NCBI GenBank assembly: GCA_025617375.2
Contig: JAMYGW020000003.1
Location: forward strand, 496,001 to 560,000
DNA: 64,000 bases
Origin: Acarospora socialis
Taxonomy: Eukaryota; Ascomycota; Lecanoromycetes; Acarosporales; Acarosporaceae
Direction of reading: 5' to 3'
The notes under the pieces are model-generated. The model ran no database searches and was not told the origin of the DNA. It was given only the letters and a program-made list of their open reading frames with translations. Positions 1-64,000 of the stretch are shown here, in pieces (the stretch's first letter is position 1; each line of letters begins with the position of its first letter). The translations under genes and the position numbers were made by a program.

Positions 1-698
1 GCTTTCGACGACCTGCCAGGTAGTAGGTTGGAGCGAAGCAGTAGAATGGTTTGCCGACATGCGCAATGTTACCTCACACGCCCGTCGCTAGTCCTCGTAG
101 AGTGCTTGATTGAGTTGCAGGAAGACGCTTACGGTGCTACTGGCGTTGAGCTTGGGGCAGTAAACACGCAGAGCATTTCCACAGCTTGTTAACGCCGTTA
201 TTGTGGGTCTTGTAGTTGCATTGAGTCGTTGATTCTCACAATGAATTTTGATTCCACCTTACCGGATGCCTTCAGATACAGTACGAGTACGAAGGTGAAT
301 AACAAAATTCTCCGCCACCCCAAGAAAAGTTTAGCGATAAATCCAACACCAACAAAGTCGTGGGGTGGCGGAGAATTCTGTTATTCGCCTTCGTACCTAC
401 CGTTATCTCGCTAACCGTGCCCACTACCGGAAAGGGAGGTGGCCGCAGAAAGTGGCGGCGCCCGAGCCTCAGAATTACCGTATGTACCACTTTATTAAGG
501 ATGGAACACGTCGCGCTGGTGAGAGATGCATTTAGAGAGAACGGCCCTTCTCTCAGTTCGGCTAGGTTTCGAGTATTTGCGGTCACAACGAACATCTTTA
601 TCGAGACGGAAAGACAATGTACACAACAGTATTACAGGTCAATTGACGGACAATATCCTGCTAAACCGGCCCTTGTGACCCTGGTCCCAAACGGGTCT
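1..698. other. Stretch with no supported gene
   Basis: GC content looks like that of the neighbouring gene DNA, so this is not part of an AT-rich island. Open frames exist on both strands (for example plus 360-809 and minus 272-595), but I recognise no domain and see no convincing exon structure. They overlap a hairpin at 287-396. The stretch probably holds the 3' flank of the acyl carrier protein gene and perhaps the edge of a gene outside the window. Confidence 0.5.
287..396. repeat. 36-bp inverted repeat (hairpin)
   Basis: Bases 287-322 and 361-396 are reverse complements over 36 positions with two mismatches, both transitions that still allow G-U pairing in RNA. The loop is 38 bases. The arms share the cores GTACGAAGG and TTCTCCGCCACCCC. 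I see no target duplication. It could be a miniature fold-back element or an RNA structure at the end of a transcript. Confidence 0.7.
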
Positions 699-1388
699 TC
701 AATGAGCTATGCATTTCACTTAGCAAGAAGACAACAGAAATGGGCTTGTTACGCAGCATACCGTCCGGCTGCGCGAGAATGTATTCCACTGCCTTGTCGA
801 CTGAAGTAGAGCGTTAGCGGCTGTACATAAAGCCAACACCACTCCGAAAAGGTCAACGTACCACTGTGAATTGCATCTGCTTCCTTATCCGGTATCTCAA
901 TACTGAATTCCTGTGGGGACTGTCAGCTCAAAGGCAGTCGTGGTGGTTGGACATTCCCAGACCTCCTCAATCGCCATTACTACCTCCACCGTATCTAGAC
1001 TGTCAAGGCCTAGGTCGTTGGAGAAATGCGACGTGTTCGACAGCTACAGTCTTCAGTACTATGATTGCAACATTGTGCAATGGCCTCGTACTTTTGAAGC
1101 ATCCGAAACCTATCAGCAATATTAGCAATTACTGCTGCCGTTAAGGATTGCGTTGATGGCTACTTTGTCAAAGTTCTTCAACAAGTCGATTATCCTTCCC
1201 TCAACTTCGTTCTTCGAGAGTCCTGTTGGCGCGGAATAATATCGGACAGCCGCTATGCTTGCTGCTGGGGCGAAGTGTGCTGATCGGACCACAGAGCTGG
1301 TAGTGCTTGGCCGGAAAATCGGGGCTCGTACGCAAGCTCCTGATCTCACAACTGACCGCGCGGACCTGACGACAGCTGCCCGTAACAT
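699..1388 (-). CDS. NDUFAB1: Mitochondrial acyl carrier protein (complex I-associated)
   Basis: Carries acyl chains for mitochondrial type II fatty-acid and lipoate synthesis, and in filamentous fungi and animals is also an accessory subunit of complex I. Six exons fit: 1388-1164, 1109-1092, 1043-963, 910-862, 800-762 and 706-699, giving 139 residues. An Arg/Ser/Ala-rich presequence of about 50 residues ends near RYYSAP. The phosphopantetheine serine is in the DSL motif (GLDSLDTVE), followed by the usual acidic helix ([12 protein letters not shown]). Exon 2 is an 18-bp microexon (VSDASK). The last exon supplies only 8 bases and restores the family ending DAH. The ATG at 1388 begins a good mitochondrial presequence. 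The gene is head-to-head with the complex I 23-kDa subunit. The splice model is inferred from the family; the domain assignment is secure. Confidence 0.9.
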
Positions 1389-1630
1389 TTTCAGATTGAG
1401 AAAAATGAGTGGAAACGGTGGATGGCGTCGCGTTGTAAAGTTTCTTGATAATGAAGTGCTGCTACGATGAGTGGTTTGGGTAACCTCAAGAGTCAGGCGA
1501 AGTCACGTGAACGGCACCTGTAACGAAGCGGCGGAGCGTCAATGGGCTCTCTTGCATACCGTAGTTCGTAAGAGACCTCGAACGCCACCCATACCGTTCG
1601 CCCTTCTGTCCAAGCAAGCTAACTCACAGA
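1389..1630. promoter_or_regulatory. Divergent promoter between two complex I genes
   Basis: The 242 bases separate the ATG of the acyl carrier protein gene (minus) from that of the 23-kDa complex I subunit gene (plus), so both promoters and 5' leaders must share them. A perfect palindrome TCACGTGA lies at 1503-1510; its CACGTG core (1504-1509) is the E-box bound by Cbf1-type bHLH factors in yeasts. Use of this site here is inference. Confidence 0.55.
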
Positions 1631-2440
1631 ATGGCCTCAAGAAAACCTGCGACGGCTCTCTGGGGGCATTGCCGACCGTCCGCAACGCTTACCAAGTCTC
1701 CCTTTCACTCACGACCGTACCCTCTCAGCCCCATGGCCGCCTTTTCCTCCAGCGTCTTCCGCGCAGCAACACCTGCAGGACCTCCGCCACAAGGCTTCCG
1801 ATTACCAACGAAAGAACGCTGGGATGAGCGCAAAGAGTCTTCCTTGGATAACGCCGGCAAATATTTCCTGTTGACCGAGATGTTCAGGGGGATGTATGTC
1901 GTTCTGGAACAGTTCTTCAGACCTCCGTAAGTCACGGATGATCCCATGACGGTCCGCTTCGTCGAGGTTGACAGGGCTCAACATCAGGTACACAATCTAC
2001 TATCCCTTCGAAAAAGGTCCCATCTCGCCACGATTCCGCGGCGAGCATGCTCTACGACGATATCCGACAGGTGAAGAACGATGCATCGCTTGCAAGCTCT
2101 GTGAGGCTGTTTGCCCTGCCCTTGCCATCACGATCGAGGCCGAGGAGCGGGAAGATGGAAGCAGGAGGACCACGAGATATGACATAGACATGACGAAATG
2201 TATCTACTGTGGCTACTGTCAAGAGAGTTGTCCGGTTGACGCGATCGTCGAGTGTGAGTCCCACGCGAGAGATGTCGACACCACTACATACGCTGACGAT
2301 CAATGACAGCCCCCAACGCTGAGTACGCCACCGAAACACGGGAGGAGCTGTTGTACAATAAGGAGAAGCTGTTGGCGAATGGTGACAAATGGGAACCCGA
2401 ATTGGCCGCTGTTGCAAGAGCAGATGCACCGTACAGGTGA
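1631..2440 (+). CDS. NDUFS8: NADH:ubiquinone oxidoreductase 23-kDa Fe-S subunit (TYKY)
   Basis: Core subunit of the peripheral arm of complex I; it binds clusters N6a and N6b that pass electrons towards ubiquinone. Exons 1631-1926, 1988-2253 and 2310-2440 join in frame to give 230 residues, near the usual fungal size. The N-terminus is a basic, Ser-rich mitochondrial presequence. Residues around [10 protein letters not shown] precede two classic 4Fe-4S motifs, [12 protein letters not shown] and [12 protein letters not shown]. The C-terminus (family-typical [11 protein letters not shown]) is recovered only if the third exon is used. Introns have GTAAGT and GTGAGT donors. The ATG at 1631 is the only one that gives a full presequence. 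The gene diverges from the acyl carrier protein gene and converges on RRP14. Confidence 0.95.
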
Positions 2441-2981
2441 GGTGGACTTCGTGATATCCCTGCGGTTCGATGGTCGTAGAGATGTATTTACTCAATTTGA
2501 CTTATCAATATGAACCTACCATTTCTCTTGACAGATAACCCCGCGCTTGGGCCCAGGTCATTTCGTTGCATTTATACGGTGACTGGGACCCCCGATATGG
2601 GGAGTAAAGGGAGTATCTACTACTGGTCGTGACTTAATCATAGCCTATGGTTTTTATATGGAACGCAATTAGTGTTTTAACACACAAGTAATCACTATCA
2701 CAAAAGGCCTTTCTGTTCGATGATCGCGGTTAACGGTTACGACTCTATTGCATACCACCGCTATAATATCACCCCTTTCTATTTCGTAGCAAGTACCACC
2801 TTGATTGGTAGAATAAATCGTCCCGTAAAGGTGCGGGAAGACGAAAGTCAATAATACGGCGCATTGACCAAATCGAACGTCTGTAGAGACGACTGATATC
2901 GTCATCAGAAACAAACAGGTACAGATGCCAGCAAACCAACCATATGTATAATAAGAAGTCCAGTTAGAGGATCGAAATCCC
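2441..2981. other. Convergent intergenic stretch
   Basis: These 541 bases lie between the 3' ends of the complex I 23-kDa gene (plus) and RRP14 (minus), so they should contain both transcript ends. A minus open frame at 2669-3004 has no recognisable feature and overlaps the RRP14 3' end. I see no other gene. Confidence 0.5.
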
Positions 2982-4711
2982 TCAGCCTTTCCGAGGCCCT
3001 CCACCTCCCACCTTCGCTCTGAAACTCCCCTCGAACCCTGGTCTGGGTTTCGGTCTGGAGTGCTTCGCCCCTTTGGTGCCTTTGTTCTTCTTTCCTTTCA
3101 TCCCTTTTTCGTCCCTCCTCTTTTTCAGATTGTCATCTCTCTTCCTCTGCCTCATTGCCTTGCCCTTTTCCACACCCTCTAGCCTTTCCTTCCACTCCTT
3201 TTCGCTCTTCTGCTTTGCCTTCTCCTTCCGCTTCAATGTCTTCTTGAGCAGTGTTGTATTATCTCGGACTCGTTCTCCATGAGCATGTTTGCGAGCATTG
3301 AGCCAGACTTCTTTCTCGTCGATATCGGCACGCTTCGCTTCATCAAGACCATTAAGGCGCTGTTGCTTCCTTTCCACGGCCTTGATGGAGGTCAGAGGAT
3401 CCTGTGGTCCTCTCCGCTTTCGAGGATCAAGCAACGTTGACAGCGTAGCGTCCATGAGCTCACCGTCATCAAATGTGACTCTCCCAAAGGAGAGATTACT
3501 CTCAGGTCGGAGAATATTCGGTCGTAAGGGTCCAGGGTCGGAAACGGAAGCCGGAGAGGTCTTTGACGCCAGCGAACCCTCCCTTTTGCTCTGTTCCTCC
3601 TGCTTTGTCCTTTGTCGAAGCTCTTTTTTGTGCGCTCGACGTTGCTCTTCCTTGCGTCGACGTGCTTCCATGAGCTCCTGTCGGTTCCTCGCCGGATTGC
3701 CATTGAGACCGTCTGCCTTTCTTGCAGCACGCAAGTCTTCGATACGTCTTTGCAATCGAGCTTTCAGCTCGGCCGGGTCGACCTTAGCTTTCGCCTTTGC
3801 GTCCAGCGGTCGTTTGGCCACATCACCCGACAGGGGAGGTACAATGGAGGAAATTGACGATGTGCCGGAGTGGCCAGGAGATACATCAAAGGCGGAAGAC
3901 CCGGGCTGTGACGAGGGTGAAATCGTAGCCAGCGATTGGCGGCTCACTTCCGCAAGGATCTCGTCGACTTCTATATGGTCAAGCTCTACAACGTCGTCTG
4001 CAACAGAAGATAATCTATCGACGGTCCCATACTGAGTGTAGCCTACTTCCGTGGCAAGCGCTGTTCCTCCTTTCGTCCATGGCCTGTCCACTTGGTGCTT
4101 CATTTCCACGGCCGCTTTCTTTGCTTTTTTGCGCTCCATGTTCTCTTTCCGCCTGGCTGGTTTGGCAATTCTCTGCCCATTCACGTCCGGTGCTTGAAGA
4201 GGGGTCTCCTCGGCAGCTTCAACCACCTGGTGTGTCTTCTCCGCCCGCTTTTGCTTCTTTTGCATCTTTCCCGCAGCTCGCAGGCCTTCCCTAGGCTGTT
4301 CTGTACCTACGACATCGCCTCGTGATTCATCGTCTTCGTCACGCTTACGCTTGAGCGCTTTTGCGTCCATAACGTCCTTTGCGGTCTTAGCGTTCTCAGG
4401 GTCTAGCTTGGCCCGTTTAGCATTTCGCGCCTCTTCCTTCGTCTGCTTCTTCCGTTGCCACTGATCCTGGGTTCAAGATCTATCATTAACGAACCAGGCC
4501 TCCAGTCATTGGTCTTGCCATAGAGATATGGCTCCTTACACTAGTGTCTTCACCGTAGTATAACTTGGCGGGTATCAACTGCAATAACCCATCAAAAGCT
4601 TTGGCATGACTCCTCAATCGTTCCTACACTTACCATCCTTAGTATTGGCATCTCTAGAGGAGATTGAAGTGGGGTAAACTGCGGAGCGCGCACCTCTAAC
4701 GTGTCCGACAT
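2982..4711 (-). CDS. RRP14: Ribosomal RNA-processing protein 14 (SURF6 family)
   Basis: Nucleolar protein needed for pre-rRNA processing of both subunits. Three exons fit: 4711-4694 (18 bp, MSDTLE), 4623-4540 and 4466-2982, giving 528 residues. The second exon encodes the N-terminal Rrp14 motif (HAKAFDGLLQLIPAKLYY), which continues into DQWQRKKQTKEEA in exon 3. The C-terminal half is the SURF6 domain: GRVTFDDGELMDA near residue 355, then a long Lys/Arg/Glu-rich helix and a basic GFEGSFRAKVGGGGPRKG tail. The middle is low-complexity and very basic, as in the family. A start at the in-frame ATG at 4370 would lose the conserved N-terminal motif, so the spliced start is preferred. Confidence 0.9.
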
Positions 4712-5321
4712 CTTTCCAGTTCGTTCAACCGTATGTTGAACACCTTCCTAGTAAAAACGTTGACCCTGCCGAGCTGAGCATGTAAAGAGGTGATGTTGGT
4801 GCAAACGTCGATCCGGCATTTGCAAAGAGCAGTGGTTAGGAAGGTACAAGGGTTCGAGATGTTGACAATACTAAATCTTTAGGTAGCGAATGTGGGTGCA
4901 AGCTGAAATCTTGGCGACACTAGTATGTTGCGGTAAGCGGGATATGCTCACAAAATCGCAGTCAAATTCAAACTTGTAACCCATCGTCTTGCCTTACCTA
5001 AGTGGCGAACTCGCTGTATATAATCTACATGTAGGATTGTTCCATTGAGGTTTCTTGGTATACTACTCTGAAAAGCACGGGTTGGTCCAGGTCGACTGAG
5101 GCGTCTAGAGATGCTCCATATTCCAACGGCAGTCCTTGACCATATCACCATTGTCCAGTGTCATTTGGGTTGCCAAATATGGGGCGAGAAGCTGATTACC
5201 AATGAACCTCCTGAAGGAACAGAGATAGCTTGGAGACAAGTTGCCTGTTATAGTACAAATCGCGCATACATCTGGCCCAATATGCTCCTCCGGCGTGTGA
5301 TTACTGTATGACGATGCTTGA
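4712..5321. other. Tandem intergenic stretch upstream of RRP14
   Basis: The 610 bases hold the RRP14 promoter side (near 4712) and the SMC6 3' end (near 5321), both genes on the minus strand. Short open frames (4948-5151 minus, 5111-5311 plus) show no family features. I see no tRNA or other RNA gene. Confidence 0.5.
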
Positions 5322-8300
5322 CTAAGTCGCAAAAGGTAAGGTTGTCTGGCCACGCTCCGGATCACTCAGTCTATCCCAAACGTCAACTCTAAGTCAGAGT
5401 AATCGAGCACGCGGTTAGCTTACTTGATGATTTTTACATCAGCGGCAACATCCACGTTGCCCATTGACTGAGGTGTGATAAGAATGTATTGCCGACCTGG
5501 GGACCGCCTCGCCGCGCCGATCTATTGAATGTTAAGTTGCTAGTCGAGCTCACTACCGGGACGTCCTTACCATCATTCTCATACTTACGTCCCGGTTGAC
5601 GTTGTCCATGAACACGTCACTAACGCCGTTAGTCAAGGGCACGGAGATTGGGCCGGGTATCAACCCACAATTCATCCAGACATCTAATGGGGGAGCCCAT
5701 TGCTTCCCATAACGAAAGTAATAGGCAGATGGTGGAAAAGGATTTCTCTCCGCCAGACAGAGTTTTGGTTTGCCGACCTCTTCCATCTCTGGTCTCATCT
5801 GGCTCGACCTGTCCATGACCATCAGGGATGTGAGCTTGTAGGATGGAGCTGTATGTATAATGCTTACATGTAGATCTAGAATTCGACGTTGATGATCTGT
5901 TTTTAAGGACCCACGAAAACTCCTCTCGCTCAGAAGGTACGTGAATTGCGATCTCGCCCGCGCTGAGATATACCTCCTGAACTTGCGCCATCGATCTTGG
6001 CGGTCGATCAGAGCGGACTTGAGTAACTGGGTGAGGAGTCAGTACAGAGTATAATAACCCCAGTAGCTCTCTTGTTGTACTTGTGCTAGTTCCTCCAGAT
6101 CTCCAACCTGCTTCTTCGCAGTCTTAAAAGCGACATGAGCAGCTGTCGCTTGCTCGGCAATTTCTTGCGGATCGCCGCCAATCCTGCGTTGTTATTAGCC
6201 TACGACTCGAGGTAAAAAGAGCAGCTGAAAACCACGTACTGTCTCTGGTACTCATCTAGCTCATGATTCAATCTCTCGAGCTTCTTTTCCAGACTGTCAG
6301 GTGTCTCTCCGCCGTCGACTGTTACTCGCAGAGACACCCTACTGGCCTTATCGGTAAAGTCCTGCACCCGGGCAAGCATACCTTGCTGCTTCTTTTCGAT
6401 GACGCATTTATCGCGTTTGGCATCGTCGATACGCTGAAATGCTTCATTCTTCTCGTAGAGAGCAGTTTGTCTTTGTGTGGACGCTTTAGACACTGTGGCC
6501 TGGGCTTTTTTGGCCTTGAACTCGGCCTCCGCCACGGCTTGACGCTTGACTTGCAATTGTTCTCCGATCTGTTTGACTTTCTCCCTGGACTTGTCAATTT
6601 CATTAACGGAGTCCTGATAAGATCCCTCGTAGATCTTCTTCTCTTCTTCGGCTTCTTGAAGATTGACTTGGAGCAAATCAAGATGACCTTCCTCAACCTT
6701 GTCCTGCTCTAGTGCTTCCCGCATCTTGCCCAAGTCGTCATCTGCTTTTTGCTTCTCGATCTGAAGAGTTGTGTGCTGTCTGTGATATCTCATAATGGCT
6801 TGCTCACATTTCCTTATGCTGCCCTGCAGATCTCTTTGACGGAACTCGAGCTCGCTGAGGTCGCGCTTGAGGCGCTCTACAGTATCTCGCTGAATGCTTA
6901 AGTTTGGCATTAGTATGTTACGGCTTGTCTTGTATCATGACTAACCTTATCTGGGATTCAATGTCTGTTTTCATGCGAGGCCTCCCCTGAAAAGGTGGGA
7001 TTGGAGCGCTGGTTGGGTCCCCTCCACGGCCGTAACCCCATCGTATACCCCAACCAGGCTTTCTATCGTTCACCGAGAAGCATTGCTTGACATTCCGCAG
7101 TTTTCCGCCGTCGTGCATTATATTTTGGGCCTGCGGCCGATTCTCGATCAAAAGAGTTTGGTCGATTCCCTGGTTGATGACCAGTTGTTTCCGCACGAGG
7201 TCATTATCAATCTGCTTCGGGTTAGCAGTAGAGTGGTAGCCCATCATAGGGAGCACAGACCTCTACGACCCTCAGAGTCGTGTCGAAGGAAGCATCTGGC
7301 TCATTATTCGTGGTGTCTATAGGATGGTGGTTGCCTATGAGAATAGGACAAGAGCTAACGGCTTCAGCATAAAGCTCCACTATCACCAAGGTACACGGAC
7401 ATACCAATTTACTCGTTGCATCAAGCGGGACAGAGATGATTGATCTTGTTTGCTTGTCACGATGAAGCTGTTCAATGTCGCACCGAAGGATTTTTCGAGG
7501 ATATTCGACCACACAGGCTTGAGCAATCGGACGTGGTTACCGATGGGTCCCACGGGCTTTTCTCGGAAACCATCATCCTGCTGTATTGCACGGAGTAGCC
7601 GTGGCATGTTTTCATGGTAAGTCCCTTGCTGTTGCCCATGATCTCTCATAAGACTCCGTAGCTGGTTCTCAGATTGCTGTACCTCGCTTCTCTTCTGGTC
7701 AAGGAGTCCTTTGGCAACTCCAAACTCGGTTTGGGCCCGCTTCTTGTCGTCCTCCAGAGCGCCGAAGCGCCTGGTGTGTTCTTCATATCGGCTTGATGCC
7801 TCCTCGGCCGCTGATGCCTGCTGCTCAATTTCAGCAAGCCTTCTATTATGTATGCCACCGTCTGCTTCCCCAAGTCGTCTGCGTTCCTCTGCGATGTCGT
7901 GCTTCACTTTGACGATACTCGCGTTTGCAATCTTCAGGTGGTCTCGGATTTTCCGCTGTTCGGACTGCAGAAGCTCTCGATTAGGTTTTGACACGTTAGT
8001 CGAGGGGATGTAATACTCGCCAGCAGAGCTCCACTATCCACTTTGGCCTTTTCGAATTCCTCCTTCGTCCGGTCCTCTTCCTCCTTAACGGGCACCAGAC
8101 TTTCCCTGGCTATGTTCGCAGCTTCTGTTGCTCTCTCGAAAGCTTGGTCGGTCGCTTCAAACGCCTCGTCAGCCGCCCTCGCACCTGCCTCTGCCTTCGC
8201 TATACCTCCGTCTGCTTCAGATAGTTCTCGATTATAAGTCTCCAGGATCTGCTCCTGTTGCTCTACTTGAGCCCATGCCATTTGGCGCCCCAAACCTCTG

Positions 8301-9404
8301 ATTCTATCTCTAAGTGAATTTTGTTTATCAGACATCGCCAGTCGTCTCTTGGCCTTGTCCGCACGACTCTCAAGAACATTGATATCGTCCATTTTGACCT
8401 GCAGCTTGTTCTCAATGCTGTCAATGATTTCCGTCAACAGCTGATAATCCAGGTCGAGCTGTTCGAGCTGGACCCCCTTCACGAAGAATTTATATTTATC
8501 TCGGGGTGAGGAACTATTGAGGAATTGCCTGGACATATCTTGTGTCAGGACGTTCATCGGATTGTCGATTTGTAAAGCGAAATAGTCGCATATTTCCTCT
8601 AGGTCCGCCTTCTTCGTAGAGATTACCCGGCCGGAGGCGCTCTTGAGTTTGAAGCCGCTAGTACCAGCTACGGAGAAGTGTCTCTCGACGACTATAGAGT
8701 CACCGTACACATCTTGCTGATACGCAGTGTGACCCTGATTCTTGAGCTTGACAATCAACGTAGACGAGCTAAACTCATCAGCACGTAAATCACCTTCGCC
8801 CGGAAACTGACTCACTCCTGTCCTTCCTTGACAAAGCTCTTTAGACTCTGACCGCGATTTGTTGCGGTAGCTTTACCCCCAAGACATAAGGTAATGGCGG
8901 TGAGAACCGCACTTTTCCCGCTTCCATTATGGCCTATGATGAAGTTGATAAGAGGCCCCAGAGCGACATGTAGCTTGGTATGGCACATGAAATTGATGCA
9001 AGTTACCGACTCAATGATGGCGTTCTCTGCTGGCATATTGTCCATGATCCGCTGATTCTTCTGCCTGATGATCTGCGTCGCCCGCATCGTATCCAGGTCC
9101 TCATCCACCAGATCTCTGAAGCCTGCATCTCGTCGTCTTTCGTAGTCTCCGCTCTCATCGTAGTCCCCTTGAAACCCATCCACCTGCCCCTCATCCTCAC
9201 TGTTATTGGGTCTCGGAGAAGGGTCGTCAGCGTAAGAGTGTGTCTCGGAGATGCGTGCCTTCTTCCTCTATTAAATCGTCAGTAAGAGGTATAGATTGAC
9301 TTCCACAGCAAGCTCACTGGATCCCGTGACAGATGTGCATAGCTGTTGTCATTCGACTGATCGCCAATAACGGTATCTGTCCGATGCCGCTTGACTGGGG
9401 CCAT
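5322..9404 (-). CDS. SMC6: Structural maintenance of chromosomes protein 6 (SMC5/6 complex)
   Basis: ATPase of the SMC5/6 complex, which acts in recombination repair and replication-fork stability. Thirteen exons join in frame: 9404-9318, 9267-8816, 8768-8017, 7975-7405, 7354-7261, 7211-6946, 6896-6240, 6183-6081, 6026-5868, 5808-5669, 5619-5571, 5521-5424 and 5370-5322, for 1158 residues. Walker A GHNGSGKS is at about residues 141-148. The C-terminal ATPase half has the ABC signature LSGGEKS near 1064 and Walker B CLDEFDVF, followed by [13 protein letters not shown]. Long coiled coils surround a hinge-like middle ([12 protein letters not shown]). The frame upstream of the ATG at 9404 reaches a stop with no earlier Met, which fixes the start. 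The 41-bp intron 7976-8016 is the shortest and least certain. All key motifs are intact. Confidence 0.95.
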
Positions 9405-9458
9405 TCCTTCTGCGACAGGTTTGCTTTGCAATCTCAAGAGCTTGCTGGGTATCTCGTG

Positions 9459-9496
9459 ACGCGTGAACGCGTTAGAGTACCCTAAAGGGTACGCGT
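9459..9496. promoter_or_regulatory. Cluster of three ACGCGT (MCB-like) boxes upstream of SMC6
   Basis: Perfect ACGCGT hexamers occur at 9459-9464, 9467-9472 and 9491-9496, that is 55-92 bases upstream of the SMC6 start codon. ACGCGT is the MluI cell-cycle box bound by MBF (Mbp1/Res-type factors) in yeasts, where it drives G1/S expression of replication and repair genes. That fits an SMC6 promoter, but the function here is inference. Confidence 0.6.
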
Positions 9497-9532
9497 TAAG
9501 GTGCCTCTCTAAGGTAGGTAGGTACTAACGTA

Positions 9533-9963
9533 TTAGCCGGTTACTCGAGCCAGCCATCTAAGCGAGCCACCTCAAAATCCCATACAAATCACAAATAATT
9601 CAAAATTCAACAACTTCATAATATCAACTTCAGAATGTCTGAAATTTAGTTATATGATAAAATTAATATAATTTTACATATAAACAACAGTGAGAAGCTT
9701 AACATCTATTGTGTAGAATAAAATATAAATATTTCATAAAATACTGTAAATAACACTACTCTGTATTATCAACTTACTTTATAGAATAAATAATGATTCA
9801 TATTGTGAATAATATATATATAGATGATTTCTACAATCATTTAACAGTCTAAATTTCTAGATTTATATATGAAAGTTGTGAAGTTATAGCATTTCAAAAA
9901 TTCTGATTTTTACAGGGTTTTTTTGATGACTTGTCTAGATGGCTGACTCAAGTAACTGGTTAA
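9533..9963. mobile_element. Miniature inverted-repeat element, TA target duplication (copy 1)
   Basis: A 431-bp non-coding element flanked by TA (9531-9532 and 9964-9965). Its ends are inverted repeats: TTAGCCGGTTACTCGAG on the left and the complement of CTCAAGTAACTGGTTAA on the right. The interior aligns in reverse complement with the element at 17419-17859. The TA duplication suggests a Tc1/mariner-type mover. The left terminal repeat keeps CpG sites and normal GC, while the rest is AT-rich, so the RIP border lies inside the first 50 bases. Confidence 0.8.
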
Positions 9964-10025
9964 TACATTAAATAGGTACTAGGTAGGTACTGTTTGTTCA
10001 TGAGTATTTTTTTGACAAATTACAA

Positions 10026-10326
10026 TTAACTACTCTAAAACATGTTTTTTCTTGCTTTTATCACTCTCATTTGTGATATATAACTTTCATCTACTTCATT
10101 GCATCTACCTCTCACTAAGACTGAAGTTTTAAAATTCAACATAAGCATTAGACATTCATTTAGATGCAAGTCTTGATGTAAGTCAAGATGTTAATTTAGA
10201 CATAAGTTTAGACATGAGTCTAAACATGATTCAGTCTTATAGTGAGAGATAGATGCATGAGATAGACAAAAGTTATATCACAAGTGAGAATGATAAAAGT
10301 GAGAAAACATGTTCTAAAGTAGTTAA
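10026..10326. repeat. Fold-back (palindromic) repeat of about 300 bp
   Basis: The left arm (about 10026-10125) and right arm (about 10230-10326) are near reverse complements over about 100 bp, with outer ends TTAACTACT and AGTAGTTAA. The roughly 105-bp spacer is itself rich in TAGACAT/TAAGTC-type repeats. There is no coding capacity. Its right end runs straight into the 9-bp duplication of the large inverted-end transposon, so it predates that insertion. The family is unknown. Confidence 0.7.
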
Positions 10327-10332
10327 TAGTAA

Positions 10333-10413
10333 GAGTAAAAGACTCAGATAGTTCATGCAACTGTATAAAAGACTTTTATGATTCATGCAAGTTAGAAAAG
10401 ACTTAGATAGTCA
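10333..10413 (+). repeat. Left terminal inverted repeat of the large DNA transposon
   Basis: Matches the reverse complement of 41608-41688 with mostly C/T and G/A differences. Internally it carries a repeated motif of about 30 bases built from AAAAGACT and CATGCAA, a possible subterminal transposase-binding array. Confidence 0.75.
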
Positions 10414-10756
10414 CATGTTCAAAATTAATAGTAGCATATATATAGAACAATGTTTATAGAACTTAGAAATTGAAAATAATACTATTAATACTAAAACTAA
10501 TACTAATGATGAGATCTTCAATATGTAAAAACATTATGCTCAAACTCTTTACACATACTGTCAAAAGTGAACACCACACTTTAATCATGCTAATCATGAG
10601 TTATATTTCTAACACATACTATAGAAATGTAAAACTATCATTTAATTTTCTATTATGAATCTCATATTTTTCTGATGTAATTTCTGAGATATTTAAGTCT
10701 TTTCTGTCTGTATTTGTTTTTTTTTAGATTTCTTTTAAGACACATGAATATAAAAG

Positions 10757-10950
10757 TGTAAGTTCACTCTGATTTGTGAAGAGCTAGAACTTTCTTGTGA
10801 GATCTTGTGTAACTAGTATGCTTAGTAAGTTGATCTTTGCAAAGAGATAAAAGTGCACACTTTTTCTTTTGCAAAGACTAGCAACAATTCTATCTATACA
10901 TCTCAACTCTTAAAGTTCATTATCATATAACTGTCAAGATCAGTCTCACA
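10757..10950 (+). repeat. 5' LTR of Gypsy A
   Basis: 194 bp, TG...CA ends, same length as its partner at 24519-24712 and preceded by AAAAG at 10752-10756. Confidence 0.85.
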
Positions 10951-12108
10951 ATATTATCACTTTGATTTATTATAAAGCAGTTACTCAACAATAACTTCAA
11001 AATCAAAACAACTCTTGTGAAGAGCAGAAAGAATCACATGAGTGAAAGAAGTGAAATTAAAAAATTTTTCAATGCAAGAAAAATCTGAGTATCTGAAAAA
11101 GTCTGAAGTCTTTGTGAGTGATTTTACTGAAGATGCTCATGAATTGATTATTGACAAACTTAAAAGTAATGAGAACTTTATATCTCAGATGTCAGATGAT
11201 GAAGAAGAAGAAAAAAAGAATGAACTTGAAGTCTGTGAAATGCAAATTATATTTTGCAAAATCAATGAGCAAGTTCATGAATCTGAAGAAGTTGTTTGTG
11301 AAATTAAATACACTTTGTAAAAGAACAAAGAATCTCTTTATGAGATAGTAAACACTTTTATAAAGACATTGAAATTCAGAAAGTTCTCAGAAAATACTGT
11401 GATCTGTAAATTAAGTTAAAAATTCAGTTCACAAAGTAAAAATATACAAATCTGCAACTCTGCACACAAATTAAATATGATTACTTTGAGTCTGCAGATC
11501 TAAAGATAAATTGTAAAACTAAATGAACTTAGTCTGTAAAGATACTCTTGAATGCAAATCTCTATAAAAGCAGTATCTACAGTTATTATTGCAATTTCTG
11601 TCATCAGATGAATACTGATACAAAGAATATATTAAAGAAGACTCAGTATTCAGAGATGATTCATCATCTACATTACTTCATCATGAATTAATAAAAGACA
11701 TATTGTGAAGAGAAAGAGCTTATGAAAGAATGAGAATTCTTGAAGAAATTTTTGAAGAATTTATTAAAAGATAAAACATATTGAACTCATAATATCTGAA
11801 TAAAGTGATTGTAAATGAGTAAAAGAGATGAGAAGTTGAATGAGAAATATCTTTATTATTATAATAAACTTCAATTTCAGATAGAAAGCAAAGTAAACAA
11901 AATAAACAAGATTTAAATCATGCTCTTCTATTGTGATCTGAACAAACTTATATACAAAAAGATTTGTGAATAATCAGAGCTGTCTAATATTAAAGAGAAT
12001 ATGATAGTTTTTGCAAAGAAATTATAACTCAATTTATTCTTTCATGAACAAAAAAAAGTATCACTCTATCAAAAGAAGTTCAAGTTTTTTCAAAAGATTA
12101 ACAATAAG

Positions 12109-15100
12109 TATTGATGAGTAAAAGAATACTTGTGCTATACTACTGATTAACTGTTTATCTAGTGAAGCATACACTGTTAACTTGACTGTAATTGATGTAA
12201 ATTGTAAAGATTGTTTATTCACATGCTCTATCATGCAGACTATATGAATAATGAGTAATCTCTGATATTAGTTTCAACTAAGACTATGAAAGCAGCTAGA
12301 ACATCATACTTCTTAACACTTTCACTTGATGATACTGCATCTATTGACTTTCATTAAAAGTAAGTCTCAGTTGTTCAACAAAATACTTAAAGATTCATTT
12401 AAATAAAAACTTAATTAGTTTATCAGTCATTATATCTTAACTAAATACAAAATTCACATCAATCTGATTTTGCTTGTGCAGATCATGAATATGATGATAA
12501 ACAATGTTAATGTATTTTAATCACTCATACACATGTGCATTCTTAATCAGAATCAAAACAGTCTGATTGTCTTTCTTAAATTGAAGAAATAAGACTGCTT
12601 AATGAGTTTCATTTTTCTTGATGCTCATATAGTATAAATTGTCTTCAAAATACTTGCTTATATTCATGTTTTGCAGCATCTGTGTAAGTTAGATCTCAGT
12701 TTTTATACATATTGACATAATTATGTATTCAGTCTCTATAATTGAGATAACAACAGACTTTTACTTTTGACTTATTCATAATACTGATTTCTTTTCAAAC
12801 ATGTACACATGTTTCAGAATTAACTTTCAATCTTGTTTGTCTGATGCATAATTAAAGTTAAAATATTCAAACATGATTTGACTTTTACTGAATTCATACA
12901 CAATGTCAAAATTAATAATTAATTTCACATATCACAGCAGTTTCTTAAACACATGTTTATGATGCTCTGCAAAATCATTAAAATACTGATTTAATCAGTT
13001 TAAAGTAAAGATGATGTTTAATTGAATATGAATCATCATGTACATCAGACTTTCAATTGCATGTTGATACTGTCTTTAATCTATTTTTTTGATTAGCTAA
13101 GCTGATGAGATGAAGAGTATTATATTTATTGAGTGAAATTGTTGTGATTTTGTGCTTATTAAATCATATGTGAAGATCTCTCAACATCTTATTTACATAA
13201 TGAGTCTGATCTAGATGTAGAATTCTTCTCTTGTGATTGTGTATAACTTATATATTAAGAATTTTCTGTGTCTTTCTTAAGTTCTTAACTTTGAACATCT
13301 TCACAAAAACTTTTTTGAATCAGAGAACATGTGTTAAATTTACTGAAATCACAATCATATCATTTACATAAAAAAGCAGCATGATTCTTTTGATGCTGTT
13401 GATGAAAAAACATAAATTGATGTTATTTTAATGAAAGTTTAACTTGTGTAGATCAATGACATATTGTTTATGTTAGTTTTGTACAGTTTGCTTCAGATTA
13501 TAAAGATTATGTAATATACATAGTGTATAGTCAGATGTAACTTGAACTTCAGAAGAAACTGTTATATAGATGATTTTTTTAAGAAAGAATTTCATGAAAA
13601 CATTGTTGATGTTTACTTAATAACATTCAAGATTCTCAAGAACAACAATGACAAGAAAGACTCAAAGAGTATTGAATTTAATTATAAATACAAAGATGTT
13701 TTCATAATCAATGTCATATATCTGTAAGAAATCTCTTGTCATAATTTTTATTTTAAATTTGTTCAGAGATTCATCAGTATTCAGCTTAAGTTTGAATATT
13801 TATTTACTGATCACTATGTTTGCATTCTTTAATGACACAATCTTTTTTTATATTTCATTGACTGTCAGAGCTGTCAACTCTGCATGAATAACATTCTTTT
13901 ACATCTTTCTTCAAACTGAGTTTCTTACTGCTTCAGTATAAATGACAGATGTGAAAATGTTAAATTTAATGTTCTCAGTATTTTTCTCATTATCTGCAGT
14001 AAATGTTGTAAATATCAGCATAATTCATGATATCTTAATCATGAGTTCATTGAAGTCTTCATTGTCACTGTTTTGTTTTCTCTTTAAAATCTCAATGCAC
14101 AAGAATGTCTTGACTTTCTCAGTTAAAATATTCAGTGCTTTGCTGACAGAAACTTCAATATGTAAAAACTGTTTGATTTTACTCTGTTTATTTGTCTGTG
14201 ATCTATTTAAGTTAATTGTAATCAATTTATTCATCATATAAATATCTAATGAGAATGTGTCAAAATTATCTGCAATTAACTTAAACTTTTCTTTGTTGTC
14301 TAAACTCATAAATCTGAATCTGTGAATCTGCTCAGAGATAATAGACAGAATTGTAGATGTTGTAAGATCTGTGATGACTATATTCTTTTATAATTATTTA
14401 ACTGACTTTTGTTCAGACAGAATGTTCAGCATTTATCTTTGCAGTTTAAGATCAATACTGTTTTTCTTTTCATTCTTGACAAACTTTACAGTATAATTTT
14501 TAATGATTCACTTAAGATCTGAAACTCAAAGCAGATATTGCTTTGTGATTTTATCTGCATAATTCATGAAAACTTTTACTTATTCTTAATTTATAAACTT
14601 ATTCTGTCTGCTCTTCAGCAACAACTTGAGATCAATATAGAAGTAATATTTGTAATTTCAGACACAAATGTAATTAATGAACAGCTGCACATCAGTAAAG
14701 ATCTTCTTCAAAATTATTTGTCTGTCATTGATCAAGAAATCAGTTGCTGTTCAGTTGTAAAAATAAATATTTGTTTACACTGTCTTCATTTAAAACTTTA
14801 TTGAAAGTTCTGTCTTCTTGATCATGATGTGCACTGAATTCTCAGTAATATGAATAACTTTTTCAACAATATTATTCTGAGTAAACATGTAAAACACAAT
14901 ATACTGCAGTGTAATGTCAAAGAATCTGCATCAGTTATTCAAAATTAATTTTAATTCTGTGACATTGTCACTCTATACAGCAAGCACTCTTACATTATCT
15001 GAAACTTAATCTTTAATCATTATTCTTGCAGTTTCTGTGAAACATTATCACATTATTTCAGCAATATTATTTATATCTTTCAAGAATAATTGTTCACAAT

Positions 15101-18022
15101 CTTCAGAAAGTACTAATATTTGATAAATGATAAAGATAAGAAATTACATATATCAATGAAAATTAAAACAAGAATGTTGATCTTTCTCTTATTCACATTG
15201 TGTTTTTGTTGATTGACAAACTTAATGAGAGCACAAATTTCACAGACATTTTTCTTGTTTTCAGCAATGAGAATTGACTTCTTAAGAATCATAACTTTGT
15301 AAAGATCATGAAGTTTTGCAGAATTAAGATGAGCAAATTGTTGATGTTATAACTTGTAAATCTTAATCTTCTCACTTAAAAATGAAGTATCAGCAGAAAA
15401 TGAAGTGTTAACAGAACTTAATGAATTAATTTGTATCTGAAAGTTTACATTCAGTATTATAACTGAAAGAGTCATTTCTGAATTAAATAATACATGTATA
15501 ACAGATAACAGAGTGAACTCATTCAGTTTTTTTGCAATGTATTTGACTATATAGACACTGTTCTGCTCAGATGCTTCTATCATAATATTGTTATGTTTAT
15601 TTCACATGTAAAAACTGTGCTGATCAAAGCTTTTCTGCAATTTCATTTCACATATTCACTTTTTCAACAAAAGATTGACTTCTAGTTCAGATACATAGAG
15701 TGTTGAACTCAGATTCACAAAATTTCTGAATTCATTCTGTATGACTGCAACTTCACAGTAGTGTAAATATAAGTGTTTTTTTTTTAACTTTGATTTGTCA
15801 GCACTGTATGCATATTAAGAAATCACTGAAGAGTTAACATTGATTAATTATGTATATGAAGTATTCAAAGTTCACAATTCACTCAAAACTGAATATCTTA
15901 CTGACAGCTTTCTTAAACAGAGTAACAATCTCATTGTCTTTCTCTGCATCAGACTCAGATGAGAATAAATCACTGTTTTTCTCAGTTTCAGCATTGAAAA
16001 TTCTATGCTTTCTGTTCTTGTGCTTGAACTTTATTTTGTTTTTATGATGTGAGTTGTTTACAAACAACTTGTCTAACTTTCTGACTGATTTAATCATGAT
16101 TAAGACAAATAAAATTCTTAACTTAACATTCTTGCAAGCAGCAGAAAAATATTCACAGTCTTAAATGCAATGAAAGTCACAACAAAGAAGACATTTAACT
16201 GATTTATGCTGAGAAAAATGATCATTGTCAGAACTTAACAATCTTCAATAATAATATTTCACATAATGCTGATGTAAGTGTATTAAATCTTTCTCTTTGT
16301 ATTGATCTGCACACAAGACAGTTTCAATAATTTTTAATTGTGTCTTTTTCTCTTGAAGCTTCTGCAGATTTCTTTTAATGTTTGAACTGTCTTGAGTATT
16401 AATTGCATCACAGATCACTGTATAATTCTCAGATAATATTTGAAGAAGTGTCTGAAATTGTTGCTCAAACTTAAATAAATTAATCATATCAAACTGAGTG
16501 ATTACAATCTTTCTGTCAAGTTTGCTGAGATGTGTTCATACTTCATTAATAAATACATTTGTCAACATTTTATATTCAATAAACTTTGTTAAATATTGTT
16601 TTTCAATGATCTGCAGCTTCTTTCTGTATTTGAACTTCAAGATATTTCAAGTATTTTTTGCATTAATTTTATCTGCAATATATTTCTGATTATCTACACT
16701 GATATAGATAATGAATTAGTATAAAGTCTTTGCATTAGACTTCTGACTTTTAAAGTTAAAATTGCTGAGTAAAAAGAAGAAATCATTAACAAAAATATTG
16801 ATTACTGAGATCTCAACAGTGTATTATAGATCTTCATTTATCAGCTATTTTCTCATGAAAGTAAATCATTGATTGCAGTTCTTGCAACTGAGAATTGAGA
16901 TGAGTTATCACTTCATGAAAAAGTTATTGAAATTCATGATGTAGCTTTTGATAATGATCAACACATAATATAAGAAATAAATAAAATGAAGTATTAAGAT
17001 GTACAGAAAAAGATAATGTAAATAAGAGAAAGAAGAAGTGTGTGTATTTATTTGCTCAATCATTGAGTACTGTATTAAGTTGTCAGTAAGTTTCATTTTG
17101 CTTAATCTTAGTGTTCTGTATCAAGTGTCAAGTATGTTATTTTGCTTAATCTTTGAGTTTTATATTGATGATCAAAAGTGCTTGTTTTGATTTCATATTA
17201 AGCTGTTAAAAGTGTCATCTTGCTCAATCTTAAAGCTCTGTATCAATGATCAGTAATGCTTGTTTTGCTCAATCTTTGAGTTCTCATATCAAACTATCAA
17301 GACACTAAAACAGTATGCACTTTCTCTGAAAAGCTTCTTGCTAACTTGAGCTCATAATTTATTGAATTTATTGAAAGATAAAAAGAATACTTGTACTATA
17401 CTACTGACTAACTGCTTAATGTAACTGTCAGTTATTTAAGTCAGTCACTTAAGTGAGTCATCAAAAAAACATGTAAAAACCACAAATTTTTGAAATGCTA
17501 TAACTTCACAACATCTATATGAAATCTAGAGATTTAATCTGTAAAATGATTATAGATATCATGTATATATATAATACTCACTTCTTGAATCATTACTTTT
17601 TCTATAAAGTAAGTTGATGATACAGAGCAGTGTAATTTACAGTATTTTATGAAATATTCATATTTAATTCTATCTAATAGATATTAAATTTCTAACTGTT
17701 GTTTATATGAAAATTTATATTAGTTTCTATCATACAATCAAATTCCAGATATTTTGAAGTTAGTATTATGAAGTTGTTGAATTTTGAAATAGTTGTAATT
17801 TGTATGAGATTTTGAGATGACTCACTTAGGTGACTGACTCAAATAACTGGCAGTTACATTATTTAGTGAAACATACATCATTGACTTAATCATGATCAAT
17901 GTGAATTGTAGAAATTGTCTATTCACATACTCTGTTATGCAAACTATATGAATAATGAGCAATCTTTGATGCTAGTTTCAACTAAGACTATGAAAGCAGC
18001 TAAAACACTGCACTTCTTAACA
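12109..18022 (-). mobile_element. Copia 1: Ty1/copia LTR retrotransposon in reverse orientation (fossil)
   Basis: LTRs of about 210 bp lie at 12109-12318 (3') and 17369-18022 (5', enlarged by a miniature element). Coding similarity runs on the minus strand: gag-like frames around 16.5-15.9 kb, protease and integrase around 15.6-14.5 kb, reverse transcriptase around 14.2-13.0 kb and RNase H around 12.6-12.4 kb. It is the same family as Copia 2 and lies inverted to it. It sits inside Gypsy A. I could not find a matching target duplication. Heavily decayed, with many breaks. Confidence 0.85.
17419..17859. mobile_element. Miniature inverted-repeat element, TA target duplication (copy 2), inside the Copia 1 LTR
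   Basis: A 441-bp element with ends ATGTAACTG and CAGTTACAT and inverted repeats of about 43 bp, flanked by TA at 17417-17418 and 17860-17861. Deleting it restores an LTR matching the three other Copia LTRs, which lack it and read CTGTYTATCTAGTG at the site. Same family as 9533-9963. It has no coding capacity. Confidence 0.85.
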
Positions 18023-21000
18023 CTTTCAGTGAATTCTCACTTGAAGAAAAAATGTGAAAAACTCTGTGAAGTCAGAGAATAGTGATGAACTAAATCTCAA
18101 AGTTCTCATGAAGAAGTTAAAATTCAGAAATTTAAGTCAGATATATTAAGTCTGCATAGAGCATGCAAAGAATCAGAATAATGTGACTCAAGTGAAAATT
18201 TCAGAGCTGTACTGTGATTTTGTAAAGATATTTTTAAAAAGCAAAACTAATAACTTGTCTCTGCACTGCAAGCAGAATTATGTTATTGATTTAATTAATG
18301 AATGAACTTCACTTTTTAATTCTATCTATAATTTCTCAGAAAAGAAGTTCATAGAGCTTTAAAGATATCTGAATGAAAATTTAAAAAATAATTTTATTCA
18401 GTTTTTACAGTCTTCTGTGAAAGTATCAGTGCTATTTGCACTTAAGTTTGATGATAAACTGTAATTATGTGTTGATTACTGCAAACTCAATGCAGTTATT
18501 GTGAAAAATCATTATCTTTTATTTTTAATTGAGAAAATTATGAATCACATAAATGAGATCAAGATCTTCATGAAGATTGATATAAAGAATGTTTACTACT
18601 GAATTTACATCTATAAAGATGACAAATGAAAGACAGTTTTCTGCACTTAATATGAGCTGTATAAGTACTTAATGATGTTCTTTGAATTAATCAATGCATC
18701 AACAATCTTTCAGTCATACATTCACAAGATACTTCACAAGTATTTAAATATCTGTGTGATAATATTTCTGAACAACATTCTGATTTATTTTAAGAATAAA
18801 AATAAATATAAATAACATGTTCACATCATTCTAAAAGCACTCTTAGAAGTAGAACTGTATGTGAAGCTCAGTAAGTGTCAGTTTTCTGTAAAAAGAGTAT
18901 TTTTTGTGAAATTTATCATTATAAACAAAGAAGTAAAGATAAAAAAAGATTACATTGTTATGATTTTTAACTGATCAGAGTCAGAAAGTATTTTTGAAAT
19001 TTAAAGCTTTATAGACTTTGTGAACTTCTATAATAAATTTATAGATAAATTTTTTTATATTGCTACAGAACTTATAAATATGCTGAAAGATAGTGAAGAC
19101 ATTTTGAAGAAAAAGCTGATCTTATGAATATCAGAATTTCTGATCTTGAAAACTGCATATTTTTTTTATAAACTAATTAAAATCTTTACAACAGCATCTT
19201 TTCTGAGACACTTTAACTCAGAAAAAAAGATTTAAGTAAAGACAGATGTCTCAGAATTTGTTATATTTGACATTTTAATGTAAAGATATAATGACTGAAG
19301 ATCAGTTGCATACTACTTGTGAAAAATAATATTTACAAAGAGAAACTATAAAACTGATGATGAGAAGCTGCTTATTATAGTTAAAAGTGTTTGTCACTAA
19401 CAACATTATCTCAAAGAAACAAAACACACAGTTAAGATTTTTACAGATCATGATAATCTGTGTTAGATAATGAAATCATTTATAAGTTATTGTGAAGACA
19501 TGTAAAATGAACTCTGCAACTATCAGCATATGATTTTTGTATGATGTATTGTAAAAAAATTATGAATTTTATGAACAGATCATCTCAGAAAATTAATTAC
19601 TGATGAGAGATTGAAGTAAAGAATGCTATTATGAAGCATTACTCAATATTAAAAGAAATTCTGTTCTCAACAGCAATAATTGCTGCAGAGAATGAACAGA
19701 ATGCAAGTGTAAGTCATGAAGTGCATATTTGAGTTTATATGCAAGTTAGACAGCTGCTAAATGCAGACTGCATAAGTCAAAAAAATAAAGATCATAAACA
19801 GCAAGCTTGTGAAGCTGCTGCAGAGAAAATTACATATGAAAATGTGAGTAAGATTCTTTTAAAGAGTTTATCAAAGTATTTCTGAATAAATTTTTTCACA
19901 AACAAGATAATTCAGAATCTGAAGACTGTTGAGATACTGAGAAAAGAAAGTTGATATTTTAACTGAACACAGATAAAAGATCTTCTCTATGTCAATGATG
20001 TGATGTATATTCTGCACATGAAAGTTTTGTGCAATAAAATATTACAAAAACATCATAATAACTTTCTTGCAGAACATCTGATCACAAATTAAATCTATAT
20101 GTAAGTTTATAAGAAGTACTGATGATCAGAGATGAAAAAATCAATTGAAAACTATTGTTTATTCTGTTTCATATGTCTAGAAGTATGAATGATTTGCAGA
20201 AAGTTTGTGAGACAGTTACAGCTTTTGAAATACTTTATATAACTTTGAAATATAATTACAATGAACTTCATTACAGATCTGTCAGAGAGCAGAGTCTATA
20301 AAGATATTTATAATGTGATTTTGAATGTAATTGACAAATTCTTAAAGATGTATCACTATATTTCATGTTGAAAAAACATGATCACAGAAGATCTTGCAGA
20401 AATCTTTATATAAAAAATAGTTTGTTTATACAGAGTCTTAACAATCATAGTGTCAGATCAGAAGTCACTGTTTATCTTGCAGTTCTGAGTCAATGTGATG
20501 TATGTTTTAAAGATTAAGTGATAACTAAACACTGTCTTTCATTCACAGACTAATAAACAAACAGAGTGTCAGAATAGTGTTCTTGAACAATATTTGTGAA
20601 ATTATGTTAACTATAAGCAAGATGACTGAGCATCATTACTGCTCTTAGTAAAGTTTGTATATAATGTGAACAAGCATTTTGTGATTCAAAAGACATCTTT
20701 TGAAATGATCTACAGATATCACTCAAGATTTAACTTATTAACAATGAATAAGATGATCAAATATACTGCAAAGCAAGAAAGCTCTATGAAAGCTGAAAAT
20801 CTAATGAACTGATTTCACACAAATCACAAAAAAACTCAAAAATCTCTCATAAGAATTCAAGAGTATCAGAAGAAGTATTACAATAAAAAATGAAAAAACA
20901 TTATATTTGTGTTGAAACAGAAAGTCTGACTATGTATTAAGAATATATTCATAGAGAAATTCTTGTAAAAACTAAGCTGACTACACTATAAGCTTTATAG

Positions 21001-21174
21001 AATTCTTGAACAGATAAAAAATCAAGTTTATAAGTTAGAGCTATTGAAGACTCTAAATATTCATAATATCTTTTATATCAGTTTACTTTGAGTTCATAGA
21101 TCTCACAAAGACAACAAATTTTCAGAATCTGAATCTTTATGTTTAATGATAGATCTGAATATACATCAACAAGA

Positions 21175-21779
21175 TTGTAAAGTAGCTCAGAGCTGGCTCT
21201 GAGCTGAATTTTACTCACTTTTACTTAAAAAACTGTGTTTAGCTAGTTGAGCTCATGTACTAGCTCTGAAGTGCTTTGAGCTAGCTCTGAGCTACATATA
21301 AAATGTGTATAAAAGTGAATAATATTCATAAATAAAATCATAAAAAATTGCTTAATAATCAGTTTATATTTAGAAACTTTCTTGACTTTAGATAAATTTA
21401 ATAACTATAAGTGTGTGTAGTACTAGTAATAAAAATATATTAAATACTAGTGTATTTTGTCTGAATTTTTCAAAAACAAAATTATAAATGCACTAGTGTT
21501 GATGACTCATTAATTAGAGCATTAGTGTTGTTTTTACACTAAGCAATTAAGCTTAAAGCTTAGTGTATAGTTTAATTCTAATTTTAGTAATTTGTAATAT
21601 ATGATGTAAAATATAATATAAATGAAATATATAATTTATAAACTTACTAAGCAGCTCAGAGTCAGCTCAAAGCACTCAAAGCAAGTATACACAGCTAAAA
21701 TCTAGCTCTGAGCTGACTCTGAGCTGCTTTTTTACTTTTTTCTAAGTCAAAATAGCTGAGCTGTCTTTCAACTTGCCAA
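21175..21779. mobile_element. GAGCT-rich inverted-repeat element inside Gypsy A
   Basis: About 605 bp with imperfect inverted ends containing repeated AGCTCAGAGC and GCTCTGAGCTG words (21184-21216 and 21704-21727) and outer ends ATTGTAAAG and CTTGCCAAT. It interrupts the Gypsy A polyprotein region just after the IHNVFHVSLL-like segment. It keeps a few GG/CC pairs that its surroundings lack. No protein is visible and no clear target duplication; exact ends are uncertain by a few bases. Confidence 0.6.
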
Positions 21780-23580
21780 TGTACATAAATATGAGATCTT
21801 TGTTATTTTGAACTCATGAGTTCAAACAATTCTCAATGAACAGTCAATACTGCAATATCAAATTATATAAAAAGAATACACAGACTCTATCTGAAAATCT
21901 GAAGTTAATGTGAAGAATGTTTAAAGATTAATTAACAAGTTTCATAAGAAAAACTCTGACAAACTTAAATCAACATCTGCAAAACTTACAGAAACTAAAG
22001 TCTGACTTGATTTCATCTTGCATCTGCATGCAAAACTACTTGTTATTTACACTGTGTAGAAGTGCAGACTCTTGTGAGTGTTCTTTACTCAAAGCAATTT
22101 AAATGATGTATCAATAAAATTCTCAAAAAGTCAAAATACTGATCAAAAGAACTCAGCAGAGTTTAACAAGATAGATTTGTGATGAGAGTTTAACAAAACT
22201 GTTGAAGATAACTGAGCTCAGTAAAGCTTAAACTGAAATTCTGTGAAGATACAGAAAAAACTGTAAATAATAATGTTAAAATATCAATATTTATAACAAT
22301 ATTAAAAATAGAAATCATCTACAGAAGCTGAAAGAAGAAGTTGACACATAATGAGTTGAAAAGTGAAAAGAAAATTTATTTTCTTTGATCAAAGAGAATG
22401 TGAGCAACATATTTTCTTCAGTCATAAAGAAAAAAAAGAATGCTATCAATCAGTATCATAATTATATCTGTATAAAAAGAACTTACTGAAGAAAGAGAAA
22501 AAACTGATCATCATAATAATGAGAAATATCTATTCTGTTCTTTTTATCATGATCTGCTGAACTTTCTTCATATATATAAGTATTTGTGAAGTTTTTTCAC
22601 TCTCATGAAGTCTCAAAAACTCATTTACATAACTCAAAACAATTTATACAATCACATACAAAAGCAGCAGTGTATCAAGAGACAACACAGAAAACAGTGA
22701 TGATGATGAAGATAACAGTAATAATGATATTGCAGCACTCAGAATAACAATTGCAACAATTATAAGTTATTAATCTTAAACACAACAGATCAGAAAGAAT
22801 CACATATCATTTTAATTTTCATTTAAATCATCAAAAAATCTGTATGTTCACTCAGAGATCTACAAGCATTCTGTGCACTTATTAGCTTTTGTAATATAAC
22901 ATTTATAGAAGTAAACAATGATTTTTGAGTTACTTTGAGCTTCAGTGCACAGCAAACACATTAATATCTAAGTATTTTTCTGTTTCATCATCAGAATGAA
23001 CTGCTGATATGTTTTATGATGATTTAAGAGTTCAATAACTCACAACACTTTGCAGTATTGTCAAAACAGCAAAGTCAGAAGCTCTGTCTTCTGAATAGTT
23101 AAGTTTTGTTGAAGAAAATAACTGTTGATGATAATGAAGATCAAAAAATGTGTTGAATTGATGATAAACTCACTGTAAACTTCAAAATGATAACTTGAAG
23201 AAGAAGCAGTCATTATTTAGTTATTTATAAAACACTCACATGTTAGTCAACAGCTCATTACACATGTTCAAAATGAATGTCTGACATGCAGTAAGATGAA
23301 TGATGTTATTTCACAACTATTCATTAACTATATTCAGCTTAATTTTGTGTGTGCAAATGATGCAGTACAGAAAAAAGATTGAGAAAACACATATTTTGTA
23401 TGTGAAAAAATCAAAATCACTCACTTTTGATACATTTTCACATTCTGCTCAGAGATTCTTATTTAACTGTGAGTGAAAAGATTTGATGAAAATTTCATCA
23501 CAATTATAATGATGAAGTTATTCAACTGCAAGCAAAAAGTCTTGACATTTCATCATAAATAAATCACTCACTTATCTTAT

Positions 23581-24330
23581 GACAGTCAAATAAGTTTGCA
23601 AGACATTAAAAATGTTTATGACAACTAAGTAAACTTGCAAGATATCAGAAATGTTCATGACAGCTGAGTAAGTTTGTGAAACATCAGAAATGTTTATGAC
23701 AGCTGAGTAAACTTGTAAAATATCAAAGATGTTTGCAACAGCTGAATAAGTTTGTGAGATATCAGAAACATTTGTGACAGCTAAGTAAGTTTGTGAAATA
23801 TTAAAAACATTTACAATAACTGAGTAAGTTTATGAGATATCAAAAACATTCACAACAGCTGAGTAAGCTCACAGAACATCAGAAATGATCATAAAACACT
23901 GAAGAAAATCTGTGAAATATCAGAAATAATCATAAAATACTGAAGAAAACTCACAGAATATCAGAAATAATCATGAAATACTGAAGAAGATTTGTAAAAC
24001 ATCAGAAATAATTATAAAACACTGAAGAAGATCTGTAAAACATCAAAAATAATTATAAGACACTGAAGAAGATCTGTGAGATATTAGAAATGACTGTGAG
24101 ATACTGAAGAAAATCTGTGAAATATTATGAATGATTACTAAACACTGAAGCAAGTTCACAGAGTATTGAGAAAGATTTGCAAAATATTGTAAATGATTGT
24201 GAAACATTGAGAACTATTCATATAAGATCAAAGATCTGCAAAACATAGTGTTCATAAGACACTGAAAAATGTTCACAAAACATTGAGATAAGTTTGTAAA
24301 GCATTAATACAAGCTTGCAGAACACTGAGA
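23581..24330. repeat. Tandem array of about 39-41-bp units in the Gypsy A 3' region
   Basis: Roughly eight degenerate units built on GACAGCTGAGTAAGTTTGTG run to about 23880, followed by about eight units built on CTGTGAAATATCAGAAATAAT and ACACTGAAGAA. The two unit types share the ATCAGAAAT core, so they probably derive from one ancestor. Unit differences are mostly C/T and G/A. The array lies between the polyprotein and the 3' LTR. Confidence 0.75.
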
Positions 24331-24518
24331 TTAAATTATGAAGTATTAATTAAGTTAAAATGAGCTGAAAAACTGTCTCAATACTCTTTTTTTTCACAGA
24401 ATTTTGAGTATTGAAGAAGTCTTACTCACTGTTTTTTTTCTCATTAAGAAGTTTTTTCAACAGAGAGTCAGCTGAAGATAAGTGTCATGAGAATGTGATA
24501 TATAAGAGAGAAAATAAC

Positions 24519-24712
24519 TGTAAGTTCACTTTAATTTGTGAAGAGTTAGAACTTTCTTGTGAGATTTTGTGTAATTAGTATGCTTAGTAAGTTAGTTTTT
24601 GCAAAGAAATAAAAGTACACACTTTTTCTTTTGCAAAGACTAGCAACAATTCTATCTATGCATCTCAACTCTTAAAGTTCATTATCATGTAACTGTCAAG
24701 ATCAGTCTCACA
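24519..24712 (+). repeat. 3' LTR of Gypsy A
   Basis: 194 bp, matching 10757-10950, followed by GAAAG at 24713-24717 as the right target duplication. Confidence 0.85.
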
Positions 24713-24982
24713 GAAAGAAATTACATTTTACTTTATTCAGTGATTTAAGATTATTGATGTTGATTGTCAACATTAAATTGATGTAAATAATAATTCAGAT
24801 TGTTACTGAGAAAATGAGAAGAAAATAAAAATTGAGAAAGTACTGAGAACAGTGAAAAATACAGATCATTATATAACTACAGAATATGTTATTTTTCTGA
24901 TATTGATGACAGAAGCAGATTTGTGACTGTAAATTGATTATGTGAATTTAATTATTTAACTGAATCACATAATCTTCAAAAT

Positions 24983-25192
24983 TGTTGAGAAGTACAGTGT
25001 TCTAGCTGCTTTCATAGTCTTAGTTGAGACTAATATCAAAGATTGCTCATTATTCATATAGTCTGCATGACAGAGCATGTGAATAGATAATTTTTACAAC
25101 TTATGTTGATCACAGTCAAGTCAATGATGTATGTTTCACTAGATAGACAGTTAGTCAACAGTATAGCATGAGTATTCTTTTATTTTTCAATA
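24983..25192 (+). repeat. 5' LTR of Copia 2
   Basis: 210 bp. The left flank AAAAT equals the right flank of the 3' LTR. The terminal inverted motif TGTTGAGA / TCTCAAYA is shared with the other copies. Confidence 0.85.
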
Positions 25193-25258
25193 AATTATGA
25201 GCTCAAATTGACAAGAAGCTTCTCAGAGAAAGTGCATACTGTTTTAGTGTCTTGACAG

Positions 25259-25610
25259 TGTTATGATCAAGTCAGAACAAGCTTAAAGCAGACTGATGCA
25301 TACATGCAGAAGACATATATTCAAGAAATGTTTAAACAGCAGTTATATGACATCTTGACATGCTTGATGATGAGCTTGACAAGCAAGCTCAATGAGTTGC
25401 ATGAATGAGCTGCCTTGACAAACTCAACAGTGAGACCAGCAAGCAAGCTCAGTATATAGTCACAATCATTTTTCTTGTGAAAAGAATCATGTTCAACTTA
25501 AATAACAATCTAAGAGTTAAAGACCAGAACCATTTCAGATCAGCTGTTATATTAATAAGCACAAACTCTTAGTTCTACATATCTGAGAAAGCTCAGGTTA
25601 GAATGTTACA
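25259..25610 (+). repeat. 5' LTR of Gypsy B
   Basis: 352 bp, the same length as 31087-31438. Differences between the pair are almost all transitions, often TG in one copy against CA in the other. Confidence 0.85.
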
Positions 25611-28600
25611 CTTTGAACACTCTTACAATATAATGAGTATGATGTCTGACACACAGAAGAACATCTCAATCTTGTTCTTGAAACAAGCTCAAGTGAACTC
25701 ATCTCTATCATCTACTTCAAATAGAACAGCAACACAATCAGTGATGCTGGTTCAGATGATACAACTACTAATGAGTGCATCAAAGATTCAGGTACTCAAT
25801 ATCTTTGATGAAGAATGAGAAAAGCTGTGAGTCTTTGTGACTAAGCTTGATCTATATATTGAATTCAATCAACTGAAGTTTTAAATTGATCAAGAGAAAA
25901 CATTGTTCACAACAATCTATCTTGTGAAAGCAGTCTTTGATTGAGTTAACCTCAAGTTACACAAGTTTCTAGAAAAGAGTTACAAGAAATGCAACACAGA
26001 CACAAAGTCTATATTCAATGACTACACATGGTTTAAGAAGAAACTGAGAAAAGTCTTTGAAGTGATCAACAAAGAGAGAGCAGCAAAGAGATGAATTCAC
26101 ATCTTGCAACAGAGTGAATCAGCAGCAGTATACATCACAGAGTTTCAGTGATTAGTGACACTTATCAGATAAAATAACAAAGCACTCACCTATCAGTACT
26201 ATTGTAAGTTAAGAAAGTTCATCAAAGATGAAATAGTCTGAGCAGAACAATCAGATGATCTTCAGAAAATGATTAATTTGAGTATTAACATTGACAGTTG
26301 TCAGTGAAAACAACAAATGAAACAAAAAGAATATCAAATGCCATCTATAATAGAATATCAAGAAGAAAGCTTCTGACTGTGAACAAGATGATATGTTTTA
26401 TTAATAAAATATAGAAGAATGAACTCTATGAACCTCAATATGATTGAGAAGTGTCATCAGAAGTCATAAAAGACTAAATAAATGAAGCATGAATGTCAGT
26501 CAGAGCAGTTCACTAAGTCTTAGATAACATCATGAGATGAAATATGAATGTGTTACAACTGCAGAAAACTTAAACATCTTGTCTGAGAATGCAACAGATC
26601 TCAAATAAAAAGAAAAAATGTTGCAGTGACAGTCAAGAAGAATACATGCATAGTGCATGATGTTCTCAGCTGAACAGCCTGTTACAATGACATGTGCAGA
26701 GTACACATGAACACAAAAGATAAAGCTGAATGATATCTTCAGAAATCATGCAAAGATGTGAAGTACAGATATAATGTGATGAGTCAATCTGACTACAAAA
26801 AAGAATTAGCTATTCTTATTAAGAAAAGAGTTCTTGATACTGAGAAAGAAGACAATATTCTTGAAGATGACATCAAAGAAACTGATGATCATGAATTTCA
26901 GATTGATGAATCTTGAATATTTTTCAATAGCAATACACTCATGAAAGAAAGTTCAGACAATGCTGAGACAGAACTTTTAAGAAAGTATTGAGCAAAGATT
27001 GAGAGAGATCTCAGTGCTCAAAGAAAGATGACATTAAATCACAATACAATGCAAAAGAAAAAGCAAGAGACTCAAGATCAGAAAGCAAAGATATGCAAAG
27101 AATTTGATGATCTAATGAGAGATATACAAACAGTCATGAGAGAATCAATAACAGAATCTCTTGTGTGAAGAGTCAAGAATCACAAGATCAAGATACACTT
27201 ATCTGAAGAGTATATCATGCAGAATGAAGACAGATGAATTTTCAGCAAAGAATACATATTATTTGAATTTCTACAAAGAGTAAGAGTCTTTGAGAGTCAG
27301 TTGCAGATGAAGTACAATCAGTATGAATCTCAACTACACTCAGAAAGACACATTGAGTGATACAGTCTAGAGTATGTGAATCTCATGATCAAAAGAAAAC
27401 TCAGATAGTTTTAAGAACTTTGAAGATGAGCTGAACAATCAAGTGAGTCAAAAAATGAAAAGCTTTCTCAACAAGACTAGAGAATAAGAAGCTAGTGACA
27501 TCTCAAAGACAAAACAATGATCATCAAGTATAAATCAAAATTATGATCAACAAACACCAAATCAATGCATTGATGAATTCTGAAGCAGACAGTAACATTA
27601 TGAATCAAAAAACAGTCAACATGTTGAAATTAGAGACATGATGAGTGCACTGTTCATTCAACATATGAATGGTGAATGAAGTCATCAAAAGAATTGATGA
27701 GAAAATCTGTGTAAAAGTTTCAATTCTTGAAAACTCACAAGAAATAACATTTGACATTATGAAGTCAATCAGATACAATGCAGTGCTAGAGATGTTCTGA
27801 TTGTGCAGAAGAAATTTGAGAATCAATTGAATTATAAAAGAAATATATGTAATCAAAGACACATACAAGATTCTCAAACAATCAGAAATGAACTTATCAG
27901 AGTATAAGTCATAAGATTACAAAATACTGCTATTGAACAGAAAACAATCTAAGTGAATGTCATTATACTCAATGAGTGAGAATCAACTCAAGAAGATTAG
28001 AACATATCTTGACAAGAATCTTAAGAGAGAATTCATAAAATCATTAAAATCATCAGCAGAATATCTGATTCTGTTTATGTCAAAGAAGAATGACAGAAAA
28101 CAACTATGTGTCAATTACAGACAACTCAATGATATAACTCATTGAGACAGTTATTTTCTATCATTAATAGAAGAGTTGCAAGATCAGTTAAGCAAGACTA
28201 AGTGATTCACAAGCTTAGATCTTAAGAACATTTATTATCAAGTCAGAATGAAAGAAGATAAAGAATGAAAGATGACATTCTGAACAAAATATGAACACTA
28301 TGAGTATACTGTCATGTCATTTGAATTAAAGAATGCATCAGTCATCTTTCAAAGATTGATCAACAACACATTGAGAGAATACCTTGATGATTTTGTAATC
28401 ACATATCTTAATGATATTCTGATATACTCAGAAGATCTTGAAGAGCATCACAAACATGTGTGCAAGATATTGACAAAGCTCAATGAGAAAGCTCTGTACA
28501 TGAAAAAGTCAAAAAGCAGATTTGAAATCAAGAAAGTTAAGTTTCTAAACTATGTAATTCAACCTGAACAGATCAAGAAGAATTCAAAGAAAACAAAAGC

Positions 28601-30597
28601 AGTCAGAAACTGGTCAACACTGAAATGAATCAAGAAAGTACAAGTCTTTCTAGAATTAATGAACTATTATTGAAAGTTTGTACCAAACTATGCAAGAATT
28701 GCAAAATCACTAATGCATTTGATGCACAAAAGCAAAGAATAACATTGAGATCAAGAGCAGAAGAATGCATTTCACATATTAAAGAGAAGTTTTAGTGAAA
28801 CAGCACATCTGAGAATACTCAATTCAACATGTGAGAAAACACTGAAAACTGATGCTTCAAATTTCACAGTAAAAGCATGTTTGTATCAGATTGAGAATGA
28901 GCAACAGAGACTCATAGCATATCAATTTAGAAAGTTATCAGAACTCAAGAAAAGATACAAGATTCATGATAAGAAACTTCTTGCAATAGTGAAAGCACTA
29001 CAAGACTGAAGATCTTATCTTGCAGAAACAAACAAGTCAATTTAGATCTATACAGATCACAAGAATTTGAGAAACTTCACAACAACAAAGCAACTCAATC
29101 AACAACAAGTTTGTTGAGCAGAGCAGTTGACAGATTATGAATTTCAGATTCATTACAAGAAGAGTAATGAGAATGATGAAGTGAATGTCTTGAGTAGGTG
29201 ATCTGATCATGAAGATGTACAAATGATACACATTGAAATTCTAAGCAAAAACAACAAAGAAGTTCTCACAAAGAACTTAGCAGCAATGTACAAGATAAAA
29301 CAAGCTTTCTTGACAGACAAAGAACTCATAAGAATGTGTCACTACAGTAGAACTGAAGAACACCTAGAAGTTAAATGCATTGAAGATCTAGTGTGAAGAA
29401 GACACAACATTAGTGATTTTAGAAATTGAATCATCAAGATGATCACTGTATGCAATTCATGTCAAAGAAACAAGATCAGTCAAGATAGACAGTATGATGA
29501 AGTAACATGACTAGATGCACTGAATACACTGTGAAAGTCAGTTATCATGAACTTCATCATGAAGTTATCACTGTCAAAAGACTCAACATGAGAAGTGAGA
29601 TTCAACAGCATATTGACAATAGTGAATAGATTGATCAAGTACACAATGTTCATTTCATTTAAAGAGATCACAACAGCACCAGTATTGATGTACACCATAC
29701 TGCAAGAATTGATTAGCAATCATGAACTATCAAAAAAGTTTATCATCAATAGAGACAAGCTGTTCACAAGCAAGTTTTGAGAAATGCTCACAGCAGAACT
29801 TGAAATAAAACACAAGATGTCAACAGCATATCACTCACAGACAAATGAGCAGAGCAAACAAATGAATCAGACAGTAAAAACATACTTGAAACACTATATC
29901 AACAGAAATCAGAACAACTGAGTATGAATGTTGCTGATGACACAGTTCACATACAACAACACAAGAAATGAGATCACAGAAGAAACATCTTTCTATGTGA
30001 ATTATGATTATAACTCAAAGATATGACAAGATCTCAGAGAACACAGATCATAAAGTCAAAAAGTGATTTTGAATATCACTCAGATGAAGAAACTGTATCA
30101 AGATCTGACAAAGCAGATCAAACAGTAGATGAAATAAGCAACAGAAGCAAAGTCATTTGAGAAAGAAGAAAAAATATATCTGAAAATAAACAACATATAG
30201 ATAAAAGAAAGAAGCAAGAAGCTGAAGAACAAGAGCATTGAATCATTCAAGATCATATGAAACATCAAAGAGTTAAGCTATGAGCTAGACTTACTCAAGA
30301 AAATGAGAATACACTCAGTATTTCATGCATTCATGTTACAGCATTGCAACCAGTTCATATCACTTCAAATCATCAAAACATCTGTCAAACTCAACAAAGA
30401 ATATGAAGTCAAGAACATTCTAGAAAAGAGAATGATTAGTGAGAAAGCTCACTATCTCATAAAATGAAAAGATTACAATATCTCAGAAAATACCTGAAAA
30501 CTCAAAGAGAATCTCAAGAACTGCATGAGAACACTTCAACATTTTGAAAAAGAAAGTTGACATTAGTTCAGAAGAATGATGACATCAAATCAACAAG

Positions 30598-31050
30598 TTA
30601 TGACATTGTTTGAGAATCTTCATTCTCAGTTTCATCATTATCACTATCAAGTTCAGCAGCAAAACAGTCAGTCTTCTGCAAAGCACAGCAATTCATCTGA
30701 TTCAGTGTTTTCTGAAGACATATGACTTTTGAGAAAAGTGCAGCAAGCTCAGTGTGCTTGACTGTTAATTCACTGTTTGCTTTACTTATTTTCTTTTGAA
30801 GCAAAAGACAAGTTCTATTGAGAGACTTTCACAATACATTGACACATGAATGATCACAGCAAGTACACTTATTGCATTTTGATCAGAATTTCATTACAAA
30901 ACAATTGATGCTGCAACAGACACAATAGTCACAAGAAAACAAGACAGGCACACCACTGATCTGAATTTTCTTTGCAATTCTTAGATGATTTGAATTTTTA
31001 GAAAGCATCATTGCTGATGACAGATGATGTGAATACTCTCACTTATATAA
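30598..31050 (-). pseudogene. Antisense Cys-rich, coiled-coil reading frame near the 3' end of Gypsy B
   Basis: On the strand opposite to gag-pol, between the chromodomain and the 3' LTR, a frame of about 150 codons contains a cluster of paired cysteines (CDYCVCC, CNKCTCC) followed by a heptad-like Leu/Lys stretch and an acidic tail rich in Asp/Glu/Ser. The clean part is 30598-30804. Antisense extra genes near the 3' LTR occur in some fungal Gypsy lineages; whether this one was ever expressed is unknown. It shares the decay of the element. Confidence 0.5.
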
Positions 31051-31086
31051 ACTTTAAAGAACTAGTGTCTGAGAAGAGAAGAATAG

Positions 31087-31438
31087 TGTTACAGTCAAGT
31101 TGAAATGAGCTTAGAGCAAACTGATGTGTACATGCAGAAGACATATATTCAAGGAATGTTTAGACAGCAGTCATGTGACATCTTGACATGCTTGATGGTG
31201 AGCTTGACAAGCAAGCTCAACAGATTGCATGAGTGAGCTGTCTCAATGAGCTCAATGACAAGGCTGGTGAGCAGACTCAGTATATAGTCACAGTCATTTC
31301 TCTTGTGAAAAGAATCATGTTCAACTTAAATAACAATTTAAGAGTTAAAGACCAGAACCATTTCAGACCAGCTGTTATATCAATAAGCACAAACTCTTAG
31401 CTCTACATACCTGAGAAAGCTCAGGTTAGAACATTATA
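31087..31438 (+). repeat. 3' LTR of Gypsy B
   Basis: 352 bp; keeps several GG dinucleotides that are lost in the 5' copy. Followed by GATAG, which is also the uninterrupted sequence at the same site in Copia 1. Confidence 0.85.
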
Positions 31439-34400
31439 GATAGCTTGATATGAGAACTTAAAAATTGAGTAAAACAAGCATTATCAGCTGTCAATACAGA
31501 ACTCAAAGATTGAGCAAAATGACATTCTTAACACTCAATATGAAGCTTTAAGATTGAGCAAAACAAGATTTACTGACAACTTGATACAGTGCTCAATAAT
31601 TAAGTAAACAAGCACACACACTTCTTCTTTTCTTATTTACATTATTTTCTTTTATACATCTTAATACTTCACTTTATTCATTTCTTATACTACATGTCAA
31701 CTGTCATCAAAAGTTACATTATGAATTTTGATGACTCTTTCACAAAATAACAACTCATTTCAATTCTCAGTTGCAAGAACTGCAATTAATGATTCACTCT
31801 TATGAGAAAATAACTAATAAATGAAGATCTGTGATACATTATTGAGATCTCAGTGATCAATATTTTTATCAGTGATTTCTTTTTCTTACTTAACAATCTT
31901 AACTTTAAAAGTCAGAAGTCTGATGCAAAAACTCTGTATTGACTCATCATTTATATCAGTGTAAATGATTAAAAGTATATTGTAGACAAGATCAATATAA
32001 AAAATGCTTGAAATATCTTGAAGTTTAAATACAAGAAGAAGCTGCAGATCACTGAAAAACAATATTTAATGATGTTTATTGAATACAGAATATTGACAAA
32101 TGTATTTATTAATGAAATATAAGTATATCTCAGTAAACTGAGTAAAAAGATTGCTGTGACTCAGTCTGATATAACTGATCTATTTAAGTCTGAGCAACAA
32201 TTTCAGACATTTTTTCAAGTATTATTTGAGAATTATACAGTAATTTGTGATGCAATCAACACTTAAGACACTTCAAACATTGAGAGAAGTCTGCAGAAGT
32301 TTCAAGAGAAGAAAATACAATTAAAAATTATTAAGACTATTTTGTGAACAGATTGATGCAAAAAGAAAGATTTAACACACTTATATCATCATAATGTAAA
32401 ATATCACTATTAGAGATCATTAAGTTTTGATAATAACTGTTTTTTTTAACATAAATCAATTAAATATCTTCTCTGTTACAACTCTCATCACATTTGAAAT
32501 TATGAATATCTTCTTGCTGCTCACAAGAATATTGAATTAAGAAAGTTATTTGTTTTAATTACAATCAAGTCAGTCAAAAAGTCAGACAAATTATCTGCAG
32601 ACAACTTACATCATAAAGACAAAATAAGATTTAAGTACAGAAACAGAAAGTATAGAGTTTTTGATGTTAAGACTGAAAAAAACAATGATTCATTCTCATT
32701 TAAGTTTGATGCAGAGAAAGACAATAAAATTATTACTCTGTTTAAAAAAGCTATTAATAAAATACTTAGTTCTGAATGAGTTGTGAATTCTGAATACTTT
32801 ACACACATAACTGATTAATGTCAATTTTTCAGTGATTCTTTAATATGCATATGATGTTAAAGAATTAAAGTTGAAAGAAAACACTTATACTCTCACTACT
32901 ATAAAGTAGCTGTAATGCAGAACAAATTCAAAAACTTTGTAAGTCTGAGTTTAATACTCTGTGTCTGAACTAGAAGTTAATCTTTTATTGAGAAAGTGAA
33001 TATGTGAAATGAAATTGCAGAAAAGCTTTGATCAGTACAGTTTTTATATGTAAAATAAACATGACAATGTCATGATAGAAATGTCTACATAGTTAAATAC
33101 ATTGCAAAAAAACTGAATGAGTTCACTTTATTATCTGTCATACATATATTATTTAATTCAGAGATGACTCTTTTAGTCACAGTACTGAATGTGAACTCTC
33201 AGATGCAAACTGATCTGTTAAGCTCTGCTGATACTTTATTTTTTGTTGACACTTTATTTTTAAATAAAAAGATCAAGATTTACAAGCTGTAACATGAACA
33301 GTTTGCTCATCTTAACTCTGCAAAACTTCATAATCTTTACAAAGTTATGATTTTTAAGATGTCAATTTTAATTGCTGAAGACAAGAAGAATGTATGTGAA
33401 GTTTGTGTTATCATTAAATTTATTAATCAACAAAAACACACTATAAGTAAGCAGAAGATCAACATTCTTGTTTTGATTTTCATTAATATATGTAATTTCT
33501 TATCTCTATCATTTACTGAACATCAGTACTTTCTGAAGATTGTGAACAATTATTTTTGAAAGACATAAACAATATTGCTAAAGTGATGCAATAATATCTC
33601 ACAGAAACTGCAAAAGTGACAACTAAAAATTAAATTTCAAATCAATATAAAAATACTTGCTGTACAGAGTGACAATATTACAGAGTTAAGATCAATTTTA
33701 AATGATTAATGCAGATTCTTTAACATTACACTGCAGTATACTGTGTTTTATATATTTATTCAGAATAATATTGCTGAAAGAGTCATCTGTATTATTAAGA
33801 ATTTAGTGTATATCATGATTAAGAAGACAGAACTTTCAATAAAGTTCTGAATAAAGACAGTGTAAATAGATGTTTATTTTTACAATTAAATAATAACTGA
33901 TTTTTTAATCAACAACAGACAAATAATTCTGAAAAATATCTTCACTGATGTACAGCTGTTCATTAATTACATTTATATTTAAGATTACAAGTATTACTTC
34001 TATGTTGATCTTAAGTTGTTGTTGAAGAACAGACAGAATAAGTTTATGAATTAAGAATGAGTGAAAATCTTCATGAACCATATAAATAAAATTACAAAAC
34101 AGTATCTGCTTTAAGCTTTAGATCTTAAGCAGATCATTAAGAGTTATGCTTTGAAGTTTGTTAAGAATGAGAAGAAAAACAGTGTTAATCTCAAACTGCA
34201 AAGATAAATGCTGAACATTCTGTCTGAACAAAAATCAGTTAAATAATCACAAAAAAATGTAATTATCATGAATTTCACAGCATCTACAACTCTGTCTACT
34301 ATTTTTGAACAAACTTACAGATTTAGATTCATGAATTTAAATAATAAAGAAGAATTCAAGTTGATTGTAGACAATTTTGATACATTTTCATCAGATATTT

Positions 34401-36317
34401 ATATAATGAATAAATTAATTGTAATCAACTCAAACAGATTACAGACAAATAAACAGAATGAAATTAAGCAGTTTTTACATATTGAAGTTTTTGTCAACAA
34501 AGCATTAAATATTTTAACTGAAGAAGTTAAAACATTCTTGTGTGTTAAGATTCTGAAAAGAAAATAAAATAATGATGATAAAGATTTTAATGAGTTTATG
34601 ATTAAGATATCATGAACTATGTTGATATTCATAACATTCACTGCAAATAATGAAAAAAATGCTGAGAACATCAGATTTAATATTGTCATGTTTGTTATTT
34701 ATGCTGAAGCAGTGAAAGATTTAGTTTGAGAAAAGATGTAAAAGAATGTTATTCATGTAGAGTTGACAACTTTGACAGTCAATGAAACATAAAAAAAAAT
34801 TGTGTCATCAAAAAACACAAACATAGTGATCAGCAAGTAAATGTTCAAATTTAAACTGAACATTGATGAATTTCTGAACAAGTTTAAGACAAGTTGTAAT
34901 AAGAGATTTTTCATAAATATATAACATTAATTATAAGAACATCTTTATATCTACAGTCAAGTTCAACACTCTTTAAGTCTTTCTTGTTATTGTTGTTCTT
35001 AAGAATCTTGAATGTCATTAAGTAAATATCAACAATGTTTTTACAAAATTCTTTCTTAAAAAAATCATCTACATGACAGTCTCTTCTGAAGTTCAAGTTG
35101 TATCTGACTGTGCACTGCATGTATTGTGTAATTTTTATAATTTAAAGTAAATTGCACAAAACTGATATAAATAATGCATCACTGATCTGCACAAACTAAA
35201 CTTTCATTAAAACAATATTAATTTATATCTTCTCATCAACAGCATCAAAAGAATCATGCTGCTTCTCTATGTAAACAATATAATTATAGTTTCAATAAGT
35301 TTGACACATGTTCTCTGATTTAAGAAAGTTCTTATGAAGATATTTAAAATTAAGAACTTAAAAAAGACACAGAAAATTCTTGACATATAAGTTATACATA
35401 ATTACAAAAAAGAACTCTACATCTAAATCAGACTCATTATGTAAACAAGATGCTGAGAGATCTTTATATGTAATTCAATAAGTATAAGATCACAACAATT
35501 TCACTTAATAAATATAATGTTTTTCATTTCATCAGCTCAGCTGATTAAAGAATAAATTAAAGATAGTATTAACATGTAATTAAAAGTTTAATGTATATGA
35601 TAATTCATACTTAATTAAACATTATCTTTACTCTAAACTAACTAAATCAATATCTTAGTGATTCTGCAGAATATTATGAACATGTGTTTAAGAAACTGCT
35701 GTAATATATGAAATCAATCATTAATTTTAATATTGTGTATAAATTCAGTGAGAGTTAAGTCATGCTTGAATACTCTGACTTTAATTATGCATCAGACAAA
35801 CAAGATTGAAAGTTAATTCTGAAATATGTGTACATGTTTGAAGATAAATCAATATTATGAACAAGTCAAAAACAAAAATCTGTTGTCATTTTAATCACAA
35901 AGACTGAATACATAATTATGTCAATATGTATAAAGACTGAGATCTGACTTACACAGATGCTGCAAGACATAAATATAAACAAGTATCTTGAAGACAATTC
36001 ATACTGTATGAACATCAAGAAAAATGAAGCTCATCAAGCAATTTTATCTCTTTAGCTCAAAAGAAACAATCAAACTGTCTTAACTCTGATTAAAAATGTA
36101 TATGTACATAAGTGATTAAAATACATTAATATTGTCTATCATCATATTCATGATCTGCACAAGCAAAATCAAATTGATGTGAACTTTGTGCTCAGTTAAA
36201 ACATGATGACTGATGAATTAATTAAGTTTTTATTTAGATGAATCTTTAAACACTTTGTTGAATAACTGAGATTTACTGTTAATGAAAGTCAATAGATGCA
36301 GCATCATTAAGTAAAAA

Positions 36318-36527
36318 TATTGAGAAGTACAGTGTTCTAACTGCTTTCATAGTCTTAGTTGAAATTAACATTAAAAATTATTCATTATTCATATGATCTG
36401 CATGACAGAGTATGTGAATAAATAATCTTTACAATTTACATTGATCACAGTTAAGTTAACAGTGTACATTTCACTAGATAGACAGTTAGTCAATAGTATA
36501 GCACAAGTATTCTTTTATCTCTCAATA
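36318..36527 (+). repeat. 3' LTR of Copia 2
   Basis: 210 bp, pairs with 24983-25192, followed by AAAAT at 36528-36532. Confidence 0.85.
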
Positions 36528-36900
36528 AAAATCTAAGTTTATTTAAATCTATAGATGTAGAGTAATTAGTAAAGATTTTAATACATAAAAAAGAATCTAT
36601 TATATTACTTCAGATTCACTGTCATGTCTTTATGATATGCTCAGCATAAAAAAACATGTATAATGTGTTTAAAGATAAAACACAAGCAGCAGACAGCTGT
36701 TTATGTCTTGTCTTCATCATTTTATATCATATAATATTCAGTTACTTCAGTATCAGAAGCTTGTAATTGAGTTTTAAGATTTTGTTGATGAACTCAACAA
36801 TATTTAATGTGTTATAATTATATCAACAGTCAAAAAAGTAAACTGTGACTCAGAAACAAGAATTCTACAGAAATAAGTAATTAACACAGTAAATAAAGAG

Positions 36901-37086
36901 TGTTATGAATTTGTCATAAAGCTCAGTGAGATTAAAACTCTGTAATAAGATAAGACTCTGCAAAAGTACCTGTCACTAGATTTCATTAGATGCAATAGAG
37001 TAAAACATCACTTTCTAGATAGTTTTTTTAAACAATTAACACATTATCATAGACTTAGAAATCAATCATATAAATTGATTCTAACA
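36901..37086 (+). repeat. 5' LTR of the gag-protease element
   Basis: 186 bp, same length as 40166-40351, preceded by AAGAG. Confidence 0.85.
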
Positions 37087-38951
37087 ATTAATAGCATTAA
37101 CTGATTAAAGCATTCAGTCTAAATTTTCATATCTAGACATCAGTGAGCTCAAAATACTGCATCAAATGTTCTCTGCATTAGTTTATGAAATCAAACAAAA
37201 AAATGAGACATTTACTTCATCAAATCAGTCTGTTTTTAACATCAAAAACAGTCTTTTTTCAGTATGATTAGCATCAATCTAGTCAATATACATCACAAAG
37301 ACAAGACAGCAATCATACAGTTCAATAACTTAAGTTCTGAATTTTATTGTTGCTTTACTTAAGACTTCATAAATGCTCTTGTCAGTTAAATAAAGAATAC
37401 TCATTTAACTGATGTTGAAAAGCAGCAAAATAATCTCATTCTAACAGATATCAACAAGATGTACAATACTATTGAAAAGTCTAACACAAATCTGAATGTC
37501 AAATTAGACACTCAATTTGATGAGATTCTCAAGACATTACATTGTCAATTCACATCACAACAGTCTTAATCACATTGTTCTGACAGCTCATCAATCTCAT
37601 TAAAGATTACAGCTAAACAATCTTCAACAGAGTGATTAGTGAAGAAAGAATTATGAAATAATAATGACTATGATTTAGAAGATTTGAGCAAGAATTATAC
37701 TGAAAAATGAAAAGAAAAAAAACATAAAATTATCACAGTTCTTTGTGACAATGATGAGTCTTATTTGACAACATTTCAAGTGAACAAAATAGACTTCTTC
37801 AACTCACATCTTGATGAGACTATTGATGAAAGCAAGATCAATATTGTTTAAGTTAATTATGACATCTACTATCATGATGTTCATCTCTTTGTTGATTAAG
37901 TCAAAACTATAGTCAATGTTAAAGACAGCTATTATGTACAAATTGATCTGCATTTGTGTCTCTGCAGTGTTGCTCAAGAATAATATGCAATTAAACTTAA
38001 TGATATTCAACAAAACAGCATGCAAGATGATTACAACATCATTAACTGAGTAAATGTTTTAATAACTCAATTCAAGCAATCAGAGCAAATCACACTCAAT
38101 GTTCTTCTTACTTTACAATACAACATCAAGAATATTCACAAACACAGTTCTGTATCATATATTCAGACTGTTGTTTAATACAGAAGAAATGCTGATCTTT
38201 TTACATTAAATCAGCTATTCATAGTCTGAAACAAACTTAACACTGATTTTCAACACAATGTTTTTTGTTCTACAATTCACATCATCATTGCAATCTTCAT
38301 TCAGCAATTAAAAGATCACAAGAACATGTAAAAATGACTGTTTTCTTGTCTGCTGTTGTTACAAGACTTTCAATGATATAAATCTTCAAATCACAGTTAC
38401 TTTACAAATTCACTGTCTTATGACAACAATCTGTATTTAGATTACAGCAAAAACAATCATTAAAACAATATGTTAAATCACTGTTATCTGTCTTGTTCTT
38501 ATAAAAATCATGACTATAATTTACATTAAAATGATACATCAAATCAAGAAAATCACTCATCACAGCAATAACTTTTTCATTCTTGATTCATCAATCAGCT
38601 ATTTTGTGAACACAAATCTTAAGAACAGCAATCTCAGTCAGTTTATTATGTGAATTTTGACAATAACATTGATGCACACTCAGTGACTTACTATGTAAAT
38701 CAACAAAATAACAAGTACATCAATCAAAACTCTAGTCAAGACAAAACAGAGATGCATGACTACACAAATTAAACAATTGCACAGCAAACTTATTCATGTC
38801 TGACATGCAAAAAGATCTTTTCTTCAGTTACACACCTCAAATATTATGTCATTGATGCTCACTACAACTATCTTGTCTCATTGTATCACATCAACATTGT
38901 TATTTCTATTGACTACATCATCATGAAGATCAACATCAACAGTTTTATTAT

Positions 38952-39330
38952 TAAAGTGACTGTCAAATCAGTCTAACCTTAACTTAACTCAATTTGACTT
39001 TGATCTGATCTGTGAGTCAGATCAAAATTTTGAGACTGACTTAATCTGTGAGTCAGGTCAGGTCAGAACTTCTGATTTGAATTGACTCATAAATCAATAT
39101 ATATACTATATTTAGCTTTAAAGTCTCATTTTGAGTCTCAATCTGAAGTTTTTGTTAGAAATATACATTAAATCTACTATATTTAGTATGTACAAATCAT
39201 CAAGACTGACCTGATCTGACTTTAACCTGATTTACAGATCAGATCAAAGTCAGAAATTTAGATCTGACTTAATCTGTGAGTTAAGTCAGATCAGAAATTC
39301 TTGATCTGATCTGATCTGATAATCACTTTA
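38952..39330. mobile_element. Small inverted-repeat element rich in GATCTGA words
   Basis: About 379 bp with ends TAAAGTGA and TCACTTTA and long imperfect inverted arms made of repeated GATCTGAC/GTCAGATC words. It separates the gag-like and protease-like parts of the surrounding LTR element. It keeps CC and GG pairs that its host has lost, which suggests later insertion. The target duplication is unclear because the flanks are themselves AT-rich. Confidence 0.6.
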
Positions 39331-40165
39331 CTCATTATTAAATCTCAGTCTATCTGTCTAGACTCTGATGTCATTTACACACTTATTGACTGCAGTTTAG
39401 CTGCTAAAAATCTTTCACAATTTAGTGAAACAATCTTACAAATCAACAATATCATCAGCAACTTTATCTTCAACAAGTATGTCAATCTATGTCTTTACAT
39501 TCATGATGATGACAACAAAGATAAAGAAAAGATCTTTGTCAATTGCAAGACTTATATTGTGAATAGTCTTGACACAAACATTCTCATTAACATGAATGTT
39601 ATGCAGACAGAAGACATGATTTTGAACTGCAAAAATGACAAGTTAATTATGAATAGTCATCATGAATTTACAACTTTCTTTACTAGATTCTTGAAGACAA
39701 GTGATACAAAATGAGTTGTTATCTTTTTCTATGAAATAACAGTACAAATGACTACATCAAGTTTTCACAAAAAAACATTTGAAAAGACCTCAAAAAACAT
39801 GCAAAATTCAGTGATTTTAAACATCAAATTAGACATTAAAACAATCATTAAATCAACAACAAAATCACTTTCTCATGTATGTCACACATGTCATGCATCT
39901 TATTCATCATCAAATAATCTTCACAGACATCTTCAAACATCTGATTACATCTTATCTTGTTATTTTTATTCTTGTTGTTGCTGTTCATGCTGTTGACTTG
40001 ATAAATCATGAAGAAAAGACATTGATAAAGAAATCATAATGAATAAGATTACATGAGAAGTTTAGACACAGAATTTAGCAGAAAATCTTATTATTGTCTT
40101 GCTTCATACTAGTATGACTAGCATACATGATGAGAGTGTTGTCTTTTCTGTTTTTTGTGAGCAGT

Positions 40166-40351
40166 TATTATGAATTTGTCATAGAGCTCAATGAGATTGA
40201 GACTTTGCAATAAGATAAGACTCTGTGAAAGTACTTGTCACTAGATTTCATTAGATGCAATAGAGTAAAACATCACTTTCTAGATAGTTTTTCTAAACAA
40301 TCAACACATTATCATAAACTTAGAAATCAACCATATAAATTGATTCTAACA
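40166..40351 (+). repeat. 3' LTR of the gag-protease element
   Basis: 186 bp, followed by AAGAG at 40352-40356. Confidence 0.85.
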
Positions 40352-41394
40352 AAGAGAAAAGTTACTTACTATGTATTATAATCAGTTCTTCATAGCAGAT
40401 TGTATTTTTCATAACTTTCTCATTGTTTTTTCAAAAATATCTGCAGTCTTTATTCTAACTATTTTTCAGAAGCACTGTCTCAATATCTGTTTAAATTTCT
40501 TTATAAAATTATTGAAAAGATAATAACAACAATATATTGACATCATCTGTACTTTGAAAACTGTCTTTGTTTATAATAATTCTTTATTTCTGTCAGACAT
40601 CAAAATGCAGTTCTGCATCTCAGAAATTGCTTTTTTGAGATGTATAAAGAAATATTTTCATGAATTTTTAAACTTACTTTTCATCACTGCTCACACAAGA
40701 AACAGATTTTTTCTGTTGACATCAATTGTAATTGTAAGCAGAAGTGTCTGCACAAAGTGAACTTTTAAGAAGATGTTGTTAATGACAATAAAAAAATAAC
40801 AATATTGAAAAAAGATGTGTAACTGTGCAGAACACACAAAATATTATTTAAAGTTATTTAACAACAGTGTTAATAGAGAAGCAGAAAGAAAAAAATTGCT
40901 TATTTATAACTGAATCTATTATTAGATCTGTATAAACATCAGAAATTTATAGTTATAGTTTTCACATGTAGAATAGTAACAATTGAAAACTGTATCATTA
41001 AGATTCTAAATCACTGTTCAGAAGTTTCAGTTTAATTTATTGAATTATTTTATAGTTTATGATCTTCTCAAAGTATACTCAAAGACAGTTCATTATATCA
41101 TGAGACTTTGTAGTTCTTGTGACACATAAATGTCTCAACACTGTTTTCTGCATTCATGACTGAGTGTAGACTGCAATATATTTTATTATATCTGTCTTCA
41201 GACAGATATGAACTTCATTTATTAACAGTATCATCATCATTTCATTCTTCAGATCTGTTCAAACTCTTTATTTACAGATTTTAATGTGATATTTATATAT
41301 AATATGATGAGAATGCTTTGCAGAAATCTTGAATGCAAATTTAAATGTAAAAACACATAATTAATATAGTAAACAAATACAGAAAGAAACTTAC

Positions 41395-41509
41395 TTCTTC
41401 TTGATGAATTAATTGTTGATTGTCTTGCACAAATTCTTTCAATTAATGAAGATGCTTTCTTCAGACAACAAAGAAAGCTCTGAAAGTGCTGACATTGTGA
41501 TGTTGACAA
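41395..41509 (-). pseudogene. Probable first coding exon of the large DNA transposon
   Basis: An ATG at 41509 opens a frame (MSTSQCQHFQSFL..) that reaches a GTAAGT donor at 41394 after a basic SSRR end. It lies about 100 bases inside the right inverted repeat, the usual place for a transposase start. Further minus-strand similarity to a coding region is scattered over 40352-41250 but is full of stops. I recognise no catalytic motif. Confidence 0.4.
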
Positions 41510-41607
41510 TAATAAGATGTTGTGATGAGCAGAGTGAGATGTAATGATGATGTGTTGAGAACTTGAGAACTCAGAGATGTGAATGACAGCAGTGAGACTT
41601 GAATCTA

Positions 41608-41688
41608 TGACTATCTGAGTCTTTTCTGACTTGCATGGATCATGAAAGTCTTTTATGCAGTTGCATGGACTACCTGAGTCTTTTACTC
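41608..41688 (-). repeat. Right terminal inverted repeat of the large DNA transposon
   Basis: Reverse complement of 10333-10413. It keeps GG (CATGGAT, CATGGAC) and is less mutated than the left repeat. TAATAGTAA follows directly, then normal-GC DNA resumes. Confidence 0.75.
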
Positions 41689-41697
41689 TAATAGTAA

Positions 41698-42104
41698 TTT
41701 ACCATATTCCAGGTATATTTCACTCCCGTTTCTGAGAGACCACATGCTCCACTTCTAGAACAATCACCGAGTGAACAACAACATTGCCTAGCCGGAGGTC
41801 ATAGTTAGATTTACTTCAATTTCCTATTCTATGGGCAGGGATCAGTCTGCACTATTGTGCATGATTTACACAAATCAACAGCAGTCCCTCAGAAGGTCTC
41901 AGCTTAAGGTAACTAGGGTCGGGACTACGTTCGTTGTAGAAGACTCTATGCTCGCTCTATACGCCGACATAATCTTTGAATCGATGAGCGTAATGACTCG
42001 TCCAGCCTTAAAACACAAGTGCTTACAACGTAGCCCTTACCTAGCCGAACTAGAGTAGCCAAAACTGCACGCTAGGGGGCTGTTCAAGATAGTTTGTACG
42101 TTCG
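41698..42104. other. Stretch between island 1 and the cystathionine gamma-synthase 3' end
   Basis: Normal GC content with intact CpG sites, so RIP stopped at the transposon end. A plus open frame at 41831-42058 shows no features. It should contain the 3' end of the minus-strand gene. Confidence 0.5.
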
Positions 42105-44325
42105 TTACTTTATCGCGCTCAAGGCCCGTTCAAATATCGCGCACAGTTCCGCCGCAGCCTCCAGACCAACACTGACCCTAACTAAGTTGGCATCAACTCC
42201 GTAAGAGGCAGCCTGGAACGCATTAGCCTTTATATCTTCGAACCTTGGGAACCTAAATACCCACCCAGTCCAGCTCGGCATAATGTGCCAGAATCGCGTA
42301 GGGGGAGCTGAACTGTCGTCAGCACCGCACAAGAACGTTGATCTACCTCTCACAGACCTTAAAGTGAAGTTTGTGCCCAGGCTTGGGCCTTTCGCTGTCT
42401 CAAGGGCATCGAAAAACGATACGGCGTCGGCGGCGGAGTTGAAAGTGATCGATAGCAACCCTCCATAGCCTCCATGCGGGTTGCGGAACTGGTCATAATA
42501 GCAGCGGCTGGAACTAAACTTAGGGTAATATACCTCTTTGACTAACCAAATACTTCAGCAAATAACCAGCAGCATGGCTCACGGCCTGCCTTACCGTCAG
42601 GAGAAGCCCTAAGCACGTCGCAGATGGCCTCGGCATTGACATTGATTCTCTCGATCCGAGAGTCGAAATCGCGGCTATTCCTCTCCATGAATATTACATC
42701 TTCAACCCAATAGTTGTCCTCATAATCCGCAGAGAGTATATTCTTCATCATTGTGTAGTATGGCCCCTGCGGGTTGAGCACACAGCTATCGAGTTCAGCA
42801 CGATTACTAAAATTGGGATCGATCACCCCACCTTCCGCCCATAACATTACTATCCCCACTGAAGACTTTGGTCAAGCTGCTAACCACCATATCGGCATGT
42901 GTCAGCACGTGCACGTTCAAGAAGTTACCTATCGTTTCGTCGACCACGATTGCGAAGTCGTACGCTGTCGCTAACGCCCGTATCCGCTGAAGATCCGGAG
43001 TTTTTAGAAGAGGATTGCTGGGAAACTCGCAAAACAGAGCGAGGAACCTTTCGCCATGCTTTAGCCGTTGCTCCAGATCATTCAAGTCTTCCGATGAACC
43101 GTGGCCATAGAGGAGGCAACCAGCGCCCCACTTCTCCAAAACTTTAAGTGTGTCAATGTACGGAAATCTACAAGGGCTAGTCAGTCATCTTTCGCCAGAC
43201 ATAAGGTACAATTCCTACCCGAAACATATGCTTTTGAGTGCGCCTCTGGCAGCCATCAGCGTCCTATGGGTATTGAAGATGGCACTCATTCCTGTAGGGT
43301 AAAGGAAGACATCCGTTTCCGACAAATCTTTGACTCTGCGCCCATTATTGATCCCAGTGCTTCTTTTGAGTGCCTCTTTCAAATCAACATTAGCCGTCAA
43401 TGAGCCTGTAATCCGTCGTTTGATGGCAGATCTTGCATTTCTGACGAAGGAGCTGTCGAGGTTTCTTCCAAACCGCTCTTCAACGAACTGAGTGTAGTCC
43501 GATCGATCTGATATGTCTGGGGCCCTGTCTATTTCGTTGAGCTCTGTGAACGTATCTGCTTGAGTATGTTCGACGGATGTCGCTCTCTGGTATCTCTTGG
43601 GTCCTTTGCATGACCGCTGCCGACCTTCCACAGAGCTAGAGCCTCTGGACTCCACAAGTGAGCCGTTATTGAAAGCTTGGTGACAGAATTCGGCCCGGCG
43701 ACTTGAAACGCCGTCGCCGGTATGTTGCCAGAATGCCTTGGCAACACCGTGCAGTGCTTGAGGGATTATCACTGCTGAGATCGTGAGCGGGATATTTGAT
43801 AATGTCCCAGCACTGTCTGTCGTTGAGTTCGTAACTAGGTCTACCGTTCGTACCAGATTGCAGCAAGCTATAGACGTGTGCGCTCTCAGAAAGTCGAGGC
43901 ACCTTTCAGCTATGGCACGCGAGGGAAACAAGAAAGCTTCCTCCCGATCTTTTCCGTATTTATGGACAATTGCGGCAGCGAAAGCTTGTATACTTTTGTG
44001 GATGAAGAATCTACGGATGGGACGAACACTCCCAATCAGCAGAGATACCACACTGTGAGGATCTGGTGCGCCGACCTAGGATACCCGCTTTTCATCTTGC
44101 CTAGAACCCATTTCTCTCCTTCTTCGTATGCCACGTTGGCCTTCCAAGACGGTAATGAGACGCTGACGGCCTACATGCAACTCAGCGAATGAACTGCCCG
44201 GACACGTTCTAGGGCTTGCAAAGATGCGTTGACCATGAACTACTTACATGTGCAATACCAGGGGGAATGGGCTGGCCAACAGTGTTGTCAACTTCTGTCA
44301 GACGCCGAGTGGTAGTCATAGTCAT
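42105..44325 (-). CDS. met-7: Cystathionine gamma-synthase (fungal met-7 type)
   Basis: PLP enzyme that joins an activated homoserine ester to cysteine to form cystathionine, the first step of transsulfuration to methionine. Eight exons join in frame: 44325-44248, 44170-44076, 44010-43219, 43167-42832, 42785-42595, 42541-42358, 42307-42265 and 42212-42105, for 608 residues. The Cys/Met-metabolism fold is clear: [36 protein letters not shown] (Asp near 398), and PLP lysine in SSLTKVFSG near residue 422. The C-terminus ends [12 protein letters not shown]. The long N-terminal domain ([22 protein letters not shown]) is the fungal form. The N-terminus MTMTTTRRL allows a second Met two codons on. 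Two donors start GTC (GTCGGC, GTCTGT). It diverges from UTP22. Confidence 0.92.
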
Positions 44326-44593
44326 TCCGCCTGATTTGAATTTGGTGCACTCGTACGAATGGACCTATAAAGGTAGGTGGTTAAGGTACGAATATGTTAA
44401 GTTGAGAACTATTCGCCCATGGTGTCTCTGGCTGGACGTTTTACCCCGAGTCAAGCTTTGTACCTTCGTACCTTATCCCTTATCGCCGTGTGTATCCAAG
44501 GTAGTGCTAGCTTAAACACAGAGTAAAAGTTTCCACGTTGAAACTTCAGACCCCAGACAATCAACCTCACGTCAACAAGCCCGTCACTACCTT
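44326..44593. promoter_or_regulatory. Divergent promoter of cystathionine gamma-synthase and UTP22
   Basis: 268 bases separate the two start codons, so both genes must be driven from here. It contains repeats of the GGTAGG/GGTACG type (44373-44391) and a pyrimidine-rich stretch, but I see no CACGTG sulphur-control box and no clear rRNA-processing motif. Confidence 0.5.
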
Positions 44594-47500
44594 ATGGCTC
44601 CGCATGCTCTAAAGTGCCGGAAGCTGGGTCACGGCACTGATTATGGCGAGGAGTCTAAGATATCGAACGTGGCAAGCGGATTCGCCGATGACAAGGAGTA
44701 TGTCACCTCAGATGATGAACCACCTAGAACCAGTGCTACCGGGCCGTCACTTGTGTCAAAAGCCTCCAAGATATGCGGGCCGCGAAATGACTCCCCCGAC
44801 GGTTCGCTGCTTGCGAATGAGATGTACAAGTCTAGTAAGATTACGTTACAGGTCCGGGCATTATTGGACGAGGTCCGCCCAAACTACGCAAGCCTCCTGG
44901 CAGGTGCTGAGCCTGTGCTACGGAAGCTGAAAGCTAACATCGAAGGCTTTCCAGTAAAAGAACCGCTGACTGTACGCTTGAGCCTTCGGTCGACATCTGT
45001 TCACCCTACTGACGTCGCTGAATTTGCAGGTAGTGGAGGCGGAGAAAGAGTTCAGAAAGGATTACAAGATCACCATACCCTTTCCAGGTCCGAGACCTTC
45101 AGCGCATATCAGATATACCTTGGCTTTTGCAAAGCCTCTGAGTGTCATGGTGGTTGGGAGCTACGCCTTGAAGACCTTGACTAGCATGGAGGAAGGATTT
45201 GCCATAGACCTCGGTGTAACAATGCCGCCAGTGAGCAGTATACCAGACTCTCCCATAGATCATTGTACTTACTCTTCGTATCAGGCGCTTTTCCAAGAAA
45301 AAGATTATAGAGATTACCGATACTTCTATAAAAGAGCGTATTACATTGCTTGTATAGCCGCTGCGTTACAGGAGGCGAGAGATTGTAAATTCCATATCAG
45401 CTTCGAATATCAGCATGACAATCTGCTGCTCCCGGTCGTAGTTGTAAAGCCAACTCAAGGTATCTCCGTACTTCCGAGCAGTTAGTTTGTCCTACCCTGC
45501 TGATGCACCCTCAGAAGACCGTGCCGGAGACTTTCAAACCTCGAATCTAACCATCCGTATCCTCACGGTGATCCCGGATAATATATTTCCGATCTCGAAG
45601 ACTTGGCCGGACAAGTTGAATATCGGACTGCAAAACTCCGAAGACGCTGCCTCCGCGCCATTCTATAATGCTACACTGCGTGCTGAAGGCACGATCACTG
45701 CATATCTGAAGTTCCTTTACCAGGGTTCCACGTTGTGCGAATCGTTCAAAGGCTCTTGCCTCCTTGGTCGGATATGGCTGCGCCAACGAGGTTTAGGGAA
45801 ATCCATTGCACAGGGTGGTTTTGGTCCTTTCGAGTGGGCTGCTATCTGCGCTGCCTTGTTGCAAGGTACAGATCCTCAATGGAAAGCAGCCGTCACGCCC
45901 GGTTTCAGTGGCTATCAATTATTTAAGGCTACTTTACAGTTTCTATCCTCTAAAGACATGGCGGCAATTCCTTTCCTGTTTGAAGCAGGCTCTCTAACGG
46001 TACAGAAGTCTGAGATACCGGTGTTTTTCGACGGTCCGCGGGGCCTGAACCTCCTTTACAAGATGACTCCTTGGTCATACGCCATGGTAATCTTATACCC
46101 AAGAGACCAGCTTTTGATTAGTAGCTGATAGACATAGTTACGTCACGAAGCGCGAACGACTCTGGACATGATCAATGCAAACCTGTCGGATCAATTTGAA
46201 TCGGTTTTCATAACCAGAGTTGACGAATTCCTCCTGCGCTTCGACAGCCTTGTGTGGTAAGACTGTAATGTGCAATGCCAGCTTGATGAGCTAACGTGTA
46301 ATATAGTGTACCGTCCCACACCGAACAGAAACAAGCACACGAGCACCTGGACTTTGTCTCTCCGGTTCGAAGGTTTTGTGATAAGCTCTATCGGGTTTTG
46401 CGCACAGCATTTAACAACCGAGTCGACCTCATCCATGTGGCGATTCCAGAAACTCAGGGCTGGGCTGTTAAGTCCCGAGCACCAACGTTGTCGAGCCAGG
46501 GCTGCATTATTATTGGACTCTTGCTTAATGCAGACAATGTTGTTAGGCTTGTTGACCACGGCCCTCCCGCCGAGGATAGAGAGGCCGCTATTGCCTTTCG
46601 CAAGTTCTGGGGCGAGAAGGCGGAGTTGAGACGGTTTAAGGACGGTAGTATATTAGAGAGTCTTGTGTGGGCAGAGGAGCAGCCGAAGAATCCAGTTCTG
46701 AGACAGATCATATGTTATGTACTGCAGCGACACTTTGGGAAAAAGGTAAGCGGAAGCTTCGACTTGGTTGGAGATTCCTTCCGCCAGCTCCTTCCAGTCC
46801 ATGACTCCGCAGACGGCGTGCAGCCTTTAGCACCGTTTCGCTACTTAATAACAGCCTTTAAGGCTTTTCAGAAAGACTTAAGAGCCTTGGAAGGACTACC
46901 ACTTCAGATACGGCAAGTATCGGCCGCGAGTGCTGAACTTCGCTATGCTTCCTTTCACATACCGGCCAAGTCCTCTGGACCAGAGCTGCGGAGTCCTGTG
47001 GATGTAGTTGCGCAATTCGAAAGCTCAGCGAGGTGGCCAGATGACCTCGTTGCAATACAGAGGACGAAGATCGCGTTTCTTCTCAAGATTGGTGAGCTCC
47101 TTGAAGAAGCGGTCGATGGTATTGAGATGCGACTGGGCCTTGAGAATAGGAACTCCTCAATTCTCAATACATCGTACCTTGATGTGATTTATCCTATGGG
47201 CGCTATGTTCCGCCTCCGGGTCCACCATGACAGGGAGCAGACCCTTCTGCAGCGTGGTCTTAAGAGCGGTTCTCCTGCTCCACGACGCAAGGACGAACTT
47301 CTCAGGGCTTTGTCAGCATACCAACGGACCTTTGTCCAAATGCCGCAGCACACCGAGTCAATGCAAACACTCTGCACACGTTTCCCACTCCTTTCACCTA
47401 CCGTACGTCTTCTAAAGAGATGGTGTGACTCACATTTACTCAGTACACATGTGAGTGAGGAGCTGGTAGAGCTCCTTGTCATCAGGACATTTGTGCAACC

Positions 47501-48263
47501 ATATCCATGGCGCGCCCCTGCCAGTGTGATGACTGGGTTTTTACGGACACTGACGTTCGTTTCCAAGTGGGACTGGCGTACCGAGCCGCTTGTCGTTCCC
47601 TTCAACGCGCAGTTGAGTCCAGGGGAGCTGCATACTGTCAGCGTCCGGTTTGAGGCATGGCGAAAACTCGATCCGGGCCTGAATCGCCTCGCCATGTTTG
47701 CAGCATCCAACCTTGATGTGGAAGGCGTCACTTGGACCGAAGGTGGCCCGTCCAAGGTCGTAGCCGCGAGATTCGTGAGTTTGGCGCAGGTAGCCCTCAA
47801 GATCGTTAAGGAAGCGGGGTTAGACCTGGAACCCAGCACGATCTTTGCCTCTTCCACAACTGACTACGACTTTGTCATCCATCTCAGGCCAATCTTTGTA
47901 TCGAATAATCAAAGGCGTCTGGAGAAGCAAAAGCAGTTTAGGAACCTCGAAGTGCAGTCCTCCGACAATCTCAAAATGGCCGGTTACAAGCCTGTACAGC
48001 TATTCCGAGAAGAGCTCGTAGCAAGATTTGGAAGTTCAATCGTGTTCTTCCATGACGCGATGCACGGAGAGGTGATTGCAGGCTTGTGGAACCCTCAAGC
48101 TCGGTTCCGGCAGTGGAAGGTCAACTTGACATACTCTACTGCGCCTGTGTTCGAGAGAGCTGGCAACAGTGGGCCTCGGATCGATGTGAACAAAGTAGCA
48201 ATGCTAAACGATATTGCGCGATTGGGGGGGAACTTGATTGAGTCCATTGCAGTCTATCGTTGA
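44594..48263 (+). CDS. UTP22: U3 snoRNP component UTP22 (Nrap family)
   Basis: Part of the UTP-C/CURI modules of the small-subunit processome that assemble on 18S pre-rRNA in the nucleolus. Exons 44594-44971, 45030-45230, 45285-45459, 45515-46086, 46138-46256 and 46307-48263 join in frame to give 1133 residues, a normal length. Family landmarks appear in order: LLDEVRPNYASLL near residue 90; VVGSYALKT and LFQEKDYRDYRYFYKRAYY in exons 2-3; WLRQRG and GFGPFEWAAICAALLQG in exon 4; FWGEKAELRRFKDGSILESLVW at the start of the last exon; and the C-terminal FREELVARFGSSIVFFHDAMHGEVIAGLWNP. Nrap proteins have a catalytically dead nucleotidyltransferase-like fold. The first ~70 residues are acidic and disordered. 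It converges on POM152, 168 bases apart. Confidence 0.95.
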
Positions 48264-48431
48264 GGAGCGCCATGATTATGCCTGAGCAGCAGGCTTTAGA
48301 TACCCAGACAGGTTACTACCCGGGTGTTATACAGGTTGGAGAAGTAGAAATATACTCCTCATAGCGCAAGAACGCCCGCTATATTGACCATACCACGTCT
48401 GGCAGACCAAGTTTAAAAACACGAATCATTC

Positions 48432-51400
48432 CTACCGGTATTGCAGGAGCTTCTGCCCGGTTCTCCCCTGCACTCGTTGCGTTGAGAATGCACAATAGCT
48501 ATCTCGGATGGCTACCACTTCGTACGTTCCTTCGTCCGAAGCTTTGATGGTCTTGCTGTACTCGGATGACGTTTCATGCTTGGTTTCAATCACGGTAGAC
48601 CTCTTCCCCTTCTGAGCATTTGTACTCCGCGTATACCTGAACCGCAGGAAAGTCAGCACCTACAATGACATGACAGAGAGCTAGGAGTTGACTCACGTGA
48701 ACTCGAAGGGCGGCGTCCCGCCAAACTCGAAGAGGATCTGTGTCTCTCCACCTTCATGGAGGTCGACGACAGCCGTTTGGCCTTTACTAACCTTCACACT
48801 CGGCATCTCATGGATGGTCTTTGTTATGGATGTGCGCGCCTTGCACATACCGCTTGCTCCGTCGCTGATGGCCGTGATGGTGAAGTTGCCTGGCTTTTCC
48901 GCGATCCGTCGGAAGTTCGTTGTCGTGACGGTAGCCTTGCGCTCTGCATTCTCAAAGGTGTAGAAGATATTGAAGGGCGGCGTGCCGGACAGGGTGTACG
49001 ATATTCGATCTCCAACACAATAATCAGACTGTGACTCCAAGGGGGCAATGGCTGGGATGTCTGCAACGTTGACCTGCACATGCGGCGCATCATGCCCATA
49101 ATGATGCTCACAGCCGCGAGAGTCGCGGACCTTGCGAATGCTGACGGTATGACTACCGAGAGCCAGTACTCGATGGGGTATATGTAATTTGTAATACTTT
49201 GATTCAACCAAGGGTATGCTGATGATTTCCGGCTTCAGTACTGCATGCTGCTTGATGGCAATCTCCACGTAAAATGGAGCGACACCAGTCAAAGTCAAGG
49301 GTATGATCTCATCGGTAAGGTTTTCGTCTTTGCAGAAGCCGTAGGTCTTTCCAGCATCACTAAACAGTGCTGAGGGCTTTGGATTGACCTTCTGCTGTAC
49401 AACAAGTGGCGAAAGCCGTCGAGGATCGTGATCATAGAGGTGGTCGCTCAGTTCGGAAAACTTGTACTCATACACACCTGCTTGTAGAGTCTCCATCCGA
49501 ATAGAAGCTGCCCCAAGACCAGCTGTGAACTCTTTTTTACTTAGCGATACTGAGCCACGTTCCGGCCTCAGCCGCTGCTCATACCTCACACGGTACGGTG
49601 GTGACCCGCTCAAGGCGAGCTCCATGGCATCCTGAGAGCCTTCGCACACCTCGTCCTTGAGGTATTTCCCGCCTGCGTGTTCGATCACCGTACTATCGGC
49701 TAACATGATGTGAGGCCTGGGTATCCATGCAACCTCAAACGTACTCGAGCCACTGTCCACTGATCCGGGGCAAACAGCATCATGCACTTCAATGATCTCA
49801 TAGACACCTGGACGATTCACTTCAAGTACGTCGTTGGGATACTGGAACCTTTGCTCTCGTGCCGAGGCCAATGGATCGTCACGGTTTAGATAGACGATCG
49901 TCCAAGGTGCCTCGCCGGTCAGCCTTATTGGAAGTTTGACTTTCTTACCCTCGAGGGTCAACGTTGTTCGCCTGTTTTCCAATTGACCAAAGGCACCCTT
50001 TGGTCTTTGCCGACGAACTTCAATCTTGACGTCCTGGTCTAGAAAGGTCTTGCATCCAGATTTGTCAGTGACACTGACTAAAGCCAAAGCGTACTCTCCA
50101 CCGTCAAGCAAACAATCTGTCACAATTGTATAGTGAGTGTTCAGAATGTCCAGAATCTTGTGTTTCTGCCTCTTGTCGCCATGCACTAATTCATACTCCA
50201 GAGCCCAAGGGCCTTCACCAAGAAGCTTGACTTCGAATGAGACTGGTTCTTCGACACATGCACGTCGCTTGGGCCTCACATCAACGAAAAGCGCCGATGC
50301 TGGGGGCTTGACATCCTGCTCGAGAACGAGGTTCTTGTGCCTCATCGAACGGCCGATGTAGATGGAATCGCCAACGTCCAAAAACTCATAGGTGTAATGG
50401 CCAGCCTCTTGGGGTTTGAGCTCTAATTGGCCACGCATTCGTTCCACCGTCACGAGGTTCGGCACCACTGGTCCACCCTCCTGACGCGAGTTATATCGTA
50501 CCTGAAACGGAGGGGTTCCAATCAAGTCCAGATCCACCAGCAGTCCGATTGAGCTGCCCGCACACTTATCGTAAATCTTCTCCGCGGTGATGGACAGATC
50601 AGGTTCAGGGGGATTAACCAGTACGCAGGATGCTGGCTCGAGTATATCACCAGCGCAGAACGCACTCGACACAGTCTTTAGTGAGTAAAGACCTGGTAAG
50701 TGTATCCTGGGTCTCTCATGCCCGTTCCTGATCGTCACCACCTCCGTACTTGCATCAATCGCATGCTCACCATTCGGCTGGAGCTTGGATTGCGGGGTGA
50801 AAACGTATGACAGAGTGTGTGGGTTATCCACAGTCTCACGCTGGCCTGCAGACTTCAAACGCACGGGAAGAACCGTAGATTCCATTTCAGCAATCTTGAG
50901 CGGGTTCTGTGGGTCACAGCCTTCCAACACAGCTCTTGGTCGCTCATGAACGATGAACCCTTGTTCCAGATGGGCAGCTCGGCTTGTTGACCTATCGTTA
51001 GCTTCATCCATCTGGGTATAATTGACTACGTTCCCACAAGCGTCATGCACCTCGTCGATGGAATACAGCCAGCCGCCAACTGTGGTCAGTGTCTCGTTTA
51101 GTGGCACCTCCACGCGCTGTGAACGAGCCCACGCCACATCATTATTGTGGGAGGATATTAATGCTCCAGATGAGCTTTGGCGCAATAGTGGCGATATGAA
51201 GTTTTCTGGCTGGAGCGTCTGGAACTGAACCGCATGGTCCTCCTTATTGATCAACTTGCTATATTTTATCTTCAACGGCGGGGTGCCATCAACTTCCAGT
51301 ACGAGATTTGAGAGTTCGCCCTTGCATTTATCCGCTGGCCCTGACCTGACCGATGCGCGCGGACATGTGACAACCAAGGTATCTGATGAGACTCTCAGAA

Positions 51401-52389
51401 CTTCGAGTTTCGACTCATCAATAACCTTACGTAGCCGATACAAGCCAGTCTTCTTTACTGGCCAGCTAAGGGTCCGGGGAGAACTGGGATCATTCTTCCC
51501 GCGGCTCTTGTCTGCTTGTTTCCTCATACGCCGCAGATCCTTCGCTGTTATTGCAATCGTCTCGTTCAGGTTGGTTTCGAGATCGAATCGAAGTAAGTCT
51601 ATTAGGATTGGGTTCGTTTGGTTGACCCGAATAGGTAGTTGAATCGACGGGCCGGTAGAGTCTAGACAGAGAGGCTTCTGCTCAGGATTCAACATAACGG
51701 ATCTGCAACCTCGAGCGCATCAGCCATCTGTTCTATGCTCGGACATGGTAATACAAACCCTTCAGGGAGAATGTGAATAATCTGTTTCCCCAGGATAAGG
51801 GAAGAGTTGTGTAGTATGGTGGCCGGCTTAACCCTGCGCTCAGATACAGAAAGCTCCCTATCATACATGACCTTCGCTATTGCCACCAGCCAACCCTCAA
51901 ATGGCATCTGCAAATGTTAGTGGTGTCCGCATTCCAACGGCACTCGTGGAGACAGACCGAGACTCTAAACATGAGAAGCCCATCAAAGAATGCATGAACC
52001 AAGAACAACGTCATCATAGTTGACGAGGACCATTCCAGCCATGGTATCTTTAAAGCCGGCAAGCCAAAAAGGAAAAGGCCGTCTATCAGCACCCATTTCA
52101 GGAATAATGGAAGTGAATCGGACTCATTTGCTAGCAGTTTCCAATAATCGTAGCCCCGCCATAATATAAGGCCACTGTAAACCGCTGCAGCGTACAGACG
52201 CTGTGAAGGGGCGTCGACGATGTCGACGGGTATGACAGGGACGTTGGAGTCACCGCTAGCTGCAGTTACGGTGGGCAGCGGCACTTTAGCGCCTCGATCA
52301 GTCGGGGGCGCAGCATGCTGTCCTTCGGACTTCTGAGCGCCTGGAGGAGTCGAGGGATAGGCAGAACGAAGACGTGGAGTAGCGTTCAT
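48432..52389 (-). CDS. POM152: Nuclear pore membrane glycoprotein POM152
   Basis: Integral pore-membrane nucleoporin forming the lumenal ring. Exons 52389-51958, 51907-51759, 51702-48697 and 48636-48432 join in frame to give 1263 residues. The N-terminal ~70 residues are Pro/Thr-rich and pore-facing. Hydrophobic segments follow near residues 65-80, 90-115 and 120-140. After [19 protein letters not shown] comes a long lumenal part with about eight Ig-like repeats, each marked by a G-x-x-P-(F/W/Y) core: [68 protein letters not shown] and [10 protein letters not shown], the last crossing an intron. The third exon alone is 3 kb. Intron 1 uses a GTCTGT donor with a good CTAAC branch point. The frame is intact. 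Confidence 0.95.
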
Positions 52390-52646
52390 GGCATCTTATT
52401 GATTTTCGGGGTCCAGTAGCAGTGCAAGTGTTGGTTGCAAACGGCGAAAGGTCAATGTTACAGGTCGAATGTCCGGTTAATAATCTCGCCGCGCTTGGAG
52501 GGCGATTGCAGCGTGTGCAAGTGTCAGTGTGTGACGTTGTGGTCGTCAATATGAACGCTCTTAAGAAATACCTAAAGGTACAAAAATATCCCAAAGGTAT
52601 CTGTATGTGTAAGTCTGTAAGTTACAGTACCTTATGATGTATCAAA
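52390..52646. promoter_or_regulatory. POM152 upstream region up to island 2
   Basis: 257 bases between the POM152 start and the left end of the second AT-rich element. GC content is normal with CpG retained. Close to the element it carries ACCTAAAGGTAC and CCAAAGGTAT repeats. No clear regulatory motif is recognised. Confidence 0.4.
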
Positions 52647-55600
52647 TACGGTGGACAATAATGAGGTTACCAACACATCAAATTTTTTTCAAATTTTCAC
52701 AAAGTGTTAATGAATATTCACTATTAACAACACATAGTCATAGATTGTAGTAGAGAAATCATGATCTATAAGTAGATAATCAACATTCTCATCATTGTAC
52801 AAACAAATTCATCAATTACAACAATGACTATCTTCATCTCAGTCATCAATGATATGACACAAGCACAGAGAGACAGAGTAAATACTTTTTAGTATGAAGA
52901 CTGATCTGAAAAACTGATCATACAAAAATATATGATAGTGAATTTTAATTCAACAATGTTCAGACACAGATTCTGAAGAAGTGAGAAGATGAGATAAAAA
53001 TTAAAATGCAGTCAAAAAAGAATCACATCATGATCAGCATGCTGCAGTGAACTTCATATATTGAAACAATTATTATACAGTTTTGATTTGTACAATCTAC
53101 AGCAATATACAACATTACACACTACTGACATCTTTTTAGCAAGAAAGAAAACAAGAAGAAATGTGTCAGCTGTGATAAAAAGAATGATTCATTTCAAGTA
53201 TTACTTTCTGAAATCTAAGTCATACAATACTAATGATGTATAAAAATGTATTTCTATATCAGAGAATTTTTGAGATATTTGTGACAACTGCTGCTGATAT
53301 GATCACATGATCAGATGTGATCACAATGTAAATATTAAGATCAACAAAATCAGAAAAAAGAAGAAAAAGAAGAAGCAGAAGAAGCAGACAGTTTGAATAT
53401 GTTTGAGTTGTATAACTCAGACATCAGTCAAATATTCTAAATAGAAAATAGATATATATTAATACAACAAGATAACAAGCTGTCAAGAAGTGCAGTGTTC
53501 TAACTGCTTTTATTGTTCTAATTAGCTTTAATGTCAGAATCTGAATTGTATAAGTAAATCAAGTTGATTGCAGTTAACTTGTTCAACTAATCAGTCTGCA
53601 CAGTCAATGATGACAACAGTGTATGTTTCTAGCACAAGTATTCTATATATCTCTCAATACAAGTACACAAATCATTTTTTGTGATCATCAATTCTCATAT
53701 AATGCATCAATGAACTATCATCTGAAGAAACATCAAATTCTACAGCAGTAAAGTCTTTCAGAATTATTAATTGATCTTTAAATAATGTATTTTTCTGATA
53801 TAGAGATTAATAGAGAATTTTAGAGATAAAATTGTATGATTTATTCAAGATGAGTTAAATAATTGAGTAACATTCAATTTAATTCTTTAAATAAACTTCT
53901 TTTTCTGTTCTTTTTTCTTGATCTTTATCTTTGTATCTTCATTGATTTTCTTCATCTTGATCTCTTTCAAATTATATGACTCATTCTTCACAAGAGCAAT
54001 CAATCACAACTTGTATGTATGATTTGTTTTGATGCAATAATCTCTCAATAAAGTTGAGACATTCAAAATCTTCATGACTGCTTTATTCTCAATATGTTTC
54101 AGATCTGTCTTGATATTTCATGCAACTGTAAGACAAAAGAAATCACAAGAATGTTGTATGACTGAAGAATGTTTAATTTCTGAAAGAATGTTGCTTTATA
54201 TGAAAGATAACAGATCATCAATGAAATGATTGTTCAACAAAAATGTACAGTATTGTTCTGTACAATATCAAAAGATTTAAGTTAAAAAAAGTTTGTACAA
54301 ATTGCAATGATGTCAGAATTCAAATCACTATATAATTCAAATTTTCTCAACTTCTTTTCATCATCAGAAGTTCATGAGAACTTTTGTTATGCAAGAGTGA
54401 TGATTGTGCAATGTTTAAAAGCTTAACTGTTGATGATCACTGATAAAGAAGTTGTATGACTGCTCAGAGCTGTTGTGTCAGCATGAGTTCTTTGACTTTT
54501 AACAGCATGAGTTGCTTGAAGTACACAGTGATTTACAACTTGTCAAGCATCTTCTTTATGTCTGAAGAGAAAGTTTTGAGTTGTATGATTAAAAGAAAGA
54601 GTATTCAAATCAATGATGACAGAAAAATGAGAATTAATAGCATCACAATCATAAAAACAGTATTTGTATTAAGCAGAGAGATATTCAGTAGAATGCACAA
54701 CATCTTTAAGAATGCAACATGAATTTTATGATGATGAAGAAATCATTTTGTACAATCTGAATTATCTAAAAAGAAAAAAGATTTGCAAGCAAAAAAATCA
54801 CAATTTCTGAAGATAGACATTCAACATATCTTTTGAGTTAGCATCAGTGAGCATTTTATTTTTAATAAAACTTGCTTCATCATCATTTCATACAAAATTC
54901 TCACTTAGCTCATAACATTCATTACATTCAATCAGTTCTCTATTTTGATATACATAATCTCTATGAGATTTAGCAGATTCTGTCAGAATTGAATGTATTT
55001 TGAAGACAATATATGATTATACAATAATACATAATTGCTTGTACATCTCAACATGACATCATAAATCATCAGCAAGAACATTTTCTGCTTTTACATCTTT
55101 CAGAACTATGCTCAATGCTTGTAATTGTAATGTAAATCACTTAAAAGTTGCAGCAGAAAGATATTCATCAACATCTTTTTAGTCAGTATCTATTGTACAA
55201 TTAATTGTGATGAAGACTTATCTCAGTCATTATATAATGCTCACATGATCATCATCACTTCTTTATTCACTCTCAACACATAATTCTCAGTGTTGATAAT
55301 TTCTGAACAATGATATAATATTTATGAACTACTCACTACTGAATTTGATTGATTGACTTGCTTTTGTATGAGATAAACATTTCATAATTTCATATAATCA
55401 TGAACTTCTCATTAAATGATGAACATATACAGTGTCACTAGTGTGATGCAGTCTGCAAGACTGATATTATTTTAAAGATCTTGTTGTATAAGATCTCTGA
55501 AAAATGTCTGTACAAGTTACTTAGTAAATTGTATGAAGCAATATCAACATAGAAATAATTTACTCATCATCAAAACAGTTAACTTTTGATCAACTGACTT

Positions 55601-58135
55601 CATCAAGCTTCAATTTGTTGATTTGCAGTGCTGATATCAAAGAAATAAATCTTTGACAGTTGTGTATGTTTATTTGTAGTTGTACAACTCAGTGCATGAT
55701 GAACTTTCACACATAATAATGTTTTCTTGTCTCAATCAGAGCACAAAATTTGAGAATGTGCTTTCAGATTGCAAACAACATTCAGATACTGACAGAGTAC
55801 ATTGACTGTTATATAATTTGATACATCAATATAAATTCATGATAAATATTTGAAATAAACATCAATTTCAGCATAGATCTTGATGTTTCAACAAAACAGT
55901 TTGTCATGATCATCAATAAATCATAGATAATTGAGTCTCAGCACAATATATTCTTCACACTGATGTTGAAGATCTTTTATACAACAAATGTGATCTTGAG
56001 AATTTAAATATTTAATTATATCAAACAAACAATCTCTAATACAACATGTCAGAAAGTGATCAGAAATAGAATCAGAATGATATATTAACAGATGTTGAAT
56101 TCTTTTGTATGAAAGTGAGTATGAAGCAATTCTCATTCATATTTATCAATGACATCAGTATTCAACTCTTTCAATACAAGCTGTGTCATCTCTTTTTTTA
56201 TTTTTTCAATGTTAAACAGAGAATGTTGATGAATCATTCTCATTTTTTTTCATAATTATACAATTTTATACAATTCAATTTCATGTTCTTTCTTCTGCAA
56301 TACATGTAGTATTTGAACATCATTGAGACATGCTTCATAAAACAAAGCAACAATCTTGATTCATAGTTCAAAAGTGTCAATGATTTTGATTTTCTTTGAG
56401 ATTTATTATTCTTGTAATCTTCACTCAATCATACAATAACTGCAAGTGATGTTCAACTCATCTTGAAGTTTTCTGCTAATATCTTAACTAAAGTGATTTT
56501 CTCAAAACAGCTATATAACATAGTCTTTGCAGAAGTCAAGATTCACAGCTTGTGCTGACATTGTGAACAATGAATTCTATTTGTATGATTTAGAAATTAA
56601 AATTTGTGTGATTGTGACTGTGTATATTATTACATAAGCAAGAAAATTGAAACTTGTGTGATTGAAACTGTGTATATTCTCACATAAGCAAGAAAATTGA
56701 TTTTCTTTCTATAATATCAATGAACTACAGTATTGTACAAATTGAATACAATTATATTGATTATAAATCTAATTTACTGACTTACTTAACTTCATCATTG
56801 ATATGACTATTAGTTCTGAGCACTGCAAAGAAGTGCAAATTTTACTCAGATGTCATAACAATTCATATGACTAGATGAGAAACAAAGAACAAAAATCAAC
56901 AAGAAGATTAAAAAAAATTTGTACATATCTATCACAATACAATAGCATTCTTCAGTGATGATTCATCTTCATATTCAGCAAACTCAAAGTTTAAACTTAA
57001 GTGACACTCTTTAACTATCACAATATTGTCATCATTCTCATTAACAGCACTCTCATTGTTGTTTCATACAGAACAGCAAGCTGCATAATTACATTATTTA
57101 CAGTTTTCACATGTTTCATCAAAATGTTCTGCAATGCAACAACATTCTGAAAAGAGTCTTAAAACTGACATGCACTGTGTGCATATTTATTTGACTCTTT
57201 CACAAAACTGAATGAGAATGTCATTGATGTACAAAGAACAGTGTGTTAAAATCTGCTGTAAAATGATCACATTTTATATAAACTTCACAGATTGTTCAAA
57301 AAGAGTCAGAAGTCTTTTATTCTGTGAATTGTGAACAAAAAAGACAAACTGTTACTGTTTTATTAAGAGAACAGAATTCTGCTGAATAACAGTGACAGTA
57401 ATGACTGCATTGTATATGACAAGAGTTTTACATTGTACAATCTGTTAACATTAATGTATCAAAATTATTTCTGTGTACTTACATGATGATTGTGATCAAG
57501 ATTGTGATAGTAATGAATTTGAAAGTAAGAGTAAAAATAAAGTTAAATAAAAAGCAGAGCATCAGTTGTACAAAGAATTTCATTATTATTCACTTAATAA
57601 AACTGTACAGCTTGTAGAATCTATGAATTAACTCAATAATCTACTATAATTTATAGAATTACATTTCTTCTTGTTCTCTTTCTCACTAAAAAGATATCAG
57701 TAGTGTCTAATGTAGTATATTGCTGTAGATTGTATAAATCAGAATTATATGATAACAGTTTCAATATAGAAAGTCTGCTGCAGTATTAAGATCATTATTT
57801 GATTCTTTTTTAATCACAGTTCTATTCTCTTCTTATCTTCTTACTTCTTCAGAATCTGTGTCTGAGTAATGTCAAATTAAAATTCACTGTCATATATCTT
57901 TGTACAATCAGTTTCTCAGATCAGTCTCTATATTGAGAAGTATCTACTTCATTGTTCTGTGTCTACACTATATCATTGATCACTGAAATAGAAGTGAACA
58001 TTCTTGTAGATGATTGATTCATTTGTATGATGATGATGATGTTGATTACTTACTTACAGATCATCATTTCTCTATGTGTTTGTGAAAATTTGAAAAAAAT
58101 TTGATGTGTCAATAACCTCATTATCATCCACTGTA
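52647..58135. mobile_element. 5.5-kb inverted-end DNA element, family unassigned (AT-rich island 2)
   Basis: Bases 52647-52703 and 58079-58135 are 57-bp inverted repeats starting TAC(G/A)GTGGA and sharing ATAATGAGGTTA. The hexamer ATCAAA flanks both ends (52641-52646 and 58136-58141). If instead the ends are CGGTGG/CCACTG, the duplication would be TA, as in Tc1/mariner movers. Removing the solo LTR leaves about 5.3 kb, large for a simple mariner. Short open frames on both strands (plus 54456-54722; minus 55921-56136 and 56240-56428) and a Cys-rich minus-strand stretch near 57.0-57.2 kb suggest one or two former genes, but I recognise no transposase. Heavily RIP-like. Confidence 0.7.
53481..53659 (+). 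repeat. Solo Copia-type LTR
   Basis: 179 bp beginning TGTCAAGAAGTGCAGTG and ending TCTCAATA, clearly related to the Copia 1/2 LTRs, which have a deletion-free length of 210 bp. Flanked by CAAGC (53476-53480) and CAAGT (53660-53664), a decayed 5-bp duplication. No internal Copia sequence is next to it, so it is probably the product of LTR-LTR recombination. Confidence 0.75.
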
Positions 58136-58141
58136 ATCAAA

Positions 58142-58537
58142 TCAGCGCGTCCCTTACGGTTGTCTGTTACTGGGTAAGCTAACCCATTGTAGCTAATGTG
58201 ACCCTGACCAATTCACAGTTGTCACATATCATGGCCTCAGGGCATTGCTCTATCTCGATAAGGGATGTGTTCACAGGACAATTGATAGCATCTCACGGAG
58301 TGAACGCTCGCCAGACCAGTGTTGATGGAGATGAGATGAAATATTAACCCACCTCTGACCAGGCCAGACAGTGTATGAGCATAACAGTATCAGCTGCCTG
58401 CGTAACACATGCACTCACTCCCATTTCTCATTTTGCATTCTCACAGTGTTGCAGTAGAAGATCCGTGAGCTCATCAACATCGGTAAGCACGTTTCACCGG
58501 GCACAACGAAAGTTAGATATTCTCGAATTATCGACAA
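58142..58537. promoter_or_regulatory. Upstream region of the ubiquitin hydrolase gene
   Basis: 396 bases of normal GC between island 2 and the ATG at 58538. I see no gene and no clear motif. Confidence 0.4.
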
Positions 58538-60237
58538 ATGGCTGAGAGTCCAAAAAGACGGCGGCTCAATGGCAGAAGCAATGGACATACAGGTCAGGGG
58601 AGGCCTACGGTATTCCCAAATCCGTCCTTGACACCAGCCACAACAGACGACAAGAAAAACTGGAATGGCTTCTGTGAAATCGAGTCTGAGCCAGTGAGCA
58701 GGACCTTACACCGCTGTTGACATCCTCCCCACTTGTCTAACCGAGCATAATTCAAGGCCTTTTTCAATGTCATCCTCAAAGAGCTCGGAGTTCAAGGTGT
58801 CAAAGTTCAAGAGGTAGTTTCCTTGGAACCAGAAATGCTGGAACTTCTCCCGTAAGTTTACTGATACGGAGGGAAGCTCTATGTTAGGGTTGATCGGTAC
58901 TGACAAAGAGCTCCCAGAAGGCCTGTCTACGGACTGATCTTCCTGTTTCGATGGAAGGAGGATGATCCTGAGAAGCAAGAGTCGAGTTGCCCAGACGGCC
59001 TTTGGTTCGCCAACCAGGTCAGATGCTTACAACCTGCTTGATGTCATATCTGGCAGACACTGATGAGCATTAGACAGTCAGCAATGCATGTGCTAGTGTT
59101 GCCTTGCTCAACATTGTGAATAACATCCCAGAGATTGACCTTGGAGAGCCTCTGCGGCAATTCAAGGACTTCACCCATACATTCACCCCAGCCCTACGTG
59201 GAGATGCAATCGGGAATTTTCACTTCGTCAAGCAAGTCCACAACTCCTTCGCTAGGTGAGTACTATCATGCTGAGCTTCCGATGGAAATTCTGGTGCCTT
59301 CTATCCGATCGGATTCACACCAGCGACTGACATGACTTACGACACTGTCCTCATTGCTAAGGAATCAGTTATTAGCTCCATAGCTCCATAGTGACCCTTT
59401 GTGTACGCATTTGCTGATAGCCAGTCATTGCGCAGGAAGATGGATATGCTCAATGGAGACCTCCAACTCAAGAACGAGGCTACAGTCAAGAGGCACAGGC
59501 TAAAGCGACCACCGGATGACGATGTGGACGAGTCAGAGGCTGGCTTTCATTTCATTGCGTTTGTTCCCGTGGATGGACGGGTATGGAAGCTAGATGGCCT
59601 TGAGCGGCAACCACAATGTCTTGGTAACTCAGCCGCCAATCCGTCAGTGGGATCTGCACTAAGATGCGTAGGCACGTTCGATGGCGAGGACTGGGTGACC
59701 CACGCCAAACCTGTAATCGAGGCGAGGATGGCCGAGTACGAAGAAGGGCAGATTGAATTTGGAGTCCTAAGTCTCGTCAAGGACCCCCTGCTCAGCTTGC
59801 TTCCTGCTCTGGCCGAAAATTTGAAAGTTTCCGCTGAGACCTCCTTGCACCTGACAAAACTCAAACCCGACTGGGCAGGCTCTGTCTCTGCAGCTTTGCA
59901 CGAAGCATCATCGCCTCATAAGTTTACTTTGACCGGGCCTGATGAGGTTTATACTCTTACAGCAGATGTTATCGAGAAAGCTGTCATTCCAGACGTCGTC
60001 CAACAACGCCTAGACAGAGCAAGTGGCGCGGACTTGATGACGTTCCGGCAGGAGCTGATGAGTGCACAAGCAAGCTTTACCGCGTCGATCAAGGAAGAGC
60101 AGCAGTCGCACCGCTCGGATGACGAACGAGCAGCAAGCCGGCGTCATGATTACGGTCCAATGGTGCAGGCGTGGGTCCGCTTGCTGGCTCAGAAGCGGAT
60201 GTTACAACCTCTACTAGAGGCCGTTAAGACTGAGTAG
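58538..60237 (+). CDS. Ubiquitin carboxyl-terminal hydrolase, UCH37/BAP1 type (peptidase C12)
   Basis: Cysteine protease that trims ubiquitin; UCH37-type members act at the proteasome or in chromatin complexes. Exons 58538-58693, 58757-58851, 58918-59017, 59074-59255 and 59436-60237 join in frame to give 444 residues. The catalytic set is complete: oxyanion Gln117 and Cys123 in FANQTVSNAC, His216 in AGFHFIAF and Asp231 in WKLDGL. Family context includes WNGFCEIESEP, VVSLEPEMLELLP, PVYGLIFLFRW and IPEIDLGEPL. The crossover loop before His216 is acidic and about 35 residues long. The C-terminal ~200 residues include a helical ULD-like region ending WVRLLAQKRMLQPLLE. The third exon could start 9 bases earlier (58909). 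The last intron (180 bp) is the longest here. Confidence 0.92.
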
Positions 60238-61398
60238 CAGCTCCGTGTCCGTCTTAACTAGTTCGAATCAATCTGGTCTATGTCAGGCACTTGTTGCCCG
60301 ATGCACGACCTGAGGTATTGTGGCATACAACTGCCTCGGTTGCAAGTTGCTGGACGTTGCTAATGGCTTGATACCCACGCTTAGCGCTTCTCCCGACCGA
60401 TGCTCTCTTCTCTTTTCCCTTGACTTAACTAACCCTATTAGTTTTTCGGCGAACACTTACTCGATTACCAACATATAGGTAGTTCATTACGTCGTCGTGG
60501 TGATCGCAGCTCAGAAGGGGCAATCAGGTTGCGGTCTTAGGGAAGTATAACCTCCTGCTTCACAATGTTAGAGGAAAGTCTACTTGTGATATGGTGGTAC
60601 TCGTTCACCTTGCCTCACCTTACCTCACGTAATACCGTCCTGAACGTAACGCGGCGTATGGCAGTTTGGAGCTAGCAGCTTTTCCCAAGGAGCACGCCAA
60701 CCTCTAGGGCTTACCCTTCAGGTCACAAGCTACATGTAACCTATTCCTAGACATTTGCCTTGGACCCTATTCATTCTGAACTGGGCCATCACTCAATATC
60801 ACCCGACCTACTCCAGAGGGTCAATGAGTGCTCACCCTATAATTTCACCGTACTAGTACATGAAATTAGTCTTAGCTGTGCAGAGAATGTTGAATGGTGT
60901 CCTTAGACAAAGTCAGTGCAATGATTTGGAGACTGATTCTATCGAATCCAAAGCAATCCCAAGTAGCTTTGCATTGACGTTCCTGCTTCGCATGGCTATA
61001 ATGGTACAGTAAGGTTTGATCTACAGGTAGATTTTTGCTGTAAGAGGTCATCATATTCTACAGAGCTTTCCACGAAGTCACCACGAAATGGACCTAATGT
61101 CCCTCAACCAACTCCTCAAGACTGAAGAAATAACTTATAAGTTACCTCACCCTTCAACGTTTCTCCTAGGCCCTTTACTGATCGTAGAGCACACTCTGCA
61201 GGTGTCTGTAGCGACGATGATCTATCATTAGAATCACAGCGTTCATTATCTACGGGTTACCGTGCAAAGAATGACAGACAGTACGACACATCAAGGGTTC
61301 CTGCAGCAGCTATTGCATATGCTTGGACGTCTTGAATGAACAGAGAGGGTCTAGCGACTTGGGAATAACACTTCACAATAAGTCGGAGCCTGGTCAGC
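60238..61398. other. Intergenic stretch, 1.16 kb
   Basis: Normal GC content, between two plus-strand genes. It contains runs such as CACCTTGCCTCACCTTACCTCACG (60608-60631) but no ORF with recognisable features; the minus frame 60872-61054 is short and unlike any family I know. It should hold the 3' end of the ubiquitin hydrolase gene and the promoter of the next gene. A non-coding RNA cannot be excluded. Confidence 0.45.
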
Positions 61399-62662
61399 AT
61401 GTCGCAGCAAGGTGCGGATTCCAGAGCCGTCGCCGATAGTGCCCATTTAACAAAAGGGGCAGTAGAGAGACATGCGGATCCTGCTACGCGATCGATGGTG
61501 GATGAAATGATTCTTGACTACCTGTTATACATGGCCACTAAAGTGATCCTGGAGGATCGTAAAGCTGAGAAAGAGGGGTTGCAATCTTCATTACAAGACT
61601 GCCGAGCAGATTTACATTTGAGCATGCTCGACAGTAGGTGAGACCACTGCTCCGATCACCAAGGTAGTACCGGCTAACCTCCGTATAGGCTTTCTGGCTG
61701 TCTTCAAAGCCATTTATCCTGGTTACCCTGCTTCGATCGGTATACAGTTTCGTCTGCGCTTGCTCCAATTCACGACCCTCCTGATGCGGCGCGTAACCAA
61801 AAAGCTTTCGACCCCACCTCTTCCGACCCTGCAGACCATCAGACGTCAAAACCGTGAGCGAGCTTCTGTATGGTTATCTCACAGAGATCCGTCCTCGACC
61901 TTCCCGGCGCAGATCCAACCATTGTTGAAGGTATACGATGCCACTTTGCCTCTGCCCAGGGCTACTCTTTCACGTAATCCTGAGCACGTTTCCGCCGTTC
62001 TGAAGGCTGATCCCGACTTGTTGTCAATCTATGGTCTCCCGAGCTCTCCCTCACTCCTCGATACCCTTACACGATTCATGGCCCTCTCTGCCGCACAGGC
62101 GGCCATGATCAGCTCAGGCACAATTACAAAAGCGTGGATGTTGCTGGCGGTGCAGTACATGACGCAATCGGCATTAGAGCAATATCTCGCCTATGGCGAA
62201 CAGGGGTCCGAGCCCTTGCTGGAAGCCTTTTCCTGGGGTTTTGATGCATGCTTGGTGGCAGATGCGATTAGTGATGAATGGAGGACCAACGCCATGTTCT
62301 GGGATGAAAATGGTGAAGTAGAAGGATGGGAAGATATTAGAGACAGACATATGCGAGCTGTGAGTCGAGATCTAAGGGTAATCCCCGGCTGATGCTCATG
62401 ATATTCACAGTTCATACCAGAACCTGGCGAATCCTTGAACATTCATCTTGAAGATCTAGCAGTACGAAATCCAATCGATAAGTTCGAAGACGATATTATG
62501 GCGTTCCTGGAGGCTTTACTTGTGTGTCAACCAAAGCCAATCCTTGCGCAGATGGAGGCGGCGGAGCTGAACGGGCTTTCGGGCCTGGAAACGGAGTTGC
62601 TGAAGCAGCGAGTCGGCTTTACGAGTCAATGCGTATATAGCACGTATCAAAATCCTTCTTGA
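61399..62662 (+). CDS. Conserved-looking fungal protein of unknown function
   Basis: I do not recognise the family. Exons 61399-61633, 61689-62359 and 62411-62662 join in frame (385 residues). The N-terminus MSQQGADSRAVADS precedes a helical stretch VDEMILDYLLYMATK. The junction gives SMLDSFLAVFKAIYPGY, then LQFTTLLMRRVTKK, a helical middle with SAAQAAMISSGTITKAWMLLAVQYM, a Trp/Glu-rich segment and FIPEPGESLNIHLEDLA. It has no signal peptide or obvious catalytic motif; it is probably cytosolic or nuclear. Exon 2 could contain another short intron near 61.93 kb. The last residues are uncertain: the alternative frame just before the stop reads IARIKILLDAQL, a more natural helical ending, so the 3' splice or a frame shift needs checking. 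Confidence 0.7.
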
Positions 62663-62787
62663 TGCTCAACTTGTGAATACCTAACAGTAGCCAAGGAATG
62701 CTGGCCACCTTCTCCTTTGCCATCGGTGTAGGAAATTATCACTGGTAGAATTTATTTGTTGCCTAAGCTTTTTGCGCCGAGTGTTCT

Positions 62788-64000
62788 CTAATCATCGGGA
62801 TACTCGTCCCTGATGTTACTGATGAACGTGCGGGAGCGCTTGTCCCACCTTTTGAAGTGCGAGCCTGCCAAGGCTATCAATTTGTGAGGCATTTCAGGCC
62901 TAACGATCTGGATATTTTCTTCAGCTACATATCGTACGCTCCCATCTTCGACCCTGCAATGACTCAGTCAGCGACAGCTTCTCGTAGCCACTAATTGGCA
63001 AAACAGGCATACAACGTACAAGACATGGTAGAAGCTCTGCTGTCGTCCTTGCGATAATTGATCCACGTGCATGCGCTCCATCCAGTGCTCACCGGCACTG
63101 CACTCCACATCCCAGCCGGTAATGGTAGCTAGATAAGTATAGCGTCTGTGTCGAAAGACCTGCCCAACCTTATGTCTGACATGTCGAGCGACTTCCTCAG
63201 TCCGCAGCTTGACTTGCTTAGGCATCATGTCTCCCACGCGGATGACCCGTACCGTCTCACGCAGTTGCTCCAACTCGGGCAGACTCTGGAATAGTGGCAG
63301 TATATAACGCTCGATCATTGAAACGTCAGTCGGAAAATATGTCTGTAGGTGTTCCACCACGAAGGGCACGACCTGCCGCTGTCGGAATGTAGCAGTCGCC
63401 AAACCATCGCTCTCCGAAGGTATGCAGACCAGAACCAAAGCCCATAGTGCACCGAAGAATGCACTCTCCATGTCAGGGAAGCTGGAGATCGTTGTCTGGT
63501 GATGAGGATCAGGGTCATTGTGCACGGTGACCGGATCTTGATGTGCCTTCTGCACTGAGGCCATAATGTTGTTGGCCGATCTTAGTACCATCTCGATGGT
63601 GGTGGTGGACTGGAGGAACGTCGGAAAGTTTGCCGGCACAACTCCGAATGCGGACAGCTGTGTTTGGATCCTGTCAATTGGAACCTCTTCCGCCGACTGA
63701 AAGGGGTCCAGGTACATAGGCTTCTCGCCATCTGATGCGTGGAAAATCTTACCGTCGATGGTGGTACCTTTGGGTGGGAACACGATGGCGTAGACATGAA
63801 ACGGTATCGCGCAAGGACGTGCATCGAGCCCCAATCTTTGAGCGACCGAACAGAATATAGCAACAGATATCAACGGCATGGCTGGATGATCCTCGTCACG
63901 CAATGCAAGTGCAATGAAGTTGTTCTGAAGGTCATGATAGGTGTTCTCAGACTTGACTCCTGTGAGATTTTGCGCTATCAAAAAGCGTGCAATGGCGAGG
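62788..64000 (-). CDS. SirB1-like / YccV (HspQ-like) domain protein, probably F-box type; 5' end outside the window
   Basis: Exons run from beyond 64000 to 63020, then 62953-62788, with the stop at 62790. The visible part starts inside a SirB1/transglutaminase-like domain (AMPLISVAIFCSVAQRLGL, IPFHVYAIVFPP, MYLDPF). It ends in a YccV/HspQ-like (hemimethylated-DNA-binding annotated) domain: VRHKVGQVFRHRRYTYLATI, GWDVECSAGEHWM, QSFYHVL, then VEDGSVRYVAEENI in the last exon. In fungi and animals (FBXO21) this pair usually follows an N-terminal F-box, which would lie outside the window, so a role as an SCF ubiquitin-ligase adaptor is inference. The gene converges on the unknown-function gene, 125 bases apart. 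Confidence 0.85.

What the first reader, a model, noticed from the sequence alone, without database searches (positions are those of the whole stretch)
9533..41697. Four-level nest of transposons readable to the base
Equal-length LTR pairs (194/194, 210/210, 352/352, 186/186 bp) and target duplications (9 bp TAATAGTAA; RAAAG; AAAAT; GAYAG; AAGAG) let the 32-kb island be peeled into layers. The DNA transposon holds Gypsy A, Copia 2 and a gag-protease element. Gypsy A holds Copia 1, and Copia 1 holds a miniature element. Copia 2 holds Gypsy B. Only about 2.4 kb belongs to the outermost element. This gives a relative insertion history without a molecular clock.
Basis: partly seen in the sequence, partly recalled or inferred. 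Interest (0 to 1): 0.75.

Follow-up and report, generated by a model that had tools for sequence, protein, structure and literature searches.

The report
Ten fungal transposons nested five deep
A 32-kb stretch of a fungal chromosome is a set of dead transposons inserted into one another five deep; the layers can be put in order, but one layer looks like the scar of two insertions fused by recombination.

Summary
The nest is real. All four LTR pairs (194, 210, 352, 186 bp) and all five stated target duplications are confirmed to the base. Copies elsewhere in the same 31-Mb genome serve as empty sites for several layers. Corrections: (1) the outer element, 10333-41688, is Mutator-like (MULE) and not outermost. 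It sits in the right end of a palindromic MITE, six bases of which lie beyond it, giving five levels. (2) Two inner miniature elements were missed: 21164-21781 and 38952-39330. (3) Copia 1 is not one clean insertion: no target duplication, LTRs of different types, about 610 bp of Gypsy A missing. Of 15 copies scored, the 4 without a duplication are exactly the 4 with mismatched LTRs (marker chosen after inspection), pointing to recombination between Copia insertions. (4) 'Gag-protease' has no support. The four LTR pairs differ by 105 transitions and no transversion, so LTR divergence cannot date them. Such nests are known in fungi. Least ordinary is the mutation context: CpG and CpC are erased while CpA is spared, the reverse of textbook RIP, so standard RIP indices miss it.

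The parts
9528..9968 (.). MITE1 (441 bp, TA target duplication at 9526-9527/9969-9970), beside the nest and not part of it; the AT-rich island begins inside it
   Evidence: copies at 95-97% elsewhere; TA/TA checked, 4 CpG and 12 CpC+GpG left
10014..10332 (.). MITE2, palindromic, outermost layer; its right terminal bases continue at 41698-41703 on the far side of the MULE
   Evidence: self-palindrome runs across the joined empty site (positions 38-356, junction at 353) and the relative L063 has matching termini
41698..41703 (.). last bases (TTTACC) of MITE2 beyond the MULE
10324..10332 (.). left target duplication of the MULE, TAATAGTAA
10333..41688 (-). outer DNA transposon, Mutator-like (MULE), own sequence 2389 bp in four pieces (10333-10756, 24718-24982, 36533-36900, 40357-41688), terminal inverted repeats of at least about 90 bp
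   Evidence: TIRs; exact 9-bp duplication; weak PF10551 match at 40508-40789 minus; three pieces match successive parts of a MULE transposase frame
41689..41697 (.). right target duplication of the MULE, TAATAGTAA
10757..24712 (+). Gypsy A (Ty3/gypsy), LTRs 10757-10950 and 24519-24712, TSD AAAAG/GAAAG
   Evidence: LTRs and TSD; RVT_1, RNase H, integrase H2C2, SH3_Tf2-1; paralogues
12109..18022 (-). Copia 1 (Ty1/copia), apparent product of recombination between Copia insertions; no TSD; its right-hand LTR is interrupted by MITE4
   Evidence: RVT_2 E=1.4e-17 on minus strand; no TSD and mismatched LTR types; about 610 bp of Gypsy A missing versus 17 paralogues
17419..17859 (.). MITE4, same family as MITE1, inside the right-hand LTR of Copia 1, TA duplication
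   Evidence: inverted match to 9526-10044; Copia 1's other LTR and both Copia 2 LTRs show the uninterrupted site; TA/TA
21164..21781 (.).
   Evidence: eight main matches elsewhere at 85-94%; empty sites in Gypsy A paralogues L040, L041 and solo copies L042-L044; TA/TA
23577..24400 (+). 39- to 41-bp tandem array in the 3' part of Gypsy A
   Evidence: families D1 and D2; extent
24983..36527 (+). Copia 2, same family as Copia 1 in opposite orientation, LTRs 24983-25192 and 36318-36527, TSD AAAAT
25259..31438 (+). Gypsy B, Ty3/gypsy with chromodomain, LTRs 25259-25610 and 31087-31438, TSD GACAG/GATAG
   Evidence: Pfam domains; Copia 1 shows the uninterrupted target with one GATAG
36901..40351 (.). 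small LTR element (about 3.07 kb without MITE5), no recognised retroelement coding domain, LTRs 36901-37086 and 40166-40351, TSD AAGAG
   Evidence: no gag or protease domain; relatives
38952..39330 (.).
   Evidence: empty sites L052-L054; solo copies L055-L057, each with an exact 8-bp TSD (read by eye); window TSD

Best explanation
The island is a five-level nest of dead transposons in an unnamed filamentous ascomycete (host class inferred). MITE2 landed first. A Mutator-like DNA transposon inserted in MITE2's right end, duplicating 9 bp and leaving 6 bp of MITE2 beyond the duplication (shown). Gypsy A, Copia 2 and a small LTR element without recognised coding domains then inserted into the MULE, each with a 5-bp duplication (shown by TSDs; continuity of the MULE protein is shown across the small LTR element, marginal across Copia 2, not shown across Gypsy A). 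Gypsy B inserted into Copia 2, MITE3 into Gypsy A and MITE5 into the small LTR element (shown by sites without the guest). Copia 1 is the scar of at least two same-direction Copia insertions in Gypsy A that recombined, deleting about 610 bp of Gypsy A and one element's worth of Copia (inferred from missing TSD, mismatched LTRs and missing target DNA). MITE4 inserted into one Copia 1 LTR, before or after the recombination (not resolved). A repeat-directed C-to-T mutator stripped the layers to 24-33% GC.
For: LTRs and TSDs to the base. Sites without the guest in the same genome: Gypsy A without MITE3, small LTR element without MITE5, Copia without Gypsy B, Copia LTR without MITE4, MITE2 relative without the MULE. 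Exact 9-bp TSDs in two TIR relatives, L007 and L010, of the three others with both ends (compared by eye). Three MULE pieces match successive parts of the L058 MULE frame in order and strand: 63.9, 36.6 and 29.3 bits versus maxima of 33.9, 31.2 and 28.9 in 300 random island segments each. Copia family: 11 of 11 scored copies with a TSD have matching LTR types and 4 of 4 without have mismatched types (for the 14 scored first, Fisher p=0.001). In 17 Gypsy A paralogues the two flanks lie 616-626 bp apart.
Against: No strain or species comparison was possible. The MULE's leftmost piece shows no protein match above background; the third piece only just exceeds the null (29.3 versus 28.9). With the second MULE copy, L059, as query the second piece scores 30.8 (not above the L058 null maximum) and the third does not match at the expected place; no null was run for L059. 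The MULE Pfam match is below its cut-off (20 versus 27.6 bits). MITE2's end beyond the MULE is only 6 bp and MITE2's own target duplication was not found. One TIR relative with both ends (L006) has no 9-bp duplication. The LTR-type marker was chosen after looking at the copies. No breakpoint could be mapped in Copia 1: the 11 type-diagnostic columns lie only near the two ends. Two further left-flank matches (71%) had no right-flank match listed and say nothing on the 610 bp.
Confidence: 0.88

Rival explanations
1. Copia 1 is a single insertion whose integration or repair went wrong: non-canonical, deletion-associated joining that removed about 610 bp of Gypsy A and left no TSD.
For: Absence of a TSD plus target deletion is also what end-joining capture would give. 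In the paralogues a 7-bp AATAAGT lies at both breakpoints.
Against: A single insertion should have LTRs of one type. Copia 1 has the 9-bp repeat at the edge of one LTR and not the other; the three other TSD-less copies show the same mismatch while all 11 TSD-bearing copies match.
Confidence: 0.15
2. Copia 1 joins the left part of one Gypsy A copy to the right part of another through ectopic recombination between Copias in two different Gypsy A elements.
For: Also predicts no TSD and mismatched LTRs; Gypsy A has many paralogues.
Against: The outer LTRs of Gypsy A carry a matching AAAAG/GAAAG duplication, expected by chance for about 1 in 32 pairs if transitions are ignored (simple reckoning, not a call).
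Confidence: 0.12
3. The outer inverted repeats and 9-bp match are coincidental and there is no outer MULE; the LTR elements merely piled up side by side.
For: Only 2.4 kb is assigned to it, and the inner 1 kb of its right piece has no match listed elsewhere in the genome.
Against: 89% TIR match over 90 bp, exact 9-bp TSD, two TIR relatives with exact 9-bp TSDs, MULE domain and transposase pieces in order.
Confidence: 0.03
4. The nest is an assembly artefact.
For: Repeat-rich, AT-rich DNA is hard to assemble.
Against: Nine elements, eight of them in the nest, have target duplications at exact ends; the two Copia copies and each LTR pair have their own C-to-T differences; the window lies inside a 3.17-Mb contig.
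Confidence: 0.02

Closest known systems
Nested transposon clusters of Mycosphaerella graminicola (PMC4522978, passages read)
   Same: 78 nested clusters of 7.5-63 kb with 2-7 different elements, some with a DNA transposon or unclassified element as base, TSDs verified, low GC, a RIP-like process, and a warning that RIP inflates LTR ages
   Different: There CpA to TpA is the mutated context; here CpA is spared. Here ten elements in five levels, with a layer that looks recombinant
Podospora crapaud LTR retrotransposon (PMC10787394, passages read)
   Same: 7 of 150 full copies have disparate 5' and 3' ends, attributed there to gene conversion or ectopic recombination
   Different: Here the mismatch goes with loss of the TSD in 4 of 4 cases, which favours crossing-over over conversion
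Plant LTR retrotransposons lacking TSDs after unequal recombination, and nested/original age contradictions (PMC7251063, passages read)
   Same: Intact elements without TSDs are a stated product of unequal recombination; nested elements had more diverged LTRs than their hosts in 1042 of 4126 pairs
   Different: There gene conversion is the suggested cause; here C-to-T mutation plus recombination
Repeat-induced point mutation (RIP): N. crassa and T. reesei orders (PMC5496416, one passage), other contexts (PMC4352252, PMC2621366, passages)
   Same: Dense C-to-T changes in repeats; LTR pairs differ by transitions. CpG-biased cases exist, and S. nodorum repeats are depleted of CpC and CpG too
   Different: N. 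crassa CpA>CpT>CpG>CpC, and S. nodorum loses CpA with TpA gained; here CpG and CpC are exhausted while CpA is in excess and TpA is not raised

Membership tests
Mutator-like element (MULE), outer transposon | 9-bp target duplication | tested here: met
   TAATAGTAA exact; also in relatives L007 and L010, not in L006
Mutator-like element (MULE), outer transposon | long terminal inverted repeats | tested here: met
   89% over 90 bp; 81% over 127 aligned columns
Mutator-like element (MULE), outer transposon | MULE transposase domain | tested here: inconclusive
   PF10551 nearly full profile but 20 bits, below cut-off 27.6; 63.9-bit match to the frame of a genome copy that passes the cut-off
Ty1/copia, Copia 1 and 2 | RVT_2 reverse transcriptase downstream of integrase-side domain | tested here: met
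   Copia 1: gag_pre-integrase (E=0.0023, below its cut-off) then RVT_2 (1.4e-17) on the minus strand; Copia 2 by DNA similarity only
Ty1/copia, Copia 1 | 5-bp target duplication | tested here: not met
   ATAAG versus CTTTC; family member by sequence, insertion history altered
Ty3/gypsy, Gypsy A and B | RT-RNase H before integrase | tested here: met
   order of RVT_1, RNase H and Integrase_H2C2 (the H2C2 matches are just below their cut-off); Gypsy B also has a chromodomain
   no such Pfam match in six frames with X at stops; heavy mutation and the MITE5 insert may hide it
Classical RIP | RIP indices: product >1.15, substrate <=0.75, composite >0 (thresholds from PMC7882544, passages) | tested here: not met
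   island product 0.74, substrate 1.50; host flanks 0.72-0.79 and 1.15-1.29; 0 of 163 low-GC 1-kb windows pass, 152 of them from the Copia loci
Classical RIP | C-to-T transitions dominate between repeat copies | tested here: met
   105 transitions, 0 transversions in four LTR pairs; Copia 1 LTR parts 30 to 1 and Copia 1 versus 2 807 to 31
Classical RIP | acts in the sexual cycle and needs RID/DIM-2 | not testable with these tools
   three cytosine-5 methylase candidate loci exist; activity unknown

The most novel reading that the evidence does not exclude
This fungus has a repeat-directed C-to-T mutator with reversed context: it hits C before G or C first and to exhaustion and touches C before A or T late, so repeats carry no CpG and almost no CpC but keep CpA. 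Surveys based on CpA indices would score its repeats as free of RIP.
Probability: 0.5. Interest if true: 0.65.

Novelty: new member of a known kind. Interest (0 to 1): 0.4.

Why it matters
The nest is a clean worked example in which containment order, empty sites and TSDs can be held against LTR dating, and LTR dating fails: Copia 1 (82% LTR identity over the 171 bp compared) lies inside Gypsy A (94%). It shows that a visible layer can be the product of several events, and suggests a simple diagnostic (no TSD plus mismatched LTR type) that flags four candidate recombinants among 15 copies. If the mutation context is real and general, standard RIP indices undercount RIP-like defence in some ascomycetes, and the methyltransferases of this genome become a way to ask what sets the context.

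Tried and rejected
Rejected: MITE1 as part of the outer element (own TA duplication; near-identical copies elsewhere). Rejected: an early alignment that seemed to place Copia 1's left flank next to its right flank in paralogues; the true left junction lies about 610 bp away. Rejected: Copia 1 on the plus strand (no Pfam match in three plus frames; minus frames match). Led nowhere: a type switch inside Copia 1 (11 diagnostic columns, all near the ends); a transversion clock on LTRs (none in four pairs); tRNA and Rfam scans (none); naming the species (no relatives held; a flanking UTP22 gene is nearest to PDB 6rxv, whose organism the listing does not print). Residual CpC+GpG density as an exposure clock was weighed: the guest exceeds its host for Gypsy B in Copia 2 (5.83 versus 0.19 per kb) and for the three inner MITEs, but Gypsy A and Copia 1 tie at 0, and the MULE (1.67) exceeds its guests Gypsy A, Copia 2 and the small LTR element (1.31), so it is confounded by length and copy number.

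Against the context claim: in polymorphic Copia columns CpA and CpT are also mutated (312 and 376 columns with the next base fixed), and raw mismatch counts between copies are mostly CpA and CpT because little CpG or CpC is left to differ. Literature searches showed no report of a CpG-plus-CpC context with CpA spared in what I read. Clutterbuck 2011, cited in PMC4352252 as a survey of ascomycete RIP, is not held. In three papers opened for 'CpC' the word was a culture or strain number (PMC5602860, PMC9073689) or a program (PMC4234444).
Full report
What was checked. The window lies at C3:496001-560000 of an unnamed 31.1-Mb genome in 38 contigs with no relatives held. The flanks are about 50% GC and gene-bearing; the island drops to 25-34% GC in 1-kb windows and has no open frame of 150 codons. 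A flanking gene is a UTP22 relative whose best PDB match is 6rxv. I take the host to be a filamentous ascomycete (inference).

Observation. At exact coordinates the LTR pairs are 194/194, 210/210, 352/352 and 186/186, with identities 93.8, 86.2, 85.8 and 92.5%. The five target duplications read TAATAGTAA/TAATAGTAA, AAAAG/GAAAG, AAAAT/AAAAT, GACAG/GATAG and AAGAG/AAGAG. The one-letter differences are transitions.

Outer element. Its ends match as inverted repeats (89% over 90 bp). Searching the genome with its right part lists TIR relatives. Among the three other relatives in which both ends were found, L010 and L007 have exact 9-bp duplications (TTAGGATTA, TAGAAAATA) and L006 has none (flanks printed, compared by eye). 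A MULE transposase profile matches 40508-40789 on the minus strand, one of 4 matches reported in the genome, but below its cut-off. As a test of the peeling, the four leftover pieces were compared in six frames with the MULE frame of L058, a genome copy that passes the cut-off. Three pieces match successive, slightly overlapping parts of that frame on the predicted strand: residues 410-547, 565-671 and 654-727, at 63.9, 36.6 and 29.3 bits. The best of 300 random island segments of the same lengths reach 33.9, 31.2 and 28.9. With L059 as query the first piece scores 64.7 and the second 30.8, the third does not match at the expected place, and the fourth is at background with both; the null was run for L058 only. 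Continuity across the small LTR element is thus fairly well supported, across Copia 2 marginal, and across Gypsy A it rests on TIRs and TSD.

A layer outside the outer element. Immediately left of the MULE is a palindrome. Its relative L063, at C3:1610720-1611180, begins GGCAAATTACAATTTACTAC and its other end, reversed, reads GGCGAATTACAAACCC. In the window the left end is GACAAATTACAATTAACTAC. The right end reads TAATAGTAA, then the MULE, then TAATAGTAA and TTTACC, so the palindrome closes only across the MULE (self-match 38-356, junction at 353). The MULE therefore landed in MITE2's right end, with 6 bp of MITE2 beyond the duplication. The nest is MITE2 > MULE > Gypsy A > Copia 1 > MITE4, five levels.

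Missed inner layers. Gypsy A paralogues run through window 21163/21784, where the window has 618 bp; that sequence has eight main matches elsewhere at 85-94%, and two empty sites and three solo copies were aligned. Relatives of the small LTR element run through 38951/39331, where the window has 379 bp; three empty sites were aligned, and three solo copies each have an exact 8-bp duplication: ATTGTTAC, GCTTTATT and AACAGAAT (read by eye). The window's own is TTTATTAT/CTCATTAT.

Copia 1. It lies on the minus strand (RVT_2). Its flanks ATAAG and CTTTC are not a duplication. In Gypsy A paralogues the two flanks lie apart: in all 17 copies for which both flanks were listed, the hit ends are 616-626 bp apart (recount), of which about 7 bp are present in the window, leaving about 610 bp missing. 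Junctions were aligned for 8 copies on the right and 7 on the left. Two further left-flank matches at 71% had no right-flank match listed and were dropped. Of the 20 genome loci fetched with Copia 1, one is Copia 1 itself. Thirteen of the other 19 had both LTRs and were scored together with Copia 1 and Copia 2; the remaining six (L026-L031) had only one LTR in the locus and were dropped. Of the 15, 11 have a 5-bp duplication (8 exact, 3 differing by a transition), and in all 11 the two LTRs agree in having or lacking a 9-bp repeat at their edge. The 4 without a duplication (L013, L020, L021, Copia 1) all disagree. For the 14 scored before L025 was added, Fisher p=0.001; the marker was chosen after looking, so this p is indicative. 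Two LTRs of one insertion are copied from one template and should agree (established knowledge), so recombination between insertions is the simplest cause. Because both flanks are the same Gypsy in the same direction and Gypsy A has its own matching duplication, I favour two insertions in one Gypsy A. No breakpoint could be mapped.

Dating. The four LTR pairs differ by 105 transitions and no transversion; the comparable parts of the Copia 1 LTRs differ by 30 transitions and 1 transversion. Copia 1, inside Gypsy A, has LTRs 82% alike (171 bp compared), while Gypsy A has 94%. LTR divergence here measures C-to-T exposure and shared history, not age. Containment is the sounder order.

Mutation context. 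In 10332-41688 there is no CpG in 31 kb, CpC is at 0.05 of expectation and CpA at 1.53; each layer inside MITE2 has 0 CpG. TpA/ApT (0.74) is no higher than in the host flanks (0.72-0.79). Over 163 low-GC 1-kb windows from 26 loci, CpG is 0.004, CpC 0.025, CpA 1.54 and CpT 1.21 of expectation; none of the 163 passes the RIP thresholds quoted in PMC7882544, and 160 have no CpG. These windows are far from independent: 152 of 163 come from the 20 Copia loci, and L004 and L012 overlap the window. Direction was checked with less-mutated copies: from L064 to MITE1, C was lost in 8 of 34 CpG/CpC and 2 of 91 CpA/CpT (p=0.0004); from L063 to MITE2 (left part), 14 of 22 versus 13 of 72 (p=0.00009); from L064 to MITE4, 19 of 33 versus 18 of 87 (p=0.0003). 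These are three comparisons on two MITE families; two share L064, and the third has 29 transversions, so its direction is less sure. The genome has three methylase loci. L060 has a strong methylase match, BAH and DNMT1-RFD matches below their cut-offs, and matches the 1456-residue PDB chain 9bap at 642 bits. That it is DIM-2-like, and that L061, with no BAH found, is RID-like, are inferences.

What is known. Nested clusters with TSDs and a RIP-like process are described for Mycosphaerella graminicola (PMC4522978, passages). Disparate LTR ends in 7 of 150 copies are described for Podospora crapaud (PMC10787394, passages). TSD-less elements from unequal recombination, and nested elements with more diverged LTRs than their hosts, are described in plants (PMC7251063, passages). 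For RIP context, PMC4352252 lists CpA, CpT and CpG signatures, PMC12543289 concludes on a shared CpA preference, RIPCAL (PMC2621366) reports CpG and CpA cases and, for S. nodorum, depletion of CpC and CpG alongside a dominant CpA to TpA change, and PMC5496416 gives N. crassa and T. reesei orders with CpC last (passages in each). I saw no report of CpG plus CpC with CpA spared, within the searches.

Verdict. The specialist surprise lies in the recombinant-looking Copia layer and, more, in the mutation context.

Noticed in passing
window 52647-58135: A second AT-rich island of about 5.5 kb bounded by inverted repeats of about 0.5 kb (74%), possibly another DNA transposon with a TA duplication; also free of CpG.
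   Followed up: partly
window 9528-9600 and right edge near 41700: The AT-rich state stops abruptly: inside MITE1 on the left (its first 60 bp keep CpG) and near the MULE end on the right, so mutation seems hardly to leak into unique DNA (by eye).
   Followed up: partly
window 10333-41688, Copia loci L012-L031, MITE copies L063 and L064: CpG absent and CpC nearly absent while CpA is in excess: RIP-like mutation in a reversed context that standard RIP indices miss.
   Followed up: partly
window 23577-24400: 39- to 41-bp tandem array in the 3' part of Gypsy A; some paralogues align across it, so it may be family-wide.
   Followed up: no
C3:574519-577509 (outside the window): A copy of the small LTR element without MITE5 lies about 38 kb downstream on the same contig.
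   Followed up: partly
L060, L061, L062: Three cytosine-5 DNA methylase candidate loci in the genome; L060 looks DIM-2-like, L061 has no BAH domain in the part seen.
   Followed up: partly
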